From: Deroplatys truncata
Taxonomy: Eukaryota; Arthropoda; Insecta; Mantodea; Mantidae
Assembly: GCA_030765065.1 (NCBI GenBank)
Contig: CM060975.1
Location: 203,336,007 to 203,400,006, forward strand
DNA: 64,000 bases
Reading direction: 5' to 3'
The notes beneath the pieces were generated by a model. The model was given only the letters and a program-made list of their open reading frames with translations, had not been told where the DNA came from and made no database searches. Of this stretch, positions 1 through 64,000 are shown one piece after another (position 1 is the first letter of the stretch; each line of letters opens with the position of its first letter). The position numbers and the translations under genes were made by a program.

Positions 1-1130
1 AGTATTTTAATACTTGAATAATTTCGTTTGTATTATATAATAAGTAAATTCAATAACAGCCCGCCTTGAAACAATATGTATGTAATAATTATTTTTAAAT
101 GTATGTAACAGTCCTTGCAAATGCTTATATTATTGTAAAACATGTTTAATAATGTTATGTGAATACATTACATACTTTAATAATGCAAGAGCTGTTGTAA
201 TAATAAGTTTTAAGTTGGTAATAATGAGATAACCTTGTGGCAATAATGAGTTTGAGAGTTTGAATGTTACTAGTCATGATTAGAGCAACGATAATGTAAA
301 TTCTGTGACAGTTTAAAATTAGTCAATCAACAGCAAAGAAAAAGCTTTAAGTAAAATGCAGATATTCTATTGGACTGGAATTAGCCAATCAGAGATTTGA
401 AATACCGAAGCTTACGGGTTTAACGGTTGAAATAATGTTCAGTTGCTGGCAAACCTTGGTAGTGACCGGATGGAAGATGTGTTCTCTACAGAAATATTAC
501 GTATTCGTGTGAATATGTCTACTCGTTAACTAAGTAAAAATATTGAAAAGATCTCACAGCTCTTAATATCAGTGTGGTGATATTTAATTTTTGCATAGAT
601 TAATAAAAGAAGTGAACTTAAAAACTTAAAATTTGTGTATGTCTACAATTATTGTCGTACCGCATCCTGCCTAAGAGAAACGTGACTCTACAAACATACT
701 GAAGCAGCCGAGGCAAAATTCAAACATAAATAATATATATAGAAGTAGTTTTAATAACAAAGTTAAATATTATAGTGTAAAACTTGGAGTGTAACAATAA
801 AAAATACATTTTTACATCAGCTTCTCATACGTAGCAGCATATTGAGTAACAACAGTAACTATTACATAATCAACAACTTCAAACCGATGCCCAAAGCGTG
901 TTGCAAACTTCTTAAACAAAGTAAACTCCAAGAACAAACTTCTTCAAGTTGGCTTCCCAAGCGAGAAGCTAATAATATACGTAAAATATTACGTAAACAC
1001 ATATCTACTTCAAGTTGGATCCCATACGTGGGGCAGTTAAACTAAAGGAGCTAAACATCTACTTCAAGTGGTAAAATTAGGGTTTTATTTTGTGAGTAAT
1101 AATGTTTACGAAGCGAAGGCCGTGAGCAAA
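1..1130 (+). mobile_element. LTR plus leader of an LTR retrotransposon, copy 1
   Basis: This stretch aligns by eye with 11025-11620 and 62522-63508. The LTR-like part runs to about 697 and carries a CCAAT box (CCAATCAGAG at 385-394) and an AATAAA-type signal near 600. It is followed at 698-716 by CTGAAGCAGCCGAGGC, which resembles the primer-binding and leader junction of Mag/SURL-type Gypsy elements. The leader then repeats CTTCAAGTTGG-like phrases to about 1075. No gag or pol follows. The short reading frame at 842-1045 lies in this leader and is not considered a gene. The left edge may lie outside the window. Assignment to an LTR element is inference from layout. Confidence 0.5.
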
Positions 1131-2815
1131 ATAAAATCACTTTTAGCACGTGTGACATATACTATTTTTAGACAGCGCTTAGATTTTTAAAATATTAATA
1201 ATATTATATTACTTTCTGAAACTTACAGATATGACGTTGAGATATCAGACGTTTTCGTGTATTGTAGATTCGCTAGCAGTCATTTTCAATGAAATTATTT
1301 TCACCATTGCCTTACACCGGGCAATGAAGGGATTAAATGCTTCTGAATGATTTCTGAATTTTTTGGGTAACTACTTCTAGTGTTATTCTTTCTTCTGCTT
1401 CTGTAAGTTTACTTCCATTTCAGTTTCTTCTGAATTCATAATTTCCGCCATTTAATCTTTATGTACGTAGGTTCTACTAGATAAAGGAATAACGTTTTAG
1501 ATCAAAGAAAGCTGCCATTATAAACGTATAGGTTAACTCTAATTGCAGTATGACGATTTGTATTGTGAACAGATAATGCAAGCGCCATGAGAAATTAGTC
1601 ATATAAAAAGACAATGAAAAGTAAAACCTTCAAACCAAGTCGAGTTATTAAACATGTACACATACAAAGGGTAATTACCATGTGGTTGGACTTGAAACTA
1701 AAGTTGGTAAGAATGCAGATTTAACGATTAATGCGATAATCTAAAACCTTTAGCTCGTGTGCACTGTGTTAGAAGTTCTACTTTTAGCCCTTGTTGTCTA
1801 AAAAAATAAAGTATGTTCATGGTAATTTTAGTATTCTAATAAATTAGGTTAATTTCGTTTGCTTCGATGTGTCTTGCTTTCACGTTACCTGCAAAAAATC
1901 AATAAACGCGGTGTGAACTCAATAATACTGCCATCTGTTGCACTACTCGAAAATATGCTCAAGGTCCTGCCATCCATCAGCATTGAAATACACACAATTA
2001 ACAAGGTAAGATTTTTTGTAAAAACTTAAAGTTTTGAAATTATAGTGTGGTCAACCAAAAACAATACTCGCGTCTTAATTACTAGTTTTATAGTCGTGTT
2101 GTATAATATACTGTTATTAAACACCAAAGTGGTTTCACTTTAAGTTCAAAGGCGTTGTAAACAAAACCACGTGATAAGGGAGCGCCCTCAATGGCTTCTG
2201 GACGAACTAAAACCTTTTCCGCTTAGCATATCATCTCTTCCTCTACAGATTGTAACATTTTATGGTTTTTTCTTGCAAAGAAATTTAAAACACCCAATGT
2301 AGTAACAGTTCAATTTATGACACAAAATGTGATTTTTCATTTTCACGTATAATTAACTGAACCGTTAGATCAGAACATTTATGAGGATATGCGCAGGCGC
2401 AGTAGTTCATTTCCGGTTTCTGCATAAGCATGTGTTGAGTAAATATTACTTTCAACTTTCAAGAATGTCATGGCTGAGAATCCTCCGCGATTGTGAAGAA
2501 ACATAAACGTGGAAATTGGAGAGAGCCAATTGTGTTAAACATTTTTAACAAATTCTGGGAAAAGTAATCATCCTTAATTGGCAATTAATGGGGTTAGCTA
2601 TTGTTTAGCAATAGATAATTAAACTTCGATATTGTGATGCAAAATTGTTACTTGGATTGTTTACGTCGTGTTTTTCTGTTGCAGTTTCTAACCTACTGTT
2701 CAACATTTTCTTAACTGGTTGATTCATAAAAGATTAAAGCATAAGGGGTATATGTACTACTATTAGTCATTAAATGAATGATTTATATAACCTAAGGTTA
2801 AAAGCAGTTTAGATG
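1131..2815. other. AT-rich stretch without recognised gene
   Basis: No long reading frame, tRNA-like box, terminal repeat or internal duplication could be recognised here on either strand. It may be old degenerate repeat or unique intergenic/intronic DNA. Confidence 0.4.
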
Positions 2816-2819
2816 GGGG

Positions 2820-3305
2820 CTTAGCACCTCATCCTAAGGGGATTTTTGTCCTCAGGCCCTGGGAGAGAGGAGTGAGGTGAGACGAAACAGAGGGCGGCCG
2901 GATTAGGAGGCACGACAGGGCAGAGAACAGGGTCCCTACATTTTCCAGTTTCAAACTCCTCGGTGACAGCTAGTACAACCGGCTCTGCTCCCGCCTGCAG
3001 GCATGCAAATCCCACTGGGGAGCCCGGAACTCGGAGACCGCCCCCATTCCGAGGGACGAAGTGCTACAGAGAGCATCCTTTTCCCCTGCCATGCTTGCAA
3101 CCCCGAAACAACCAAGCAGATGAAATGTGAAGTGGAATGGAGGGGCAGGAAATTTGGGGATGTATTTAACCTTCCCAGCATTCGTTTAGCGACTCGGGGA
3201 AACCCCCAGAAAAAACCATGGGTCAGGAAGGTCGGCCGCGGGAATCCGCGACCTCCCGAATGCGAGTCACACGCGCTACTGCCTGCGCTACCTCGCTCGG
3301 TAAGA
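2820..3305 (-). mobile_element. SINE family S3, antisense copy
   Basis: GC-rich island in AT-rich DNA. Read on the minus strand it begins CCGAGCGAGGTAGC near 3300 and continues into a tRNA-like head with GACTCGCATTCGGGAGGTC and a B-box-like GATTCCCG equivalent. The body is shared with 61500-61895, including the landmark GGGCGGCCGGA. It is about 480 bp long. The reading frames crossing it (2821-3314 in three frames) are by-products of its GC-rich composition. No clear target duplication was found, so the edges are approximate. Confidence 0.6.
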
Positions 3306-3652
3306 GCAGTTTAATACAATAACTTTAATCACCGGGGGAATAGCAGATAGGTAGAACTGCTAAACTATTCAGGTACCATTTCCATTTGTCTGCTTTTAGT
3401 ACTATGTGTTAGAAGTTTAGGAGGCAAAATATAGGAATAAGGGTACTTAGCTCCCTCTTATGTTCACGTGGTGCTGCCTTGCTCGGTGCTCGGCGGAGTG
3501 ATACATTAACATTTGTTTACTTATACTTTAAACTTAAGGTAACACAGGACAGCTGGCTTTCCCAACGCCATATGGTTAGGTTTTAAGACAATGCATCGGT
3601 GAAGTTTGGTAAAAAAGGTGAACATTTTCGATTTTATTTTTTTTACATCTTT

Positions 3653-4431
3653 ATTACTTTCTCTACTACGTATAGTAGGTAGAGGAAGTATTGCAATCCA
3701 TTCAAAATTTCAAAATTGAAATCGGAAATACATATTTTGAAGTGCCCTGAATCCAACAAAAAAAAATTAGAGAAAGAGCCGTGCGTGGGTCTGTTTAGAT
3801 GTGTGTCTGTGAAAAGTCGGATAAATACCGAACTTGGTATTTAGGTTCAGTACTTTTCAATCCCCCACCCCAGATTACCGTTTACATGGGACATTTTCGA
3901 AAATTTTTATTTTCTCAATGCAATGATTTGATTAAAATATCATATGTTTAAGATATTTTATGGCAAATGAAATATATATCTGGAATTTTCTGGGAATGTC
4001 CCCAAAAGTCCTCTTCACTCTGAATGACTTTTGCATAACTAGTAAACCGTAAGAGATAGGTAACGTTTACTACACAAAAAATGTAGATCTCGTTAAAATA
4101 CACAATTTATGTCAGATTGTTTTGTCGAGTGAACCATTTCCGAGATATTCCTGGTTATTTGTATGAAATTTTAAATGCATACTTATACTTTTTCTCAAAT
4201 GGCATTTTTTTAATGCCCTGGACATGCAAAGAGAATGGAACCAGCTCTTAAAAAATTTGACTATCGCTTAAATCCTAGCATATTCCCATTGCACCCACAA
4301 GAAAATTAGCAGTAAGACAGTTTCTACAATTTCATCTCGATTAACATGGAGTAGATGGAGAATAAGCATTTGTAAAAGTAGTTTGTACAAGAATAGAGAA
4401 AGTCATGACTAGTGTAACACATCATATTTTT
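3653..4431 (-). mobile_element. R1 (HINE-like) repeat, nearly complete copy
   Basis: Reference copy for the family. On the plus strand it opens with ACTTTCTCTACTACGTATAG, whose CTCTACTAC and GTAGGTAGAG halves form a hairpin. It closes with GAATAGAGAAAGTCATG and AACACATCATATTT. The short inverted repeat ACTTTCTCTACT therefore lies at both ends, at the tip of the hairpin end and about 25 bases inside the other end. Internal landmarks shared with the other copies are CCGGAAATACAT, ACTTGGTATTTAGG, CCCCAGATTACC, GATTTTGATTAAAATAT, TTTTCTGGGAATGTC, ATAACTAGTAAACC and CTCGATTAACATG. It has no transposase gene. Asymmetric terminal inverted repeats with a 3' hairpin are known from Helentron-associated elements (HINE/DINE-1), so I orient the family with the hairpin as 3'. 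Confidence 0.7.
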
Positions 4432-5390
4432 GTACTTATAACTATTACTTTCATGATACACAGCTGATTTTTTAACATCAGAATTTTTAAAGCCACAAAT
4501 GGGTATTTAATTGGCCCAGTGCCATTTAATTTTCTCAATTTATGCATTTTCAGTATTTTTGTCGTCTTGAAATGCTCCCTGGATCACAGTTTATAACTTC
4601 TTATCTTGAAATTTTCAGGAGAGCACAAGGAAATTATTTTGAATTTAAAAATTGTTGGGCATTAATTAACAATTATTATTTGTCCAATAACGTGTGAACC
4701 ATGTTTTCTCTTAAACTTAACTCTTTTCTTAACTTTTCTCTTAAAATTAAAAAATTCCTGCAAAGAATTTCTTTATGGTGTATAGCAAGCTCAAATTAAA
4801 ATTTTAGGAACGACACGATAAACCGTAGGGTCCAAGGAGTATTCCATATTACCATATCAAAAAGTGATTTATTATGAATAAAAATTAATATCTTAACAAT
4901 AGTTTGGCATAGCTCGTTTATGTTCTGAGCATATGGTAGGAAGTGAAAACAATCAGAATAATGTGAATTTTTTGTTTTCACGGATGCATTTCCTTAAACT
5001 CAAATTACGAATTAATTAATTTAATTTACCTTCCCCCGTTCTTTATGAAATTATTGTACAATAATCTAAAAGATTTTTATGATGAATACTCTCCGTTGCC
5101 CCTTATTATTGTAATTTCGTACAGCACCGGATATTCTGGATGAAAAAATTCCCTGGTATTAACGCAAAGGGATGTGAAACATCAGGAATATGAGACTTCC
5201 TTAACCTCCCCAACAGCTTTCCAAGTTCACCCTTTGGCGGTTGTACAATTATCGGTCAGAATAATCGAGTAATTTCTTAAACAATCACAGTAGATGAAAT
5301 TTTGAAGCTTTGTACCTTCTGTTCGGTCCAAAGTTATTTACTAACATAAAAACCACATACGTTTTAGGTAATGCAGAAACCCTTAACATA
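4432..5390. other. AT-rich stretch without recognised gene
   Basis: I found no coding frame with recognisable motifs. The sequence around 4560-4760 is low-complexity T/A-rich. It is bounded by an R1 copy on the left and a DNA transposon on the right. Confidence 0.4.
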
Positions 5391-7280
5391 TATAGGGTGA
5401 ATCATCTAAAACTTGCACCGCAAATATTTCGGAAATGGAAAGTGCTAATGATGTGCAGCTTTCACAGCATTGATTGGTAGTCAGGGGCTCGTACATTTAG
5501 CCTATAAACAGATTTTAATAATACTGAGAAAGTGTATTTTTTGAGTAAACATACAATTTTTTAAATGGAACATGCCTAGTTACATCAAAAGAATAACGTT
5601 AGGGTAAATTAGAATGTCAGTGGCGTTTGTTGCAAGATTCTGGTGCAAGTGGTTTACGAGAAATCTTATTTTGAAACGTTTACGCACCGACACTTGTATA
5701 AACCTGTGGTAGCACAAACTAAAGAAAAACAAAAGGGAATTATAATACTTCTGTGGATTCTTACAGTAAAGAGAACATAGCGCTTTAAAGGTTGTGTTCA
5801 AAATGACCACCGGCAGCTTCAATACACGCTTCTGGTCTGCTATGGAAAGACTGTTGCGCACGTTCCAGCATTTCAGCGGAAATTTCAGAGCAGGCAGCAG
5901 TAATACGTCGCTTCATATCGTCTGGTGTAGTTGATACATCCTTGTAGACAGTGCCTTTCAGCCTTCCCCACAGAAAGAAGTCTAAAGGGTCAGATTCGGT
6001 GAACGGGCCGCCAAGATACAGGTGCTCTTCGTCCAATCCAACGATTTGGAAACAATCCGTTAAGACAAGCTGTAGTACTTCGTGCACTATGGGCTGAACA
6101 GCCATCATGTTGATACCACAGGTTCCTACTAGTCTGCAAAGGAACATCTTCTAGCATCTGTGGCAGACGGTCTGTCAGGAGGCTGCGATATTTGTGCAAA
6201 TTCGTTGCTCCTTCTATGAACAAAGGGCCTATGAGCTGATGGTTCACTATCCCACACCTCACGTTTAAAGTCGATGACGCTGACGTTCCACCTGACGAAG
6301 CAAACGCGAATGGCCAACAGACCAATAGTGCAGGTTTCTGCGGTTTACCTGGCCATGATTAGTAAATGTTGCCTCATCACTAAACAAGATACATGATGAA
6401 TCTGGAGTATCATGTCTTAATGCCCATGTACAAAAGGTAACACGATTCTCAAAATCGTTTCCATGCAGCGCTTGATGGAGAGAAATGTGATAGGGATGGA
6501 ACCTATGTCGATGGAGAATGCTCAGTACACTTGCCTGACTTATGCCACTTCCACGTGCGATTGTGCGGGAACAAATTTGCGGATCTACTGCAACGGCAGC
6601 CAAAACATTAATTTCTGCCTCTTCTCCAGTCACTTGTTTGTTTCTTTTACGTTTTCTAAGTGTTACAGCACCACTTTCACGTAATTGGTTGAAGAGGTTA
6701 AATAATTGCCTAGATGCTTGACGTCTATTGGGATACGTTTCTCCATACACCGTACAGGAACGAACAGCATTCTTCCTACACTCTCCATACACCATGAGCA
6801 TGTCGGCTTTCTCTGTATTAGTAAACCCCATCTTCCACTCACAACTTACTGCTTGAACTGTCACAAACTAACTGACTAGAAAGTTGCAATGCAATCAATG
6901 AACAGAAAACACAATACAAAAAAACATAACAACATCGTACCTAGCAACTAAGCAGGTTGAATGGAACAAACAAATGTCGGTGGAAACTTTTCAAAATACG
7001 ATTTCTCGTAAACCACTTGCACTAGAATCCTGCAACAAAGACCATTGACATTCTAATTTACCCTACCTTTATTATGTTGATGTAACTAGCCATTGCTCCA
7101 TTTAAAAAAAAATCGTATGTTTGCTCAAAAAATACATTTTCTCAGTATTATTAAAGCCTGCTTATGGGCTACATGTACGAGCCCCTGACTACCAATCAAG
7201 GCTGTGAAAACTGCACATCAATAGCACTTTCCATTTCCGAAATATTTGCGGTGCAAGTTTTAGGTGATTCACCCTGTATA
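5391..7280 (-). mobile_element. DUF4817/Tc1-mariner-type transposon with long TIRs
   Basis: The element is about 1.9 kb and ends in long inverted repeats of roughly 300 bp (about 5395-5700 and 6972-7278). The outermost bases read GGGTGAATCATCTAAAACTT on the left, and the complement of GATTCACCCTG on the right. The tips carry TATA, consistent with the TA target preference of the IS630-Tc1-mariner superfamily. The left tip lacks the CA found in the right tip (TACAGGGTG). The arms differ by scattered substitutions and small indels, so the copy is not new. One decayed transposase gene lies between the arms on the minus strand. Confidence 0.8.
5785..6864 (-). pseudogene. DUF4817-type Tc1/mariner transposase, frameshifted
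   Basis: This would encode the cut-and-paste transposase of the surrounding element. The first open part (6864 to 6265) starts most plausibly at its internal MGFTNTEKADM. That opens the DUF4817/helix-turn-helix N-terminus and includes MVYGECRKN. The first catalytic Asp lies in ILFSDEATFTNHG at about residue 163. The frame then shifts near 6290. The next part (to 5990) carries the second catalytic Asp in WYQHDG. After a second shift near 6010 the last part carries PLDFFLWGRLKG with the third acidic residue, and ends GGHFEHNL near 5785. About 40 residues separate the second and third acids once the shift is ignored, close to DD41D-type relatives. With two frameshifts and a disrupted middle it cannot make a full protein. 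Confidence 0.8.
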
Positions 7281-7572
7281 GCGAATTGGAAGTGAAGATT
7301 ACGCATTCTTAGGCCACCTCTTTGGAAAAATCACATAGTCCGAGACTACATTATAAAATATCTGTTGTCTGACTTTTTATGTCACTGGACACAGTTTTAA
7401 TTATTTGTACAATGATTTAGTATCCCTTGCTAACGAATTTGATTACAACATAAGTACTGAGGAAATAAAACGAAACTTTCTTATATAAGGGTTCTTTTCT
7501 TGTTGGTATCGCATGCGTATAGTACCATTGCAAACAGATTCAATTCCTTTCACTTTCTCTTACGTATAGTAA

Positions 7573-8363
7573 AGGCTGGTTCACAACCAACGAGAACGGT
7601 AACCAGAACGAGAACGGGAAAGTTGAAATACATGTATTCAAATGGGAGTGTCCACAACCGACGGGAAGCCTTCCCGGGCCCCGGGAACGGGAAGAAGAGT
7701 TGCCCAACTTTTAACTTTCTCGTTCTCGTTCCCGGGCATGGCATATTAGATCCCTATTGTGCATATTAGACTCTTCACTCTAGAGGTTATTCTAAGCGGC
7801 CGTGACATGAAACTGCCACTAGTGCTCTCTATAGTCGCAAACTGGAAACATGAAACTGGAAGGAATTGGTAGTAAATGTGCTTCCTAACCTCATCCCGAC
7901 ACACGCAAATCTAATCAACGTTGGTTCCTCTGGTGAAGGGATCATTTGTAGTTTGTTTATATGCAACTCAAAACTGGCTATTACTTAAAAAACAATGGCA
8001 AAAGCTACAAAGAACAGCTAAATCCGGTGGAAATGAAAAAAGAATAAACAATTTTAATGTATGCCATTAAATAAAGGAATGAAAGTTTGGCATAAGTAGA
8101 GAGATCGGAAATGTAATGAATATGCATTTAGATAATGTTTACTCTATCGAATTTTGACGTTGGCTTGGCTAAATTGGAAGTAGGTGAAAAAATGTCATTG
8201 GTCAGTTAAAAACAAATGAAATCCCAATGCGCAAAATCGACTTTCACTTTGTGATCGATATGCATTCCCGTTCTCGTTACCGGGCTGTTGTGAATCAAAA
8301 TTTCCTGCTTCCCGTTCTCGTTTCCGTTCTGGTTACCGTTACCGGGTGGTTGTGAACCAGCCT
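7573..8363. mobile_element. PIF/Harbinger-like non-autonomous element
   Basis: The 791-bp element has terminal inverted repeats AGGCTGGTTCACAACC and GGTTGTGAACCAGCCT. It is flanked by TAA at 7570-7572 and 8364-8366, matching the three-base TWA target duplication of the PIF/Harbinger superfamily. The subterminal regions are packed with GAACGAGAACGGG-like motifs on both strands (7590-7740 and 8262-8345), including a palindrome CCCGGGCCCCGGG at 7673-7685. The interior has no transposase reading frame. The flanks rejoin a continuous R1 sequence. Confidence 0.75.
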
Positions 8364-8907
8364 TAAGTAGGGGAAGTATTGCATTCCACCCAAAAATTAG
8401 ACACCGAGATGTCACCGGAAATACGTTTTGAGGCCTCCTGAATCCAAAAAAAGTATTTTTGGAAACATGTCCGTGTGTGTGTCTGTGTGTCTCTGTGAAC
8501 AGCATAACTCAGAAACGAACAGTCAGATAAATACCAAACTTGGTATTTAGGTTCAGTATCTTCTAGAGATGCGACACAAAGGTTTCCAAGAAAATCCCCT
8601 CACCCCAGATTACCCTTTACAAGGAACATTTTTCGAAAATTTTAAGTTTCTCAAAAATGGCTATAACGATTTTGATTAAAATATCATATGTTTAAGATAT
8701 TTTCATCACAAATGAAATGTATATCTCGAATTTTCTGGGAATGTCTCCAAAAGTATTCTTCATTGTGAATGACTTTTGCATAACTGGTAAACCATAAGAT
8801 ATAGACAAACTTTTACTACACAAAAAATGTGGATCGCGTTAAAATACACAATTTATGTCATATACATTTTTTTTGTTGAGTGAACCATTTTCGAGATATT
8901 GCTTGTT

Positions 8908-9291
8908 CATTCATTCATTCATTATCTGTTTACCCTCCTCTTATGTAGGACTTACACCCCCCAGGACTTACAAGCGCGTGCCTGGGGTCAGAGGCCCGTC
9001 GAGGAGCAGACACTCATGGATCAACCAGAGCATCCAGGATGGGTGATCAGCCCGATGCCTGGTATGGGATGGAGGAAGTAGATGAAACGAAATGATGGTG
9101 AAATGGATGAAAGGAAACTTGATGATGGAGCAGTTGGTGGAATGAATGGTGGGGGAAACCGGAGAACCCGGAGAAAACCCGCCCAGGCGCCGCTTCGTCC
9201 ACCACAAATCCCACATGCAGGTCCCTGGGATTGAAACCGGGCCGCCTCGGTGGGAGGCGAGCGGTCTAACCACTCGGCCACGGCGCCGCCT
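8908..9291 (-). mobile_element. SINE family S1, full-length antisense copy
   Basis: On the minus strand it starts at GCGGCGCCGTGGCCGAGTGG (A-box-like) near 9291. A B-box-like GGTTTCAATCCC follows, then a body with TTTTCTCCGGGTTCTCCGG. The 3' end is a (TGAA/ATGA)n tail, seen on the plus strand as CATTCATTCATTCATT at 8908-8923. It is flanked by TATTGCTTGTT at 8897-8907 and 9292-9302, an 11-bp target duplication that proves retroposition into R1. The long reading frames in this interval come from the SINE body and are not genes. Confidence 0.9.
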
Positions 9292-9592
9292 TATTGCTTG
9301 TTAAACCCTTATATTTTTCAATACTTATACCTTTTATCAAATGGGAATTCGTTATTCATTTTTTTTGTCCTGGTAATGTAAAGAAAATGGAATACTCCAC
9401 ATAGCAACCAGCTCTTAAAATATTTGACTATCGCTAAAACCCTACCAATTCCTCTTGCATCTACAAGAAAATTAGCAATAAGAGTAACATCTCGATATCT
9501 CGATTAACATGAAGCATATGGAGACTAAGCGTTTGTAAAAATAGTTTGTACAAGAGTAGAGAAAGTCATGTGAGTGTAACTCATCAGATTTT

Positions 9593-10059
9593 TTATTTTC
9601 CTGTGTCTTAGTTGCTAAATCGTAACGATATTGGATGGAATGAAAGACCTGGAATTTGTCCTATTTTACGTACACGTAAGGTAACAACAACCATTTTCTA
9701 CCCCGTGACATTCTTAACGAAAAGTTTATGCCCTTTTTGAAAGTATGCTCTTTCATAACTAACGTTTTCGTGTCCCAGTACACTGACTTCCATTTATGCC
9801 ATCTCCGCATCCCTGAGAGGCATTCTACTGACCTTCACAGATAAGCAGATAGTATAGCAAGGAGGAGGTGTGTGTATGTTTGCTCTTTCGCGCATGCAGT
9901 GGCGTCCTGTTTTACATGCAGAATTCTAGACTGTTCTCGTATGAATATATAACTTTGAGCAATAGCTTTAATCAGCATCACTTGTATATAATAACCATGC
10001 CTTAATATATAACTAAATAAAACTCTGTTTTGGATAATTTCTTCAAAAAAAGTATTCTT
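9593..10059. other. Stretch without recognised gene
   Basis: I see no motif-bearing reading frame or repeat with detectable ends. The region lies between two R1 copies. Confidence 0.35.
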
Positions 10060-10450
10060 AAAGGCATATTTATAAGAAAATGCTCCCGCCTCAAACTATC
10101 TTTTAAATAGAAAAATTTCTTAAATTTCAGATTTTATATAAAACTGCTCTAACGATTTTCATTAAACTACAATATGTTTAAGGTATTTGCACAAGAAATG
10201 AAATGCAAATCTTGAATTTTCTGTGAATAGTCTGTGAGGTCCTCTTCATTCTGAATGGCTTTAATACAATTGGTAAACCGTACATATGAAATGTGGAGCT
10301 CGTTAAAGCACGCAATTTATGTAAAATAGAAGCTTTTAGTCGATATATTTTTTGTTAATGACTTGAATTTTCAAATATTTATTATGCTTTTCTCAGTTTG
10401 TAAGTCGGCATTCGTTTCTATCTTCTCGCGGTATTAAAAGAGCATGGAAT
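10060..10450 (-). mobile_element. R1 fragment, hairpin end missing
   Basis: The sequence from AAGAAAATGCTCCCGCC through CTCTAACGATTTTCATTAAAC, TGAATTTTCTGTGAATAG and AATTGGTAAACCG follows the R1 order but is strongly diverged. Both ends are absent. It runs directly into an oppositely oriented R1 piece at 10452. Confidence 0.55.
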
Positions 10451-10451
10451 T

Positions 10452-10560
10452 TTTGTGTAGTAAAATTTTGTCTTTCCCAGTTATACAAAAGTCGTTCACA
10501 ATGAAAAATACTTTTGAAGACATTCCCAGAAAATGTATGTGCAAATAACAGGTGAAATGT
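10452..10560 (+). mobile_element. R1 fragment in opposite orientation
   Basis: GTGTAGTAAAATTTTGTC, CCAGTTATACAAAAGTCG and GACATTCCCAGAAAATG reproduce in reverse complement the segment present at about 10220-10310. The two pieces form an inverted R1 pair. Confidence 0.55.
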
Positions 10561-11024
10561 TTAAACATCCATTTTCTCACAACTTATTTAGTTACACTTT
10601 TTCCGCTTTAAGATGCTCCTCATTATGCAATTTTTTTTTAATTTCTTGCAAATATTAGTAGCTATATATTTTTTGTAACACTTGTATTTAGTGTTTTAAT
10701 AATTTAATACATATTTATTTTTTAAAATGAAAAGTGTTACATACTTAATCATTTTCCAGTACAAATGTTAATACTGCACAAAATTAAGTATTTATTGTCG
10801 CGAATTATATATTCTATAAATATTATGTCAGATTTTAATACTTAAATGTTTTCAAATTTTCTTCACGTGGGGCATGTCATATTTGAAAAGTATTTTCTTA
10901 CAAAGTTAGGAACCAAGCACCACGACAATTCATATTATAATTATGTTGAAAACAACGGACAAGCTTAGCTAAATTTATTGCAGTCTGTAAAAAATAGCAA
11001 TTTCAATATTGAATATCCTTAGGA
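10561..11024. other. AT-rich stretch without recognised gene
   Basis: T/A-rich with no reading frame worth reporting. It precedes the second LTR-like copy. Confidence 0.35.
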
Positions 11025-11620
11025 TGAGGCAGTATTTTTAACAGTTAAATGATTCCAGTCAAATTATATAATATAAATTCAACAATGTTTTATTGCCTTA
11101 AAGCAATATGTGTATGTAACAATATATAAAAATTGTATATTAAAGTCATTGTATATGTTTATATTATTGTATACATGTGTAATAATGTTATGTGAATGTA
11201 TTACGTAATTTAATGTAGGAGCTGTGAGAATAATAGTGCAAGTAATTAACAAAAGAATCTCACAGCTCTCTATATCAGTGATGTGTTATTTAAATCGTGT
11301 CAAGCATTAATAAATGGAGTGAAGTAAAATTATAATCTGTGTAAACCTACATTCTTCAGTCGCACCACAACCCTGCTAAGAAATCCACGTCTCTAACAAA
11401 AATACTGACGCAGCCGAGGCAAACATAAATATATAACATTTAAATAAACAGTCAAATTACAAAGTTAACATTTTTAAATATAGGACGAAGGCTTCCGGGT
11501 ACCATACGTGCAGTTGCAACTACTTCAAGTTCGGCTCCCCAACAGTTGAACTACAATACAAATCTTTCAATACAACTCCTACAACAAAATAACTTCTTCA
11601 AATAGTATTTTGGATCGTCA
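11025..11620 (+). mobile_element. LTR plus leader, copy 2, internally deleted
   Basis: It begins GATGAGGCAGTATTTTTAAC, as the third copy does, and reaches the junction CTGACGCAGCCGAGGC at 11405-11420. The leader follows with CAACTACTTCAAGTTCGGC. Compared with the other two copies it lacks about 350 bp, including the CCAAT segment. The gap lies exactly between GAGCTGTGAGA (11219-11229) and its inverse TCTCACAGCTC (11258-11268). No coding region follows. Confidence 0.5.
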
Positions 11621-11967
11621 CTGTTCATTTGTAACAGCGATTTTGCTCGCTGCAGCTGACTAAAACGCTTATCCACCCCTTCTGAGAAGGTTGCTTAGGG
11701 TTCAGATATGATGGTAATCCCCTTGTAGCCATCTTGGTTATGTTTTAGGGCTCCTAATGAGCTTTCCTGCGCACCCCCTTATCTTATATAATGGTAAAGC
11801 TGCTCACAAATATTTAGCTGCCCTCCGCGCTAGGCAATTAGAGGGGAGATGTGTGAACTTAAGGGCCATGGCGTTCTTCATATCCGAGTATGATGTACAG
11901 GATGTCTATGAATCCCCATCATACACCTACAGCATCCTTTGTTTTTACTTTCTCTACTACGTATAGT

Positions 11968-12170
11968 CCGTTTTGGTGGTTCAGTTAGGTGCTGGCCTTC
12001 TGATCCTAAGATCGCGAGTTCAAAACCGGCCAAGGCTTTTTGAGTGTGCTTAAAAGCGACACCCCCATGTCATAGATTTACTAGCATGTAAAAGAACCCC
12101 TGTGGGACAAAATTACGGCACACCAGTAGCGTTTACCATGGACAGAGTTGTTAATAAGCAATTTTATTTG
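11968..12170 (+). mobile_element. tRNA-headed SINE, about 200 bp
   Basis: TTTTGGTGGTTCAGTTAGG resembles an A box and GCGAGTTCAAAACC a B box. The body contains CATGTAAAAGAACCCC, related to the CGTAAAAGAACCTC block of family S2. Its flanks are TACTACGTATAGT (11955-11967) and TACTACATATTGT (12171-12183), an imperfect 13-bp target duplication within R1. Two mismatches point to an older insertion. Confidence 0.7.
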
Positions 12171-12468
12171 TACTACATATTGTAAATAGGGAAAATATAT
12201 TTCACCAGAAATATATGTTTAGTACAGCTTCCTGAACCCAAAGAAAAGCATTTTTAGAAAAACGTCTATATGTGTGCGTGTCTATGAATACCAAACTAAA
12301 ACGAAATGTCGCTTAAAAATCAAACTTGGTATTTAATGCTCCAAAATTCAACAATGTACGAAGATTTTCAAGAAAATCCCCCACTCCAAATTACTCTTAA
12401 ATGGAACATTTTTCGAAAATGTTGATTTTCTCAAAAATGGCTCTAAGGATTTTTATTATAATAACATG

Positions 12469-12820
12469 TGGCCGTGGCCGTGGCCGAGTGGTTATACCGC
12501 TTGCCTCTCACCGAGGCGGCCCGGGTTCAATCCCAGGGACCCGCATGTGGGATTTGTGGTCTGGGCCGGTTTTCTCCGGGTTCTCCGGTTTTCCCCGCCA
12601 TTCGTTCCACCCACTGCTCTATCATCACTTTTCCATTGTTCCAGTTCACCATCATTTCGTTTCGTTTCATTCGGGCTGATCACCCATCCTGAATATTCTG
12701 TCTGATCCATGAGTGTCTGCTCCTCGACGGGCCTCTGACCACAGGCACCCGCCTGTAAGTCCTGGGGGTGTAATCCTACATATGAGAAGGTTAAACAGAT
12801 AAAGGAGAAGTTTAATACAT
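12469..12820 (+). mobile_element. SINE family S1, sense copy
   Basis: The head repeats GGCCGTGGCCGTGGCCGAGTGG (a tandem CCGTGG stutter) and carries the B-box-like GGTTCAATCCC. The body follows the 36170-36549 copy, then GTGTCTGCTCCTCGACGGGC near the 3' end. TAACATG occurs at 12462-12468 and 12821-12827 as a short target duplication. The four overlapping frames at 12401-12710 are SINE by-products. Confidence 0.85.
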
Positions 12821-13390
12821 TAACATGACAAATGAACTGTATTTCTTGAATTTTCTGAGAATAGCCTCTGAAGTCTTCTTCATCTGGAGGACTTTTTCAT
12901 AACTGGTAAATCGTAAGATATATACAAAATCTTACTACACAAAAAATGTACATCTCGCCCATTTTACGTCAAATACATTTTTTGTGATGTTAAATGATTC
13001 CGAGATATTCCTGTTTCAATTCTCAAATACTTATGCTTTTCTGAAGTATTCGCTTTTTTCTTTCTTTCTGTCTTTTTCTTTTGGCCATGCAGAGAGAACA
13101 GAACTTAAAAGCCATCACATAGGGACCCTCTCTTAAAAATGTTACTATTGCTTAAAGTCTACGTATTCTTCTAAAGATGCAATAGGACAATATTTGCAAG
13201 TGTTTATCTGGATTAACATGAAATACACCGAAAAATATGCTTTTGCAAGAATAGTTTGTGCAAGTAGAGAAACTCATGCGAGTGTACACATCAGAATTTT
13301 TTTAAGTTGAACAATTTTCGAAATATCTCAAATGATATGTTACTTCTTTCCCAACTTCATTATCTGGTGGACATGCTGAAAAGTTTGCGA

Positions 13391-14315
13391 TTTTTACTTT
13401 CTCTAATAGGGAAAGTATTGTATTCCACCCAAAAATTCGATACCGAGTTTTCACCGGAAATATATGTTTTCAGACCCCCTGAATCCAAAAAAAAAAGCAT
13501 TTTTGGAAACATGTCCGTGTGTGCTTCTGTGCGTCTGTGTTTCTGTGAACTCAGAAACGAACAGTCGGATAAACACCAAACTTGGTATTGTGGTTCAGTA
13601 TCTTCCAGAGATGCGACACGAAGGTCTTCAAGAAAATTCCCCCACCCCAGATTACCCTTTACATGGAACATTTTTCGAAAATTTTTATTTTCTCAAAAAT
13701 GGCTCTAACGATTTTGATTAAAATATCATATATTTAAGATATTTTCATAACAAATAAAATGTATATCTTGAATTTTCTGGGAATGTCTCCAAAAGTATTC
13801 TTCATTGTGAACGACCTTTGCATAACTGGTAAACCATAAGAGATAGACAAAATTTTACTACACAAAAAGTGTGGATAGCGTTAAAATACACAATTTATGG
13901 CATATACATTTTTTGTTGTTGAGTGACCATTTTCGAGATATTGCTTGTTATTCCCTTAAATTTTTCAATACTTATTATCTCAAATGGGAATTCGTTATTC
14001 ATTTTTTTGCTTGGCTATGCTGTGTCAAAGAGAATAGTGCTGCACCTAGCAACCAGCTATTAAGAGATATGTCTGTGCTTATATTGCCATTGCAAATACA
14101 AATCAAGGGGAACATGGTAGGCCTTAAGCGATAGTCAAATATTTTTAGAACTGGTCGCTATGAGTAAAACGTAATTCTCTTTGCACATCAAAAGATCGTT
14201 TCTGCAAATGTTTATCTTGATTAATATGAAATAGATGGAGAATAAGAGTTTGTAAAAATAGTTTGTACAAGAGTAGAGAAAGTCATGTGAGTGTAACACA
14301 TCAGATTTTTTTATT
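13391..14315 (-). mobile_element. R1 copy, near full length
   Basis: It opens ACTTTCTCTAATAGGGAAAG with the hairpin partly lost, and ends AGAGTAGAGAAAGTCATGTG, then CACATCAGATTTTTTTA. It is one of the best preserved copies and contains an uninterrupted minus-strand frame at 13360-13671 that is partly conserved in other copies. It belongs to the subfamily whose 5' part contains TCTTGATTAATATGAAATAG. Confidence 0.8.
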
Positions 14316-14519
14316 TCCTTCAATTGTAAGAGCCCGTCTCTAAATATATCTAAACATTTGAATGTCGTTTATGCCTATTCATAGGTAAAATGCAGCTCAG
14401 ATGGAAGAATCACTTATTTACTATGATATATAATAAATGTGTATGAATTTGAGAACTCAGTGTGACTATTCGTATTAGAGATTTTTCATGCAATCAACTA
14501 AAATAAAGATCGCAATATG

Positions 14520-14667
14520 AAAAAAATCTGATGTGTTGTATTTATACGACGTTCTCTACTAACTCTTCTGTAAGCTATTCTTAGAACATATTATCTATAC
14601 TTCGGACTACTTCTTGTTATTCTAGATAAACATTCATTTCGTTGTAGATGTAAGGAAAGTACAGGCT
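14520..14667 (+). mobile_element. R1 5' fragment
   Basis: AAAAAATCTGATGTGTTGTA, then ACGTTCTCTACTAACTC and TCTAGATAAACATTC match the R1 5' end. The copy stops where a SINE begins. Confidence 0.6.
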
Positions 14668-14816
14668 GGCCCGTAGCTCAGTCAGTAGAGCACCTCGTTC
14701 CTGTGTGAGTGGTCCCGGGTTCGATTCCCGGCTGGGAGTGGGAATTTTTCTCTAGCTAAGATTACTCCCTATCTTGACCCCGGAGCCTGGAAGTAAGAAT
14801 GAGAGTGTGTATAAAA
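14668..14816 (+). mobile_element. tRNA-derived SINE head
   Basis: GGCCCGTAGCTCAGTCAGTAG is a good A-box region and GGTCCCGGGTTCGATTCCCG a perfect B-box region. The acceptor stem does not pair and the sequence runs on into a non-tRNA body, so this is a SINE head and not a tRNA gene. An S2 SINE is inserted at its right. Sequence continuing after 15093 may be the rest of its body. Confidence 0.65.
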
Positions 14817-15083
14817 TTCAATTGAGTTTTATTTATGGACGCTTTTTAACTACTGTGGTCCTTAGCGTCCCATTCTATATTGGGCGTGAAAGACAGGAAA
14901 TGTTGCTCAGAGGCCTCTTTATGAGGCTTGAGGTTCTTTTACATGCCATAAATATACGACACGGGACCACCGGCCTTACTTCTCTTACGAAGGAAGTCAT
15001 GCTAAGAATATTTAGCCCAAAAAATAACAATCGCCCTCCGCCGGGTTGGGACCCGCGACCTTGGGAATGAGCTTGTGACCTAA
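14817..15083 (-). mobile_element. SINE family S2, antisense copy
   Basis: On the plus strand it begins with the tail end TTCAATTGAGTTTTATTTAT and continues GGTCCTTAGCGTCCCATTC and GGACCACCGGCC. It ends in the antisense B box GGGTTGGGACCCGCGACC. TGTATAAAA flanks it at 14808-14816 and 15084-15092. Other copies are at 41868-42141, 48704-48989 and 54632-54897. Confidence 0.85.
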
Positions 15084-15228
15084 TGTATAAAACCCAAAGA
15101 AAATTTAGAATTCCAATGACAACTGTATAAGATTTAGCGCCATTTTAACGATAAGCATTTTGTTCCAAAGGTAAAAGGCCGCCGATATGACCACTGCAGT
15201 TAAAGGCAGGATATAAATCGAACAATTT

Positions 15229-15800
15229 AAAAAATCCTGATGTGATACATTCATAGGACGTTCTCTACCCTCTATCGTTTCTTAGTGGGTACATAAATAC
15301 TTCTTACTGAATCTGATTTTCATAATACTACATTTTAATCGAATAAACCTTTGCAGAAATAGCTACATTACACATTTCATTATAGTACAAAGGGAACAGC
15401 GACAGTCAATTGTTTAAGAACTGGACGTTATAAGTTGGTCTTAAAATTCCATGCTGAATCGCGGGAAGCAACTGAATGTTGAAAGGACTTTAAAGGAATG
15501 ACCTAAAAATGAACAACTCGAACCATTAGTAACGAATATCTCGGAAATGGCTGATGCCACAAAAAAAAAGTATTTGAAACAAATTGTGCGTTTTAAAGCA
15601 ACCTACATTTTTTGTGTAGTACGTTTTTGTCTATTGTTTAACGTTTACCAGTTATACAAGATAATACAAAATTCCTTGTGGATGAAAAAGAACTTCAAAG
15701 GCTGTTCCCAATAAATTCAAGATAAATCAAAATAAATATATTTTATTTGTCATGTTAATATCCTTAATATGTGGTGTACTTTACGTGTAATTTTACGAAG
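15229..15800 (+). mobile_element. R1 copy, 3' part missing
   Basis: The 5' end reads AAAAAATCCTGATGTGATAC, then GACGTTCTCTACCCTCTATC. The body has GAAATAGCTACATTACAC and GTTTACCAGTTATAC. This is the second subfamily, with CCCTCTATCGTTT beside the inverted-repeat core in place of CTCTTGTAC. It stops near 15800 at an (AT)n tract (15823-15841). Confidence 0.65.
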
Positions 15801-16351
15801 TAAAAATAGCTTATTAGATTTAATATATATATATATATATATTTGTTATTATGTTCTGCTATATTTTTCTAAGCTCAGTCGTGACTTTAATTCCAAATTT
15901 CCTACTTTTGCTTTACGTAATCGCACTATATTTAATGTAATAATCGCATAGTTACAAAACCTGCCCAGGTTCTAACCAACCCCTTTGCAAGCTTGTTACC
16001 CCTTGGAGGAAGGGAGAAGCACACATTCCCCGCAGGATTTAATAAACAGAGGCCGCCGGTCGGCTGGGTGAAGGATTCATATCCACGTAAACCAAACTAA
16101 GAGAACGGCAACTGACAAAGCAATAAAGGATTGCCACACCAGACAATATTTATACAACGCCGTCACATGTTATATTGAAACTGCCGCTACCAACATTCTG
16201 TTTCAAAAGCTATGATAAACCTCGTCCCGTGAGCCAGACTTACGTTTGTCAGCTATGAGGTACGAGAATTGTTCGTTCCTGAAACATACCTTAAAGGAAA
16301 GCTTCCAATCTGCATACATTGCAAGCATTTGCGTTATCGGACGAATCGATG
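15801..16351. other. Stretch without recognised gene
   Basis: It contains an (AT)n run at 15823-15841 and a moderately GC-richer block at 15960-16240 whose CACATGTTATATTGAAACTG weakly resembles 7800-7860. No gene is recognised. Confidence 0.35.
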
Positions 16352-17300
16352 TAATTAAAAAACTGTTACATTCACATGACCTTTTCTACCCTTTTTCATA
16401 TGAGAGGGAGGTACCGCATTCGGGAGGTCACGGGTTCCCGGCGACCGCACACTCTGGTCCATGGGTTTTTCGTGGTTTCCCCGGGTCCACAAGCGAATGC
16501 TGGGGTGGTTCATCTTCTACCACAACTCTCCTCCCTCTCATTTCCTACACCCATCACCTTTCTTGTGATATGTTTCAGCGTTGTAGGACCAGGCGACGGT
16601 GTTCGGTGGATTGCGGCTGGACGGTGACTTGTGTTCTATAGAGGTCTCTTCCCTGCGTCGCTGCGGAACCGCTCATTTAAGTCTCTTCTCCAAGTGGGCT
16701 CCTTCTCCGGGACGCTAGAGGTTGGTTGCTTGTGGGCAGGGACCGGGCGGCGTCGGATGCCTTCTATCTGTAAACGTTAGGCACTCCATCCATGCTTGCG
16801 CCGTCGTCATCCGGATCTGATAGCCAAAAATTATTCTCGTGAAGTTTGTTTTACTATCCACTACATTTTAGTGCACATAATCATTTGCAGAAATAGCTAC
16901 CTTACACATTACGTTATAGATACAAAGGGAACAAAAACAGTCAAATGTTTAAGAACTGGACGCTATATGCCGGCCCCAGTCCTATCGTGCAATCACAAGA
17001 AACAACTGAATGTTGACAGGACTTGAATGACAAAGTATTAGGCAGTTCGAACCATTATTAACTGGTATCTCGGATATCGCCGGTGCCACAAAAACGTTAT
17101 TTGGAATAAATTATGTTTTTTTAGAGATCTATAGTTTTGTGCACTGCGTTTGCGTCTGTCGCTTAGGTTTACCAGTTATACAAAAATTTTACAAAATTCC
17201 TTCCGAACGAAGAGGACCTTGCGGGCTGTTCTAGAAAATTTAAGATATTAATTGCATTTGTCATGTAAATATATTTAATTTATGGTATTTTAAAGCCTAA
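16352..17300 (+). mobile_element. R1 copy with inserted S3 SINE
   Basis: The 5' end is at 16352-16395 (AAACTGTTACATTCACATGA, then CCTTTTCTACCC). The body resumes after the SINE near 16840 (TTTTACTATCCACTACATTT) and runs to about 17300. The 3' hairpin end is missing. It abuts an oppositely oriented R1 copy, forming an inverted pair. Confidence 0.65.
16396..16815 (+). mobile_element. SINE family S3, sense copy
   Basis: GTACCGCATTCGGGAGGTCA, then CGGGTTCCCGGCGACCGC forms a degenerate tRNA-like head. The body phrases TTTTTCGTGGTTTCCCCGGG and GCGAATGCTGGGGTGGTT recur at 22490-22540. GC-rich within AT-rich R1. Ends are approximate. The frames at 16246-16641 and 16376-16627 are SINE by-products. 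Confidence 0.6.
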
Positions 17301-17860
17301 CTAAATTTCGAAAAGTCCATTAAATACCTAACTTGGTATTTAAGTTCAGTATTTTCTAAAACTACTTCTTACATGCAACATGTTTGGATATTTTTTATTT
17401 GATCAAAAAAGGCTCTAACGATTTTGAATAAAATATTATATATTTAAGATATATGAAAGGTAAGTTATAACGATATTTCAGGGAACAACCTATGAAGTCC
17501 TCTCCATTCGAAAGGAAATTTGTATAACTTTGCATAACTGCTGAACGTTAAAGATGTACAAAAAGTACTACAAAAAAACATAGATCTCTTTAAAAGGCAG
17601 AATATATTTCTAATAACTTTTTCTGTGCATCAGGCATATTCGAATTATCCTTTATTATTGGTTTGAATGTTTTAATACTTTGTCATTTTTTAAATTGGTG
17701 TTCCTATTCAGTTGATTATCGCAATGTCATGTATGGAGTATGGAATTTAAAAGCCAACATAATGAGACATGATTATCGATTCTCCTCTCTGTATTGCCTT
17801 TGTACCTACAACGAAATATACAAAGGTTTATCTCGATTATAGGTAGGTATATTACATTAA

Positions 17861-18362
17861 ACGCAGGGGGACACCTCGCGCACTGCGACCTGCATAGATC
17901 CATTATGGTACCACATCCAAGAGGAAAGGTGAAGCGAAGGAACTACAGAAGACTATAGGTCACATCTAGACAGGCCACAGAGACGCGCGGAATTCCCTAT
18001 CGGTCCCAAGCTCAAAGACCAGTCCCACTCTGGAGCTGCCTAGAGTGGGCGATAAGACCAGTAGATCAAGTAGCCTTCCGGCGTCAACGGGGAGTCCTCT
18101 ATCCTTGGTGAAGCATTCGTGTCATCTATCCGATACCGCCATACACCGCGAATCCTAGAAGCATATCTGAAGATGATAAAAAGACGGAATGAAAGGGAAA
18201 TGATGGAAAGGAAATCGTGGTAAATGAGAAACCACTCTTGCATTCGCCTACCGACCAGGGAAAACCAAGAAAACCCAAGGTCAGAGTGGGCGGTCGACGG
18301 GAATTGAACCCGGCGCCTCCCGAATGCGAGCTTTACACGTTACCACGGATATATCTCGCTCG
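17861..18362 (-). mobile_element. SINE family S3, antisense copy
   Basis: The minus strand begins CCGAGCGAGATATATCCGTG with CGCATTCGGGAGGCGCCGGG and the B box GGGTTCAATTCCCG. The body includes CTTGGGTTTTCTTGGTTTTC. The short frame at 18040-18243 is a by-product. The 3' part (17861-18030) is GC-rich and unique to this copy in the window. Confidence 0.6.
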
Positions 18363-18390
18363 GTTTTATCTCGACTAACATGAAGTAATA

Positions 18391-18815
18391 CAGAGTTACT
18401 CAAAAAGAAGGAACAGACTTTACATATTTATTTCTAACGAACGGCAATAGATGTCGATACGTGCGATACATCACTAAATAGAGAAGTTCAAAGTTTTATT
18501 TTATGTTTTCAAAATGAGCACCATTTGTTATGCGAGGACGACCAGTTTGCTTTTCCGTTTGCATACGCAACCATCTCTTAGGAATTTATTGTATCAATTG
18601 TAAATTTTTTATGAATAGGCTGCTCGTTGTTGAATTTAAAACGAAATGTGCATTGCAATGAAACAATGGATTCACTGTTTGCATAATGCAGCACACAAAA
18701 CGACTTTTTCTGTAGAGTCGCCATTTTCTCGTAAATAAACACAGCGCCCCTGTAGGCACTGAATGGGACTAATAGGTGGGGCTTAAAACATTGAACTTTC
18801 CTCTATTCAATGATT
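18391..18815 (+). mobile_element. Tc1-like DNA transposon remnant, one end only
   Basis: After TA (18389-18390) the sequence begins CAGAGTTACTCAAAAAGAAG, a Tc1/mariner-like terminal motif. About 425 bp follow without transposase motifs. No matching inverted repeat is seen at the right, so the element is truncated or heavily deleted. R1 resumes beyond it. Confidence 0.5.
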
Positions 18816-18905
18816 GTCATAAGCTTTCGTAAGGATACTTTGTAGAAACTATATAAAATATACGATAACTGGTAGAGAAACTCGTGTGAATGTAACACGA
18901 GATTT

Positions 18906-19616
18906 TGTTTAATGACCACATCAAATGGTACACCCTCAAAAGTTATATAGGAAAGCAAATAGAAATAATGGTGACTGTTCAATCTGTAGCCAGCGAGAGG
19001 ATGGCAGTACTCTTAACCCGCTGGTCGGTGATCATTACCAAGCAAGGAATTATTGCTGTCAGCATAGGTTGTTAAGCGTTTCCCTCTTTATGACACACTA
19101 GAAGATGATAGCGAAGAACCCAGTAACTTTAAGACACGGTAGTTTACACATTATATTGGTACTTTGTCATGCAGACAGATCTCGTTCCGTCGACATTTTT
19201 ATGGAGCTAGTGTCTGCCTTTCTGCCTTTATTCCAACCATACTAAACTTCAACATACACAATGAAAAATTCATTATAATACTTGTATCTCCCCTAAAGTA
19301 ACTGCAGTAAAACTGCTTATTTTTACTTATTTTATTGTACAGTGTGGGTATTGCTTTCTGTAGCAGTATCGATTCTCGAATTGGGACTATATAAACTACT
19401 CTGGTGGATCAAATTGTCAGATAAAGTTACACGTCTTATAGTCAGAAGTAAAGTTATAATAATGTGGGGGGTAAATACTTAAATACTTGTGATTACCTAG
19501 TCGTAATATTCAACGCTTGTTTTGCAAATTACTATTGCAACATTTATAACAGTTGATTATTATTTATAGAGGCACTTCCACTTAAAAGTAGCTAATATTT
19601 TCTTACTTTCCTCAGT
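18906..19616. other. Stretch without recognised gene
   Basis: I find no coding motif, tRNA-like box or paired terminal repeats here. Confidence 0.35.
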
Positions 19617-19731
19617 TATTACTTTCTCTACTACGTATACTGAGTAGGGGAAAGATTAGATAACGGATTTCACCGGAAATGCATATTTCGAAGTACTCTG
19701 GATCCAAATAAAGAATGTATGAAAGCATGTC

Positions 19732-19782
<51 letters not shown>

Positions 19783-20490
19783 ACGATAACTCAAAAACGA
19801 AAAGTTTTAGTTTAGTTTTAATATCCTAAAAAGATGCGACACGACGATTTTCAACAAAATCCCCCACCTTAAACTACCCTTCACATGAAACATTTTCGAA
19901 ATTATTTTTGATTTTCTAAAAAATGGCTTTAACAGTTTGATTAAAATGTCATATGTGAAAGATATTTACATTACAAATTAAATGTACATTTTGAATTTTC
20001 GGGGAATTGCCTATGAAGTCCTCTTTATTCGGAAGGAATTTCGTATAATCTTGTACAACTGCTAAAAGTTAAAGCGATAGACGAAAACGTATTACCAAAA
20101 ATGTAGATCTCTTTAAAACACACAATTTACTTAAAATAAGTTTTTCTGTGGCACAAACCGTTTCTGAGATATCCGTTATTAAAGGTTCGAATTGTTCATT
20201 TCTTGGTCATTTTCTTAGTCCTTTCAACAATCAATTGTTTCTCGCAATTGTTTGGAAGCAATCTGGAATTTTAAGGGCAGCATATAGCGTCCACTTCTTA
20301 AACATTAGCCTTCACTGTTCTCTTTGTAGGTATCTATAACGGAATGCTAATGTAGCTATTTCTTCAAAGGTTTATTTGAATTAAAATGTAGTATATAGAA
20401 AAATACGTTTGAGTAAAAATAATTTGCATACCCACTAATAAACGAGAGGATAGAAAAGGTCATGCGAATGTATCACATCAGATTCTTTTT
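19617..20490 (-). mobile_element. R1 copy with expanded (GT)n
   Basis: It starts TTACTTTCTCTACTACGTAT and ends ACATCAGATTCTTTTTAAC. The internal GT tract is expanded to a microsatellite of about 48 bp at 19733-19781. The antisense frame at 19612-19794 encodes a His-Thr run only because of that tract. The copy is of the CCTCTATCGTTT subfamily (GAGGATAGAAAAGGTCATGC at the far end). Confidence 0.75.
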
Positions 20491-20538
20491 AACTAATACA
20501 ACAAGTAGCTTGCTCGCGTTATTGCATTAAGTGCAGTA

Positions 20539-21661
20539 GGGGAAAGGTCCCTATATTGAACTAATTACGCTGAAATATTAAATAATAATTATAATTTCAA
20601 ATCAAAATTTTCAGAAATACAAGTGTTAAAGTGACAAATCCTTGCGCTATCAATATCCTCAACACAATTTAAAATTAACACAATTATCGATTAAATAGCA
20701 TTTAAAACGTGAGATGGTGTAAATCGGTTCAAATTAGGAACGTGGTCCTTAAATTGAACCACCCGTGGCTTAAAATGAGCCACATACTTTTAAGTTTAAA
20801 GTATTTTTATTAATACAAAATACACATATTTTATTGTACATTCAAAACAAATATGCTATCAGCAACAAAAGTAGAGTCCAAAATTGTGATAAGAATAGCA
20901 ATTTCCTTGAACATTTTGAATTTATATATAATGACAATCACTTAGTTTTTGGAATAGGTATTATTTGCAAATATAGAGTATTTACTAATTTTTACTCTCA
21001 TACAAAAGAGTCCAATTATACACAGTCTGCACAATAAAACACTAATTTTTGCACACTTTTGGTGAAACCATATCCTACAACTCATACAGTGGATCATTTC
21101 CATAATTTCAGACAATTCATATTCATATATTCATGTCAGCCACCGTTTTAACATGATTTTTTTAACTTAACATATTATATCGATATTTATTCACAAGATA
21201 TACTATTCGCAGTTGAACAATCCTAGAACTTCAATAGGTTTCCTAAATTGGACCCGTTCAATATAGGGTTCAAACAGTGGTTCAATTTACGAGCCACGCC
21301 ATTTTGGAAGTTCTAGCATCTATTTGACTAGGAGAGACGCTGCTTGAAAAAACGCATGCATGAATATTGTTGCTAAATAAGCACTTCATAACATGCAATA
21401 TATGTAGAGCATCTCAAACTTGCCTAATTGGTCATATAAGCTTAGCTAGATTAATCAAATATTACTTCTGAAGCACCAAAAACACACAACACTTCATACA
21501 CCTGAAACCACAGCTTAGAATGCAAAGAAGTCAACAACTCCAAGCATTCATAGCTGTACACACCACGCTTCCACTAGGATTATGGTGTCATCTGTCGAAC
21601 AGTTTGGAAAATATTGGAGCGGTTCAATTTAAGAGGCGCTTCAAATTAGGGACCTTTCCCC
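20539..21661. mobile_element. TA-flanked DNA transposon, TIR GGGGAAAGGTCCC, non-autonomous
   Basis: The terminal inverted repeats are GGGGAAAGGTCCCTATATTG on the left and the complement, ending TTAGGGACCTTTCCCC, on the right. TA occurs at 20537-20538 and 21662-21663. The 1123-bp interior contains repeated short motifs related to the ends, such as GGTTCAAATTAGGAACG and GGTCCTTAAATTGAACC near 20725-20765. Further ones are GTTCAATATAGGG and GTGGTTCAATTTACG near 21255-21295. No transposase frame is present. A TA duplication suggests the Tc1/mariner/pogo group, but the family is not identified. Confidence 0.65.
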
Positions 21662-21865
21662 TAATTATATTCTCTCTCTTTTTCTCTTTTTCTCTCTATC
21701 TCTCATTCTTTGTCCCTTTTTCCCTTTCTCTCACACTTTCCGCCTCACTCTTTCTTCTTTCGCAGTCTCTTTCTTTCTCTTTGCGCTCCCTTTCACTTTG
21801 TCTGTCTGTCTGTCTGTGTCTCTCTCTCTCTCTCTCCATACACCAACACCTCTGTCTGTCTCTGT
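21662..21865 (+). repeat. Pyrimidine-rich (CT)n/(TCTG)n tract
   Basis: About 200 bp of nearly pure C/T on the plus strand, including CTCTCTCTCTCTCTC and TCTGTCTGTCTGTCTG. Both the Leu/Ser-rich and the Arg/Glu-rich frames across it (21520-21947) are artefacts. It starts exactly at the right edge of the TA-flanked transposon. Confidence 0.85.
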
Positions 21866-22225
21866 GCAATTTATAATTAATATTTTGAAAACCAGTAGAA
21901 AAATTATTTTTTTCTGGGGTGTATATATTAATTAGTGGGTTTAACAATACACAAAGTTTTGCCTCATACTTACAGTGCTATCGTAACTATATTGTATGGT
22001 ACCAATTTACATACATAAATAATACTACTGAAAAAAAATCTTAAATTAAAGAAGCTTTGCCGCCTTGATAGTTGATAATCTTTTCATGGGCTATATACCG
22101 AGCTTTATCTGAAGAAGACCATCAAGAAGGACTAAGGGTGGTTGTGGTTGAAAGCTCTAAATTTTCCGAAGATAGTACATGGGTAATGTTTACAAGCTTT
22201 CCTTATGACATATTTTAAAAAGGGG

Positions 22226-22274
22226 ATAATAATAACAATAATAATATTATTAATAATAATAATAATAATAATAG
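22226..22274 (+). repeat. (AAT)n microsatellite
   Basis: Imperfect AAT repeats interrupted once by CAATAATAATATTATTAAT. The leucine run in the minus-strand frame at 22215-22508 comes from it. Confidence 0.9.
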
Positions 22275-22419
22275 CGTTATTTTGGTGATTTTGTTTCGCT
22301 TCCAATCGTTACAAATCTCCTTTGGCAAACCAATTAAGGTAATTTTCTGTGTGTAAGGTCGTTGCGTCATTCTTGCGTAAAAAAGTAAAGCAAACACGCA
22401 CACACACGAATTTCTAGTT

Positions 22420-22850
22420 TCAGAGGCTCGCATTCGGGAGGTTCTGGGTTCGATTCCTGGGGCTGGCCACTGTACCGCGAGTTTTTCGTGATTTTTCCTG
22501 GTTGGCAAGGCGAATGTTGGGGTGATTTCTCTCTATCACGAATTTCACCTAATTTGCTATCATTTCGTTGCTTAGGAGCTGTGCAGTGTCGGTCGTTGTG
22601 GGACAGATGGTTGCTTGTTGGAAAGTTCTTCTCGGCCCTACCAGATGGCAGCCTTCTCTTAGGCGCCTCAGGTGGGTCCGATTCTACCAGAGGGAAGCCT
22701 TGAGCGTCATTCTTGGACATCCCACCGGTGTGTTCCATGTCATGAAGCTTGTAATCTTTAGGGATCTACACGCGTCTTTGTCGCCCGGTCTGCCTGCGAC
22801 CTCCAGCCTCCTCTGATTCATTCACCTCATCCATTCCTCCTGGGAGTGGT
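22420..22850 (+). mobile_element. SINE family S3, sense copy
   Basis: The head contains AGGCTCGCATTCGGGAGG and the B box GGGTTCGATTCCTGG. The body has GAGTTTTTCGTGATTTTTCC and GGCGAATGTTGGGGTGATTT, matching 16440-16520. A long 3' portion (22580-22850) is GC-rich. The four frames here (22215-22816) are SINE by-products. The right edge is approximate. Confidence 0.65.
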
Positions 22851-23015
22851 AAGCACAAAAGATTCGTGTTGGGTTGAGGTGCAAGGTGTCCCCTCCATTT
22901 CCGCCATTGTCATCGTATTGTATATGCGCTAGTGTCAATTAATCATCCAAAATAGAAAACTACGGTACTAAACATTTAGGTTACAGTTTTATTATGGTGT
23001 ACATTTGCGTAGCAC

Positions 23016-23114
<99 letters not shown>
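23016..23114 (+). repeat. (TAG)33 microsatellite
   Basis: 99 bases of uninterrupted TAG repeat. The poly-threonine frame at 22981-23331 on the minus strand is only a translation of this tract. Confidence 0.98.
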
Positions 23115-24030
23115 ATTGTGAGGAAGAAATAATAATTGTATAACCTTGACTGCGCAGTGGAATGAAAGAGGAGAGTGAATCAGATTGAAAGTATAGGTCG
23201 ATTTTTTCGGCCTGGCACTGCAGAAACGCAGAGGAACAAAGGTAGTTTAGGATGGGGGGGGGCGAATGGCTGGTAGTATTCTCCTTGCGTGCAACGACAG
23301 GAACGCGTAAGATTCGTAATCGAAAGCACAAATGTAAACATGTGCAGTACGGTCAAAAGTTGTACTGCTCACAGATGTACCGGTAGATCTAGGTAAAGTG
23401 ACTGTCCTTGATCTAAATTCTTCTTAAAGTAATTATGCACAGTGTATATCACTTCCCGTGTCTGAGAATGCAGAATTTTATTTCCACGTAATTTACTTTT
23501 AGCTATAGACTAGTAATACAATAATTATGCACGCGACTGTACTACAGTCACTCGGAACGCATGGTGATGTCACCTTTTCTCACGTTGTATACGCTCCTGC
23601 TACTCTGATACTACTGACCTAGCACTCCTCCTAGAAGATAATGGACTTGTCCAGCTACTGCGCATTCAGACAAGCGGGTTCAGGACGGAAAAAAATCAGC
23701 CTGTACGCTCTATTACGCTCCATTCCAAGCAGGAATGTTCATCAGCATCACATTCTGTGTTTCCCTTACAGATGTCCGACTGTACTTCCATATGTTATTG
23801 TTTAAACTGTCTGCTAAACTTTGGATGTATGCTTATCCGAAACGCCTTCTCTCTTAGGAAAAGCGTGAATAAGCATAGGCAAGAAGGCATCTTATACATG
23901 TCAGCTACAACTTAAATGCATTAAAAATAAGGTTTCAAAGTTAATTTATATAACGTTAAAGCATAATTAAATCAATGTCATGCAGATCTATGTATAAAAT
24001 CGGTATATATGTAATTCGAATTAACTTGTT
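23115..24030. other. Stretch without recognised gene
   Basis: It includes a G8 run near 23256. Nothing else with recognisable ends or motifs. Confidence 0.35.
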
Positions 24031-24833
24031 TAAAAATCTGTTACATGACTTTCTCTACTCTTGCACAAACTAGTTTTACACATGCTTATTCTCTAGCAAT
24101 TTCATGTTAATCGAGATAAACATTTGCAGAAACTCCTATTGCTAATTTTCTTGTAGGTGCAAGGGGAATATGGTAGGCTTTAAGCGATACTCAGATCGTT
24201 TAAGAGCTGGTTGCTTTGTGATCTCTTTGCTTGTCTAGCGGAAAAAAAGGCGAATAACGAATTCCTATTCGAAAATACAACATATATCTCGGAAATGGTT
24301 CGACAAAAAAAAATCTATACTATATAAATTGTGTGTTTTAACAAGATTAACATTGTTTGTGTAGTAAAATTGTGTATTTCCTAGGTTTACCAGTTAAGCG
24401 AATGTCGTCGAGAATAAAGAGGACTTTTGAGGACATTCCCAGAAAATTCAAGATATATATTTTATTAGCCATGAAAATATCTTGAACATGTGTATGATAT
24501 TTTAATAAAAATCGTTAGATCAATTTTTGAGAAAGTCAAAATTTTCGAAACGTGTTTCATGTAAATATGACGGGATTTTCTTGAAAATCGTGTCACATTC
24601 TTGGAAGATACTAAACTCAAAATACCAAGCTTGGTATTTATCCCAATTTTCGTTTTTGAGTTGTGCGGTTCAAAGAGGGATAGGCACACAGACACACAGA
24701 GGGGCTACCAAAAATATTTATTTGGATTCAGGGCACCTCAAAACATGTATTTCCGGTGAAATCTCGGTACGGAATTTTTGGGTGGAATGCAATACTTCCA
24801 CTGTTTACTATACGTAGGCACTAAAGAAGGTAA
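24031..24833 (+). mobile_element. R1 copy
   Basis: The 5' end TAAAAATCTGTTACATGACT is followed by TTCTCTACTCTTGCAC (CTCTTGTAC subfamily). The 3' end has CTGTTTACTATACGTAG, but the terminal AGTAGAGAAAGT is altered to GGCACTAAAGAAGG. The plus-strand frame 24527-24817 belongs to the partly conserved R1 frame. Confidence 0.7.
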
Positions 24834-25893
24834 ACAAAGAATATATTAAAACTTGTGTTTCTGATACTTATGAATTACGAGTATGCTAGAAATTGTTATT
24901 TTCATCATAACACAGAAATTTATTAAATTCAACCGACATACAAAGCAAAGCTTTTGTTAAGCCACTACGAGACAGAATGAGTTGCTTGTACAGATTTTCC
25001 TTGATAATGCCGTATGCATTATTCATTTGTCTGCTACCGTTAAACAGTATTTAAACTGCACATTGAATTGGCCGCGGTGGACCCGTTACCCGGCCTGCTT
25101 GTCCTCCCATTCCATTAGAAATCTATGAGCGAGAGCAAAAGTTTGGTACAAGCCAATTACTGGAGGCCTTGCTGGTATTTTGCATAATGAATACGCGGGG
25201 TACTTGTGCTGAGGCATATGATCAGGCAGGTGGAAATATCATTTAGAAAAGAATCAAATAGCGAAGGTCAACAAGTTCCCTTATAGGGTATTTGCTTAAG
25301 TTGAAACTTCGAAGGTAGAAAGAGATAGCACTATATTGCACACAATAGTTGGTAATCCTTAAGTGCCTAATCTTAAAATCTTTACTATTGAAACCTGTGT
25401 TAGGTTGAAACATGAAATTTAGAGACCAGTGAAACAAGAACGGCCGAATATAACGGGATATTTTTCCATATTTCACTGCCAAAAGTGCAACTTGCAACAA
25501 CAACTTTGACTGACAGGGCTTCTCAGCACTCGGACCTCATTAGCGCACTCCCCTCTCCCAGACCGGTCAGGTAGCGTCAAAAATAATCATGTTTCAACTT
25601 AAAACGTACATACTGTAGCTCTGAATGAGGGGGATAAATTAAATAAATATATATAAAACTGCATTAATTAATATGATGCTCTGTATTAAAGCAAAGCAGC
25701 TTTCCCATGGATTTGAGTCTGCAAATAGGTGTTTAAAAATTAGATTCATTGTATCGTAGTTATTGAAACATGAGTTTTTTATCTTACGGCGTGATAGCAA
25801 GAAAACAGCGATAAGTTTAACGAAGTTTAGATTTAGGTGTTTTTTGTTAAACAACTCAAAATATTTGCAATAATTCCAATAATACACAAAAAT
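24834..25893. other. Stretch without recognised gene
   Basis: Minus-strand frames of 82-86 codons occur at 25243-25503 and 25639-25887. They have no recognised motif and no flanking splice signals that I trust. Confidence 0.35.
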
Positions 25894-26098
25894 GATAATT
25901 TAAAATAAAGAGAGTTGGAGGTTGTTACACTACATCACTAAAAGGTTCTTACTTTGAACGCATTTCGGGAGAACAGTTTGCTCCCATCGTCAGCTTGTTT
26001 CTAACGATGGGAGAAAACGTTCTCCCGAAACGCGTTCAAATAAGAACCTTTTAGTGATGTAGTGTATCAACCTCCAACTCTCTTTATTTTAAATTATG
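25894..26098. mobile_element. Foldback (hairpin) element
   Basis: Two arms of about 90 bases are nearly perfect inverse complements. The left arm contains GAGAGTTGGAGGTTGTTACA and CACTAAAAGGTTCTTA. The right arm contains TAAGAACCTTTTAGTG and TGTATCAACCTCCAACTCTC. A short spacer around 25990-26005 (AGCTTGTTTCT) lies between them. The outermost bases are AATTTAAAAT and ATTTTAAATT. The structure would extrude as a long hairpin and resembles foldback MITEs. No gene inside. Confidence 0.85.
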
Positions 26099-26339
26099 AC
26101 ACATCGCTGTTACTAGCGTCTAAATCTTCAAATTAATTAAATGATAATTTGTTTTGCATTCGCTTGTGTATTGGGTCTTCGCCCGTTACTTGTCTTAATA
26201 CTCCTCTCTTTGACTAATATTTAAAATAAGTGCATGAGCACTTGAGAGAAATGGTAAAATTTATTGTAACTACTGATTTTATGTTATGTTGCTATAGTAT
26301 TGAGTAATTAAGTTAGTGATTTGGTGATTCTTCTAGGAG

Positions 26340-26585
26340 GCGAGACAAAAAAGACATTTTCCGGAGAATGTAACTCAATTTAAATTGACCCTAATTGTAG
26401 TTTCCCATTTAAAAAAATTAAATTGACCCTAAAATGACCATCATAACGTTCTGCAAATAAAACACTACCAATGGCGTTTACTTTCCCCCATAATAACAAG
26501 CAACTTTTATTAAATACATTTCTTTCTACAACCCTTAGTTTTGGAGATATTGTACAGTCTCAACTTTAATGGCCCACCCTGTATA
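26340..26585 (-). mobile_element. DNA transposon end fragment (CAGGGTGGGCCATTAAAG)
   Basis: Read on the minus strand, it begins TATACAGGGTGGGCCATTAA at 26585, then GTACAATATCTCCAAAAC. That is typical of a Tc1/mariner-type TIR beside a TA. Only this end is present, and the sequence fades out near 26340. No transposase. Confidence 0.5.
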
Positions 26586-26704
26586 TATAACACAATGTTA
26601 AATATAAGAGGAAGAAAATTAATAAGAAACTCCTGGAGGGAGTAGCAAATTGTATAAATTGTGTGTAAAGTTTAAAGAAGACAATAAATCATTCAAATTC
26701 AAAT

Positions 26705-26835
26705 CACAGACACACATACGGATAATTTTCTAAAAATGATTTTTTGTAATTGAGGCCTCAAAACACGCATTTCTAGCGAAATTTCGTATCGAATTTATGG
26801 GTGAAATGCAATACCTTCTGTACCTACTATGTATG
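26705..26835 (+). mobile_element. R1 3' fragment
   Basis: Contains GACACACATACGGATAATTT, GGCCTCAAAACACGCATTTC, TGGGTGAAATGCAATACC and TACCTACTATGTATG. Only the last 130 bases of R1 are kept. Confidence 0.6.
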
Positions 26836-27759
26836 TGTTAGATATAGTAAAAATCATAGTTTTGTTAATTTTGTTTCGAGTTATTCAACCCCATTGTGGG
26901 ACACTGTTATTGTTCACAACGCGAGCTTCTCTTGTACCTTTAACTACGCACGATGAGAATAATTTTGGCTGCAATACTAACAGGATATACATTTCAGTTA
27001 TTTTCATCGTTACTAATTACACTGTAGAATGCAATTTTCTGATTGTGATACAGTTTAATCGACGTGGCTGTTCTTAAGTCACTGTAATAAATAGTGTTTA
27101 AGTTACAAGCGATCATTTCCGCCGGACTTCATTACCAATATAAAGCTGCAAAACATAAATCGCTCCAGTCAGATACACTCCTGCCTCATAAAAAGCCGTC
27201 TGTGTAAAGCTATAAAAAGGGGAAAATGAACTAAGCTTGACCTACAAAACGCTTTCCTTTTGTCTTTCAAAGTCCGGCGCATGTGTTGTAGAGGTATATA
27301 AAATACATCCCTCCAGTATTATTGCGTTCTGGAGAAAGACATTGAAAGCTAAATTAATGGCACCTATTTTCACGTCTGTGTAGTCAACTTTATAGCCATC
27401 GGATAAAGGACAAATACACAAAGCCTATAGTGCGGCGGTGAGTTTTGAAAGCAAGGCTTATAATTATTTCCCAGCTCTTCATGAATGTAATGTCATTATA
27501 CAGCTAGTAATTTATTCATCACCTTGTTTTCCTCACTCAGTGATTTCTGTTTGCCAGGATTATGTATCCAACAACTTTTTTCTCTGCGGTCATTCGTTTC
27601 GGGGGCAACCATTACTTGCCCTGTCTATCTTCATGCATGAAAGAACTCACGAACTGTTTTACGTAGTGCGTTCTAAGACCTTAGTGTTTTTGAAGATTAT
27701 TTACGAAAATTTTTACAAAATTTCAAAAAAAAAACAAGATGTAGAGCTCCCTTTTTCTA
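26836..27759. other. Stretch without recognised gene
   Basis: Frames at 26829-27077 and 27438-27860 carry no recognised motif. No repeat boundaries seen. Confidence 0.35.
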
Positions 27760-27870
27760 CATTTTTATATTTAATGGAAATGCACGTTTTGAAGTATCCT
27801 GAATCAACTGCATTTTTAGAAAACATCCATGGGTCTGTCTGTGCACAGGCGAGTACATGAATCATTCCGA
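27760..27870 (-). mobile_element. R1 fragment, highly diverged
   Basis: AATGGAAATGCACGTTTTGA, AGTATCCTGAATCAAC and TTTTTAGAAAACATCCATGG follow the R1 microsatellite-side segment. Both ends are missing. Confidence 0.45.
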
Positions 27871-27969
27871 TAAAACGCACAGTGGCCTATTGGTGAGGAA
27901 ATACTAAACCGCCTGTCACTTCTAAACCCCACCCCTTACCTGGTTCTAGCACTACACTTAGTTTGTCTT

Positions 27970-28235
27970 ACTCCTCCCTTGTTCTTCGCTCCTGAAGCTG
28001 AAACCGACCTGTGTTCATAGGTTAATGTTTGAGTGTCAGACGTTTGACATCAAACCAATATGAGACGGATTCATCCAGGGCTGGTGTGGACCGTCATGAC
28101 GAAACATACTCAGGTGAATGTTTCCGTACTTCTCCTCTTTCGCCGCTCACGTAGGCCTGACCTTTGTTCATAGGCTAATACGCGTGTGCATGGCTTGAAT
28201 TCAAACCAATAAGCGATTGGCTCTCTCAGGCTGGT
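27970..28235 (+). repeat. Two diverged tandem copies of about 120 bp
   Basis: CTCCTCCCTTGTTC..GACCTGTGTTCATAGGTTAAT..ATCAAACCAATATG..CAGGGCTGGTGTGG is followed about 150 bases later by CTTCTCCTCTTTC..GACCTTTGTTCATAGGCTAAT..TTCAAACCAATAAG..CAGGCTGGTGTTGA. The order of landmarks is the same, with many substitutions. No gene recognised. Confidence 0.5.
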
Positions 28236-28349
28236 GTTGAACGCAGAAGATAAAGACCTTTTGCCAACATTAAATAAAGGAAAGCACTATATGAAATCAA
28301 AATCATCGGCACGTTTCCGTGCACTCAACTGTACAGCATAACTCGTCAT

Positions 28350-28460
28350 TCTGATGCGAACACTCACATGACCTTCTCTATCCACGACGAATTCACAGGT
28401 GTTCTTATAGTATTCATGTAATAGGCGATATCCCACATTACGTTATACACAATATGCTTT
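28350..28460 (+). mobile_element. R1 5' fragment
   Basis: AACACTCACATGACCTTCTC and CACATTACGTTATACAC match the R1 5' region. The rest is not recognisable. Confidence 0.4.
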
Positions 28461-28915
28461 AACCTAGGCATGATTTCAAATTAAGCTAAAAATGCTTGGT
28501 ACATACAGCATTCGGAAACAGCATTCAAATATTTTTCCTTGATAACAAGCTTTTGCCATAGAAAGAGACAAAAGAAAAGTCGCAAGCTTTCAAACATAAC
28601 CGTTACATACTCGGAAAGGGTAAGCATGCAACATAGAATATTAACGGCTAATGCTGTGTGGATGCTCACGATTTAACAAAAGATAGCAAAATAAATGAAT
28701 TACTAATAGTAGCACGATACTATAGGATACTTATGACAAAATATTTGAAGATTATGTTCCTTGATCCACTTCTCATTTATGTAGTCGCGGCTGAGGGTTG
28801 AATTTCCTGCATTCGATAGATATTGGTAACCTAACATACCTGCTTGTTTTGCCTATTTTATTGTACGTATGTGCATGAACTATATTAAATAATCTAATTT
28901 TTTATATAATTATTA

Positions 28916-28953
28916 CAGCTATGGAATATACCTATAAATATATTCCATAGCTG
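28916..28953. other. Perfect 15-bp stem hairpin
   Basis: CAGCTATGGAATATA and its inverse TATATTCCATAGCTG are separated by 8 bases. It stands alone in AT-rich DNA. It could be a mini-foldback or chance. Confidence 0.7.
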
Positions 28954-29013
28954 AACTTTACCATTTAAATTCTTCCTGTTTATTTGTTAATGTGTAATTC
29001 TGCACCTGCTGAA

Positions 29014-29160
29014 TATGAGCTGCAAGTTATAGATTTTTATAAGGACAACAATCAGTCGTGGATAATCGATCGAGATCGACAGTTTGCCAGCAATGCTCAA
29101 ATTAGTGATCCCGCTATTAGAACCACCATGTTTAACAGTGTTAGTAATTCACTTTTTTGC
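29014..29160 (+). other. Possible exon with splice donor, unidentified
   Basis: An open frame encodes a charged, non-repetitive stretch (ELQVIDFYKDNNQSW..DRDRQFASNAQ). It runs to TTTTTTGC followed by GTAAGT, a strong donor, at about 29161. A convincing acceptor upstream is lacking and I do not recognise the protein. It may be a relic exon or chance. Confidence 0.2.
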
Positions 29161-30319
29161 GTAAGTATTATTTATATTATTCACTACCGTCGAAAAAATA
29201 CTATGTAATACGCGCTTAACTTATGGAAGGATGCAGATTTACTTTCTAGGCAAATTATGACCTAACTCCGTCCCTATGATCGGAAAACCTACGAGTTCAT
29301 CTTGACCTCTCTGGAAAAATTTTACGGCTTTGGGTATTATCCCATTCATAAATTTATGTTTATACTTTTAGCCAAATGAAAACAAGACATTTGTGAACTT
29401 CGATTTGATCGGATCGAACGAACTCATTTGTTATTCTGTATTTGTTTTCATCTATAAGAATGAAACTGACCAACCTATGTATCAGTAGTATAAACGTGTT
29501 AACAATAACTTCTACAATAACTTTGGCGCCTTGCCCGCTTTCATTTGACTTCCTCTCATATAAAGATGGGACCTCGATAACGTCGATACTACGATACTCT
29601 CGATACTCGGTGATATCGAAGTATGTCTAATAACTTCGATACCTTTTCGATCCTTTTAATCTTTTACGTTTTGCATTATTGAACGTTATTGCGTTTAGCT
29701 TTATCCTAGATAAGGAATGAAAAAGTCGAGACTTCAGTTATGGCCTCGCACCTGTCCCCAAAGGGTTGCTGGACTATAGTTCTAGATACACCTTGACTGC
29801 GTTTACTGTGGGTGAATCAACGCAACATTCCATAGACTCTTGTGTCTAAATGAAAACATTCGAAACAAGGCGATGGAGTAGAGGTACTCATGTAACATGC
29901 ACCATTAACTGAGTCGTGAATGAAGATGACTTAGCTGAAACACTAAATCGCGATTCTGCAATAGTCTGGCTTGGTGACTCACACTAAGCTATTATATTTA
30001 CTTACTCCTGTGACGAAAATATGTGAATTAAACAGAAACAAATTAGAACTTAGGACGTGAGAGAATATAGCCCATGGGACTAATTGTTCTTTTCTTCCAT
30101 CTGTTAGCTCGTGTTTACGCAAGTCAAACTCGGATCACGAGCGTAGCTTACAGGTATACTGTACGACTAATTTCCATAATATGGATAGAAATTCCTTTAC
30201 AAGAAACTTTCCAGCACAAAAAATTATTATTAAGTATAAAATTATTCTTATCATTGTTGTTTTTGTTGTTAGCTTTGAGCAACAATATGGAATATATAAC
30301 CTGCGGCATTAGAAAGATA

Positions 30320-31181
30320 AAAAAATCTCACGTGTTACATTCACATGACTTTCTCTACTCTTGTTCAAAGTATTTTTACAAACGATTATTCTCCATCTAC
30401 TTCATGTTAATTGAGATAAACATTAGCAGAAACGTATTGCTAATTTTCTTGTAGATGCAAGGGGAATTGGTAGGCTTTAAGCGATAGTCAAATATTTTAA
30501 GAGGTGGTTTCTACGTGGAGTATTCCATTCTCTTTGCATATGCAAGGCATAAAACGAATAATGAATTCCCATTTGACAAAAATTATAAGTATTGGAAAAT
30601 TCAGACAAATAGCAAGGAATATTTCGGAAATAGTTCACTCCACAAAAAGAATGCATATCGTAGAAATTGTGTGTTTTAACAAGATCTACAGCTTTTGTGT
30701 AGAAACATTTTGTCTATCTCTTACGGTTTACCAGTTATGCAAAAGCCATTCAGAATGAAGAGGACTTTTAAGGACATTCCCAAAAACTTTAAGATATACA
30801 CTTCATTTGCCATAAAAATGTCTTAAAAATGTGATACTTGAATCAAAATCGTTAGAGCCATTTTTGAGAAAATAAAAAATTTCTAAAAATATTCCATATA
30901 AAAGGTAGTCTGGGGTGCGGGATTTTCTTAAGAATCTTCGTGTTAGCATGCCTGGAAGATACTAAACTCAAATCCCAAGTTTGGTATTTATCCGGTTTTC
31001 ATATGCTATTCACAGACACACATACACACAGACACACACAATGCTCGGATATGTTTCCAAAAATACTGTATTTGGATTCAGCGTATATCAAAACATGCAT
31101 TTCCGGTGAAATATCAGTATCGAATTTTTAGGTGCAATACAATACTTCCCCTACTTACTGTACGTAGTAGAGAAAGCAAAA
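30320..31181 (+). mobile_element. R1 copy within the hAT-like element
   Basis: The 5' end AAAAAAATCTCACGTGTTAC is followed by GACTTTCTCTACTCTTG, and the 3' end is CTTACTGTACGTAGTAGAGA. It is near full length, CTCTTGTAC subfamily, with a CA-rich tract at 31015-31040. It lies tail-to-tail with the copy at 31307. Confidence 0.8.
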
Positions 31182-31306
31182 ATTGCAGCCTGTTAAGAAT
31201 GTCAAAATTTCGGATTTAGCGTACAATACAAAATTGGTTATATGCGTTTACACACAGAAAAGTACTAATATGAGCACAATTCAGTGAACAAGCTATCGCA
31301 TCTAGT

Positions 31307-32245
31307 TACTTTCTCTACTACGTATATAAGTAGGGGAAGTATTGTATTTCACCCAAAAATTCGATACCGAGCTTTCACCGGAAATACATGTTTTGAGACC
31401 CCCTGAATCCAAAAAAAAGCATTTTTGGAAACCTCCGTGTGAGTATGACTGTGTGTGTCTGTGTGTGAGTCTGTGAACAGCATAACTCAGAAACGAACAG
31501 TCGGATAAACACCAAACTTGGTATTTAGGTTCAGTATCTTCCAAGGATGCGACACGAAGGTTTTCAAGAAAATCCCCCCGCCCCAGATTACCCTTTACAT
31601 GGAACATATTTGGAAAATTTTAATTTTCTCAGAAATGGCTCTAACGATTTTGATTAAAATATTATATGTTTAAGATATTTTCATGACAAATGAAATGTAT
31701 ATCTCGAATTTTCTGGGAATGTCTCCAAAAGTATTCTTCATTGTGAACGACTTTTGCATAACTGATAAACCATAAGAGATAGACAAAATTTTGCTACACA
31801 AAAATGTAGATCGCGTTAAAATACACAATTTATGTCATATACATTTTTTTGTGTTGAGTGAACTATTTTCGAGATATTGCTTGTTATTCCCTTAAATTTT
31901 CCAATACTTTTACTTTTTCTCAAATGGGAATTCGTTATTCATTTTTTTGTTTTCTTGGATATGCACATAGAAACAGCTATTAAGAGATGTGTCGATGCTT
32001 AAAGGCTACTGTATTTCTATATTGCCCTTGCAAATGCAAAACAAGGGAACATAGTACGCCTTAAGGGATAGTCAAATATTTTTAGAACTGGTCGCTATGT
32101 GTAAAATGTAATTCTCTTTGCATGTCAAAAGATCGTTTCTGCAAATATTTATCTCGATTAATATGAAATAGATGGAGAATAAGGGTTTGTAAAAATAGTT
32201 TGTACAAGAATAGAGAAAGTCTTGTGAGTGTAACACATTAGATAT
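31307..32245 (-). mobile_element. R1 copy within the hAT-like element, opposite orientation
   Basis: It opens TTACTTTCTCTACTACGTAT and ends GAATAGAGAAAGTCTTGTGA, then TAACACATTAGAT. It is among the best preserved copies. It is closely similar to 13391-14315, sharing the GCTATTAAGAGATGTGTC variant at about 31975, and the two are likely sister insertions. Confidence 0.8.
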
Positions 32246-32315
32246 CGGTGCTCAAACAGCAGTATCGGTATCGAGTATCGAGAAATAGTAGTATCGTCCC
32301 ATCGCTACTTTCATA

Positions 32316-32949
32316 CAAAGTTTCTGTAGAAAAGAAAACCAAACTACTGTAGAAAGCAAATGAATCAGCGAAATACCTCAATCATAGCATTGAAACTAAT
32401 GATCTCGCATAAAATGCATTACTTGGGAAAAACAAAACCAGATAGACAAAGAACTGTAAAGAAAATAACCTTGCCATTACGTTCACCTTTAACTATACAC
32501 GGTGAAAAGGTAAGGATTGGAGACTAACAAATCTACCGAGGTCGTTTTTCAATTGTCGTCTTCAGGTGTGGAGTTTTCTTGTGTATAAAACACGGCACCT
32601 CAAAGAGGGACTTTATAAGGGAGGTAAAGCTTGATGGCTTTGAGGGACAAAAAAGACAAAGAGTGGGCAGAAACAATGAGGGAGACGATAAAGGAAAGAG
32701 TCGGAGGATTTGTTGATGAGATGTTACCTTCACTTTATCGGATCGTCTCATCTAAAGGGTGATGGAGTGGTGATATTTTGACGCCAAGTTCTTTAATATC
32801 TTTTGTCGACCATGTCGTAACTTTAAGGGAACAGTTTATATTAAACTGAAGGAATAGTAAAACCTTTTCAAGGATACCACACCTGGGAATACATCTGATG
32901 ATATGTATCATCATCTAAGAATCAGCTGCAAATTATAAGTAAACCTTTT
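32316..32949. other. Stretch without recognised gene
   Basis: The 72-codon minus frame at 32533-32751 is Ser/Pro/Leu-rich and without motif. Nothing else identified. Confidence 0.35.
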
Positions 32950-33745
32950 GCTACATTTTATCAAACACCGGAAATACACATTTTAAGGACCCTAAGTCCA
33001 AAAAATCATTTTTAGAAAAGCGACCGTGGATGTGTGTATATGTATGAACAGCATAAACTTAAAAATGAAATGTCCAATAAACACCAAACTCAGTATTTAG
33101 ATTTAGCATCTTCAAAAGATGTGATACAAATATTTTAAAGAAAATTCCCTAGCCCTAAACTAACCTTTACATTGAATATTTTTCTAAATTTTGCATTTTC
33201 TCAAAAACTGGCTGAAACAATTTTGATTAAAATACCATATAGGTATTTAAAATATTTACATAACAATCCATTTTCTGATAACATAGCCTACGAAGTCCTC
33301 TTCATTCGGAAGGAATTTTGTATAATCTTGTATAATTGGTAAACCAATACTACACGAAAAATATAATCCCTTTAAACGACATAATTTATTTCAAATAAAA
33401 TTATTCGTGGCATTAGCCATTTCCGAGATATTCGTTGTTATTGGTTTAAATTTTTCACTACCTTTGTCATTTGAACTGTCAGCTGTTTCTCGTGATGTCT
33501 TGTAAAGAGTATGACATTTCTAGGCCAGTATATAGCAACCTGTTTTTAAACATTTGACCATAAATTGGATTTCCTCAATCTCCCTTGTACCATCAACGAA
33601 ACGTGTATAATGATACTGTTTCTGTTTATTTCGGTTATAATGATGTAGATAGAAAAATAACCTTTCGTAAGAATGCCTTGTAGAAATTGTATCAAAATAA
33701 ACGATAGTGGGTAAAGAAAGTAATATGAATGTATGACACGTGGTT
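32950..33745 (-). mobile_element. R1 copy, hairpin end lost
   Basis: It begins inside the element at ACACCGGAAATACACATTTT and runs in family order (ACACCAAACTCAGTATTTAG, GTATAATTGGTAAACC) to the far end GGTAAAGAAAGTAATATGAA near 33715-33735. Diverged. Confidence 0.65.
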
Positions 33746-34161
33746 ATTTATTATCGTGGTTTATATGTAGACAATATGATCGTAGGGTTTTTGTGCCTGG
33801 GTACTTGATATTTTACTCTTGTATAATACTATCTGCTGACCATGATTACCCTTCATGCCATTTGTAAATATTCAAATAGTTATTAGAATTGTTATTGTTA
33901 TTAGAATGAGTTATTTTTCCTATAATGGGACTCATTAAGACGCGAATGACGAGTAACGTCGAAAACTTTACGAACGTTTAATAACCATTATATGAGAGTT
34001 GCATACAATAGCTTTTCTACGACATTTGTATATACAATAAATATTTAATATTTAGATGCATACGCAAAATAATATAATAAATCCATTTCTGGATACGTAT
34101 TTTAGATGCGCTTCCATAATAGTGAATATCGATTCAAGGTCGCAGGTATTGATTTTACAAG
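33746..34161. other. Stretch without recognised gene
   Basis: AT-rich. It lies just upstream of the recombinase-like reading frame and shows no promoter motif I would defend. Confidence 0.3.
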
Positions 34162-34475
34162 ATGGAGACAGAAATGTTTATTAGTGAATTTGAAGAGGTG
34201 GATTTTAGTTCCACATCTGCTGATATCGTGGAGGAGGCGAGGAATGTAAGTAAGAATTTACTTCCTGAAAAGTCAAAGAAAATGTATGAAACGTTGTGTG
34301 ACAGGTTTATGGAGAAATTAGTGAAGAAAAGAAAAAATGTAACTTCATTGTCAGAAAAAGTGTTCATACTTTACTTGAAGAAATGTCCAAAACAATGAAA
34401 TCCCCAACCTTGTGGAGAAATTATTTGGTATTGAAGACTACTCTAAATGTAAAACATGGAACTGATATAACCTAG
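34162..34475 (+). pseudogene. Tyrosine-recombinase-like (Crypton/KIAA1958-type) N-terminal fragment
   Basis: The open frame (78 codons, ATG at 34162) is acidic at first (FISEFEEVDF). It then reads LLPEKSKKMYETLCDRFMEK and SLSEKVFILYLKK. After a one-base shift near 34383 the sequence continues as TLWRNYLVLKTTLNVKHGTD and stops at 34475. This order (KS..YE.., SEKV.L.Y, TLW..Y..L..TLN.KH.) is familiar from the N-terminal core-binding part of arthropod proteins related to KIAA1958/ZMYM and Crypton-type recombinases. No catalytic Arg-His-Tyr domain follows. The frameshift and truncation make it non-functional as seen. The family call rests on memory of the motif order. Confidence 0.5.
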
Positions 34476-34739
34476 TGTAAAAAACATTGTATTACTAAAG
34501 CTAAATTAAAAAAAATTAAAAGTTAAGTTAAAGTTAAATTATACTAACGCTTGTTACCAAACGTTTGTAAAATATGAACTGAGATTTATTAGAATTTCGT
34601 TGTAAAGAATGAAAACAGTGAAATAAAGTTAATATAAATTCATATTATTGAATAATGAAGCCGGAATTATAAAGTCAATAATTATCATAATATTCTGAGA
34701 ACGATAGCGATATAAAATAAGTAATAATATATTTAAAAT

Positions 34740-35290
34740 CAGTGTACGTATAAAAAGGAGAAGCATTGTGAAAATTTTTGACTGCAAAAGCGACAGAAAG
34801 ACAAGACAGGCACAGGTTAGCTAATTAGGGACCATCCCCAGGTATAAAGGGTAAAATAGCTGAAGATAGTTTCTCTTGGAATTCATGGGTGCAGTTGCAC
34901 TGGCCGGGATGTGAAGGTCATTTAGAAGCGTCATGACGCTAAGTTTGAGGAGAGCGTTTGAGGGTAGAGTAGGGGAAGTAGTAGCTTGTTTTTCCTTGTG
35001 CAGCGTGGGTAAAGACAATCTGTCCTGAGCGATTGGTGAGTGTAGGAATTCTCGTCGAGTTGTGAACATTGGCGGCGAACATGCTAGAGGGTGGAACGTT
35101 TAGCTGTAGTTAATATTCTTCGGTCTTGGTAAAGACAAAGGAACTTCGTATGCATTTAATAGTGATCGGCAAACCTAAAGTATTTTAAATATTGAATTAA
35201 AGTGTTCCAAGACAGCGTTTGTGTGTTTCACTGTACACACCCACGCATATCCCGAGGTTAAGGTTTCATGCTGGAGCAGCCGTGGCAAAA
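34740..35290 (+). mobile_element. Possible solo LTR of a second LTR family
   Basis: The tail reads TTGAATTAAAGTGTTCC near 35195 and ends at TTCATGCTGGAGCAGCCGTG (35264-35283). This GGAGCAGCCGTGGCAAA block resembles the CAGCCGAGGCAAA junction of the other LTR copies. No coding region follows. The left boundary is a guess and no second LTR is present. The minus-strand frame at 34821-35069 is not considered a gene. Confidence 0.3.
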
Positions 35291-35655
35291 GAAGAACCAA
35301 CTGGGAGGAGACAAGCAGCAACCGTGAGGCAAAGGTAGTGCTTCATTGTTGGACTTAGTGTGGCTGCGTCAATAAATTGTTTTTCAATGGCTCTGTGTAC
35401 GGCAGTGAACTTCATTTCGATATAGATTTCTAAGAGCAAATGAACAACATTGCAAACAAAATCATTTGTTATAGGATTGAAAAATTAGTGAAAATCGTAT
35501 TTTTTAAATAAAATTAAGTCTATTCCATTTCTCGAAAATTTTACAAAGCATTATCCCTTGTGAACTATCTATTGTTGCATTCGTTGTTTACATTGTGTTC
35601 TCTAAAGGTTAACGTGAGGATAGCTTTTTCTTCCCTGAATCCTCTCATATATTGC

Positions 35656-35823
35656 TAACTTCACGTGGAGTGAAACGATTTCTCTTGTTTCACTGGCTGA
35701 AGTGACGTGTTCAGTGGTACAAAGTGAAATATCAGGACAATGGTTAGCTAATGTTTCACATTGCACCAATGAACGTGTCATTTAGACAATCCAAGAAATC
35801 GTTTCACTTCATGTGGAGTTAAC
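35656..35823. mobile_element. Foldback MITE-like element, about 170 bp
   Basis: Left arm TAACTTCACGTGGAGTGAAA, then CGATTTCT; right arm AGAAATCG, then TTTCACTTCATGTGGAGTTA. The arms are inverse complements with a few mismatches and the similarity continues inward (GACGTGTTCAGTGG versus the inverse of CCAATGAACGTGTC). No coding frame spans it. Confidence 0.65.
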
Positions 35824-36154
35824 AGTACCTTGGAGGCTTCCGAGAAGCAAAAAGTGAACTGCACGTTAACGTCTAGAGTATAATAATAACAATAATAATA
35901 ACACATGCTCTTTATTTTCTTATAACTTTCTTCAAGAAGAATATGGGCATAATTTATAGGACCAAATACAGATTTCAAACCTTGTGAATTCTACCAGCTT
36001 GTCTATTTTTCTATGTCTTACTTTTGTTGTGTGGTGTTAAACAAATATGATTCATCGGTTCCAAAATCATTTCAAGTAAAATGTTTGTTAACTCCACCTT
36101 GAGAGTTGCAATAAATCCTAGGGTGATAAATAGCTGATTCTTTTTATCAATCAC
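35824..36154. other. Stretch without recognised gene
   Basis: It has a short AATAATAATAAC tract at about 35880-35902 and otherwise nothing recognised. Confidence 0.35.
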
Positions 36155-36169
36155 TATATAATTTTTCTG

Positions 36170-36549
36170 GGCGGCGCCGTGGCCGAGTGGTTAGAACGCT
36201 CGCCTTCCACCGAGGCGGCCCGGGTTCAATCCCAGGGACCTGCATGTGGGATTTGTGGTGGACGAAGCGGCGTCTGGGCGGGTTTTCTCCGGGTTCTCCG
36301 GTTTCCCCCGCCATTCATTCCACCAATGCTCCATCATCACCTTTCCTTTCATCCATTTCACCAACATTTCGTTTCATCTACTTCCTTCATCCCATACCAG
36401 GCATCGGGCTGATCACCCATCCTGGATGCTCTGTCTGATCCATGAGTGTCTGCTCCTCGACGGGCCTCTGACCCCAGGCACCCGCTTGTAAGTCCTGGGG
36501 GGTGTAAGTCCTACATAAGAGGAGGGTAAACAGATAATGAATGAATGAA
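36170..36549 (+). mobile_element. SINE family S1, full-length, youngest-looking copy
   Basis: It begins GGCGGCGCCGTGGCCGAGTG (A box), with B box GGTTCAATCCC, and ends in (ATGA)n at 36536-36549. It is flanked by a perfect 15-bp target duplication, TATATAATTTTTCTG, at 36155-36169 and 36550-36564. An intact duplication and tail imply recent insertion. Six overlapping frames here are by-products of the SINE. Confidence 0.95.
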
Positions 36550-37249
36550 TATATAATTTTTCTGAAAATGTTGCTATATAAGGACAAAGAAAACGCCGAA
36601 CACAGAAATTTAAAAATCTTATGTGATACATTCATATGACTTTCTCTGGACTCTATCTTTGTTAATGTGTATACAAAGTATTCTTTCAAAAGCCTATTTT
36701 GCTAACTACTACATTTTGGTACAAATAAAGATTTGCAAAAATAGCTACATTACTAAGAGAACAGCGATAATCAAATGGAACTGGACGCTATATACTGGCT
36801 TTAAAATCCAAACTGTCTCCATGCAATTGCGAGAAACAACTGAAAATCGATGGGACTTAGAAAGAAAGACAAGTATTGAGCAATTCGAACGTTTAATAAG
36901 GGATATCTCAGAAAAGACTTAACCATAAAAAATTTATTTTAAATAAATTGTGTGTTTTAAAGAGACCTGCATTTTTTTGTGCAGTACGTTTTCGTCTATC
37001 GCTTAAAGTTTCCAGTTATACAAGATTACACAAAATTCCTTCCCAATGAAGAGGACTTCACAGGCTATTTCCAGTCAATTCAAGATATGCATTTTGTTTG
37101 TAATGTAAATATTTTTAATATATGATATTTTAATCAAACATTTTAGAGCCATTTTTTAGAAAATAAAAAAAATTGATTAATGTACCATGTAAAGGGTAGT
37201 CTGGGGTGGGGACTTTTCTTGAAAATTTTCGTATCGCATCCTTGGAAGG

Positions 37250-38136
37250 TACGAGGGCTGATCAACAAAGACTGAGACTGATTTTTTCCTGTAGCTTCCG
37301 TGATATTTTCCTATCTGTAACATAAATATTTGAAAAGAGCGGGTTTTTATGTATTGTTGGTAGGCGGCAGCACTCTCGTATTGGTAGGTTGGTAGTAATG
37401 CTCTATTTTGTAGACCCTACGTGCATTTCGCATACCAGACAATGGAGGTAATGATTTTTTAAATCGATTATCACCGGTGATGAGTCATGGCTGCATCATT
37501 ATGATCCTGAAGGAAAACAAGCCAGCACAGTGTGGAAATCGCCAGGTTCTCCAACACCAAAAAAAGGTAAAAGTTGTTCCATCTGCAAGGAAAGTGATGG
37601 TGATCACATTTTTTGACTGTAATGAATGATTTACCAGCATGCAGTTCCCCCTCACACTACTGTTACAGCAGCATACTGCACGTCAGTATTGGCTACACTG
37701 AGGAAGCACATTGCAAAGAAACGACCAGAGCTTTCTCGGACTCGGTGGCGACTTCATCATGACAATGCACGTTTTCACGTCGCAAATCAAGTCATGCAGT
37801 TTCTGGCTCGATTCAACATTACCTGTGTACCACATCCACCTTATAAGTAGCCCCGATCTTGCACCCTGTGACTTTCTTTTATTTCCATCACTAAAGGCAA
37901 AGCTTAGGGGTATTCGATTTGAGAACTCTAAAGCAGTGCTCAAGAAAAGTGAGGCGATTCTCAAGGACCTGACAAAGAATGCTCTGCAGCACGTGTTCAA
38001 GGACTGGCAGAGACGGTATAAAAAGTGCATTGAAGTAGGAGGGGACTACTTTGAAAAATATCATGTAACATTGAATTGGAGTAATAAACACCTGTGAAAA
38101 AAAATTAGTCTCAGTCTTTGTTGATCAGCCCTCGTA
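37250..38136 (+). mobile_element. mariner element, internally deleted, DD34D
   Basis: Terminal inverted repeats CGAGGGCTGATCAACAAAGA at 37252 and its inverse ending at 38134 match over about 33 bases with one difference, and TA flanks both sides. The length of 0.88 kb is short of the usual 1.3 kb because the transposase N-terminal DNA-binding part is missing. The decayed coding remnant is listed separately. Confidence 0.9.
37465..38097 (+). pseudogene. mariner transposase remnant
   Basis: Broken frames give ITGDESWLHHYDPEGKQAS (first Asp) from about 37470. The part with RWRLHHDNARFHVANQ (second Asp) lies in 37626-37850. SPDLAPCDFLLFPSLKAKL (third Asp) lies in 37711-38097, which ends in GGDYFEKYHV. 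Ignoring a shift at about 37847, 34 residues separate the second and third Asp, the mariner DD34D signature. Several shifts and the missing helix-turn-helix region rule out function. It resembles the transposase domain found in SETMAR-type mariners. Confidence 0.85.
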
Positions 38137-38180
38137 TTTATCCAAGTTTTCGCTTTTGAGTTATGCTGTTCACTCACACA

Positions 38181-38223
<43 letters not shown>

Positions 38224-38352
38224 GGATTGTTTTCTAAATATGTTTTTTTATTCAGGGGACCTGAAAACATTTCCTGTGAAATCTCGTTATGGAATTTTTG
38301 GGTGGTATACAATACTTTCTCTACCTATATGTACGTAGTAGAGAAAGTAAAC

Positions 38353-38945
38353 AGAGTAACGAACTACGTGAGCAAAATGTCGCATTATGGACGGTTCCTT
38401 TATTAAAATACATAAAATTAAAGCATCTGTGACTTTGTACCGCTAAAGTATAAGTGCTGAAAAATGGTTTTAACACTTGTTTAGCTGCAATATATCACAA
38501 ATGAAACACAGAACATACTTTCTACATAGTTGAAAGCTCAGTGGATGAGATTTGTTCAGATTCATATTTTGTTACAGTGTTGCACAGGTAATTTGGGAAA
38601 GCTATTTGTGGTTCGCCTTAATTGATTTCCCACTTGAGGAAATACTGGCCACCTTGCAGCTTCCTGTCAGGTGAGCAGTGAGTTTCGTAAACATTGAAGA
38701 GTATATCCGTTTCCCCCAAAGATAACTGTAAACATTTTGGCCACGGTACGGTACCATGTATGCGCACGTCTACAATAGGCAGTTATGTCTGTTTAATATT
38801 CATTGGAGTAGAAGTGAGCACCGCCGCTCAGTCTGGTATGTATCATCCCTGATCGTGAGCTGGTGATAAACATCATGACTGGAATTGTCAATAACGTCCT
38901 GTAGCCTACTTCACACATTATGATCGTCTTCTCGTGTCAACTACT
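38353..38945. other. Stretch without recognised gene
   Basis: No motif-bearing reading frame and no paired repeats were recognised between the R1/mariner block and the TTAA element. Confidence 0.35.
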
Positions 38946-38949
38946 TTAA

Positions 38950-39887
38950 GGGGACAAGGTGCTCTGAAATGGTGAAAAATCACATTTTTTGTTTTAGGCG
39001 CTAATAAAACCTCTATTACTTCCAGTTTCAGAAAATATATACATTTTGGAGGTTAAGAGGTTTTTAAGACATTTAAATACCATTTAAATGCTAGTCTTCA
39101 TTCCTTTAAAGCTGTCATGCAACGCCCCCTTTTAGAACATATTTGTATCTTTCAATAACGAACGACTATATCATGCCCAGCGAGCAGTTCAGCAATTAAC
39201 AAAAGAGACCAGGACCAAGAGAAAGCAATCAAAAAATCTGCAGTAATCCACGAATGAAGGTGCTGATGATTATGATCCTGGAATGTACTGAAGTGTGTCA
39301 GAATTTTAACGTTCAAACTTTAAATCCAGTTTCCTCAAAACAACATTTTTGGATACTTATGTACCTTTCTCTCAGAAAGTTTGAAATGTAGAGAGCTGAA
39401 ATTTTCAGTACATGTATACAACACATAGTTAAACTTTCTGAACCACAATCATAATTTTATAATGTATATTAGTGATATTAATAAAGCAACAACATTGCAA
39501 ATTTTCCACTATTTTACTTTGCAATTAATTTTTTTTCAATTTCTAGTGAACTGATATACATAAATAAATAATGGAGGTTCAGAAGATAGATGATTATACT
39601 AAGAACAAGCATGCAAAGTGTGATTCTGTATTGCAAGTTGTATCAGAGAAAAAGGTACATGAATTCACATGTTTTAAGAGTAAATTTTATTATATTTCTG
39701 CTGAATAAAATAATTTTTATGGACTCAACTGCATAAGCTATCAATTCAAACAACCACTTGAAATAATGTTCATGATTTATAGAGTAGTTAATAAAAATTT
39801 CAGGAAAAACCACTGAGAACCTTAAGAGCAGTGGTAATTTAACACACTTAAGGTGTAATTTCAATGTGTTCAAACTACCTTGTCCCC
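38950..39887. mobile_element. TTAA-flanked DNA transposon, non-autonomous
   Basis: The terminal repeats GGGGACAAGGT and ACCTTGTCCCC are bordered by TTAA at 38946-38949 and 39888-39891. TTAA duplication is characteristic of piggyBac-type elements, but the terminal sequence is not one I can assign. Similarity beyond the first 12 bases is weak. The 938-bp interior has no transposase motif; short frames such as that at 39643-39903 are not convincing. Confidence 0.6.
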
Positions 39888-40194
39888 TTAAGGTAATCTG
39901 CAAGTGTAAATCTAGCCAAAAGTGACACCTTTGACATTCAGCTTCTCAACCCATGCAGTTTTAAAAAAAATCAGTGAAATGTTTCAGGTGAATGCATTAG
40001 GCATCAGTAAGTGCATGACAATTGTCATTAAATTTGAGACAAGAGAATCTGAGGAATAAAAATTAAATTTGTAATGTACAAATTACAGGTAATAAAACAT
40101 ATGTAATAATGTACCTTTTACACATAATGTAATAATTGTTTTGAGCAAAAGATATTATTAGCCAGTACAGTCCATCGTCAAGTGTGGTTTCCTT

Positions 40195-40944
40195 TTTACT
40201 TTCTCTACCAGTACCTGGTAGGTAGGGAGGATATGCATTCCACCCAAAAATTCTGTACCCAGATTTCACCAGAAATACATGAATCCTGAATCCAAATAAA
40301 GCCATTTTGAAAACATGTTCATGTGTGTGTGTGTGTGTGTGTGTGTCTGTCTGTCTGTGAACAGCATAACACAAAAACGAAAATTGGGGTAAATATCAAA
40401 CTCAGTAGCTTCCAAAGTTACGAGATGAAAGCCCCCCATCAGAATTGCCTTTACATGAAACATTTTTCGAAAATTTTGATTTTCTAAAAAGTGGCTATAA
40501 CGATTTTTATTAAAATACTATATACTAAAGATATTTACATTACAAACAAAATGTATATCTTGAATTTTCTAGAAAGAGCCTTTGAAGTCCTCTTTATTCG
40601 GAAGGAGTTTTGTATAGTCTTGTATAACTGCTAAACGTTAAGCGGTAATGAAAACATGCTATACAAAAACGTAGATCTCTTTAAAACACAGAATTTATTT
40701 CAACTAAGTTTTTGTGGCACAAGCCATTTCTGAGATATGTATTATTAAAAGGTTCGAATTGTTCAATACTTTTGACTATCGCTGTTCGCTTTGTATCTAT
40801 AATGATACATGTAATGTAGCTATTTCTTCAAAGGTTTATTTGGATTAAAAGGAAGTGGTTAGAAAAATAATTACAATAGTTTGTATAGCCACTAATAAAG
40901 AAAGAGGGTAGAGAAGTCATGTGGATGTACCACATCAAATTTTC
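40195..40944 (-). mobile_element. R1 copy
   Basis: It starts TTTACTTTCTCTACCAGTAC with hairpin partner GGTAGGTAGGG and ends GGTAGAGAAGTCATGTGGAT, then CACATCAAATTTT. A (GT)n/(CTGT)n tract is at 40322-40357. CCTCTATCGTTT subfamily. Confidence 0.75.
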
Positions 40945-41867
40945 TGTGAGTGTTTTTAATCATTTAATCTCCTAATGAAGGGGTAATACCCAAAATATTG
41001 AATAATTTTATTCTCTGACTGTGTCTTTTTATCTTATGCTGGGAACAATCTTGTTCTTACACCATATATATCTTCTTCTTGAGTTTTATTTATTGATCAC
41101 TCAGGCAATTGTATGTGTATGCATATATATAGCACTATATACCAACAGTTCAAGAGTAGTTTCAGGCACACAGGCAGAGAATTGGAATATAAAGAAGGTC
41201 TACGATAACGATGGAGCTGGAACATTTTTAGAGTTAAATTGTATAATACAACAGTTATTCGGTGTTGTACCCATACTTGTGTAAATAAAGCACGTTACGC
41301 AGTTTCCAAAACAATCTTAGATGAAAGGGGAAGGCTATAAAACACCACATGTGAAAAATTATGCTTCAACTTTGTATTCATATCTCAGAGGAACACCGGG
41401 AAAACAGTGGATGATGTATAGCTTGTTCGTGATTAAGTAAGGATCGTGATTCTAAATTTGTACACATGAAGATGTGTCACTGTATTCAGTAAGCCAAATG
41501 ATGGAAATCCTTCAACTAAACGTTCGTTTAATTTTCTGGTGACGGAGAAACTGAGAGACATCCCAAAACGAAATAAAAGTGACCACTGGCCATAACTTGT
41601 AAAACCCCAAACTATACATAAGATGCCATTAGCAGGAAACTTCTTTAAAATCTCAGGGTGTTACAATCGCGCGAATTCACTATTATTTGCATAGATTTCA
41701 TAGAAATTGTATGCATAAAAGTTTATTTTTCTATCTCTTTTGTAATTCATGATCAATATTTTTCCAAAAATTATTTCAGCACACGTTTTGGTGAAGCTAT
41801 AAAGTAGCACACAAGAGGCAAAGATTTCAGCAAACTTTTAAAAAGCAGTACCGAACCTTGAATTGAG
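40945..41867. other. Stretch without recognised gene
   Basis: The frame at 41021-41284 is hydrophobic, then polar, without recognised motif. No repeats with ends were found. Confidence 0.35.
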
Positions 41868-42141
41868 TTTTTTTATTTATGGACGCTCTTTAACTGCTGT
41901 GGTCCTTAGCGTCCCATTCTATATTGGGCCTGAAATACCGGTAATTTTGCTCATATCAGGCTTGAGGTTCTTTTACGTGCCGTAATCTAGGACACAGGAC
42001 CACCGGCTTTACTTCCCTTCCGAAGGAAGCCATGCTAAGGATTTTCTACCCCGAAAAATTCCATCGCCCTCCGCCGGGTTTGAACCCGCGACCTCGGGAA
42101 CAGGAAGCTAGAATGGTAACCACTACACCACGGAGGACGAC
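41868..42141 (-). mobile_element. SINE family S2, antisense copy
   Basis: Minus strand: GTCGTCCTCCGTGGTGTAGT (A-box region), then GGTCGCGGGTTCAAACCCGG (B box), GCATGGCTTCCTTCGGAAGG and CACGTAAAAGAACCTCAAG. The tail is CCATAAATAAAAAAACTCAA. Target duplication is unclear. Confidence 0.85.
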
Positions 42142-42751
42142 TTACTCGAGCCTGGTATTACATATCATTGCGTGAAAACCCATGAGAGAAAGAAGAGCGA
42201 TCACATAACGTTTCAAGCGTTGCCGCTTAAGGTTTTGAAAATATGAATACTTATTGCAGGAAAGAGTTATTCGGCCCAAGTTGCATGTTTTAAGAAGCTC
42301 TGCACTTTTTAACCTAGTATGGTTTATGTAGGATCTCTTACGGTTAGCGAAACAAATGAAATGTCTGAAAGATATTGATAGTGCTTGAAAGATTATTTGT
42401 CCAGGACAGAACACATAGGACGTGCAAAAAGTTACAGAAATTTACAAGGACGTAGACAGGTTGGACCACCAAAGGAAACAAAATGGATAACCTGAAACGG
42501 AACAAACCAATTTTCCAAGCACCTTCTAGTGTGATGGTGACAATGATGGTTATAATACTTGCTTTTATGTTTTCCCAGTTATTTAAAATTAAATGGAAAT
42601 TGAAAGGATTTCAGCGGCTATTTCAGAAAATTGAGATATATAATTTATTTGCTATATCAGTATCTCAGGATTATGATATTTTATTCCAAATCATTTAAGC
42701 AGTTTTAACAAAATAAAAAAAGCAAAAGCAAAAAATAGCAAAGCAATCTCT
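42142..42751. other. Stretch without recognised gene
   Basis: Frames at 42142-42414 (minus) and 42483-42698 (plus) show no known motif. Not called as genes. Confidence 0.35.
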
Positions 42752-43038
42752 AGTTACCCTCTCCTTCGTAGAACTTACATCCCCAGGACTTACAAGCCAA
42801 TGTCTGTGGTCAGTTGCCTATCGGGGAACTGAGGGCCTATGGATCAGAGAGTAACAACCAGTGTCGGATCAACCCGACGCCCGGGATGAGCGAAGAAAGA
42901 GATGATAGACGAGATGCGAGAGATGAATGACATGAAAGGTGAAGATGGAGCACCGGTGGAATGATGAATGGCAGGGGAAACCGGATAACCCGGAGAAAAC
43001 CCACCCAGAAGCCGTTTTGTCCACCACAAATCCCACAT
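42752..43038 (-). mobile_element. SINE family S1, head-less diverged copy
   Basis: It carries the S1 body (GGAAACCGGATAACCCGG, TTTTGTCCACCACAAATC) and 3' part (CCCCAGGACTTACAAGCC), but stops at CCCACATTG before the tRNA-like head. It is therefore 5'-truncated. Strongly diverged from the other copies. Confidence 0.75.
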
Positions 43039-43199
43039 TGTTTAGAGTGAAAAAAGTCTTTAATATTATTGCCATAAAACCCATAAAACGTGCCTGACAA
43101 GTACGAGTATGAAAATTGTTGTAGATCATAGTTAAGTTTTGAATTCTGCTATTCAATAACAGAACGAAGATAGGCTGAGAAATAGACACGTAAAGTGAG

Positions 43200-43350
43200 T
43201 CTGCAGGCGCACTATTTTTCTAAAACCGCATATTTCCTTTTTTGTTTAATTCAGGGCATAGCAAAGAGTACATATTTCCAGTGAAAACTCGATATCCAAC
43301 TTCTAGGGCGAATGCAATAAATACTGTCCTTACCTAGTACTTAAGAAATA
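43200..43350 (+). mobile_element. R1 3' fragment
   Basis: ATTTTTCTAAAACCGCATAT, TTTCCAGTGAAAACTCGATA and GAATGCAATAAATACTG match the last part of R1. Diverged. Confidence 0.5.
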
Positions 43351-43381
43351 CAATAGTAAATATAAAAGCTGTCTTTGTGCT

Positions 43382-44262
43382 TTAAAAATTCTAATGTGAT
43401 ACAATTACATGACTTTCTCTACCCTCTATCGTTTATTAGTGGGTACACAAATTATTCCTCAAGCTTATTATTATTACTTTTTATTACCTTTTAATTCAAA
43501 TAAACCTTTGCAGAAATAGCTGAATTACACATTTTGTTATAGATACAAAGATAACATCCATAGTCAAATGTTTAAGAACTGGACGTTATAAACTGGCCTT
43601 AAGATAGCATACTGTTCCCATGCAATTGCGAGAAACAGTTGAATGTTGAAAGCACTTCAACGGAATGGTCAAGAAATGAACAATAAGATTCGAATCTTTA
43701 ATAACGGATATCTTAGAAACGGCTTATGCCACAAAAAACTATTTTAAATAAATTGTGTCTTTTAAAGAGATCTATATTTTTGTGTAATACGTTTTCGTCT
43801 ATCGCTTAATGTTTACCAGTTATACAAGATTATGCAGAATTCTCTCCGAATGAAGAAGACTTCAAAGGCTATTTCCAGAAAGTTTAATAAATACATTTTA
43901 TTTGCGATGTACACATAATTAATTATGGTATTTTAATCAAAATTGAGAGAGCCATTTTTTAGTAAATCAGAAATTTAAAAATTTTTTATGTAAAGGGTAG
44001 TTTGGGGTAGGGGATTTTCTTGAAAATTTCGTGTCGTATCTTCAGAAGGTACTGAACCTAAATACCAAGTTTGGCGTTTATCCAACCAGACTTTTCGTTT
44101 TTGAGTAATGCAGTTTACACACACACACACACACATACACACACACACGGACCGACCTTTTTCTAAAAATGCTTTTTTTTTTTTGGGATTCAGAAGGCCT
44201 AAAACATGTATTTCCAGTGAAATCTCGGTATCAAATACATATACGTGGTAGAGAAAGTAATA
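43382..44262 (+). mobile_element. R1 copy
   Basis: It starts AATTCTAATGTGATACAATT, then CATGACTTTCTCTACCC, and ends ATATACGTGGTAGAGAAAGT. A (CA)n tract is at 44115-44149. The segment between the CCAGTGAAATCTCGG block and the hairpin is shortened. CCTCTATCGTTT subfamily. Confidence 0.75.
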
Positions 44263-46618
44263 ATCAGTTAAAACCAAAAAGGAACCGACAGCTTTAATTA
44301 GCTCTTGTTTACAAAATATGCTGATTACCGATGATGTCACGTAAACACTCCTCAGAACGCATTCTTGAGAATACACCAAAAATAAAATGCTGAAGAAAGG
44401 TAACAATTATGGTGCAGCAGTAAAAATTAATCATTTAGAAGGCCTGAATGCCATAACAGCCTCGTTGCAGATCCCCCAGGTAGCAGAAGCTGATCGGAAT
44501 TCAATACGCTTTTGGGAGTCTCACCACGGTAGTTCAGAGATAGAGCGCGGTAAGACAAGCCAAAGATCCGTTCAAGACTCGCCACAGCATTGAATTTGTA
44601 AAATTTAATACAAATTTTCAAACTTCGCTTATGTCTAACTATGGCAAAATAAACTCCAGTAAACAGAAATATACGTTTCAGGTTTTTATGTTGCCAATTC
44701 TTTATTATATGTTTACATCAACACATCACTATTTATGTTGAAGAAAGTGACATTAAAGACACCTCTTGGAACTGGCAAGATGGTTACGTAGTTTGAGATG
44801 GGTCACATAAGGAATATATCTCCTTCACAATTTTTTCTTCTATAGCTGATCCAGCCTTACAGCCGGACTTGATGTTAGCCCCGTGTTCATATCAGCCTTG
44901 AGGAATAAGTCTTATCCTTATCGTATGGATGCAGAAGAGAGGTGAACGACAACACACAGAATTAAACGGAAGCTCTATATTCTTAAATTTTATTATTAAT
45001 ATTAGTATGAAGTTTTGAATTATGTTTGATTAATATACTTCTTGAAAGTTCACAGATAATCGCCCACATTTAAGGTACTCTATGTTATGGTGTGCTTTGG
45101 TTTCCCGCGAATCGCGGGCTAGTTAATGACGCCATATGTTTACATCAAGTCCAGTACTGCAGCTTGTCTCAACCATAAAATAAATGGGATAAGCCTGTCT
45201 CTATCTAACGCACGTGTTGCATTAGTTTCGTCCTTTTCTATTCTTCCGCTGTCGCCAAGTTGCTCATAACATGGTATAAAATTCAGCTTTGAATACATTA
45301 TCTTACGCAGGATATATTTTATCTATCAGATTGTATCATTTTTAGAGCCTTTATACATTTCTGTATGTTCAAATTTCTAAAAAAAAATGTGCTTTTCATT
45401 AAAAGTCTGATATTTGCAGTTTCTTTGCTTATCACTAGAACTAGAACACATTTCCATTGAGCGAGGAATCAACCTAACTACCACCCTACCTAGTACACGT
45501 TGTATCGCATTGAATACACGAACCCAGAGCTGCACAGTCGACAGTCACTTGGGTTACTAGCGTGGTAGAATTGCTTCCTGTGAGCTCTATGTTTATGTTC
45601 TGCTTTACCCCTGACATTTCTGTTTACAGTTCCAGGTTACCTGTGGCATCCCCTTCCCCTAGCCGCACTGTCGATACAAACTAGCAGCGTGCACGCATTG
45701 TCAGCCAAAGGATATTTGTCCTAGGTCAGCTTATCACGAGTAACTGATAAACTAAACGTAGAACGCAACTATATTCTTTTCTTAGATAGAGTAAACTAGA
45801 GTGCCGATACCTGGCAAGTTTGCATCCTCTATCTTTAATAAGAAGGGCGTTATAATTTTTTAAATTAAATATTTTCGGAAAATGCTATACCTATGTAGCA
45901 GAAAAGTCAGTCAGCGAGAAACCTTTTGTTATTGTGTTTACAACGGGGACCAAGCGAGAGAAATGTTGAGGAGGGTTGGAGACACATTTTAAAAGAAGCC
46001 GAACCTCTTGCAAACATTGTGTATGACAAACAAAATTCATCCATATATTCAGGTAACAGGTGGGCATGAGGCAGAAGACAGTAAAGGTTAATATCAGTTG
46101 TAAAGAAGTGTGTGCGTTTGTAGCGTGGGAACACTGTGAGATTATGTGGGTTATTTATTTGCATTTTACGTGATTATAGTAATGGAGGGAGAAGCCAGGA
46201 ATAGACGAAATATTGGTACACTAATAAGAAACGCAAAGTAATAATGTAGCTGTTTAGATTATTCAAGTAAATTAGTGTTAGTGAGCCAGTAAAAGAAACA
46301 GAGGGGTGTTCAGAATCAGTGGTGTATTGGATAAAAAGGGAACGAATGAAAGGACCTCTAAGGACGACATCCAAAAAGAAAGCAAAAAGGGAAGGGGAAA
46401 CAAAAACGCGCTAGGTTAACGCAATTATGATGGAATAATGCAAAGCGAAGTGCGGCGCATAGTTCATTCTTTGCTGTTTGAGAACATTCCACCCACGGTG
46501 AATGTAATTATGCCAAGGGTAAACAGTGATACCCTAATCAAGTTATGGATTTTATTATCAACATTTCTTTGATAATTTATGATTTTATGCCAGAAAATCG
46601 TACTTCGAAGTACTAAAC
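44263..46618. other. Long stretch without recognised gene
   Basis: 2.3 kb with short frames only (44387-44593, 45907-46164 minus, 46174-46374 minus), none with a recognised motif. I saw no tRNA-like boxes or paired ends. It may be unique DNA. Confidence 0.35.
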
Positions 46619-47445
46619 AAAACCTGATGTGTTGCACTCACATGACTTTCTCTACTCTTCTACAAATTATTTTTACAAACGCTTATTCTCCATCTAGTTC
46701 ATATTAATCGAGATAAACATATGCAGAAATCCTATTGCTAATTTTCTTGTCGGTGCAAGTGGAAGCGATAGTCAAACCTTTTAAGAGTTGTTTGCTATGC
46801 GAAGCATTCCATTCACTTTGCATGCCCAGGACATAAAACAATTAAGGAATTCCCATTTAAGAAAACGTAAGAAAAGTATTAGAAAATCCAAACAAATAAT
46901 AAGGAGTATCTCAGAAATGGGCCACTCGACAAAAAAAAAGTATACGACATGAATTGTGTTTTTTAACGAGATCTACATTGTTTCTGTAGTAAAATTTCGT
47001 CTATTTCCTACGGTTTTCCAGGTATGCGAAAGTCATTCAGAATTAAGAAGACTTTTGGGGACATTCCCAGAAAATTCAAGCCCAGTTTTCATACACATAT
47101 CTTAAACGTATGATATTTTAATCAAAATCGTTGTAGCTGTTTTTGAGAAAATTAAAATTTCGAAAAATGTTTCATGTGAAGAGTAGTCTGGGATGGGAGG
47201 ATCTTTTTGAAAATCCTCGTTTCGCATCCTTGGAAGATACTAATTCAAATACCAAATTTGGTATTTATTCGACTTTTATTTTTTTATTTATGCTGTTCAT
47301 AGACAGACAGACATGTTTCCAAAAATGCTTTATTTTGGATTCAGAGCACCTTAAAACTTGTATTTCCGGTGAAATTTCGGTATAGAGTTTTTGGGTGGAA
47401 TGCAATACTTACCCTACTTACTATACACAGTAGAGAAAGTAATAC
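46619..47445 (+). mobile_element. R1 copy
   Basis: The 5' end AACCTGATGTGTTGCACTCA is followed by CATGACTTTCTCTACTC, and the 3' end is TACACAGTAGAGAAAGTAAT. CTCTTGTAC-type subfamily. The microsatellite position is reduced to AGACAGACAGACA near 47302. Confidence 0.8.
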
Positions 47446-48444
47446 AAAGAAAGATAAAGTGCAGGTGAAAATTAAATGTTTTTCAATAGCTTTAAATAAC
47501 AGTGCGGATATTTCACTATTCGTTGATGTACATATATCATTCACAAGATGACATTAAATTTGTAGACCGATCGCAGGTGGTCGAACGAGCGTACGTATAC
47601 AGTGGCAACGGTGCGCTCCATTTAACCTGTATTATCTTTTAAGCGTAAGACGTGCTATAGGAGTGGACCAATTGTAGGTAAGCTGTAGATGAACGGTGAT
47701 ATGAATACTATACCAGTACAAAGCACGACCGGATTGACGCATATGCAGATCAGTATTCATCAAAATATTTTATCAAGGCAGTGTTGCCATCAGTTTCTGT
47801 TTATATTCTCTGCACCGGTCATCTATGGAGAACAAAGCGCTGCTTGAATGAGCAGCAGACTGTTACGCTTATTACTTCTGGAATTGCTACAAAAGGTTAT
47901 GGACCTATTGCTGCAACATCCCTAGTTTGTTTGTTAAGCGCTAAATATTTAATAAAAAGCTTCGGTACAGTTATGCAGTCACGGGACTGTAACACAGGAC
48001 CAGCAGACAGAATCGCCCTGAGTCACGCCGCTACCAGCAGAGTGTGACAAAACAGGTGTACGGTGACCTTCCGCAAAGAAACCATTCACTCGGTAGTCAA
48101 GCGATGAAATAATAAAGAAGACACTTAAATAGTTCACGCTTTTTTATTTGTACTTCATACTTCCACGAAGGGGAGTGAGGCGAGAAAATGATGAATAGCA
48201 GGGCAGTAACAATGCAGTAATCATAAAAACAGGATCTACAATGTTCCTGCAATTCATGTTACATGCATATTTGTCACGCTCATTATATGTTATCATCACC
48301 TCTGGGGGACATGGGAAAACTACTGTATCTGCCGCCACGTCGTCACGCTACAGCTACCATCGCAAGCAATGTTGGACGTGTTCGGGATCACACAACAAAT
48401 GGGCACAAGCAACATAATTTTATCTAGTATATCAAGTTTCCGAG
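47446..48444. other. Stretch without recognised gene
   Basis: The 88-codon frame at 47781-48047 (ending PADRIALSHAATSRV) is not low complexity but is not recognised and has no supporting splice or promoter signal. Confidence 0.3.
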
Positions 48445-49080
48445 GCGGGATGGCTCAGGTGGTTACGCTGTGGCCTGCACTCAGGAGATCAAGTGTTCAA
48501 ACCCCCAGTGCCAATCAATCTAACGAAGGTTTCTTTTTCGCAGTTTTCATCAGCTGCCAGGCGAATGCTGGGTTGGATAATTTGATCCCCGAATTTTCCT
48601 ATCATTCCTTTCATCACTACAGTTAATTTACTTCTTCTTTACCTCCATACCAGGCATTGGTTTAATCTCCCATTCTGGGTATACTATAATCCAGAGTTTG
48701 CTTTTGTCGTCATCCGTGGTCTAGGGGTATCATGCTAGGCCTCTAGTTCCCAAAGTCGTGGGTTCAAACCCGGCGAAGGCGATGGAGTTTTTATGGGCGT
48801 AAAAATCCTGAGCATGGCTTCCTTCGGAAGGCAAATAAAGCCGGTGGTCCCGTATCGTAGGTTTACGACATGTAAAAGAACCTCAGGCCTGATAAAGAGG
48901 CGTCTGAGCAAATTTTGCGGTCAATATAGGATGAGACGCTAAAAACCATAGCAATTAAAGAGCGTCCATAAATAAAACTCAATTGAATTAGTTTGCTTGC
49001 TCCTCGATACGGTACTGACCCAAGGCATTGGCTTGTAAGTCCTTGGCGGCGCAACCCCTGCAAAGAGGAGTGTAATCTGT
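48445..49080 (+). mobile_element. S1-related SINE with different head, split by an S2 SINE
   Basis: The head GGCGGGATGGCTCAGGTGGT and the B-box-like AGTGTTCAAACCC differ from S1. The 3' portion resumes at 48990 as GCTTGCTCCTCGATACGG, CATTGGCTTGTAAGTCC and GCAAAGAGGAGTGTAATCTG, which parallels the S1 3' end. The shared tail with a different head suggests mosaic SINE evolution. Confidence 0.7.
48704..48989 (+). mobile_element. SINE family S2, sense copy nested in another SINE
   Basis: The head TCATCCGTGGTCTAGGGGTA and B box GTGGGTTCAAACCCGG are followed by GCATGGCTTCCTTCGGAAGG, and the tail is CCATAAATAAAACTCAATTG. AGTTTGCTT is duplicated at 48695-48703 and 48990-48998, so it inserted into the SINE at 48445-49080. 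Confidence 0.9.
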
Positions 49081-49832
49081 TGAATTTAAAGAAGTTAAAT
49101 AAAGTTTATTACCCTTTTATTTAAATAGAACCACTTTGTAATTAATTATGATTTGGGTTAATAGATCTTATATCCAAGATATATTTACTCAGTGAAAGGA
49201 ATCTAATAGAATAATGATTAAGATATCTTGTAGAGCTAATTGCAAACTTTATTTTAGGAGACGTAATGTTTTGACAGTTGTAAATATGTACGTATATAAT
49301 GTATAGCTATTTATGTAACAAAATCCAATACTTGGTTGGATGAAGATGAAGAGGAAGAAACACAATTAATATATGTATGACGTAAAACCTGACATTCATA
49401 AGTATAATATCCGAAATTGCCCAAAATGGCTTGATAAACTTCACAAAATTTCTTTGATATTAAAGTTTTAATAAGATACCTCAAGTTTTAATTGCTTTAC
49501 CAGATAAAATGTTTAGTAAAATAATACGCTATTGTCTTGCGAATAACCCACTTTATTCTATCAATGAATTTACCGTACTTGATGTATATGCTATTTATAT
49601 TTAGTTTATGGCAATATTATAATAATTTTAATATTACAAATGTTGTAGAACACTTAGTTTACATTACATATAATTAATTTGTATTTAATTGTATCTATTA
49701 ACTTTGTTTATGCAGTTGTATAGGTAACTAACGACGATAAATTCATTGATTGAATGTAATCCAACAAAAAATTGGATTTTGAGATTTCACTGCAAATGCA
49801 GGTTCTGAGATGTCTCATCTGTTAACAGGTAT
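49081..49832. other. AT-rich stretch without recognised gene
   Basis: Very A/T-rich. No reading frame or repeat of note. Confidence 0.35.
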
Positions 49833-50697
49833 CTAAAAAAATCTGGTGCGATACATTCACACGACTTTCTCTACCCCCTATCGTTTATTAGTGGGCATAT
49901 AAATTATTCTTACTCAAGCTTATTTTTCTATCTACTTCATTTTAATCCAAATAAAGCTTTTTAAGAAATATCTACTTTATCATTTCGCTACAGATACAAA
50001 GGGAACAGCGATAGTCAAATGTTTAAGAAGAGAGAGCTATATGCTGGCCTTAAAATTCCATACTGTTTCCATGCAGTCGCTAGAAACAACTGAATGTTGA
50101 AAGGACTTGAAAGCAAGACCAAGAAATGAACAATTCGAACTATTAATCATATCTCAGAAACGGCCTATGCAACAAAACAAACTTATTTTAAATGAATTGT
50201 GTGTTTTAAAGAGATCTACACTTTTTTTGTGTAGTACGCTTATCGCTTAACGTTTACCACTTATACAAGTTTATACAAAATTACTTCCGAATGATGAGGA
50301 CTTCATAGGCTATTCCCCTAAAATTCAAGACATAAATTTCATTTTATAAATTTTATGGTATTTTAATCAACATCGTTTGAGCCATGTTTAGAAAATAAAA
50401 AAAGTTTTAAAAAATTTTCCATGTAAAGGATGGTTTGGGGTGAGGGGATTTTGTTGAAAATCTTCGTGTCTGCATTTTTGGAAGACATTGAATCTAAATA
50501 CCAAGTTTGGTATTTATCCAACTTTTCGTTTTTGAGTTATGATGTTCATAGACCAGAGACAGTCACGCACACGGACCTGTTTCCAAAAAATGATTCGTTT
50601 GGATTATACGGACCTTAAAGCATGCATTTCCAGTAAAATTTCCGTATCTAATTTTGGGTACTTCCCCTACTTACTATACGTAGTAGAGAAAATAAAA
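49833..50697 (+). mobile_element. R1 copy
   Basis: It starts AAAAAATCTGGTGCGATACA, then CGACTTTCTCTACCCCC, and ends TACTATACGTAGTAGAGAAA. CCTCTATCGTTT subfamily. The CA tract is reduced (CACGCACACGG near 50565). Near full length. Confidence 0.8.
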
Positions 50698-51185
50698 ATG
50701 TAAAGTCGGATAAACCCAACTTTGTAAGATGTACATATTTTCATACCGTCTCCCTCACTCAAATACGCTTTTCGTAAAAATTTGCATATTTTCCCTTTTA
50801 GTTATTAAAAAGATAGCAAACAAATAGTCTACAGAGATGGGATTGCTGCTAACGGTGGCAAACTATCAAAGAATAGACCGAAAGATAAATGAAGAAATTA
50901 AGAAAGAATTTTCGATATTCAGCCTTTATCTTAATATATAAAAGTCAGTGTATGACTGTGTGTGTTCCTTATTGCCTTCTACACCGTAGCACTGATTTCG
51001 ATTAAACTTGGCACAGATAATCTTTGACACAACACGAAAATTACCGTCTAGCTTAGAATTCGAAATTACCGCCATTTCACCGATTAGTTATTTAATTTTA
51101 TATTACACCTACATAAGCTCGCAAGACCATCTTCATTTTTCTCAACGATAATCGTAATAGTTACCAACACAAGAATAATAATTAC
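50698..51185. other. Stretch without recognised gene
   Basis: It contains ATATATAAAAGTCAGTGTAT near 50934-50953, followed by CTTCTACACCGTAGCACTGA. I considered this as a transposon end but could not support it. Confidence 0.3.
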
Positions 51186-51446
51186 CTAGGCTTTCACAGC
51201 CTCACAAAATAACAAAGGAACAGCAAGTTCATATATTCCTTGATCTCCTCTTTGAAATTGATCATGGAGTAATGACACAGTCAAATAAAGAATTACAGCA
51301 GCTATCCCACCTATGATAACAGCATCAAACCAGACAAAATACCACTTCTTCTTTGTTTTTATATATTCATTTATTATGTAAAATAACACAAAATCATACA
51401 ACATAATCGCATTGACTACAAAAGTCTCTATGTTGCTCAAACATTG
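51186..51446 (-). CDS. Putative terminal exon of an unidentified membrane protein
   Basis: On the minus strand a frame opens immediately after TTACTCTTATCTTAG, a plausible polypyrimidine/AG splice acceptor at 51447. It runs 86 codons (QCLSNIETFVVNAIMLYDF onward) to a stop at 51186. Two hydrophobic segments are visible, MLYDFVLFYII and VIIGGIAAVILYLTVSLL, separated by the basic patch KTKKKWY. The C-terminus is LLFCEAVKA. There is no ATG at its start, consistent with an internal or last exon. I do not recognise the family. A related frame lies at 51575-51731. Splicing and expression are unproven, and it could also be an old gene fragment. Confidence 0.3.
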   Translation of the reverse strand, partial: QCLSNIETFVVNAIMLYDFVLFYIINEYIKTKKKWYFVWFDAVIIGGIAAVILYLTVSLLHDQFQRGDQGIYELAVPLLFCEAVKA

Positions 51447-51574
51447 CTAAGATAAGAGTAATAAATAAGCCAAAGAGATAATATCCATACATTCTGCGAT
51501 CATACTCCGATGTTAGGATATTCCCATATTATAATTTGTAGTTTGTCATTTTTTTAAATAGCCAGTTTCATTAT

Positions 51575-51731
51575 CTATTGGAAGTTTGTGATGCTTTTAT
51601 AAGCAGAAAACAAAAAACTGAGTGACATACAAAAATGACAGTGGGCATGGATAACAACAACAGCATCAAACCAGTCGAAGTACAACTTCTTATTGCTATT
51701 CTTCTTTTCTTTGAATATTAATTTTGGCCTT
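51575..51731 (-). pseudogene. Diverged partner of the 51186-51446 exon
   Basis: The minus-strand frame contains NKKLYFDWFDAV, matching KKKWYFVWFDAV of the neighbouring frame, with DNA identity concentrated at TGGTTTGATGCTGTT. The remainder differs and ends at a stop at 51575-51577. The two may be a tandem duplication of an exon, with this copy degraded. Confidence 0.3.
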
Positions 51732-52404
51732 CATTTTATTTTGTATGTTGTTACGGAAAAGGAACAAGGTTATATTGATGTTACTTAAACTGCTATTGTT
51801 TCTTCCGACCAATATTTTCTCTATAAATAACGACGAGAAAACCCAAATGTGACAACGTGGAAGTCACTAAGCTGCATTAACGAGAAATCATTATTACAAT
51901 ATTGGTATTTATGATTGTTCAGCAGTGCTTTTGCATAGTATTTTCTCAATATTTTAATTTTATGCTTCTTTATAGAGTTCTGGGAGTTTTAATCAACTCT
52001 TTTAGGTATCTTGTGCAACAATTTTTAAATGCCTCCATAGAAACGTAAGGTTGTTGGGTAAGTGCAACCTAAGATAGGGATAAAACGTCAAGCCACGGAC
52101 AACGCTGTACATTTCAACTAGTAGAAAACAAAACGTGGAATACAAATAGCCGGAACTTCATTATACCCTGGGGTTATAAATAAGGAAGCCATATGTACAT
52201 TGATGTTAGACTCATTAGATTGTAAATTTAGTTGTAATTTTAAATATACTTCTGTTGTTTTGCTTGTGTTTGTATATTTATGAAACTGTAGCAAAGTAAA
52301 TATTCAATATTAAAAATTATAGGAAATAAAAAAATATAAAAACGTTTTATAAATAAATTTTAAGAATGGAAGCCATCGACTCCCCTAAAAGCTTATATAT
52401 ACAA
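51732..52404. other. AT-rich stretch without recognised gene
   Basis: No further exon of the preceding candidate could be identified here. Confidence 0.3.
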
Positions 52405-52512
52405 GCCTACAAGAGGAGGCTAAGAAGGCGTCTTTTGAAGGGATGGATGGATAATGCGAGGTCGGAACAGGCCAGTAGGCCTAAACCGCGTTGCTGATGA
52501 TGGTGATGAAAA
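52405..52512 (+). mobile_element. Possible LINE/SINE 3' tail fragment
   Basis: GAGGAGGCTAAGAAGGCGTC, GGGATGGATGGATAATGCGA and GTTGCTGATGATGGTGATGA look like the end of a non-LTR element with a GATGAT-type tail. The fragment is isolated and short. Confidence 0.25.
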
Positions 52513-52894
52513 TATAGCTTTAATGCTGATGATTAAAACATCAGAAGTTTGAGGTACTGTCTTAGAATAAATGTATGCCTTGAAATTTCTTTAAATTACC
52601 TAGGAATTCTCTTCATTTACACCGAATTTTATCTAACTGGAAAGCCAAGAGAATTAGTGTGACGTCACAGAGCGTTTCTGACATAATAGTACAGTAAGGA
52701 ATGTGAAGGGAAGGTATTTAGTAAGTGCAACACGTTTCTCCTTGCTCCTCTAGCAATTCCCTCGTACCAGTAACTTCACTTTTCCCTGTGATCTACGTTA
52801 CTAGCCATGGCCTACACTTGTCGTTGAGCCACGAGCAAGAGAAGGATGTTCCATGATGTCACAGAGCTCCCAGTTGGCCGAAACTGAGTTTGAA
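52513..52894. other. Stretch without recognised gene
   Basis: No defined feature identified between 52513 and the next R1 copy. Confidence 0.3.
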
Positions 52895-53653
52895 AAATCT
52901 GATGTAAACGCCCATTTCTCTGCCTATGATAAATTTACACATATTCGTTAGGTGCTGTAGTTTTCATATATGCCGTTTTCACTATCTAACCTAGGAATGG
53001 CTTCAAATTAAACATTACATGCTTAATGCAGCATTTGAAAGGAACATTTAAATAATTTGATAACGAGTTCTTAAGATGGAAAGAAAAAAGAAGATCCTCA
53101 AACTTTCGAGTAAGTCCGTCAGATGCCATAATTTGGAAAGTATAAATATAAAACATAAATATTAAAAAAAAAAAGGTTTTATTTGATAAAAATTATATAC
53201 CTTAACGAGCACAGCATTTTTCTTCTAAGTTTTTTCTGTCCTCTATGTTTCCCAATTTACAAAATTGTGCAAAACTCAATCAGTAAAAAAGAAAGGTATA
53301 AAGGCTAATTATATAAAATCCTACATATAAATACATTTAATTTATCACATCAATTTCTCAAACCTGACACAGTTTAACTAAATTTACGAGCAAATTTCGG
53401 AGAAAAGTAAAATAAAACCTTTTTCATGTGAGGGGAAGTTTGGGATGGATGAATATCCTCCAGATCTCCAAACGGTATGTTTAGATAATGTCTGACGGAC
53501 ATATACATACACACACCCACAAAGACACGTTTTTCTAAAACGTCTCAGTGGTCCTCGAAACGTGTATTTCCGGTGAAATTCCCATATAGAATTTTTGGGT
53601 TGAATACAATGCTTGCTCCATCTAACATAGGTGGATAGTAGAGAAAGTAAAAA
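52895..53653 (+). mobile_element. R1 copy, old and diverged
   Basis: The 5' end is AAAAATCTGATGTAAACGCC with the inverted-repeat core eroded. The 3' part is clearer: GTATTTCCGGTGAAATTCCC, TTTTTGGGTTGAATACAATG, then GGATAGTAGAGAAAGTAAAA. It has a CA-rich tract at 53502-53516. Confidence 0.6.
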
Positions 53654-53760
53654 TGTAAAAAGCGTTAAAATTCAATTTTCCGAAATTTTAGCAAATCTTA
53701 GTTCACGTTGTAGTCGTTCTTTGCTCTTATGAGCTCGTATACGTTTGTAACAATATGGGT

Positions 53761-53802
53761 AGCAGGTTAAGATGACTCTTTATGTAAGCATCTTAACCTG
53801 CT
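53761..53802. other. Hairpin, 14-bp perfect stem
   Basis: AGCAGGTTAAGATG and its inverse CATCTTAACCTGCT are separated by 14 bases, shortly after an R1 3' end. It may be a tiny foldback element. Confidence 0.7.
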
Positions 53803-54623
53803 GTGTAATTACAATAAAATGTATACATTACCTTATATGAAAGAAACCATTTATGGCGAATCTTTATGTTTATTAACAGAAGTACACATAAAAGTAAGCT
53901 TTTATGTAATGGTTCTGTACAACTGCTATGAAAATAAACCAGCTAAGAGAGTTATGTGAGTGTTACGCATTGTATTTCTTATCAGTTTTACACTTTGAAT
54001 GGAATTCTTGACCTGAGCTGTTAGTTCTTGTTCTTTCTTATATCTTGCACCTGTTACGTTGCAGCTGGTAATTCTCTTTTTCTTAGCCAGTGTTCTAATT
54101 CCCTTTAGTCTAACCATCCATCCGTATAACCATCCGTGCATGCATTTATCCCATCTAGTTAACCTCTTCCATTCTCATAGTATGCTCGTATAATTGTTAT
54201 CTCTAGCATCTATTTTTATTCTTTATTTTTTAAATCTATATTTTTCTTTATCCTTAAATGATGTTTTAATGCGTTTCTCCAAAATCACTTTAACAAAGAC
54301 TACATCCTTTATCCAGTTCTTCAGGACTTAATATTTCCCACTCAGAACAGTACGCCATAGAGACGATTGCTGTTTTATAGAGCTTAATTTGTAGCTATAC
54401 TTCTACAGTACTTTCTTTTAATTCTTCATTTAGCCGTAAGATTATATAATTTTATGAAATTGTTTTAAGTTTGGGTAATTAGTAAAGAATTATGGCTCTC
54501 AAGATCCCCTCATTTAACTGCATGCGATTTTCATCAACAGGGGAACATTAAAATTACGTGTATGCAACAAATCCCTAACTATTGGAAGAATTAAAGCAAA
54601 TACCAGGCGGAAAATTCACTCAA
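53803..54623. other. Stretch without recognised gene
   Basis: The 71-codon minus frame at 53926-54141 has no motif. Nothing else was identified. Confidence 0.35.
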
Positions 54624-54631
54624 TTTCAGAT

Positions 54632-54897
54632 AAAAATTGAATTTTATTTATGGACGCTCTTTAACTGCTGTGGTCCTTAGCGTCCCGTTCTATAGGGTGA
54701 AAGACCGGTAATTTTTCTCAGAGGCCTCTTTATCAGGCTTGAGGTTCTTTTACGTGCCGTAAGTCTATGACATAGACCACCGAGGGAAGCCATGCTAAGG
54801 GTTTTTACGCCCAAAAACAATCCATCGCCCTCCACCAGGTTTGAATCCGCGACCTCGGGAACTTGAGGCTAGCATGGTAACCACTACACCACCGCAG
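54632..54897 (-). mobile_element. SINE family S2, antisense copy with target duplication
   Basis: Plus strand: TTGAATTTTATTTATGGACG tail, GGTCCTTAGCGTCCCGTTC, and antisense B box CAGGTTTGAATCCGCGACC. TTTCAGAT is repeated at 54624-54631 and 54898-54905. Confidence 0.9.
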
Positions 54898-54905
54898 TTT
54901 CAGAT

Positions 54906-57134
54906 GTTGAACTCTTTAGTGTGAATGAAAATTTCTTGAGAAGATGCCAAAAATTTGTGGTCAGATAAGGACAAAATTTCGTACATCCTTTATGACAAGG
55001 TCTATGTTATTATCATTGTAATTGTAACTATGAGAACGTGAGATGACTGCAGGAGTGTCTGCTCGGCGAGTGTCCGAGCTGCAGCGGCCGGCGCACGAAC
55101 CTCCATGCATTGGCTACAGTGTGAAAGAATGGCACTATACTTACATGAAAATAGTCTCTCTTTAGACACGAGTTATAAAGCATATTAATTTGGTCGCATC
55201 TCAGAGGTAATTTCTGTCCCTTCTTCTCCCATCAGAATGGCTGCGTTTGTTTATTGTAAGGTAAGGCTCCTCCAGTTCGCTACGTTAAAGAAAAAGATTA
55301 TATGTTTTGTTGGAGTTGTATAAATTAATAAACAACAATAATAGTCCATAGTATCCAAAATAACCACTTGGAATTTTCAATTTTTTTTTCATTTTTAAAA
55401 TTTAAAGTCAATGTGGATAGTAACTGGTGAAGTTAGGATACATGTATATCCTAAGTTTGTCAATTGTTTATTCGTTCGAACTAAAGAGTATTTAACATCA
55501 TTAGAGTTACTCTATTTTAAGCTTGGACAAAATTACATTGAAATATGCTAACTTATATGCATTAAATCTTTGTAGTTATCTATAAACATTACTAAGAACT
55601 CTGATAATTGTGTCATTGATAAACGACTTCATTTTATATAACTTCAGTGTCTCTCACTAACGGAAAACTTCGAATTACAAATTGAAAAGAAACAACAATT
55701 AAGGGGGAAAGCATAACAAAATTGATAGTAGTTAAAAAGATACATGGCGAACGTAAGAAAACGTGCAGCATTTAATAAAAATTTTCAGGCGGTATTTCGA
55801 CAGTAGAAAAAATATAATACTAATAACAGAACTATAAAGTACATAAAAATATTTTAAAACTATGTATTACAATATTAATGTGTTAGTTGTCCCACAGGAT
55901 GAGATACTTGCGAAGTTCAAGTTATATCGCCACCCACCGCTGACACCGAATAATTGATACTAAACGAAGCTGCTGGTGACTGACCTTCAGCATTCAAGTG
56001 CGGGGACATCATGTGTCAAGTATTGCTGCCGTCTTTCAGCTATCATATCTTAAAGAAACTGGCAAACTCAGGCAGGCTTAGCTTATATAATTTGTATACT
56101 ATCTCTTCAATATGTGCCACATTCCTACAAAACAATATTGTTATATTGCCGTTTAAAATAAGTTTTATTAACATTTTTTGAAAATTATTTAATTTAAAAT
56201 AAACTCATTGCGTACATAGATGTCGCATTTCTTCTAATTTAATTTCTAATTTTTCGTTTTATGAGTAACAAAAATATTTAAACGCTATCAGAGTTGAAAA
56301 ATTAAATGAGTCATACTGTATATACAGGTATACGCAACCCGGAATTTCGGTCAATTCTTATGTATTTATGGTCTCCCATAAACACATCAGTGAATTGTAT
56401 TGTCAGCTTAAAATGATCGAAAATGTCCTGACATCTGCTATGGATTCGCTGATAAAGGGTTCGGTGAACGCCAGGCCATAATGGACACGTGGTTTAACTT
56501 TCAACGATCCTTCGCAAGGTCACCGTAGATGGCGATGCTGTAGTCTGTTTATTTGACAAATTCTTGGCGGCATACCAGCATATCCTAACGATCACTTTGC
56601 ACTGTTACGCTTGCCAGAAAGTAGTAGCAAGTCTTCCAAAATCGTTACAATTTACGATCGTGAGAACGATCAATTTATGAGAAATGCAGCTACACTCACT
56701 TAATCTATCTGCAAAGTGGAAAAGACACTCACACACATACAAAAAAGATGTTTCCGTGAATTTTTACACTTTCAGACGGACACTTTCGAAGAATCTGAGA
56801 AATGAAACAAGTACGAAAATCTAGAATGTAATAGTAGCAGAACTGCTTTTGACGGCTATTATTGTTGTTATTATTATTGCTGCTGCTGTTGTTGTTTCAT
56901 AAAACATCTAAAGATTACTCATAAAAATATGGTTGTTTCGTCACACGACTATCTTTATAATTATTTTAACATGTATCCTAAAATGTTTATTTTTCTGCTT
57001 CCTTTAATGACAATAAGCATTCGTCAAGAATTATTTCAGTTTGGTAATAATGCTATGTTAACACACATTTTGTGGGACAAGGGAATATGGTTAAAAACAG
57101 TCTAATAATTATGTACTAGCTCTGATATTACACT
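54906..57134. other. Long stretch without recognised gene
   Basis: AT-rich apart from a GC-rich patch at 55047-55105 (GAGCTGCAGCGGCCGGCGCA). No frame over 60 codons. A short TTATTATTGCTGCTGCTG-type tract lies at 56855-56897. Nothing else recognised. Confidence 0.4.
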
Positions 57135-57690
57135 TCCTGCGGCGTGGTGCTTTAGGCTAGAACGTGGAGCTCAGGTTCCCGGCCACGAAATGCGCCCAGG
57201 TTTGATCCCACCCAATTTTTAATTTAAAAGTTCCCTTGTTTTAGCCAGTTTCTAATTACTGTGTGTATAGTTTTCTTTTACCGCTTATTACTGCAATTAC
57301 ACACACAAAACAAACACACACACACACACAAACACCCATGCCCATGGCGAAACTCGAACCCGCGACCTTCAGCTTGTCAGAGCGCCGAAGCTATACAATC
57401 CAGCGACCACGGCTACGACGGCCAGCGTCCATGAGGGTGCAAATTTCAAGTCCCGAATATAGGACAGGTGCCCACTCAGCATCATGGGGAAAGTGAGGAG
57501 CTGCGATAGGCAACGATTCCGATCATGAAGGATGGGGGATGCGCAATGCTGGCCATATCACCTCCCCGTATCGACTGCGTAAGTGAGCGTGAGACCGGCA
57601 GTCGGGTTGGTAGGTTTAGGCCTTTCATGGACTGTAGCTCCATGGAATTATTATTAATTATTATTATTATCATTATCATTATTACATGCT
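57135..57690 (+). mobile_element. Composite tRNA-related SINE region with (TTA)n tail
   Basis: GCGGCGTGGTGCTTTAGGCT, then CCCAGGTTTGATCCCA is a sense tRNA-like head. At 57345-57425 there is an antisense tRNA-like head (CGAAACTCGAACCCGCGACC). The sequence ends TTTCATGGACTGTAGCTCCA followed by a TTATTATTA tail (57649-57685). A CA tract is at 57299-57332. Probably two SINEs joined or nested. Boundaries are approximate. Confidence 0.5.
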
Positions 57691-57824
57691 GATTGCATCA
57701 ACTCATGCGAAATGACCACTAAAGGAATGTTTCAGATATTTTAGTACCATAAATAAAAGTACTACAAAAATTGTACGTTTTAACGAGTTAACTACCAATT
57801 AAAACTAGTACTTCACTAAGACAT

Positions 57825-58200
57825 TTACATGACAAATAAAATGTATATCTTGAATTTTCTGTAAAAAGTCCTTAAAATCCTCTTTATTTGGAAGGAATTT
57901 TGTATAATTTTTTATAACTGGTAAAAGATAGAAAAATAGACGAAAAGATACTACATTAAAACTGTAGCTCTCTTAAAACACACAATTTATTTCCAATAAC
58001 TTTTTTTGTGGCATCAACCATTTTCAGATATCGGTTATTGTTGTTTCGAAAGTTTCAACACCTTGTCATTCTTTAAAGCGCTCTCGGTATTCAGATGTTT
58101 CTAGGGATGTCATGGAAAGAGTGTAGAATTTCAAGGCCAGTTTATAGCGACTCGCATCATCTGTGGCTACTGATTGGGTTTCCTCAATGTGTAATGTAGC
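57825..58200 (-). mobile_element. R1 fragment, both ends missing
   Basis: CATGACAAATAAAATGTATA, TTGAATTTTCTGTAAAAAG and AAAACACACAATTTATTTC keep the order of the R1 middle. CCTCTATCGTTT subfamily by its GGTATTCAGATGTTTCTAGG-type segment. Confidence 0.6.
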
Positions 58201-58876
58201 TTCACCTCCTCAAGTAAGTATTCGTTTGAACTTCAAAAAATACTAGTAGATAAATTAATGAAGTGAAAATCGAATTTTTTTGGACATAAATATCAAATGG
58301 TACTACGGCTTACTGTTTGGTCGGTTTTTTAGATCGCTAATTTTATCAGTTATACAATGTTTTGAAAAATATGCCGACATTTCAACTTTTTTGTACCTAG
58401 TGTTTTCAAAATTAACTTTCATGCATTCGGTAGAGCATTTTTTGTGCATACATCCACACACTTTCATCATCATGTGACTTAAACTGGTGGAGACATAAAT
58501 TCGTGAAGTCATAAAGTGAGACGAAAATGAGGAATTAAGTCAAAAACTTTGAAAATTCCCAACTTTGACATTTTATTCCTCCGTCAAATAAAATCCTAAT
58601 TTCACCACAAAATCCATACAAAAAATTGCTCTACTAAATTCATATAGGATAATTTTGAAAACACCACGTACAAATGAGTTGCAATTTTGGCATATTCTTC
58701 AAAAATGTAAAAAACTGATAAAATAAACGATCTGAAATACCGCCAAAATACGTAAACTAAAATTAAATTCTTCCCTCCATTAATTTGGCTTCTAGAATTT
58801 TTTAAAGTGCAGACGAATACATTCTTCAGGGGGTGTATTTCGTAAAGGTTATCTCAACTAAGATGAAGTAGACAGA
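58201..58876. other. Stretch without recognised gene
   Basis: Two opposed frames (58280-58477 plus, 58303-58512 minus) overlap and neither has a recognised motif. Confidence 0.35.
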
Positions 58877-59717
58877 AAAAAATCAGATGTGATACATTCA
58901 CTTGACCTTCTCTACCATCTATTGTTTATTAGCATACAAACTATTCTTACTAAAGTTTTAATGCAAATAAACCTTTGCAGAAATGGCTACATTACACATT
59001 CCTATAGATACAAATATAACAGCGAGTCAAATATTTAAGAACTGGATGCTTTTTGCTGCCTTAAAATTTCATACTGTTTCCATGCAATCGCGAGAAATAA
59101 CAATGTTGAAAGGACTTTAAAAATGACCAACAAATGAACAATTCGAACCGTTAATAACGGATATTTCAGAAATGGCTTATGCCACACAAAAAATTTATTT
59201 GAAATAAATTGTATGTTTAAAACAGATCTACATTTCTTGTGTAGTGCGTTTTCTTTTATCGCTCAACATTTAGCAGTTATACAAGATTATACAAATTTTC
59301 TTCCGAATGAAGAGTACTTCAAACGCTATTCCCAGAAAATTCAAGATACACATTTTATTCGTCACATAAATCTCTTCAATAAAAATCGTTGAGCCATTTT
59401 TAGAAAATCAACATTTTCGAAAAATGTTCCGTGTGAAGAGTAGTTGGGGATGGAGGAATTTTCTTCAAAATCTTTGTTTCGTATCGTATCGTTGGAGGAT
59501 GCTGAACTTAAATACCAAGTTTGGTACTTATACGACTTTTCATTTTTGAGTTATGCTAATCACAAGCACACATACACCCGCGCGCGAATCTTTTTAAAAC
59601 ATGTTTTTTTTTTTTGTTAATGGACCTCAAAACATGTTTCCGGTGAAATCTTGACATCGAATTTTTGGGTAGAATACAGTACTAACCCTACTTACTATAC
59701 GTAGTAGAGAAAGTATA
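58877..59717 (+). mobile_element. R1 copy
   Basis: It starts AAAAATCAGATGTGATACAT, then CTTGACCTTCTCTACCATC, and ends CTATACGTAGTAGAGAAAGT. The microsatellite site reads CACACATACACCCGCGCGCG (59568-59587), a CG-shifted variant. CCTCTATCGTTT subfamily. Confidence 0.8.
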
Positions 59718-60435
59718 AACTTTTGTAATAATGGTCTGCATAAGTTATATAAAAATAAACAATATTGACTAGAGGAAGTCGCACAACATAATTTTTTAAA
59801 GCGGAGTAGAATGCTTTCTGGAGTCACTATTGGTGTAATATGCCCAGTTCTGGCCTCAGTGCTGAAATTCTTCTCCGTCTTCTACCAATACGTAATACGT
59901 TCTCTATGTTAAACAATCATTAGGATTGTCGTTTATGACAATGAATGTCGGTCTGGACAGCATTTGGGGCTTGTACGGGCTTGGGGCTTGTACGGTTCTC
60001 GTAGCCACTTTCGCTAAGGTACTTCGCTCTGTACTTACTCATTGCTTTTACCAAGCGAACACTCTGATATGTACAACCCATAATAATGTAAATAGTTGTA
60101 TTTTCTGAATGTGTTGGGAGTGAAAGGTAAAGTCACGGACGAACGGAGGGGTCCCCACAACCGGACAGAGCACCACAGGTAGGCCGCAATGGCCCTTTTT
60201 GCTTTTGCAGTGACCCCTGGAGGATGAGGTGAGAGACCAGAAGGACGACAGCTCCAGATGATGACAGATGCAAGTATGGACTGATGTTTCCAGATAGAAT
60301 ACATCCTATGTATTCTAGGGCACACCTAGAATCCTCCGAAACCCCGACGGTACCCTTCTGGTGAGACAGCTCGGAGTCGGGTCCTAACTGAGCAGTCCAG
60401 CAACGACGCCAGTGAAGAAGCCTCTATGTAGCGCA
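59718..60435. other. Stretch without recognised gene
   Basis: The section 60115-60430 is GC-richer, with a 96-codon minus frame (60035-60325) that I do not recognise. It directly precedes the mitochondrial insert. Confidence 0.35.
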
Positions 60436-60528
60436 GACCAAAAAATCAAAATAAATGTTGATAACGGATTGGATCCCCTCCTCCTGCAGGATCAAAAAAA
60501 GTTGTGTTTAGATTTGGATCTGTTAGAT
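60436..60528 (-). pseudogene. COX1: NUMT: COI (cox1) fragment, antisense
   Basis: On the minus strand the frame reads [20 protein letters not shown], then RYQHLFWFFG, with TGA as Trp. This is the cytochrome c oxidase subunit I segment containing the conserved [11 protein letters not shown] and YQHLFWFFG blocks. It covers only about 93 bases. CGT (Arg) stands where Leu is usual before YQHLF, and Pro stands where Arg is usual in LTDRN. These substitutions fit a nuclear relic. It is fused to an ND3 piece on its right. Confidence 0.85.
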
Positions 60529-60733
60529 CCTCACGACCTCCCTTCTCTTTACGATTTTTCTTAATCGCAATTATCTTTTTAATTTTTGATGTAGAAACTG
60601 CCTTAATTTTACCAATAACTATTATTGCATTTAAATCAAATATATTAATCTGAATAATTACAAGAATTCTATTTTTATTTATTTTAACAATTGGTTTATT
60701 TCATGAATGAAATCAAGGATCTCTTGAATTAGC
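60529..60733 (+). pseudogene. ND3: NUMT: ND3 fragment, sense
   Basis: With the invertebrate mitochondrial code the plus strand reads [20 protein letters not shown], then VETALILPM, ending GLFHEWNQGSLE. TGA codes Trp twice (IW and EWN), and ATA reads Met. These are the core motifs of NADH dehydrogenase subunit 3. The first third of the gene is absent. In the standard nuclear code it is full of stops, so it is a transferred mitochondrial fragment and not a nuclear gene. Confidence 0.9.
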
Positions 60734-60739
60734 CATCGC

Positions 60740-60985
60740 CCAGCCTCAACATGCCGAACACCGTCGCCTGGTCCTACAACCCTGAAATAGATGACAAGGA
60801 AGATGATGGGTACAGGAACTGAGGGGCAGAAAGTCATGGTAGAAGAGAAACCACCTCAGAATTCGCCTGCCGACCCAGAGAAACCACTAAAACCTCATGG
60901 GTCAGAGTGAACGATCGCCGGAATGAGTCGAGACCTCCCGAATGTGAATCGCACACGTTACCGCGGCGCTACCTTAACAGTTAAG
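60740..60985 (-). mobile_element. SINE family S3, antisense copy
   Basis: Antisense head CGAGACCTCCCGAATGTGAA, then CACGTTACCGCGGCGCTACC. Body AGAATTCGCCTGCCGACCC and TGGGTCAGAGTGAACGATCG parallels 18200-18345. It begins right after the NUMT. Confidence 0.6.
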
Positions 60986-61259
60986 GTAGTCAGACGGAGT
61001 AGTCTCCTGTAACTGGAGCACAACTCTGCACTTAGGTCCTTTGTGCTTCCAACGTGGCCCTTGGGAGGACCAGGTGGAGGGGAGACCCCAAGAGGCTAGC
61101 TAGGACGGGCACCCTAACGGTTCCAACAAGACGCCGGCTAGCCCTGCCTTAGCCACCCGCAATCTGGTGGTCCCGGATGGTCCCCAGACTCACTCTGAGG
61201 AAGTAAGGGGGTCCTAGTAGACCCACCAAGCCCCAGGGAGAAATCTTCCCATAACGCAA
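60986..61259. other. GC-rich SINE-like body without head
   Basis: GTCCTTTGTGCTTCCAACGT, GGGGAGACCCCAAGAGGC and CGCAATCTGGTGGTCCCGG are far more GC-rich than the surroundings. It probably belongs to the S3 cluster, but no tRNA-like box is visible. Confidence 0.3.
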
Positions 61260-61970
61260 ATTCCACCGACCTGCTTCCACATACCAACCGCCGTCACCTG
61301 ACCCTATAAAGCTGAAACTGAGGTGAAGCTGATAAAACGAAATGATGAACTGGAAATTCTTGTTAGAAGGAAAACCACCACAGCATTTGTCTAGCGAGCC
61401 GGGGAAACCACGAAGAAAACATATATTCGGAGGCCAACCAGACAGGCATCGAATCCAGGATTGGATTGCCTATGGAGGAAACTCGGCTCTGATAGCGGAT
61501 ATTGTACCTACGCTCAACAAGGGGACGTCTCCCGGGGGAAGGATGAAGCAAGAGGAGACACCGGGCGGCCGGAATCAGGAGTGACGGCACAGGAATAGGA
61601 GAGTCCCTAAATTTCAGATAGAGACTTCTTTTCTCATGCCACACTGCACCGAAACACCATCGTCGACACTCCCAACCCTGAAAGATACCAACGGAGGAAA
61701 GAGGGAATGAAATGAGAATGGAGATGAAATGGGTGACGGAAAATTTCGGGGATGTGAGAATCCACCCCAGCATTCGCCTAGCGACCCGGTAAAAACCCGA
61801 AAAAAATCCATGAGTTAGGAAGGTCGGCCACGGGAATCAAACCCATAACCTCCGAAATGCGGGCCACAGACAAAACCGCCTGAGACATCCCGCTCGGTAA
61901 TCGAACCCGGGACCTCCTAAATGCGAGTCTCATACGATACCGTGGAGACATCTCGCTCGGTTCTGAATGT
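61260..61970 (-). mobile_element. S3 SINE cluster with dimeric tRNA-like head
   Basis: Minus strand from 61968: GAGCGAGATGTCTCCACGGT, then the first B box GGTCCCGGGTTCGATTACCG. A second head follows immediately, GAGCGGGATGTCTCAGGCGG, with GGTTATGGGTTTGATTCCCG. After that comes the body shared with 2820-3305 (GGGCGGCCGGAATCAGG inverse near 61565). A further body segment lies at 61260-61500. Frames at 61342-62050 are by-products. Confidence 0.6.
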
Positions 61971-62461
61971 GTTACAAGAAATGAAACCAGGGCGTAAATA
62001 TGACACGCAGAGAAGTTTATGTTGCAGTAACTCGCTTCATGCAGGTACAAAGTGAATCAATTTCACGTCACTGACATTGAAGCAATAAGCTGGCCTCGGA
62101 TGACTGGAGCGGATCATAAAGCGGGTCATCACATAAAAAGTCAATCTCAACTGGATGTACAATATTTTGTGCTATGGCAATAGCCCGAAACAGGAAGCAG
62201 TAACGTTGCATTGTTCCTCGCTCTACCCCTTCCTGAGGTTGTTGATGCCTCAAGGACGATACCTGCTCATTAGCCCTCTACAACGCGACGTATGTGCGTG
62301 CAACTGAACATAATAGCTTACCTGCGAAAGGGGCTATAGGATAACTTGAGATTTCTACGTTCACAATATTGTAATTCATTGACTGGCAAAGGAAGAAGGT
62401 CCATGCAGCTATACTCTGAAAAAGTTAACAATAATCTCGTTATGGTTCACTCATAGATACC
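61971..62461. other. Stretch without recognised gene
   Basis: A 61-codon minus frame at 62068-62253 has no motif. Nothing else recognised. Confidence 0.35.
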
Positions 62462-64000
62462 ACTTACATAGTAGGTAGAGAAGGTATTGCATTTCACTCA
62501 TAAATTCGATACCGAGATTTCAAAGTGAGGCAGTATTTTTAACAATTAAATGATTTCAGTCAAATTATACTATATATAAATTCAATAACAGCCCGCTCTG
62601 AAGCAATGTGTGTATGTAATAATTTGTAAAATGTATGTAACAGTCATTGCATATGCTTATATTGTTGTATCCATGTGTAATACTGTTATGTGAATATATT
62701 ACGTAATTTAATAATGTAGGAGCTGTGAGAATAATCAGTTAAACGTTACTAACAATGAGGTAACAATGAGGTAACTTTGATGCAATAATGAGTTTGAGAG
62801 TTAAAATGTTATTTGTGATTCTTAGAAGCATTAATGTAATTTTAGGGACGGTTTAAAAATGGCCAATCAACAACCAGAAAAAGCTGTAGTTAAATGCAGG
62901 TATTCTATTGGAGTGGGATTAGCCAATCAGAGACTTGAAATACAGAAATTTACAAGCTTAGATGGTTGAAATCTAGTCAGTTGCCTGCAGACAGTGATAG
63001 TAAGCGGATGCATGATGCGTCCTCGAGAAATTAAATACGTATTCGTGTGAGACGAAAATAGTATATGTATTAAAAATTGCAAGTATTAAATAAAAGAATC
63101 TCACAGCTCTCGATATCAGTGAAGTGCTATTTAATTTGTGTCAAGGATTAATAAAAAGGAGTGAATTATAACTTAAAATCTGTGTAAGCCTACATTCTTG
63201 TCGCATCACGCCCCGCCAAGACGTCCATGTCTCTAACAATAATACTGACGCAGCCGAGGCAAACATAAATATTTAATAGGTACTTAAAGAAACAGTTTCA
63301 TTACAAAGTTAATATTTTTTAAACTTAGGGCAATGACCACCTATAAAAACATTTGGAGCGAAGGTTACCGGAAACTGTTTACTATACGTGCTGTTGCAAC
63401 TACTACAAGTTCGGCTCCTCAACAGTTGAAATACGATACAACTCCTTCAATACAAACTACTTCAAATCGGCTTTTCATATGTAGCCGCAACTTACTAGTT
63501 TAACAGAAAATACAAGTTTGAGACCCGCTGAATCCAAATAAAACATGTGTGTCTTTGAAAAGCATAACTCAAAAACGAAAAGTTGGATAAATACCAAACT
63601 TGGTATTTGAGTTCAGTATCTTCAAGGATGTGACACTTAAGATTTTCAATAAAATCTCCCCATCCCAACTACCCTTTACATGGAACACCTTTCGAACATT
63701 TTTATTTTCTAAAAAATGGCTCTAACGATTTTGATTAAAATACCACATATGAAAGATATTTTGTATGACAAAAGAAACGTATATCCTGAATTTTGTGGGA
63801 ATAACCTAGGAAGTCCCCTTCATTCGGAAGGAAATGTGTATAATCTTGTTTAACTGGTAAACGTTAAGCCATAGACGAAAACGTAGTAAACAAGAAATGT
63901 AGATATCCTTAAAACACAATTTACTTCACATAAGTTTTCTTTGGCATAAGCCATTTCTGAGATATCGTTATTAATGGCTCGAATTGTACATTACTTGGTC
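62462..64000 (-). mobile_element. R1 copy split by the third LTR-like element, runs off the window
   Basis: The left part, TAGTAGGTAGAGAAGGTATT to CGATACCGAGATTTCA, is at 62462-62521. The body resumes at 63509 (AAATACAAGTTTGAGACC) and continues in order through ACCAAACTTGGTATTTGAG and GGCTCTAACGATTTTGATTA to the window end. The far end is not included. Confidence 0.75.
62522..63508 (+). mobile_element. LTR plus leader, copy 3, inserted in R1
   Basis: About 985 bp interrupt R1. It contains the CCAAT box (62923-62932), the inverse pair GAGCTGTGAGA (62720-62730) and TCTCACAGCTC (63099-63109), and AATAAA-type signals near 63150. The junction CTGACGCAGCCGAGGC lies at 63245-63260. The leader ends ACTACAAGTTCGGCTCC..CTACTTCAAATCGGC. 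R1 resumes straight after, so LTR plus leader moved or was retained as a unit without gag-pol. A target duplication is not obvious. Confidence 0.55.

Follow-up and report, generated by a model that had tools for sequence, protein, structure and literature searches.

The repeat family R1, which is spread through the window (the whole 64,000-base stretch of DNA analysed here), is almost certainly a non-autonomous Helentron-associated element (HINE) resembling DINE-1: it carries end signals only and would be copied by a Rep/helicase/endonuclease protein encoded elsewhere. The same genome harbors many copies of an autonomous Helentron which encodes a Rep/helicase/endonuclease frame and has the 5' region, the 3' end and the insertion target in common with R1, and an intact Helentron of this kind is the most likely agent of R1 copying. 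The HINE/Helentron reading, which the preliminary description had offered conditionally, is thus supported both by the insertion of R1 into T-runs and by the presence of an autonomous element with the same ends.

A search with a profile of full-length copies (E<=1e-3) found 38 R1 pieces in the window, located on both strands. Together they cover 17,294 of the 64,000 bases (27%), in agreement with the earlier estimate of about a quarter, and ten of the 38 reach both termini. The family is genome-wide, and the coordinates given for it earlier only bracket the window. The R1 features are listed below with their positions in the profile.

3648..4437, + strand (the true 5' to 3' direction, opposite to that of the preliminary description): full-length R1 HINE (nhmmer, model 7-894)
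8364..9600, + strand: R1, split by a SINE at ~8918-9291 (model 35-895)
12806..13305, + strand: R1 3' part (model 366-893)
13387..14318, + strand: full-length R1, of which the inner 14090-14191 also matches the opposite strand (model 6-896)
15225..15775, - strand: R1 3' part (model 363-894)
16829..17293, - strand: R1 fragment (model 356-841)
17294..17839, + strand: R1 fragment (model 181-801)
19612..20492, + strand: full-length R1 (model 6-893)
24031..24839, - strand: full-length R1 (model 7-889)
30314..31186, - strand: full-length R1 (model 6-895)
31301..32246, + strand: full-length R1 (model 8-887)
32966..33752, + strand: R1 without its 5' end (model 84-892)
36606..37252, - strand: R1 3' part (model 236-894)
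38134..38357, - strand: R1 5' end (model 6-214)
40189..40946, + strand: R1 in two pieces (model 6-611 and 712-890)
43379..44267, - strand: full-length R1 (model 6-894)
46612..47447, - strand: full-length R1 (model 8-894)
49831..50701, - strand: full-length R1 (model 7-894)
53170..53656, - strand: R1 5' part (model 7-554)
58871..59721, - strand: full-length R1 (model 8-895)
63499..63999, + strand: R1 fragment reaching the window end (model 81-614)

As had been noted before, R1 encodes no transposase. The copies, of about 0.8-1.0 kb, are too small for one, and the stop-to-stop frames listed over them are all short, the longest seen being of 146 amino acids. The length-weighted mean identity to the R1 consensus is 78% in the window as compared to 82% in a sample of 20 stretches from elsewhere in the genome, which places the window copies on the old side.

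The expectation that R1 would be very abundant in the source genome (4,289,915,091 bases in 818 contigs) was confirmed by counts of its ends. The 12-mer ACTTTCTCTACT occurs 267,484 + 270,276 times, against 1,038 + 974 occurrences of the reversed 12-mer. Allowing up to two mismatches, the 41-base 5' end of R1 is found at 234,648 places (117,070 + 117,578) and the 35-base 3' end at 254,087 places (126,318 + 127,769), with zero matches for the reversed control in both cases, so that at least 234,000 near-consensus ends are present. In the 20 further stretches, each of 10 kb and placed by hand at round positions (ten on C1 and ten on C2-C8), R1 accounts for 30,503 of 200,000 bases (15.25%; bootstrap 8.9-22.3%); the profile gave 75 matches there and none on the reversed sequence, and six of the 20 stretches are without R1. 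For the profile, R1m, 42 copies were used, some of them from sampled loci, and an older profile of five window copies gave a similar share (15.00% vs 15.25%). Loci L009-L028, which were taken as the first listed motif matches, are biased to R1-rich places. If the 200-kb sample is representative, a single HINE family makes up about one seventh of a 4.3-Gb genome, which bears on how very large genomes grow.

Read in its true orientation, R1 starts as (T)n-ACTTTCTCTACT-ACGTATAGTA-AGTAGGGGAAGT, followed by a GT/GTCT tract, and ends as AGTAGAGAAAGT-CATGTGAGTGTAACACATCAGA-(T)n. The 12-bp subTIR ACTTTCTCTACT directly follows the 5' T-run and forms one arm of a hairpin which is closed by AGTAGGGGAAGT. 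The 3' subTIR AGTAGAGAAAGT is internal, about 22 bp before the 3' T-run, and the 3' end reads AGTAGAGAAAGT-CATGTG-loop-CACATCAGA-(T)n, with a 5-bp stem ATGTG/CACAT and the terminus CAGA(T)n. The inverted-repeat core recognized earlier is real, with ACTTTCTCTACT at seven and AGTAGAGAAAGT at six places in the window, and the internal CA/GT tract is present as a GTCY-rich microsatellite in the 5' block, at about model 145-175 of the consensus. The orientation, by contrast, had been reversed: the supposed 5' side (TCTGATGTG...) is the R1 3' end, and the hairpin said to precede AGTAGAGAAAGT on the 3' side is that of the R1 5' end. This correction follows from the autonomous Helentron found here and from comparison with DINE-1. 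According to the passages on its architecture in PMC4067079 and PMC2374699, the 5' subTIR of DINE-1 sits at or almost at the terminus, next to an inverted repeat of which one arm falls within the subTIR; the 5' block also contains a GTCY-rich tract, the 3' subTIR is internal, and a stem-loop is found close to the 3' end. To fit this layout, R1 has to be read on the other strand from that used in the preliminary description.

The 5' hairpin has a DNA folding energy of -5.7 kcal/mol (z -3.93), which none of 200 shuffles equalled. In an alignment of 28 of the 34 distinct 5' ends, six odd ones being excluded, 94.4% of the cells are paired, compared to 49-67% with slid partners. Two-sided changes are found at one of 12 pairs (T-A to C-G, in five sequences), which does not exceed the 1.1 of shuffles, although the covariation score is higher than that of all 500 shuffles. 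At the other terminus, ATGTG/CACAT is found in most 3' ends, with a fold for R1 no better than shuffles (z -0.72), and the 3' stem of the Helentron is likewise at shuffle level (z -0.52).

The candidate partner was found by searching the genome with the Pfam Helitron_like_N profile, which gave 152 matches here and none in 14 control genomes (0/14). The highest-scoring group of matches consists mostly of sequences with stops, and another group has long open frames; among the matches listed, at least 18 frames of the latter group exceed 2,000 amino acids. The Helentron copy that was read (L049 and L050) has a frame of 2,324 amino acids with Helitron_like_N (PF14214, 1.2e-27), PIF1 helicase (1.8e-28) and DUF6570 domains, together with a Herpes_teg_N match (1.2e-8) which we take for the OTU-like protease sometimes present in Helentrons. 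The C-terminal endonuclease was assigned through a match to Exo_endo_phos_2 (PF14529, 2.9e-6) of 27.6 bits, barely over the Pfam cut-off of 27.4, and a PDB search with this part returned no relative, its single match being unrelated (E 0.53). HEH, YIIKYISK, Walker A, GDFN and SDH can be read in the frame; presumably these are the HEH, two-tyrosine, Walker A and GDFN/SDH motifs.

On the 5' side this copy agrees with the R1 consensus at 94.4% over L049:622-1260 and at 90.9% over L049:1249-1982, and on the 3' side at 95% over the last 40 bp before the T-run. The 3' boundary was examined with a 1,600-base query spanning the Helentron 3' end, for which 40 copies were scored: each of the 39 copies other than the query itself, which are 94-100% alike, terminates at positions 1042-1054 of the query, in or just past the 3' T-run. 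At the 5' boundary, where both R1 copies and Helentrons are among the scored places, none except the query's own locus runs left of position 406, and most start at 421-426, the T-run before ACTTTC. A 2,201-base query for the 5' leader, which begins 49 bases before the inner R1-like 5' end, is matched over its entire length by 22 of 40 scored copies (self included); in many Helentron copies, then, a further R1 5' part precedes the inner end. Six of the 40 start at query positions 50-52, exactly at the inner end, so that an R1-like 5' end also belongs to the Helentron itself. To our knowledge, most descriptions of HINE families lack an intact partner from the same genome; with the intact Helentron copies found beside R1, native parts are available for testing trans-mobilization, the targeting of T-runs and read-through beyond the first 3' end.

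R1 and the Helentron share their target as well. At least four T's stand beside 41 of 59 R1 5' ends and 40 of 56 R1 3' ends, whereas TTTT starts at 1.6% of window positions; the four-T count was used because the 5'-end finder required at least two T's, and the number of 3' ends fell from 63 to 56 when seven satellite loci (L002-L008) were left out. For ten of the 35 R1 elements with both ends in hand a match ran across the joined flanks, and five of these matches represent four distinct non-R1 sites, namely an empty site for L021 in L039, one minisatellite site for L015/L016, a minisatellite for L018, and an empty site for L033 in the window. For L021, L015/L016 and L018 only the junction T's differ in at least one empty copy each, and the L033 empty site shows 10 extra bases. 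The other matches are four head-to-tail R1 pairs (L017 twice, L026 and L022) and L025, which has R1-like flanks. With the joined flanks of the Helentron, 38 uninterrupted copies of a dispersed repeat match across the join at 74-83% identity, while at the Helentron's own site the two flank halves are about 10.4 kb apart; the junction reads TTTT in one readable empty copy vs T6-element-T7 in the filled site.

Insertion between T's without duplication, which the preliminary description expected of a Helentron-like element, therefore agrees with three of the four distinct empty sites, where only T's differ. A duplication of T's alone is possible and would be indistinguishable from T's carried by the element, a difficulty which the text on DINE-1 in PMC4067079 also raises. 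Two observations had been named beforehand as evidence against a HINE, consistent target-site duplications and a non-Helitron transposase sharing the termini. No non-T duplication was found at the four distinct non-R1 empty sites, and no such transposase was encountered in the course of the searches made for other purposes.

By analogy to the known family, the Helentron protein would nick at the T-run, with its putative endonuclease cutting within T-runs, and would recognize a subTIR with its hairpin at the 5' end and a subTIR with a short stem at the 3' end, acting on R1 in trans. Everything between the ends would then be copied by a rolling-circle process, for R1 and the Helentron alike. R1 itself probably originated from a Helentron by an internal deletion in which the 5' leader and the 3' tail were kept.

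The history could also have run the other way, with R1 originally independent and the Helentron gaining the R1 ends by inserting into an R1 copy, which would be secondary capture instead of parentage. Composites clearly form, since the copy that was read has a second R1 5' part (L049:621-1251) ahead of its own (at 1249) and 16 of 39 Helentron copies have a further R1-type 3' end at most 300 bp downstream. However, the six copies that start at the inner 5' end and the 3' terminus common to 39 of 39 non-self copies indicate that ends of this kind belong to the Helentron itself, and we regard capture as an unlikely, if still credible, history. Under either one R1 would be mobile by the same Helentron protein. 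That R1 is a MITE, derived by deletion from a cut-and-paste transposon that has terminal inverted repeats, is much less probable still. DINE-1 itself was first described as a MITE, and R1 would suit such an element in being short and numerous and in having inverted ends of 12 bp; however, the repeats are asymmetric, being terminal at one end and about 22 bp inside at the other, the four empty sites lack a non-T duplication, and the autonomous element with R1 ends encodes Rep and helicase, which largely refutes the idea. Derivation from a canonical Helitron (5' TC, 3' hairpin plus CTRR, insertion at A/T) can practically be dismissed, even though the genome also contains the higher-scoring Helitron_like_N kind, mostly with stops, because R1 begins in a T-run and not with TC, ends in CAGA(T)n and not in CTRR, inserts in T-runs, and has a partner with a C-terminal endonuclease.

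R1 also contains an internal T-run at model ~640-670. Directly after eight of 56 R1 3' ends comes the internal T-run segment of R1 itself (model 645-652), a place that accounts for 30 of the 1,174 T-runs of at least five T's in the sample; the eight are non-independent, with two loci contributing two each, and the loci were partly picked for R1 density. In 14 of the 16 non-self Helentron copies that have another R1-type 3' end on their own strand, the distance to it is 214-243 bp, as expected if Helentrons had inserted into R1's T-run or had moved together with the R1 remainder; two more copies have a second such end on the opposite strand. The copy that was read starts with an R1 5' part, and its empty site lies outside L049:621-1251, so that the Helentron moved together with this part. 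Perhaps, then, R1 serves its Helentron as a landing pad: Helentrons and R1 would insert at the internal T-run, and the nested product would be mobilized in one piece, its ends mixed through an outer R1 5' end or an additional R1 3' module of 230 bp. We make this proposal tentatively and would sooner doubt than accept it. If true, such self-nesting would help the pair to amplify, let the elements grow step by step and give rise to tandem arrays.

Among described systems, the DINE-1/INE-1 elements of Drosophila are closest in layout, the comparison being one of described architecture and not of sequence. The passages on them in PMC2374699 and PMC4067079 report, as for R1, subTIRs of 12-13 bp, placed at or close to the terminus on the 5' side and internally on the 3' side, an inverted repeat which adjoins the 5' subTIR and has an arm within it, a GT/GTCT-rich tract in the 5' block, a T-run target and no coding frame. 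In R1, however, the 5' hairpin spans the entire subTIR, and its copy number is far higher than the 334-6,297 given there per Drosophila genome, which were counted by other criteria. Similar to R1 and its partner, the HINE-Mo families of the mite Metaseiulus are non-autonomous elements sharing their ends with a Rep/helicase/endonuclease Helentron and having a T-rich target, but their subTIRs, as described in PMC4067079, are themselves palindromes, at a distance of 38-60 bp from the 3' end, whereas that of R1 lies ~22 bp before the T-run. Helitron2 has asymmetric inverted repeats, as do R1 and its partner, together with palindromes at both ends, but lacks the endonuclease which the Helentron has, again according to PMC4067079.

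Multi-gigabase genomes rich in rolling-circle elements are known from grasshoppers, where the excerpts of PMC7486953 and PMC7754599 give Helitrons as 7-20% of the repeatome and 17-22% of assemblies, respectively; these figures pool the entire superfamily, whereas R1 is a single HINE family with ~15% of a 200-kb sample. In an oyster, dispersed tandem repeats are reported to be carried by Helentron-related elements (PMC7492417). A 33-mer from the R1 3' end had no exact match in viral and genome contig collections, from which the records of this genome are possibly excluded, and a literature search with three exact R1 strings, with Repbase and other sources outside its reach, found no description of R1. 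Large Helitron shares are thus already known, and R1 with its Helentron is a newly found member of the Helentron/HINE family, notable for its abundance, its intact partner and its self-nested composites.

The 3' module of R1, the DINE-1-like non-autonomous repeat, is found in head-to-tail repetition at five loci of the D. truncata genome (L027, L034, L044, L019 and L025), where R1 3' ends are spaced about 220-233 bp apart in ladders and each of them is followed by the internal T-run segment of the element. R1 also occurs in a tandem array with a period of about 3.41 kb (L001-L008, contig C1, about 19-119 kb), in which the units read each carry one R1 copy and the three units compared show 98% likeness to the first unit.

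At one insertion (L033:4457), the R1 3' end is followed by ATTTTTTAC and then by host sequence, which is 10 bases more than in the corresponding empty site, found in the window. The added bases are similar to the T-run plus the first bases of the R1 5' end, which would fit a slight overrun of copying. In the autonomous Helentron, the reading frame contains a tandem repeat with a unit of about 21 residues (..EDEEYKKSERKRNKEYMEQAR..; L049, about 4000-4960), which may be a source of the variation in frame length among copies.

Traces of other transposons were also encountered, in the window:

8918-9291, SINE with AACAAGCAAT as a direct repeat on both sides, located within an R1 copy
about 12480-12700, SINE
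about 36168-36550, SINE
5785-6867, minus strand, broken frames resembling a mariner-type transposase, recognised by eye

and in the genome, as examples of a second kind of match to the Pfam domain Helitron_like_N:

C1:38116489
C4:128870265

In our own reading, called by no tool, the head of the SINE at 8918-9291 is tRNA-like. The second kind of Helitron_like_N match scores higher (up to 196 bits), contains stops in most cases and probably represents a separate Helitron lineage.
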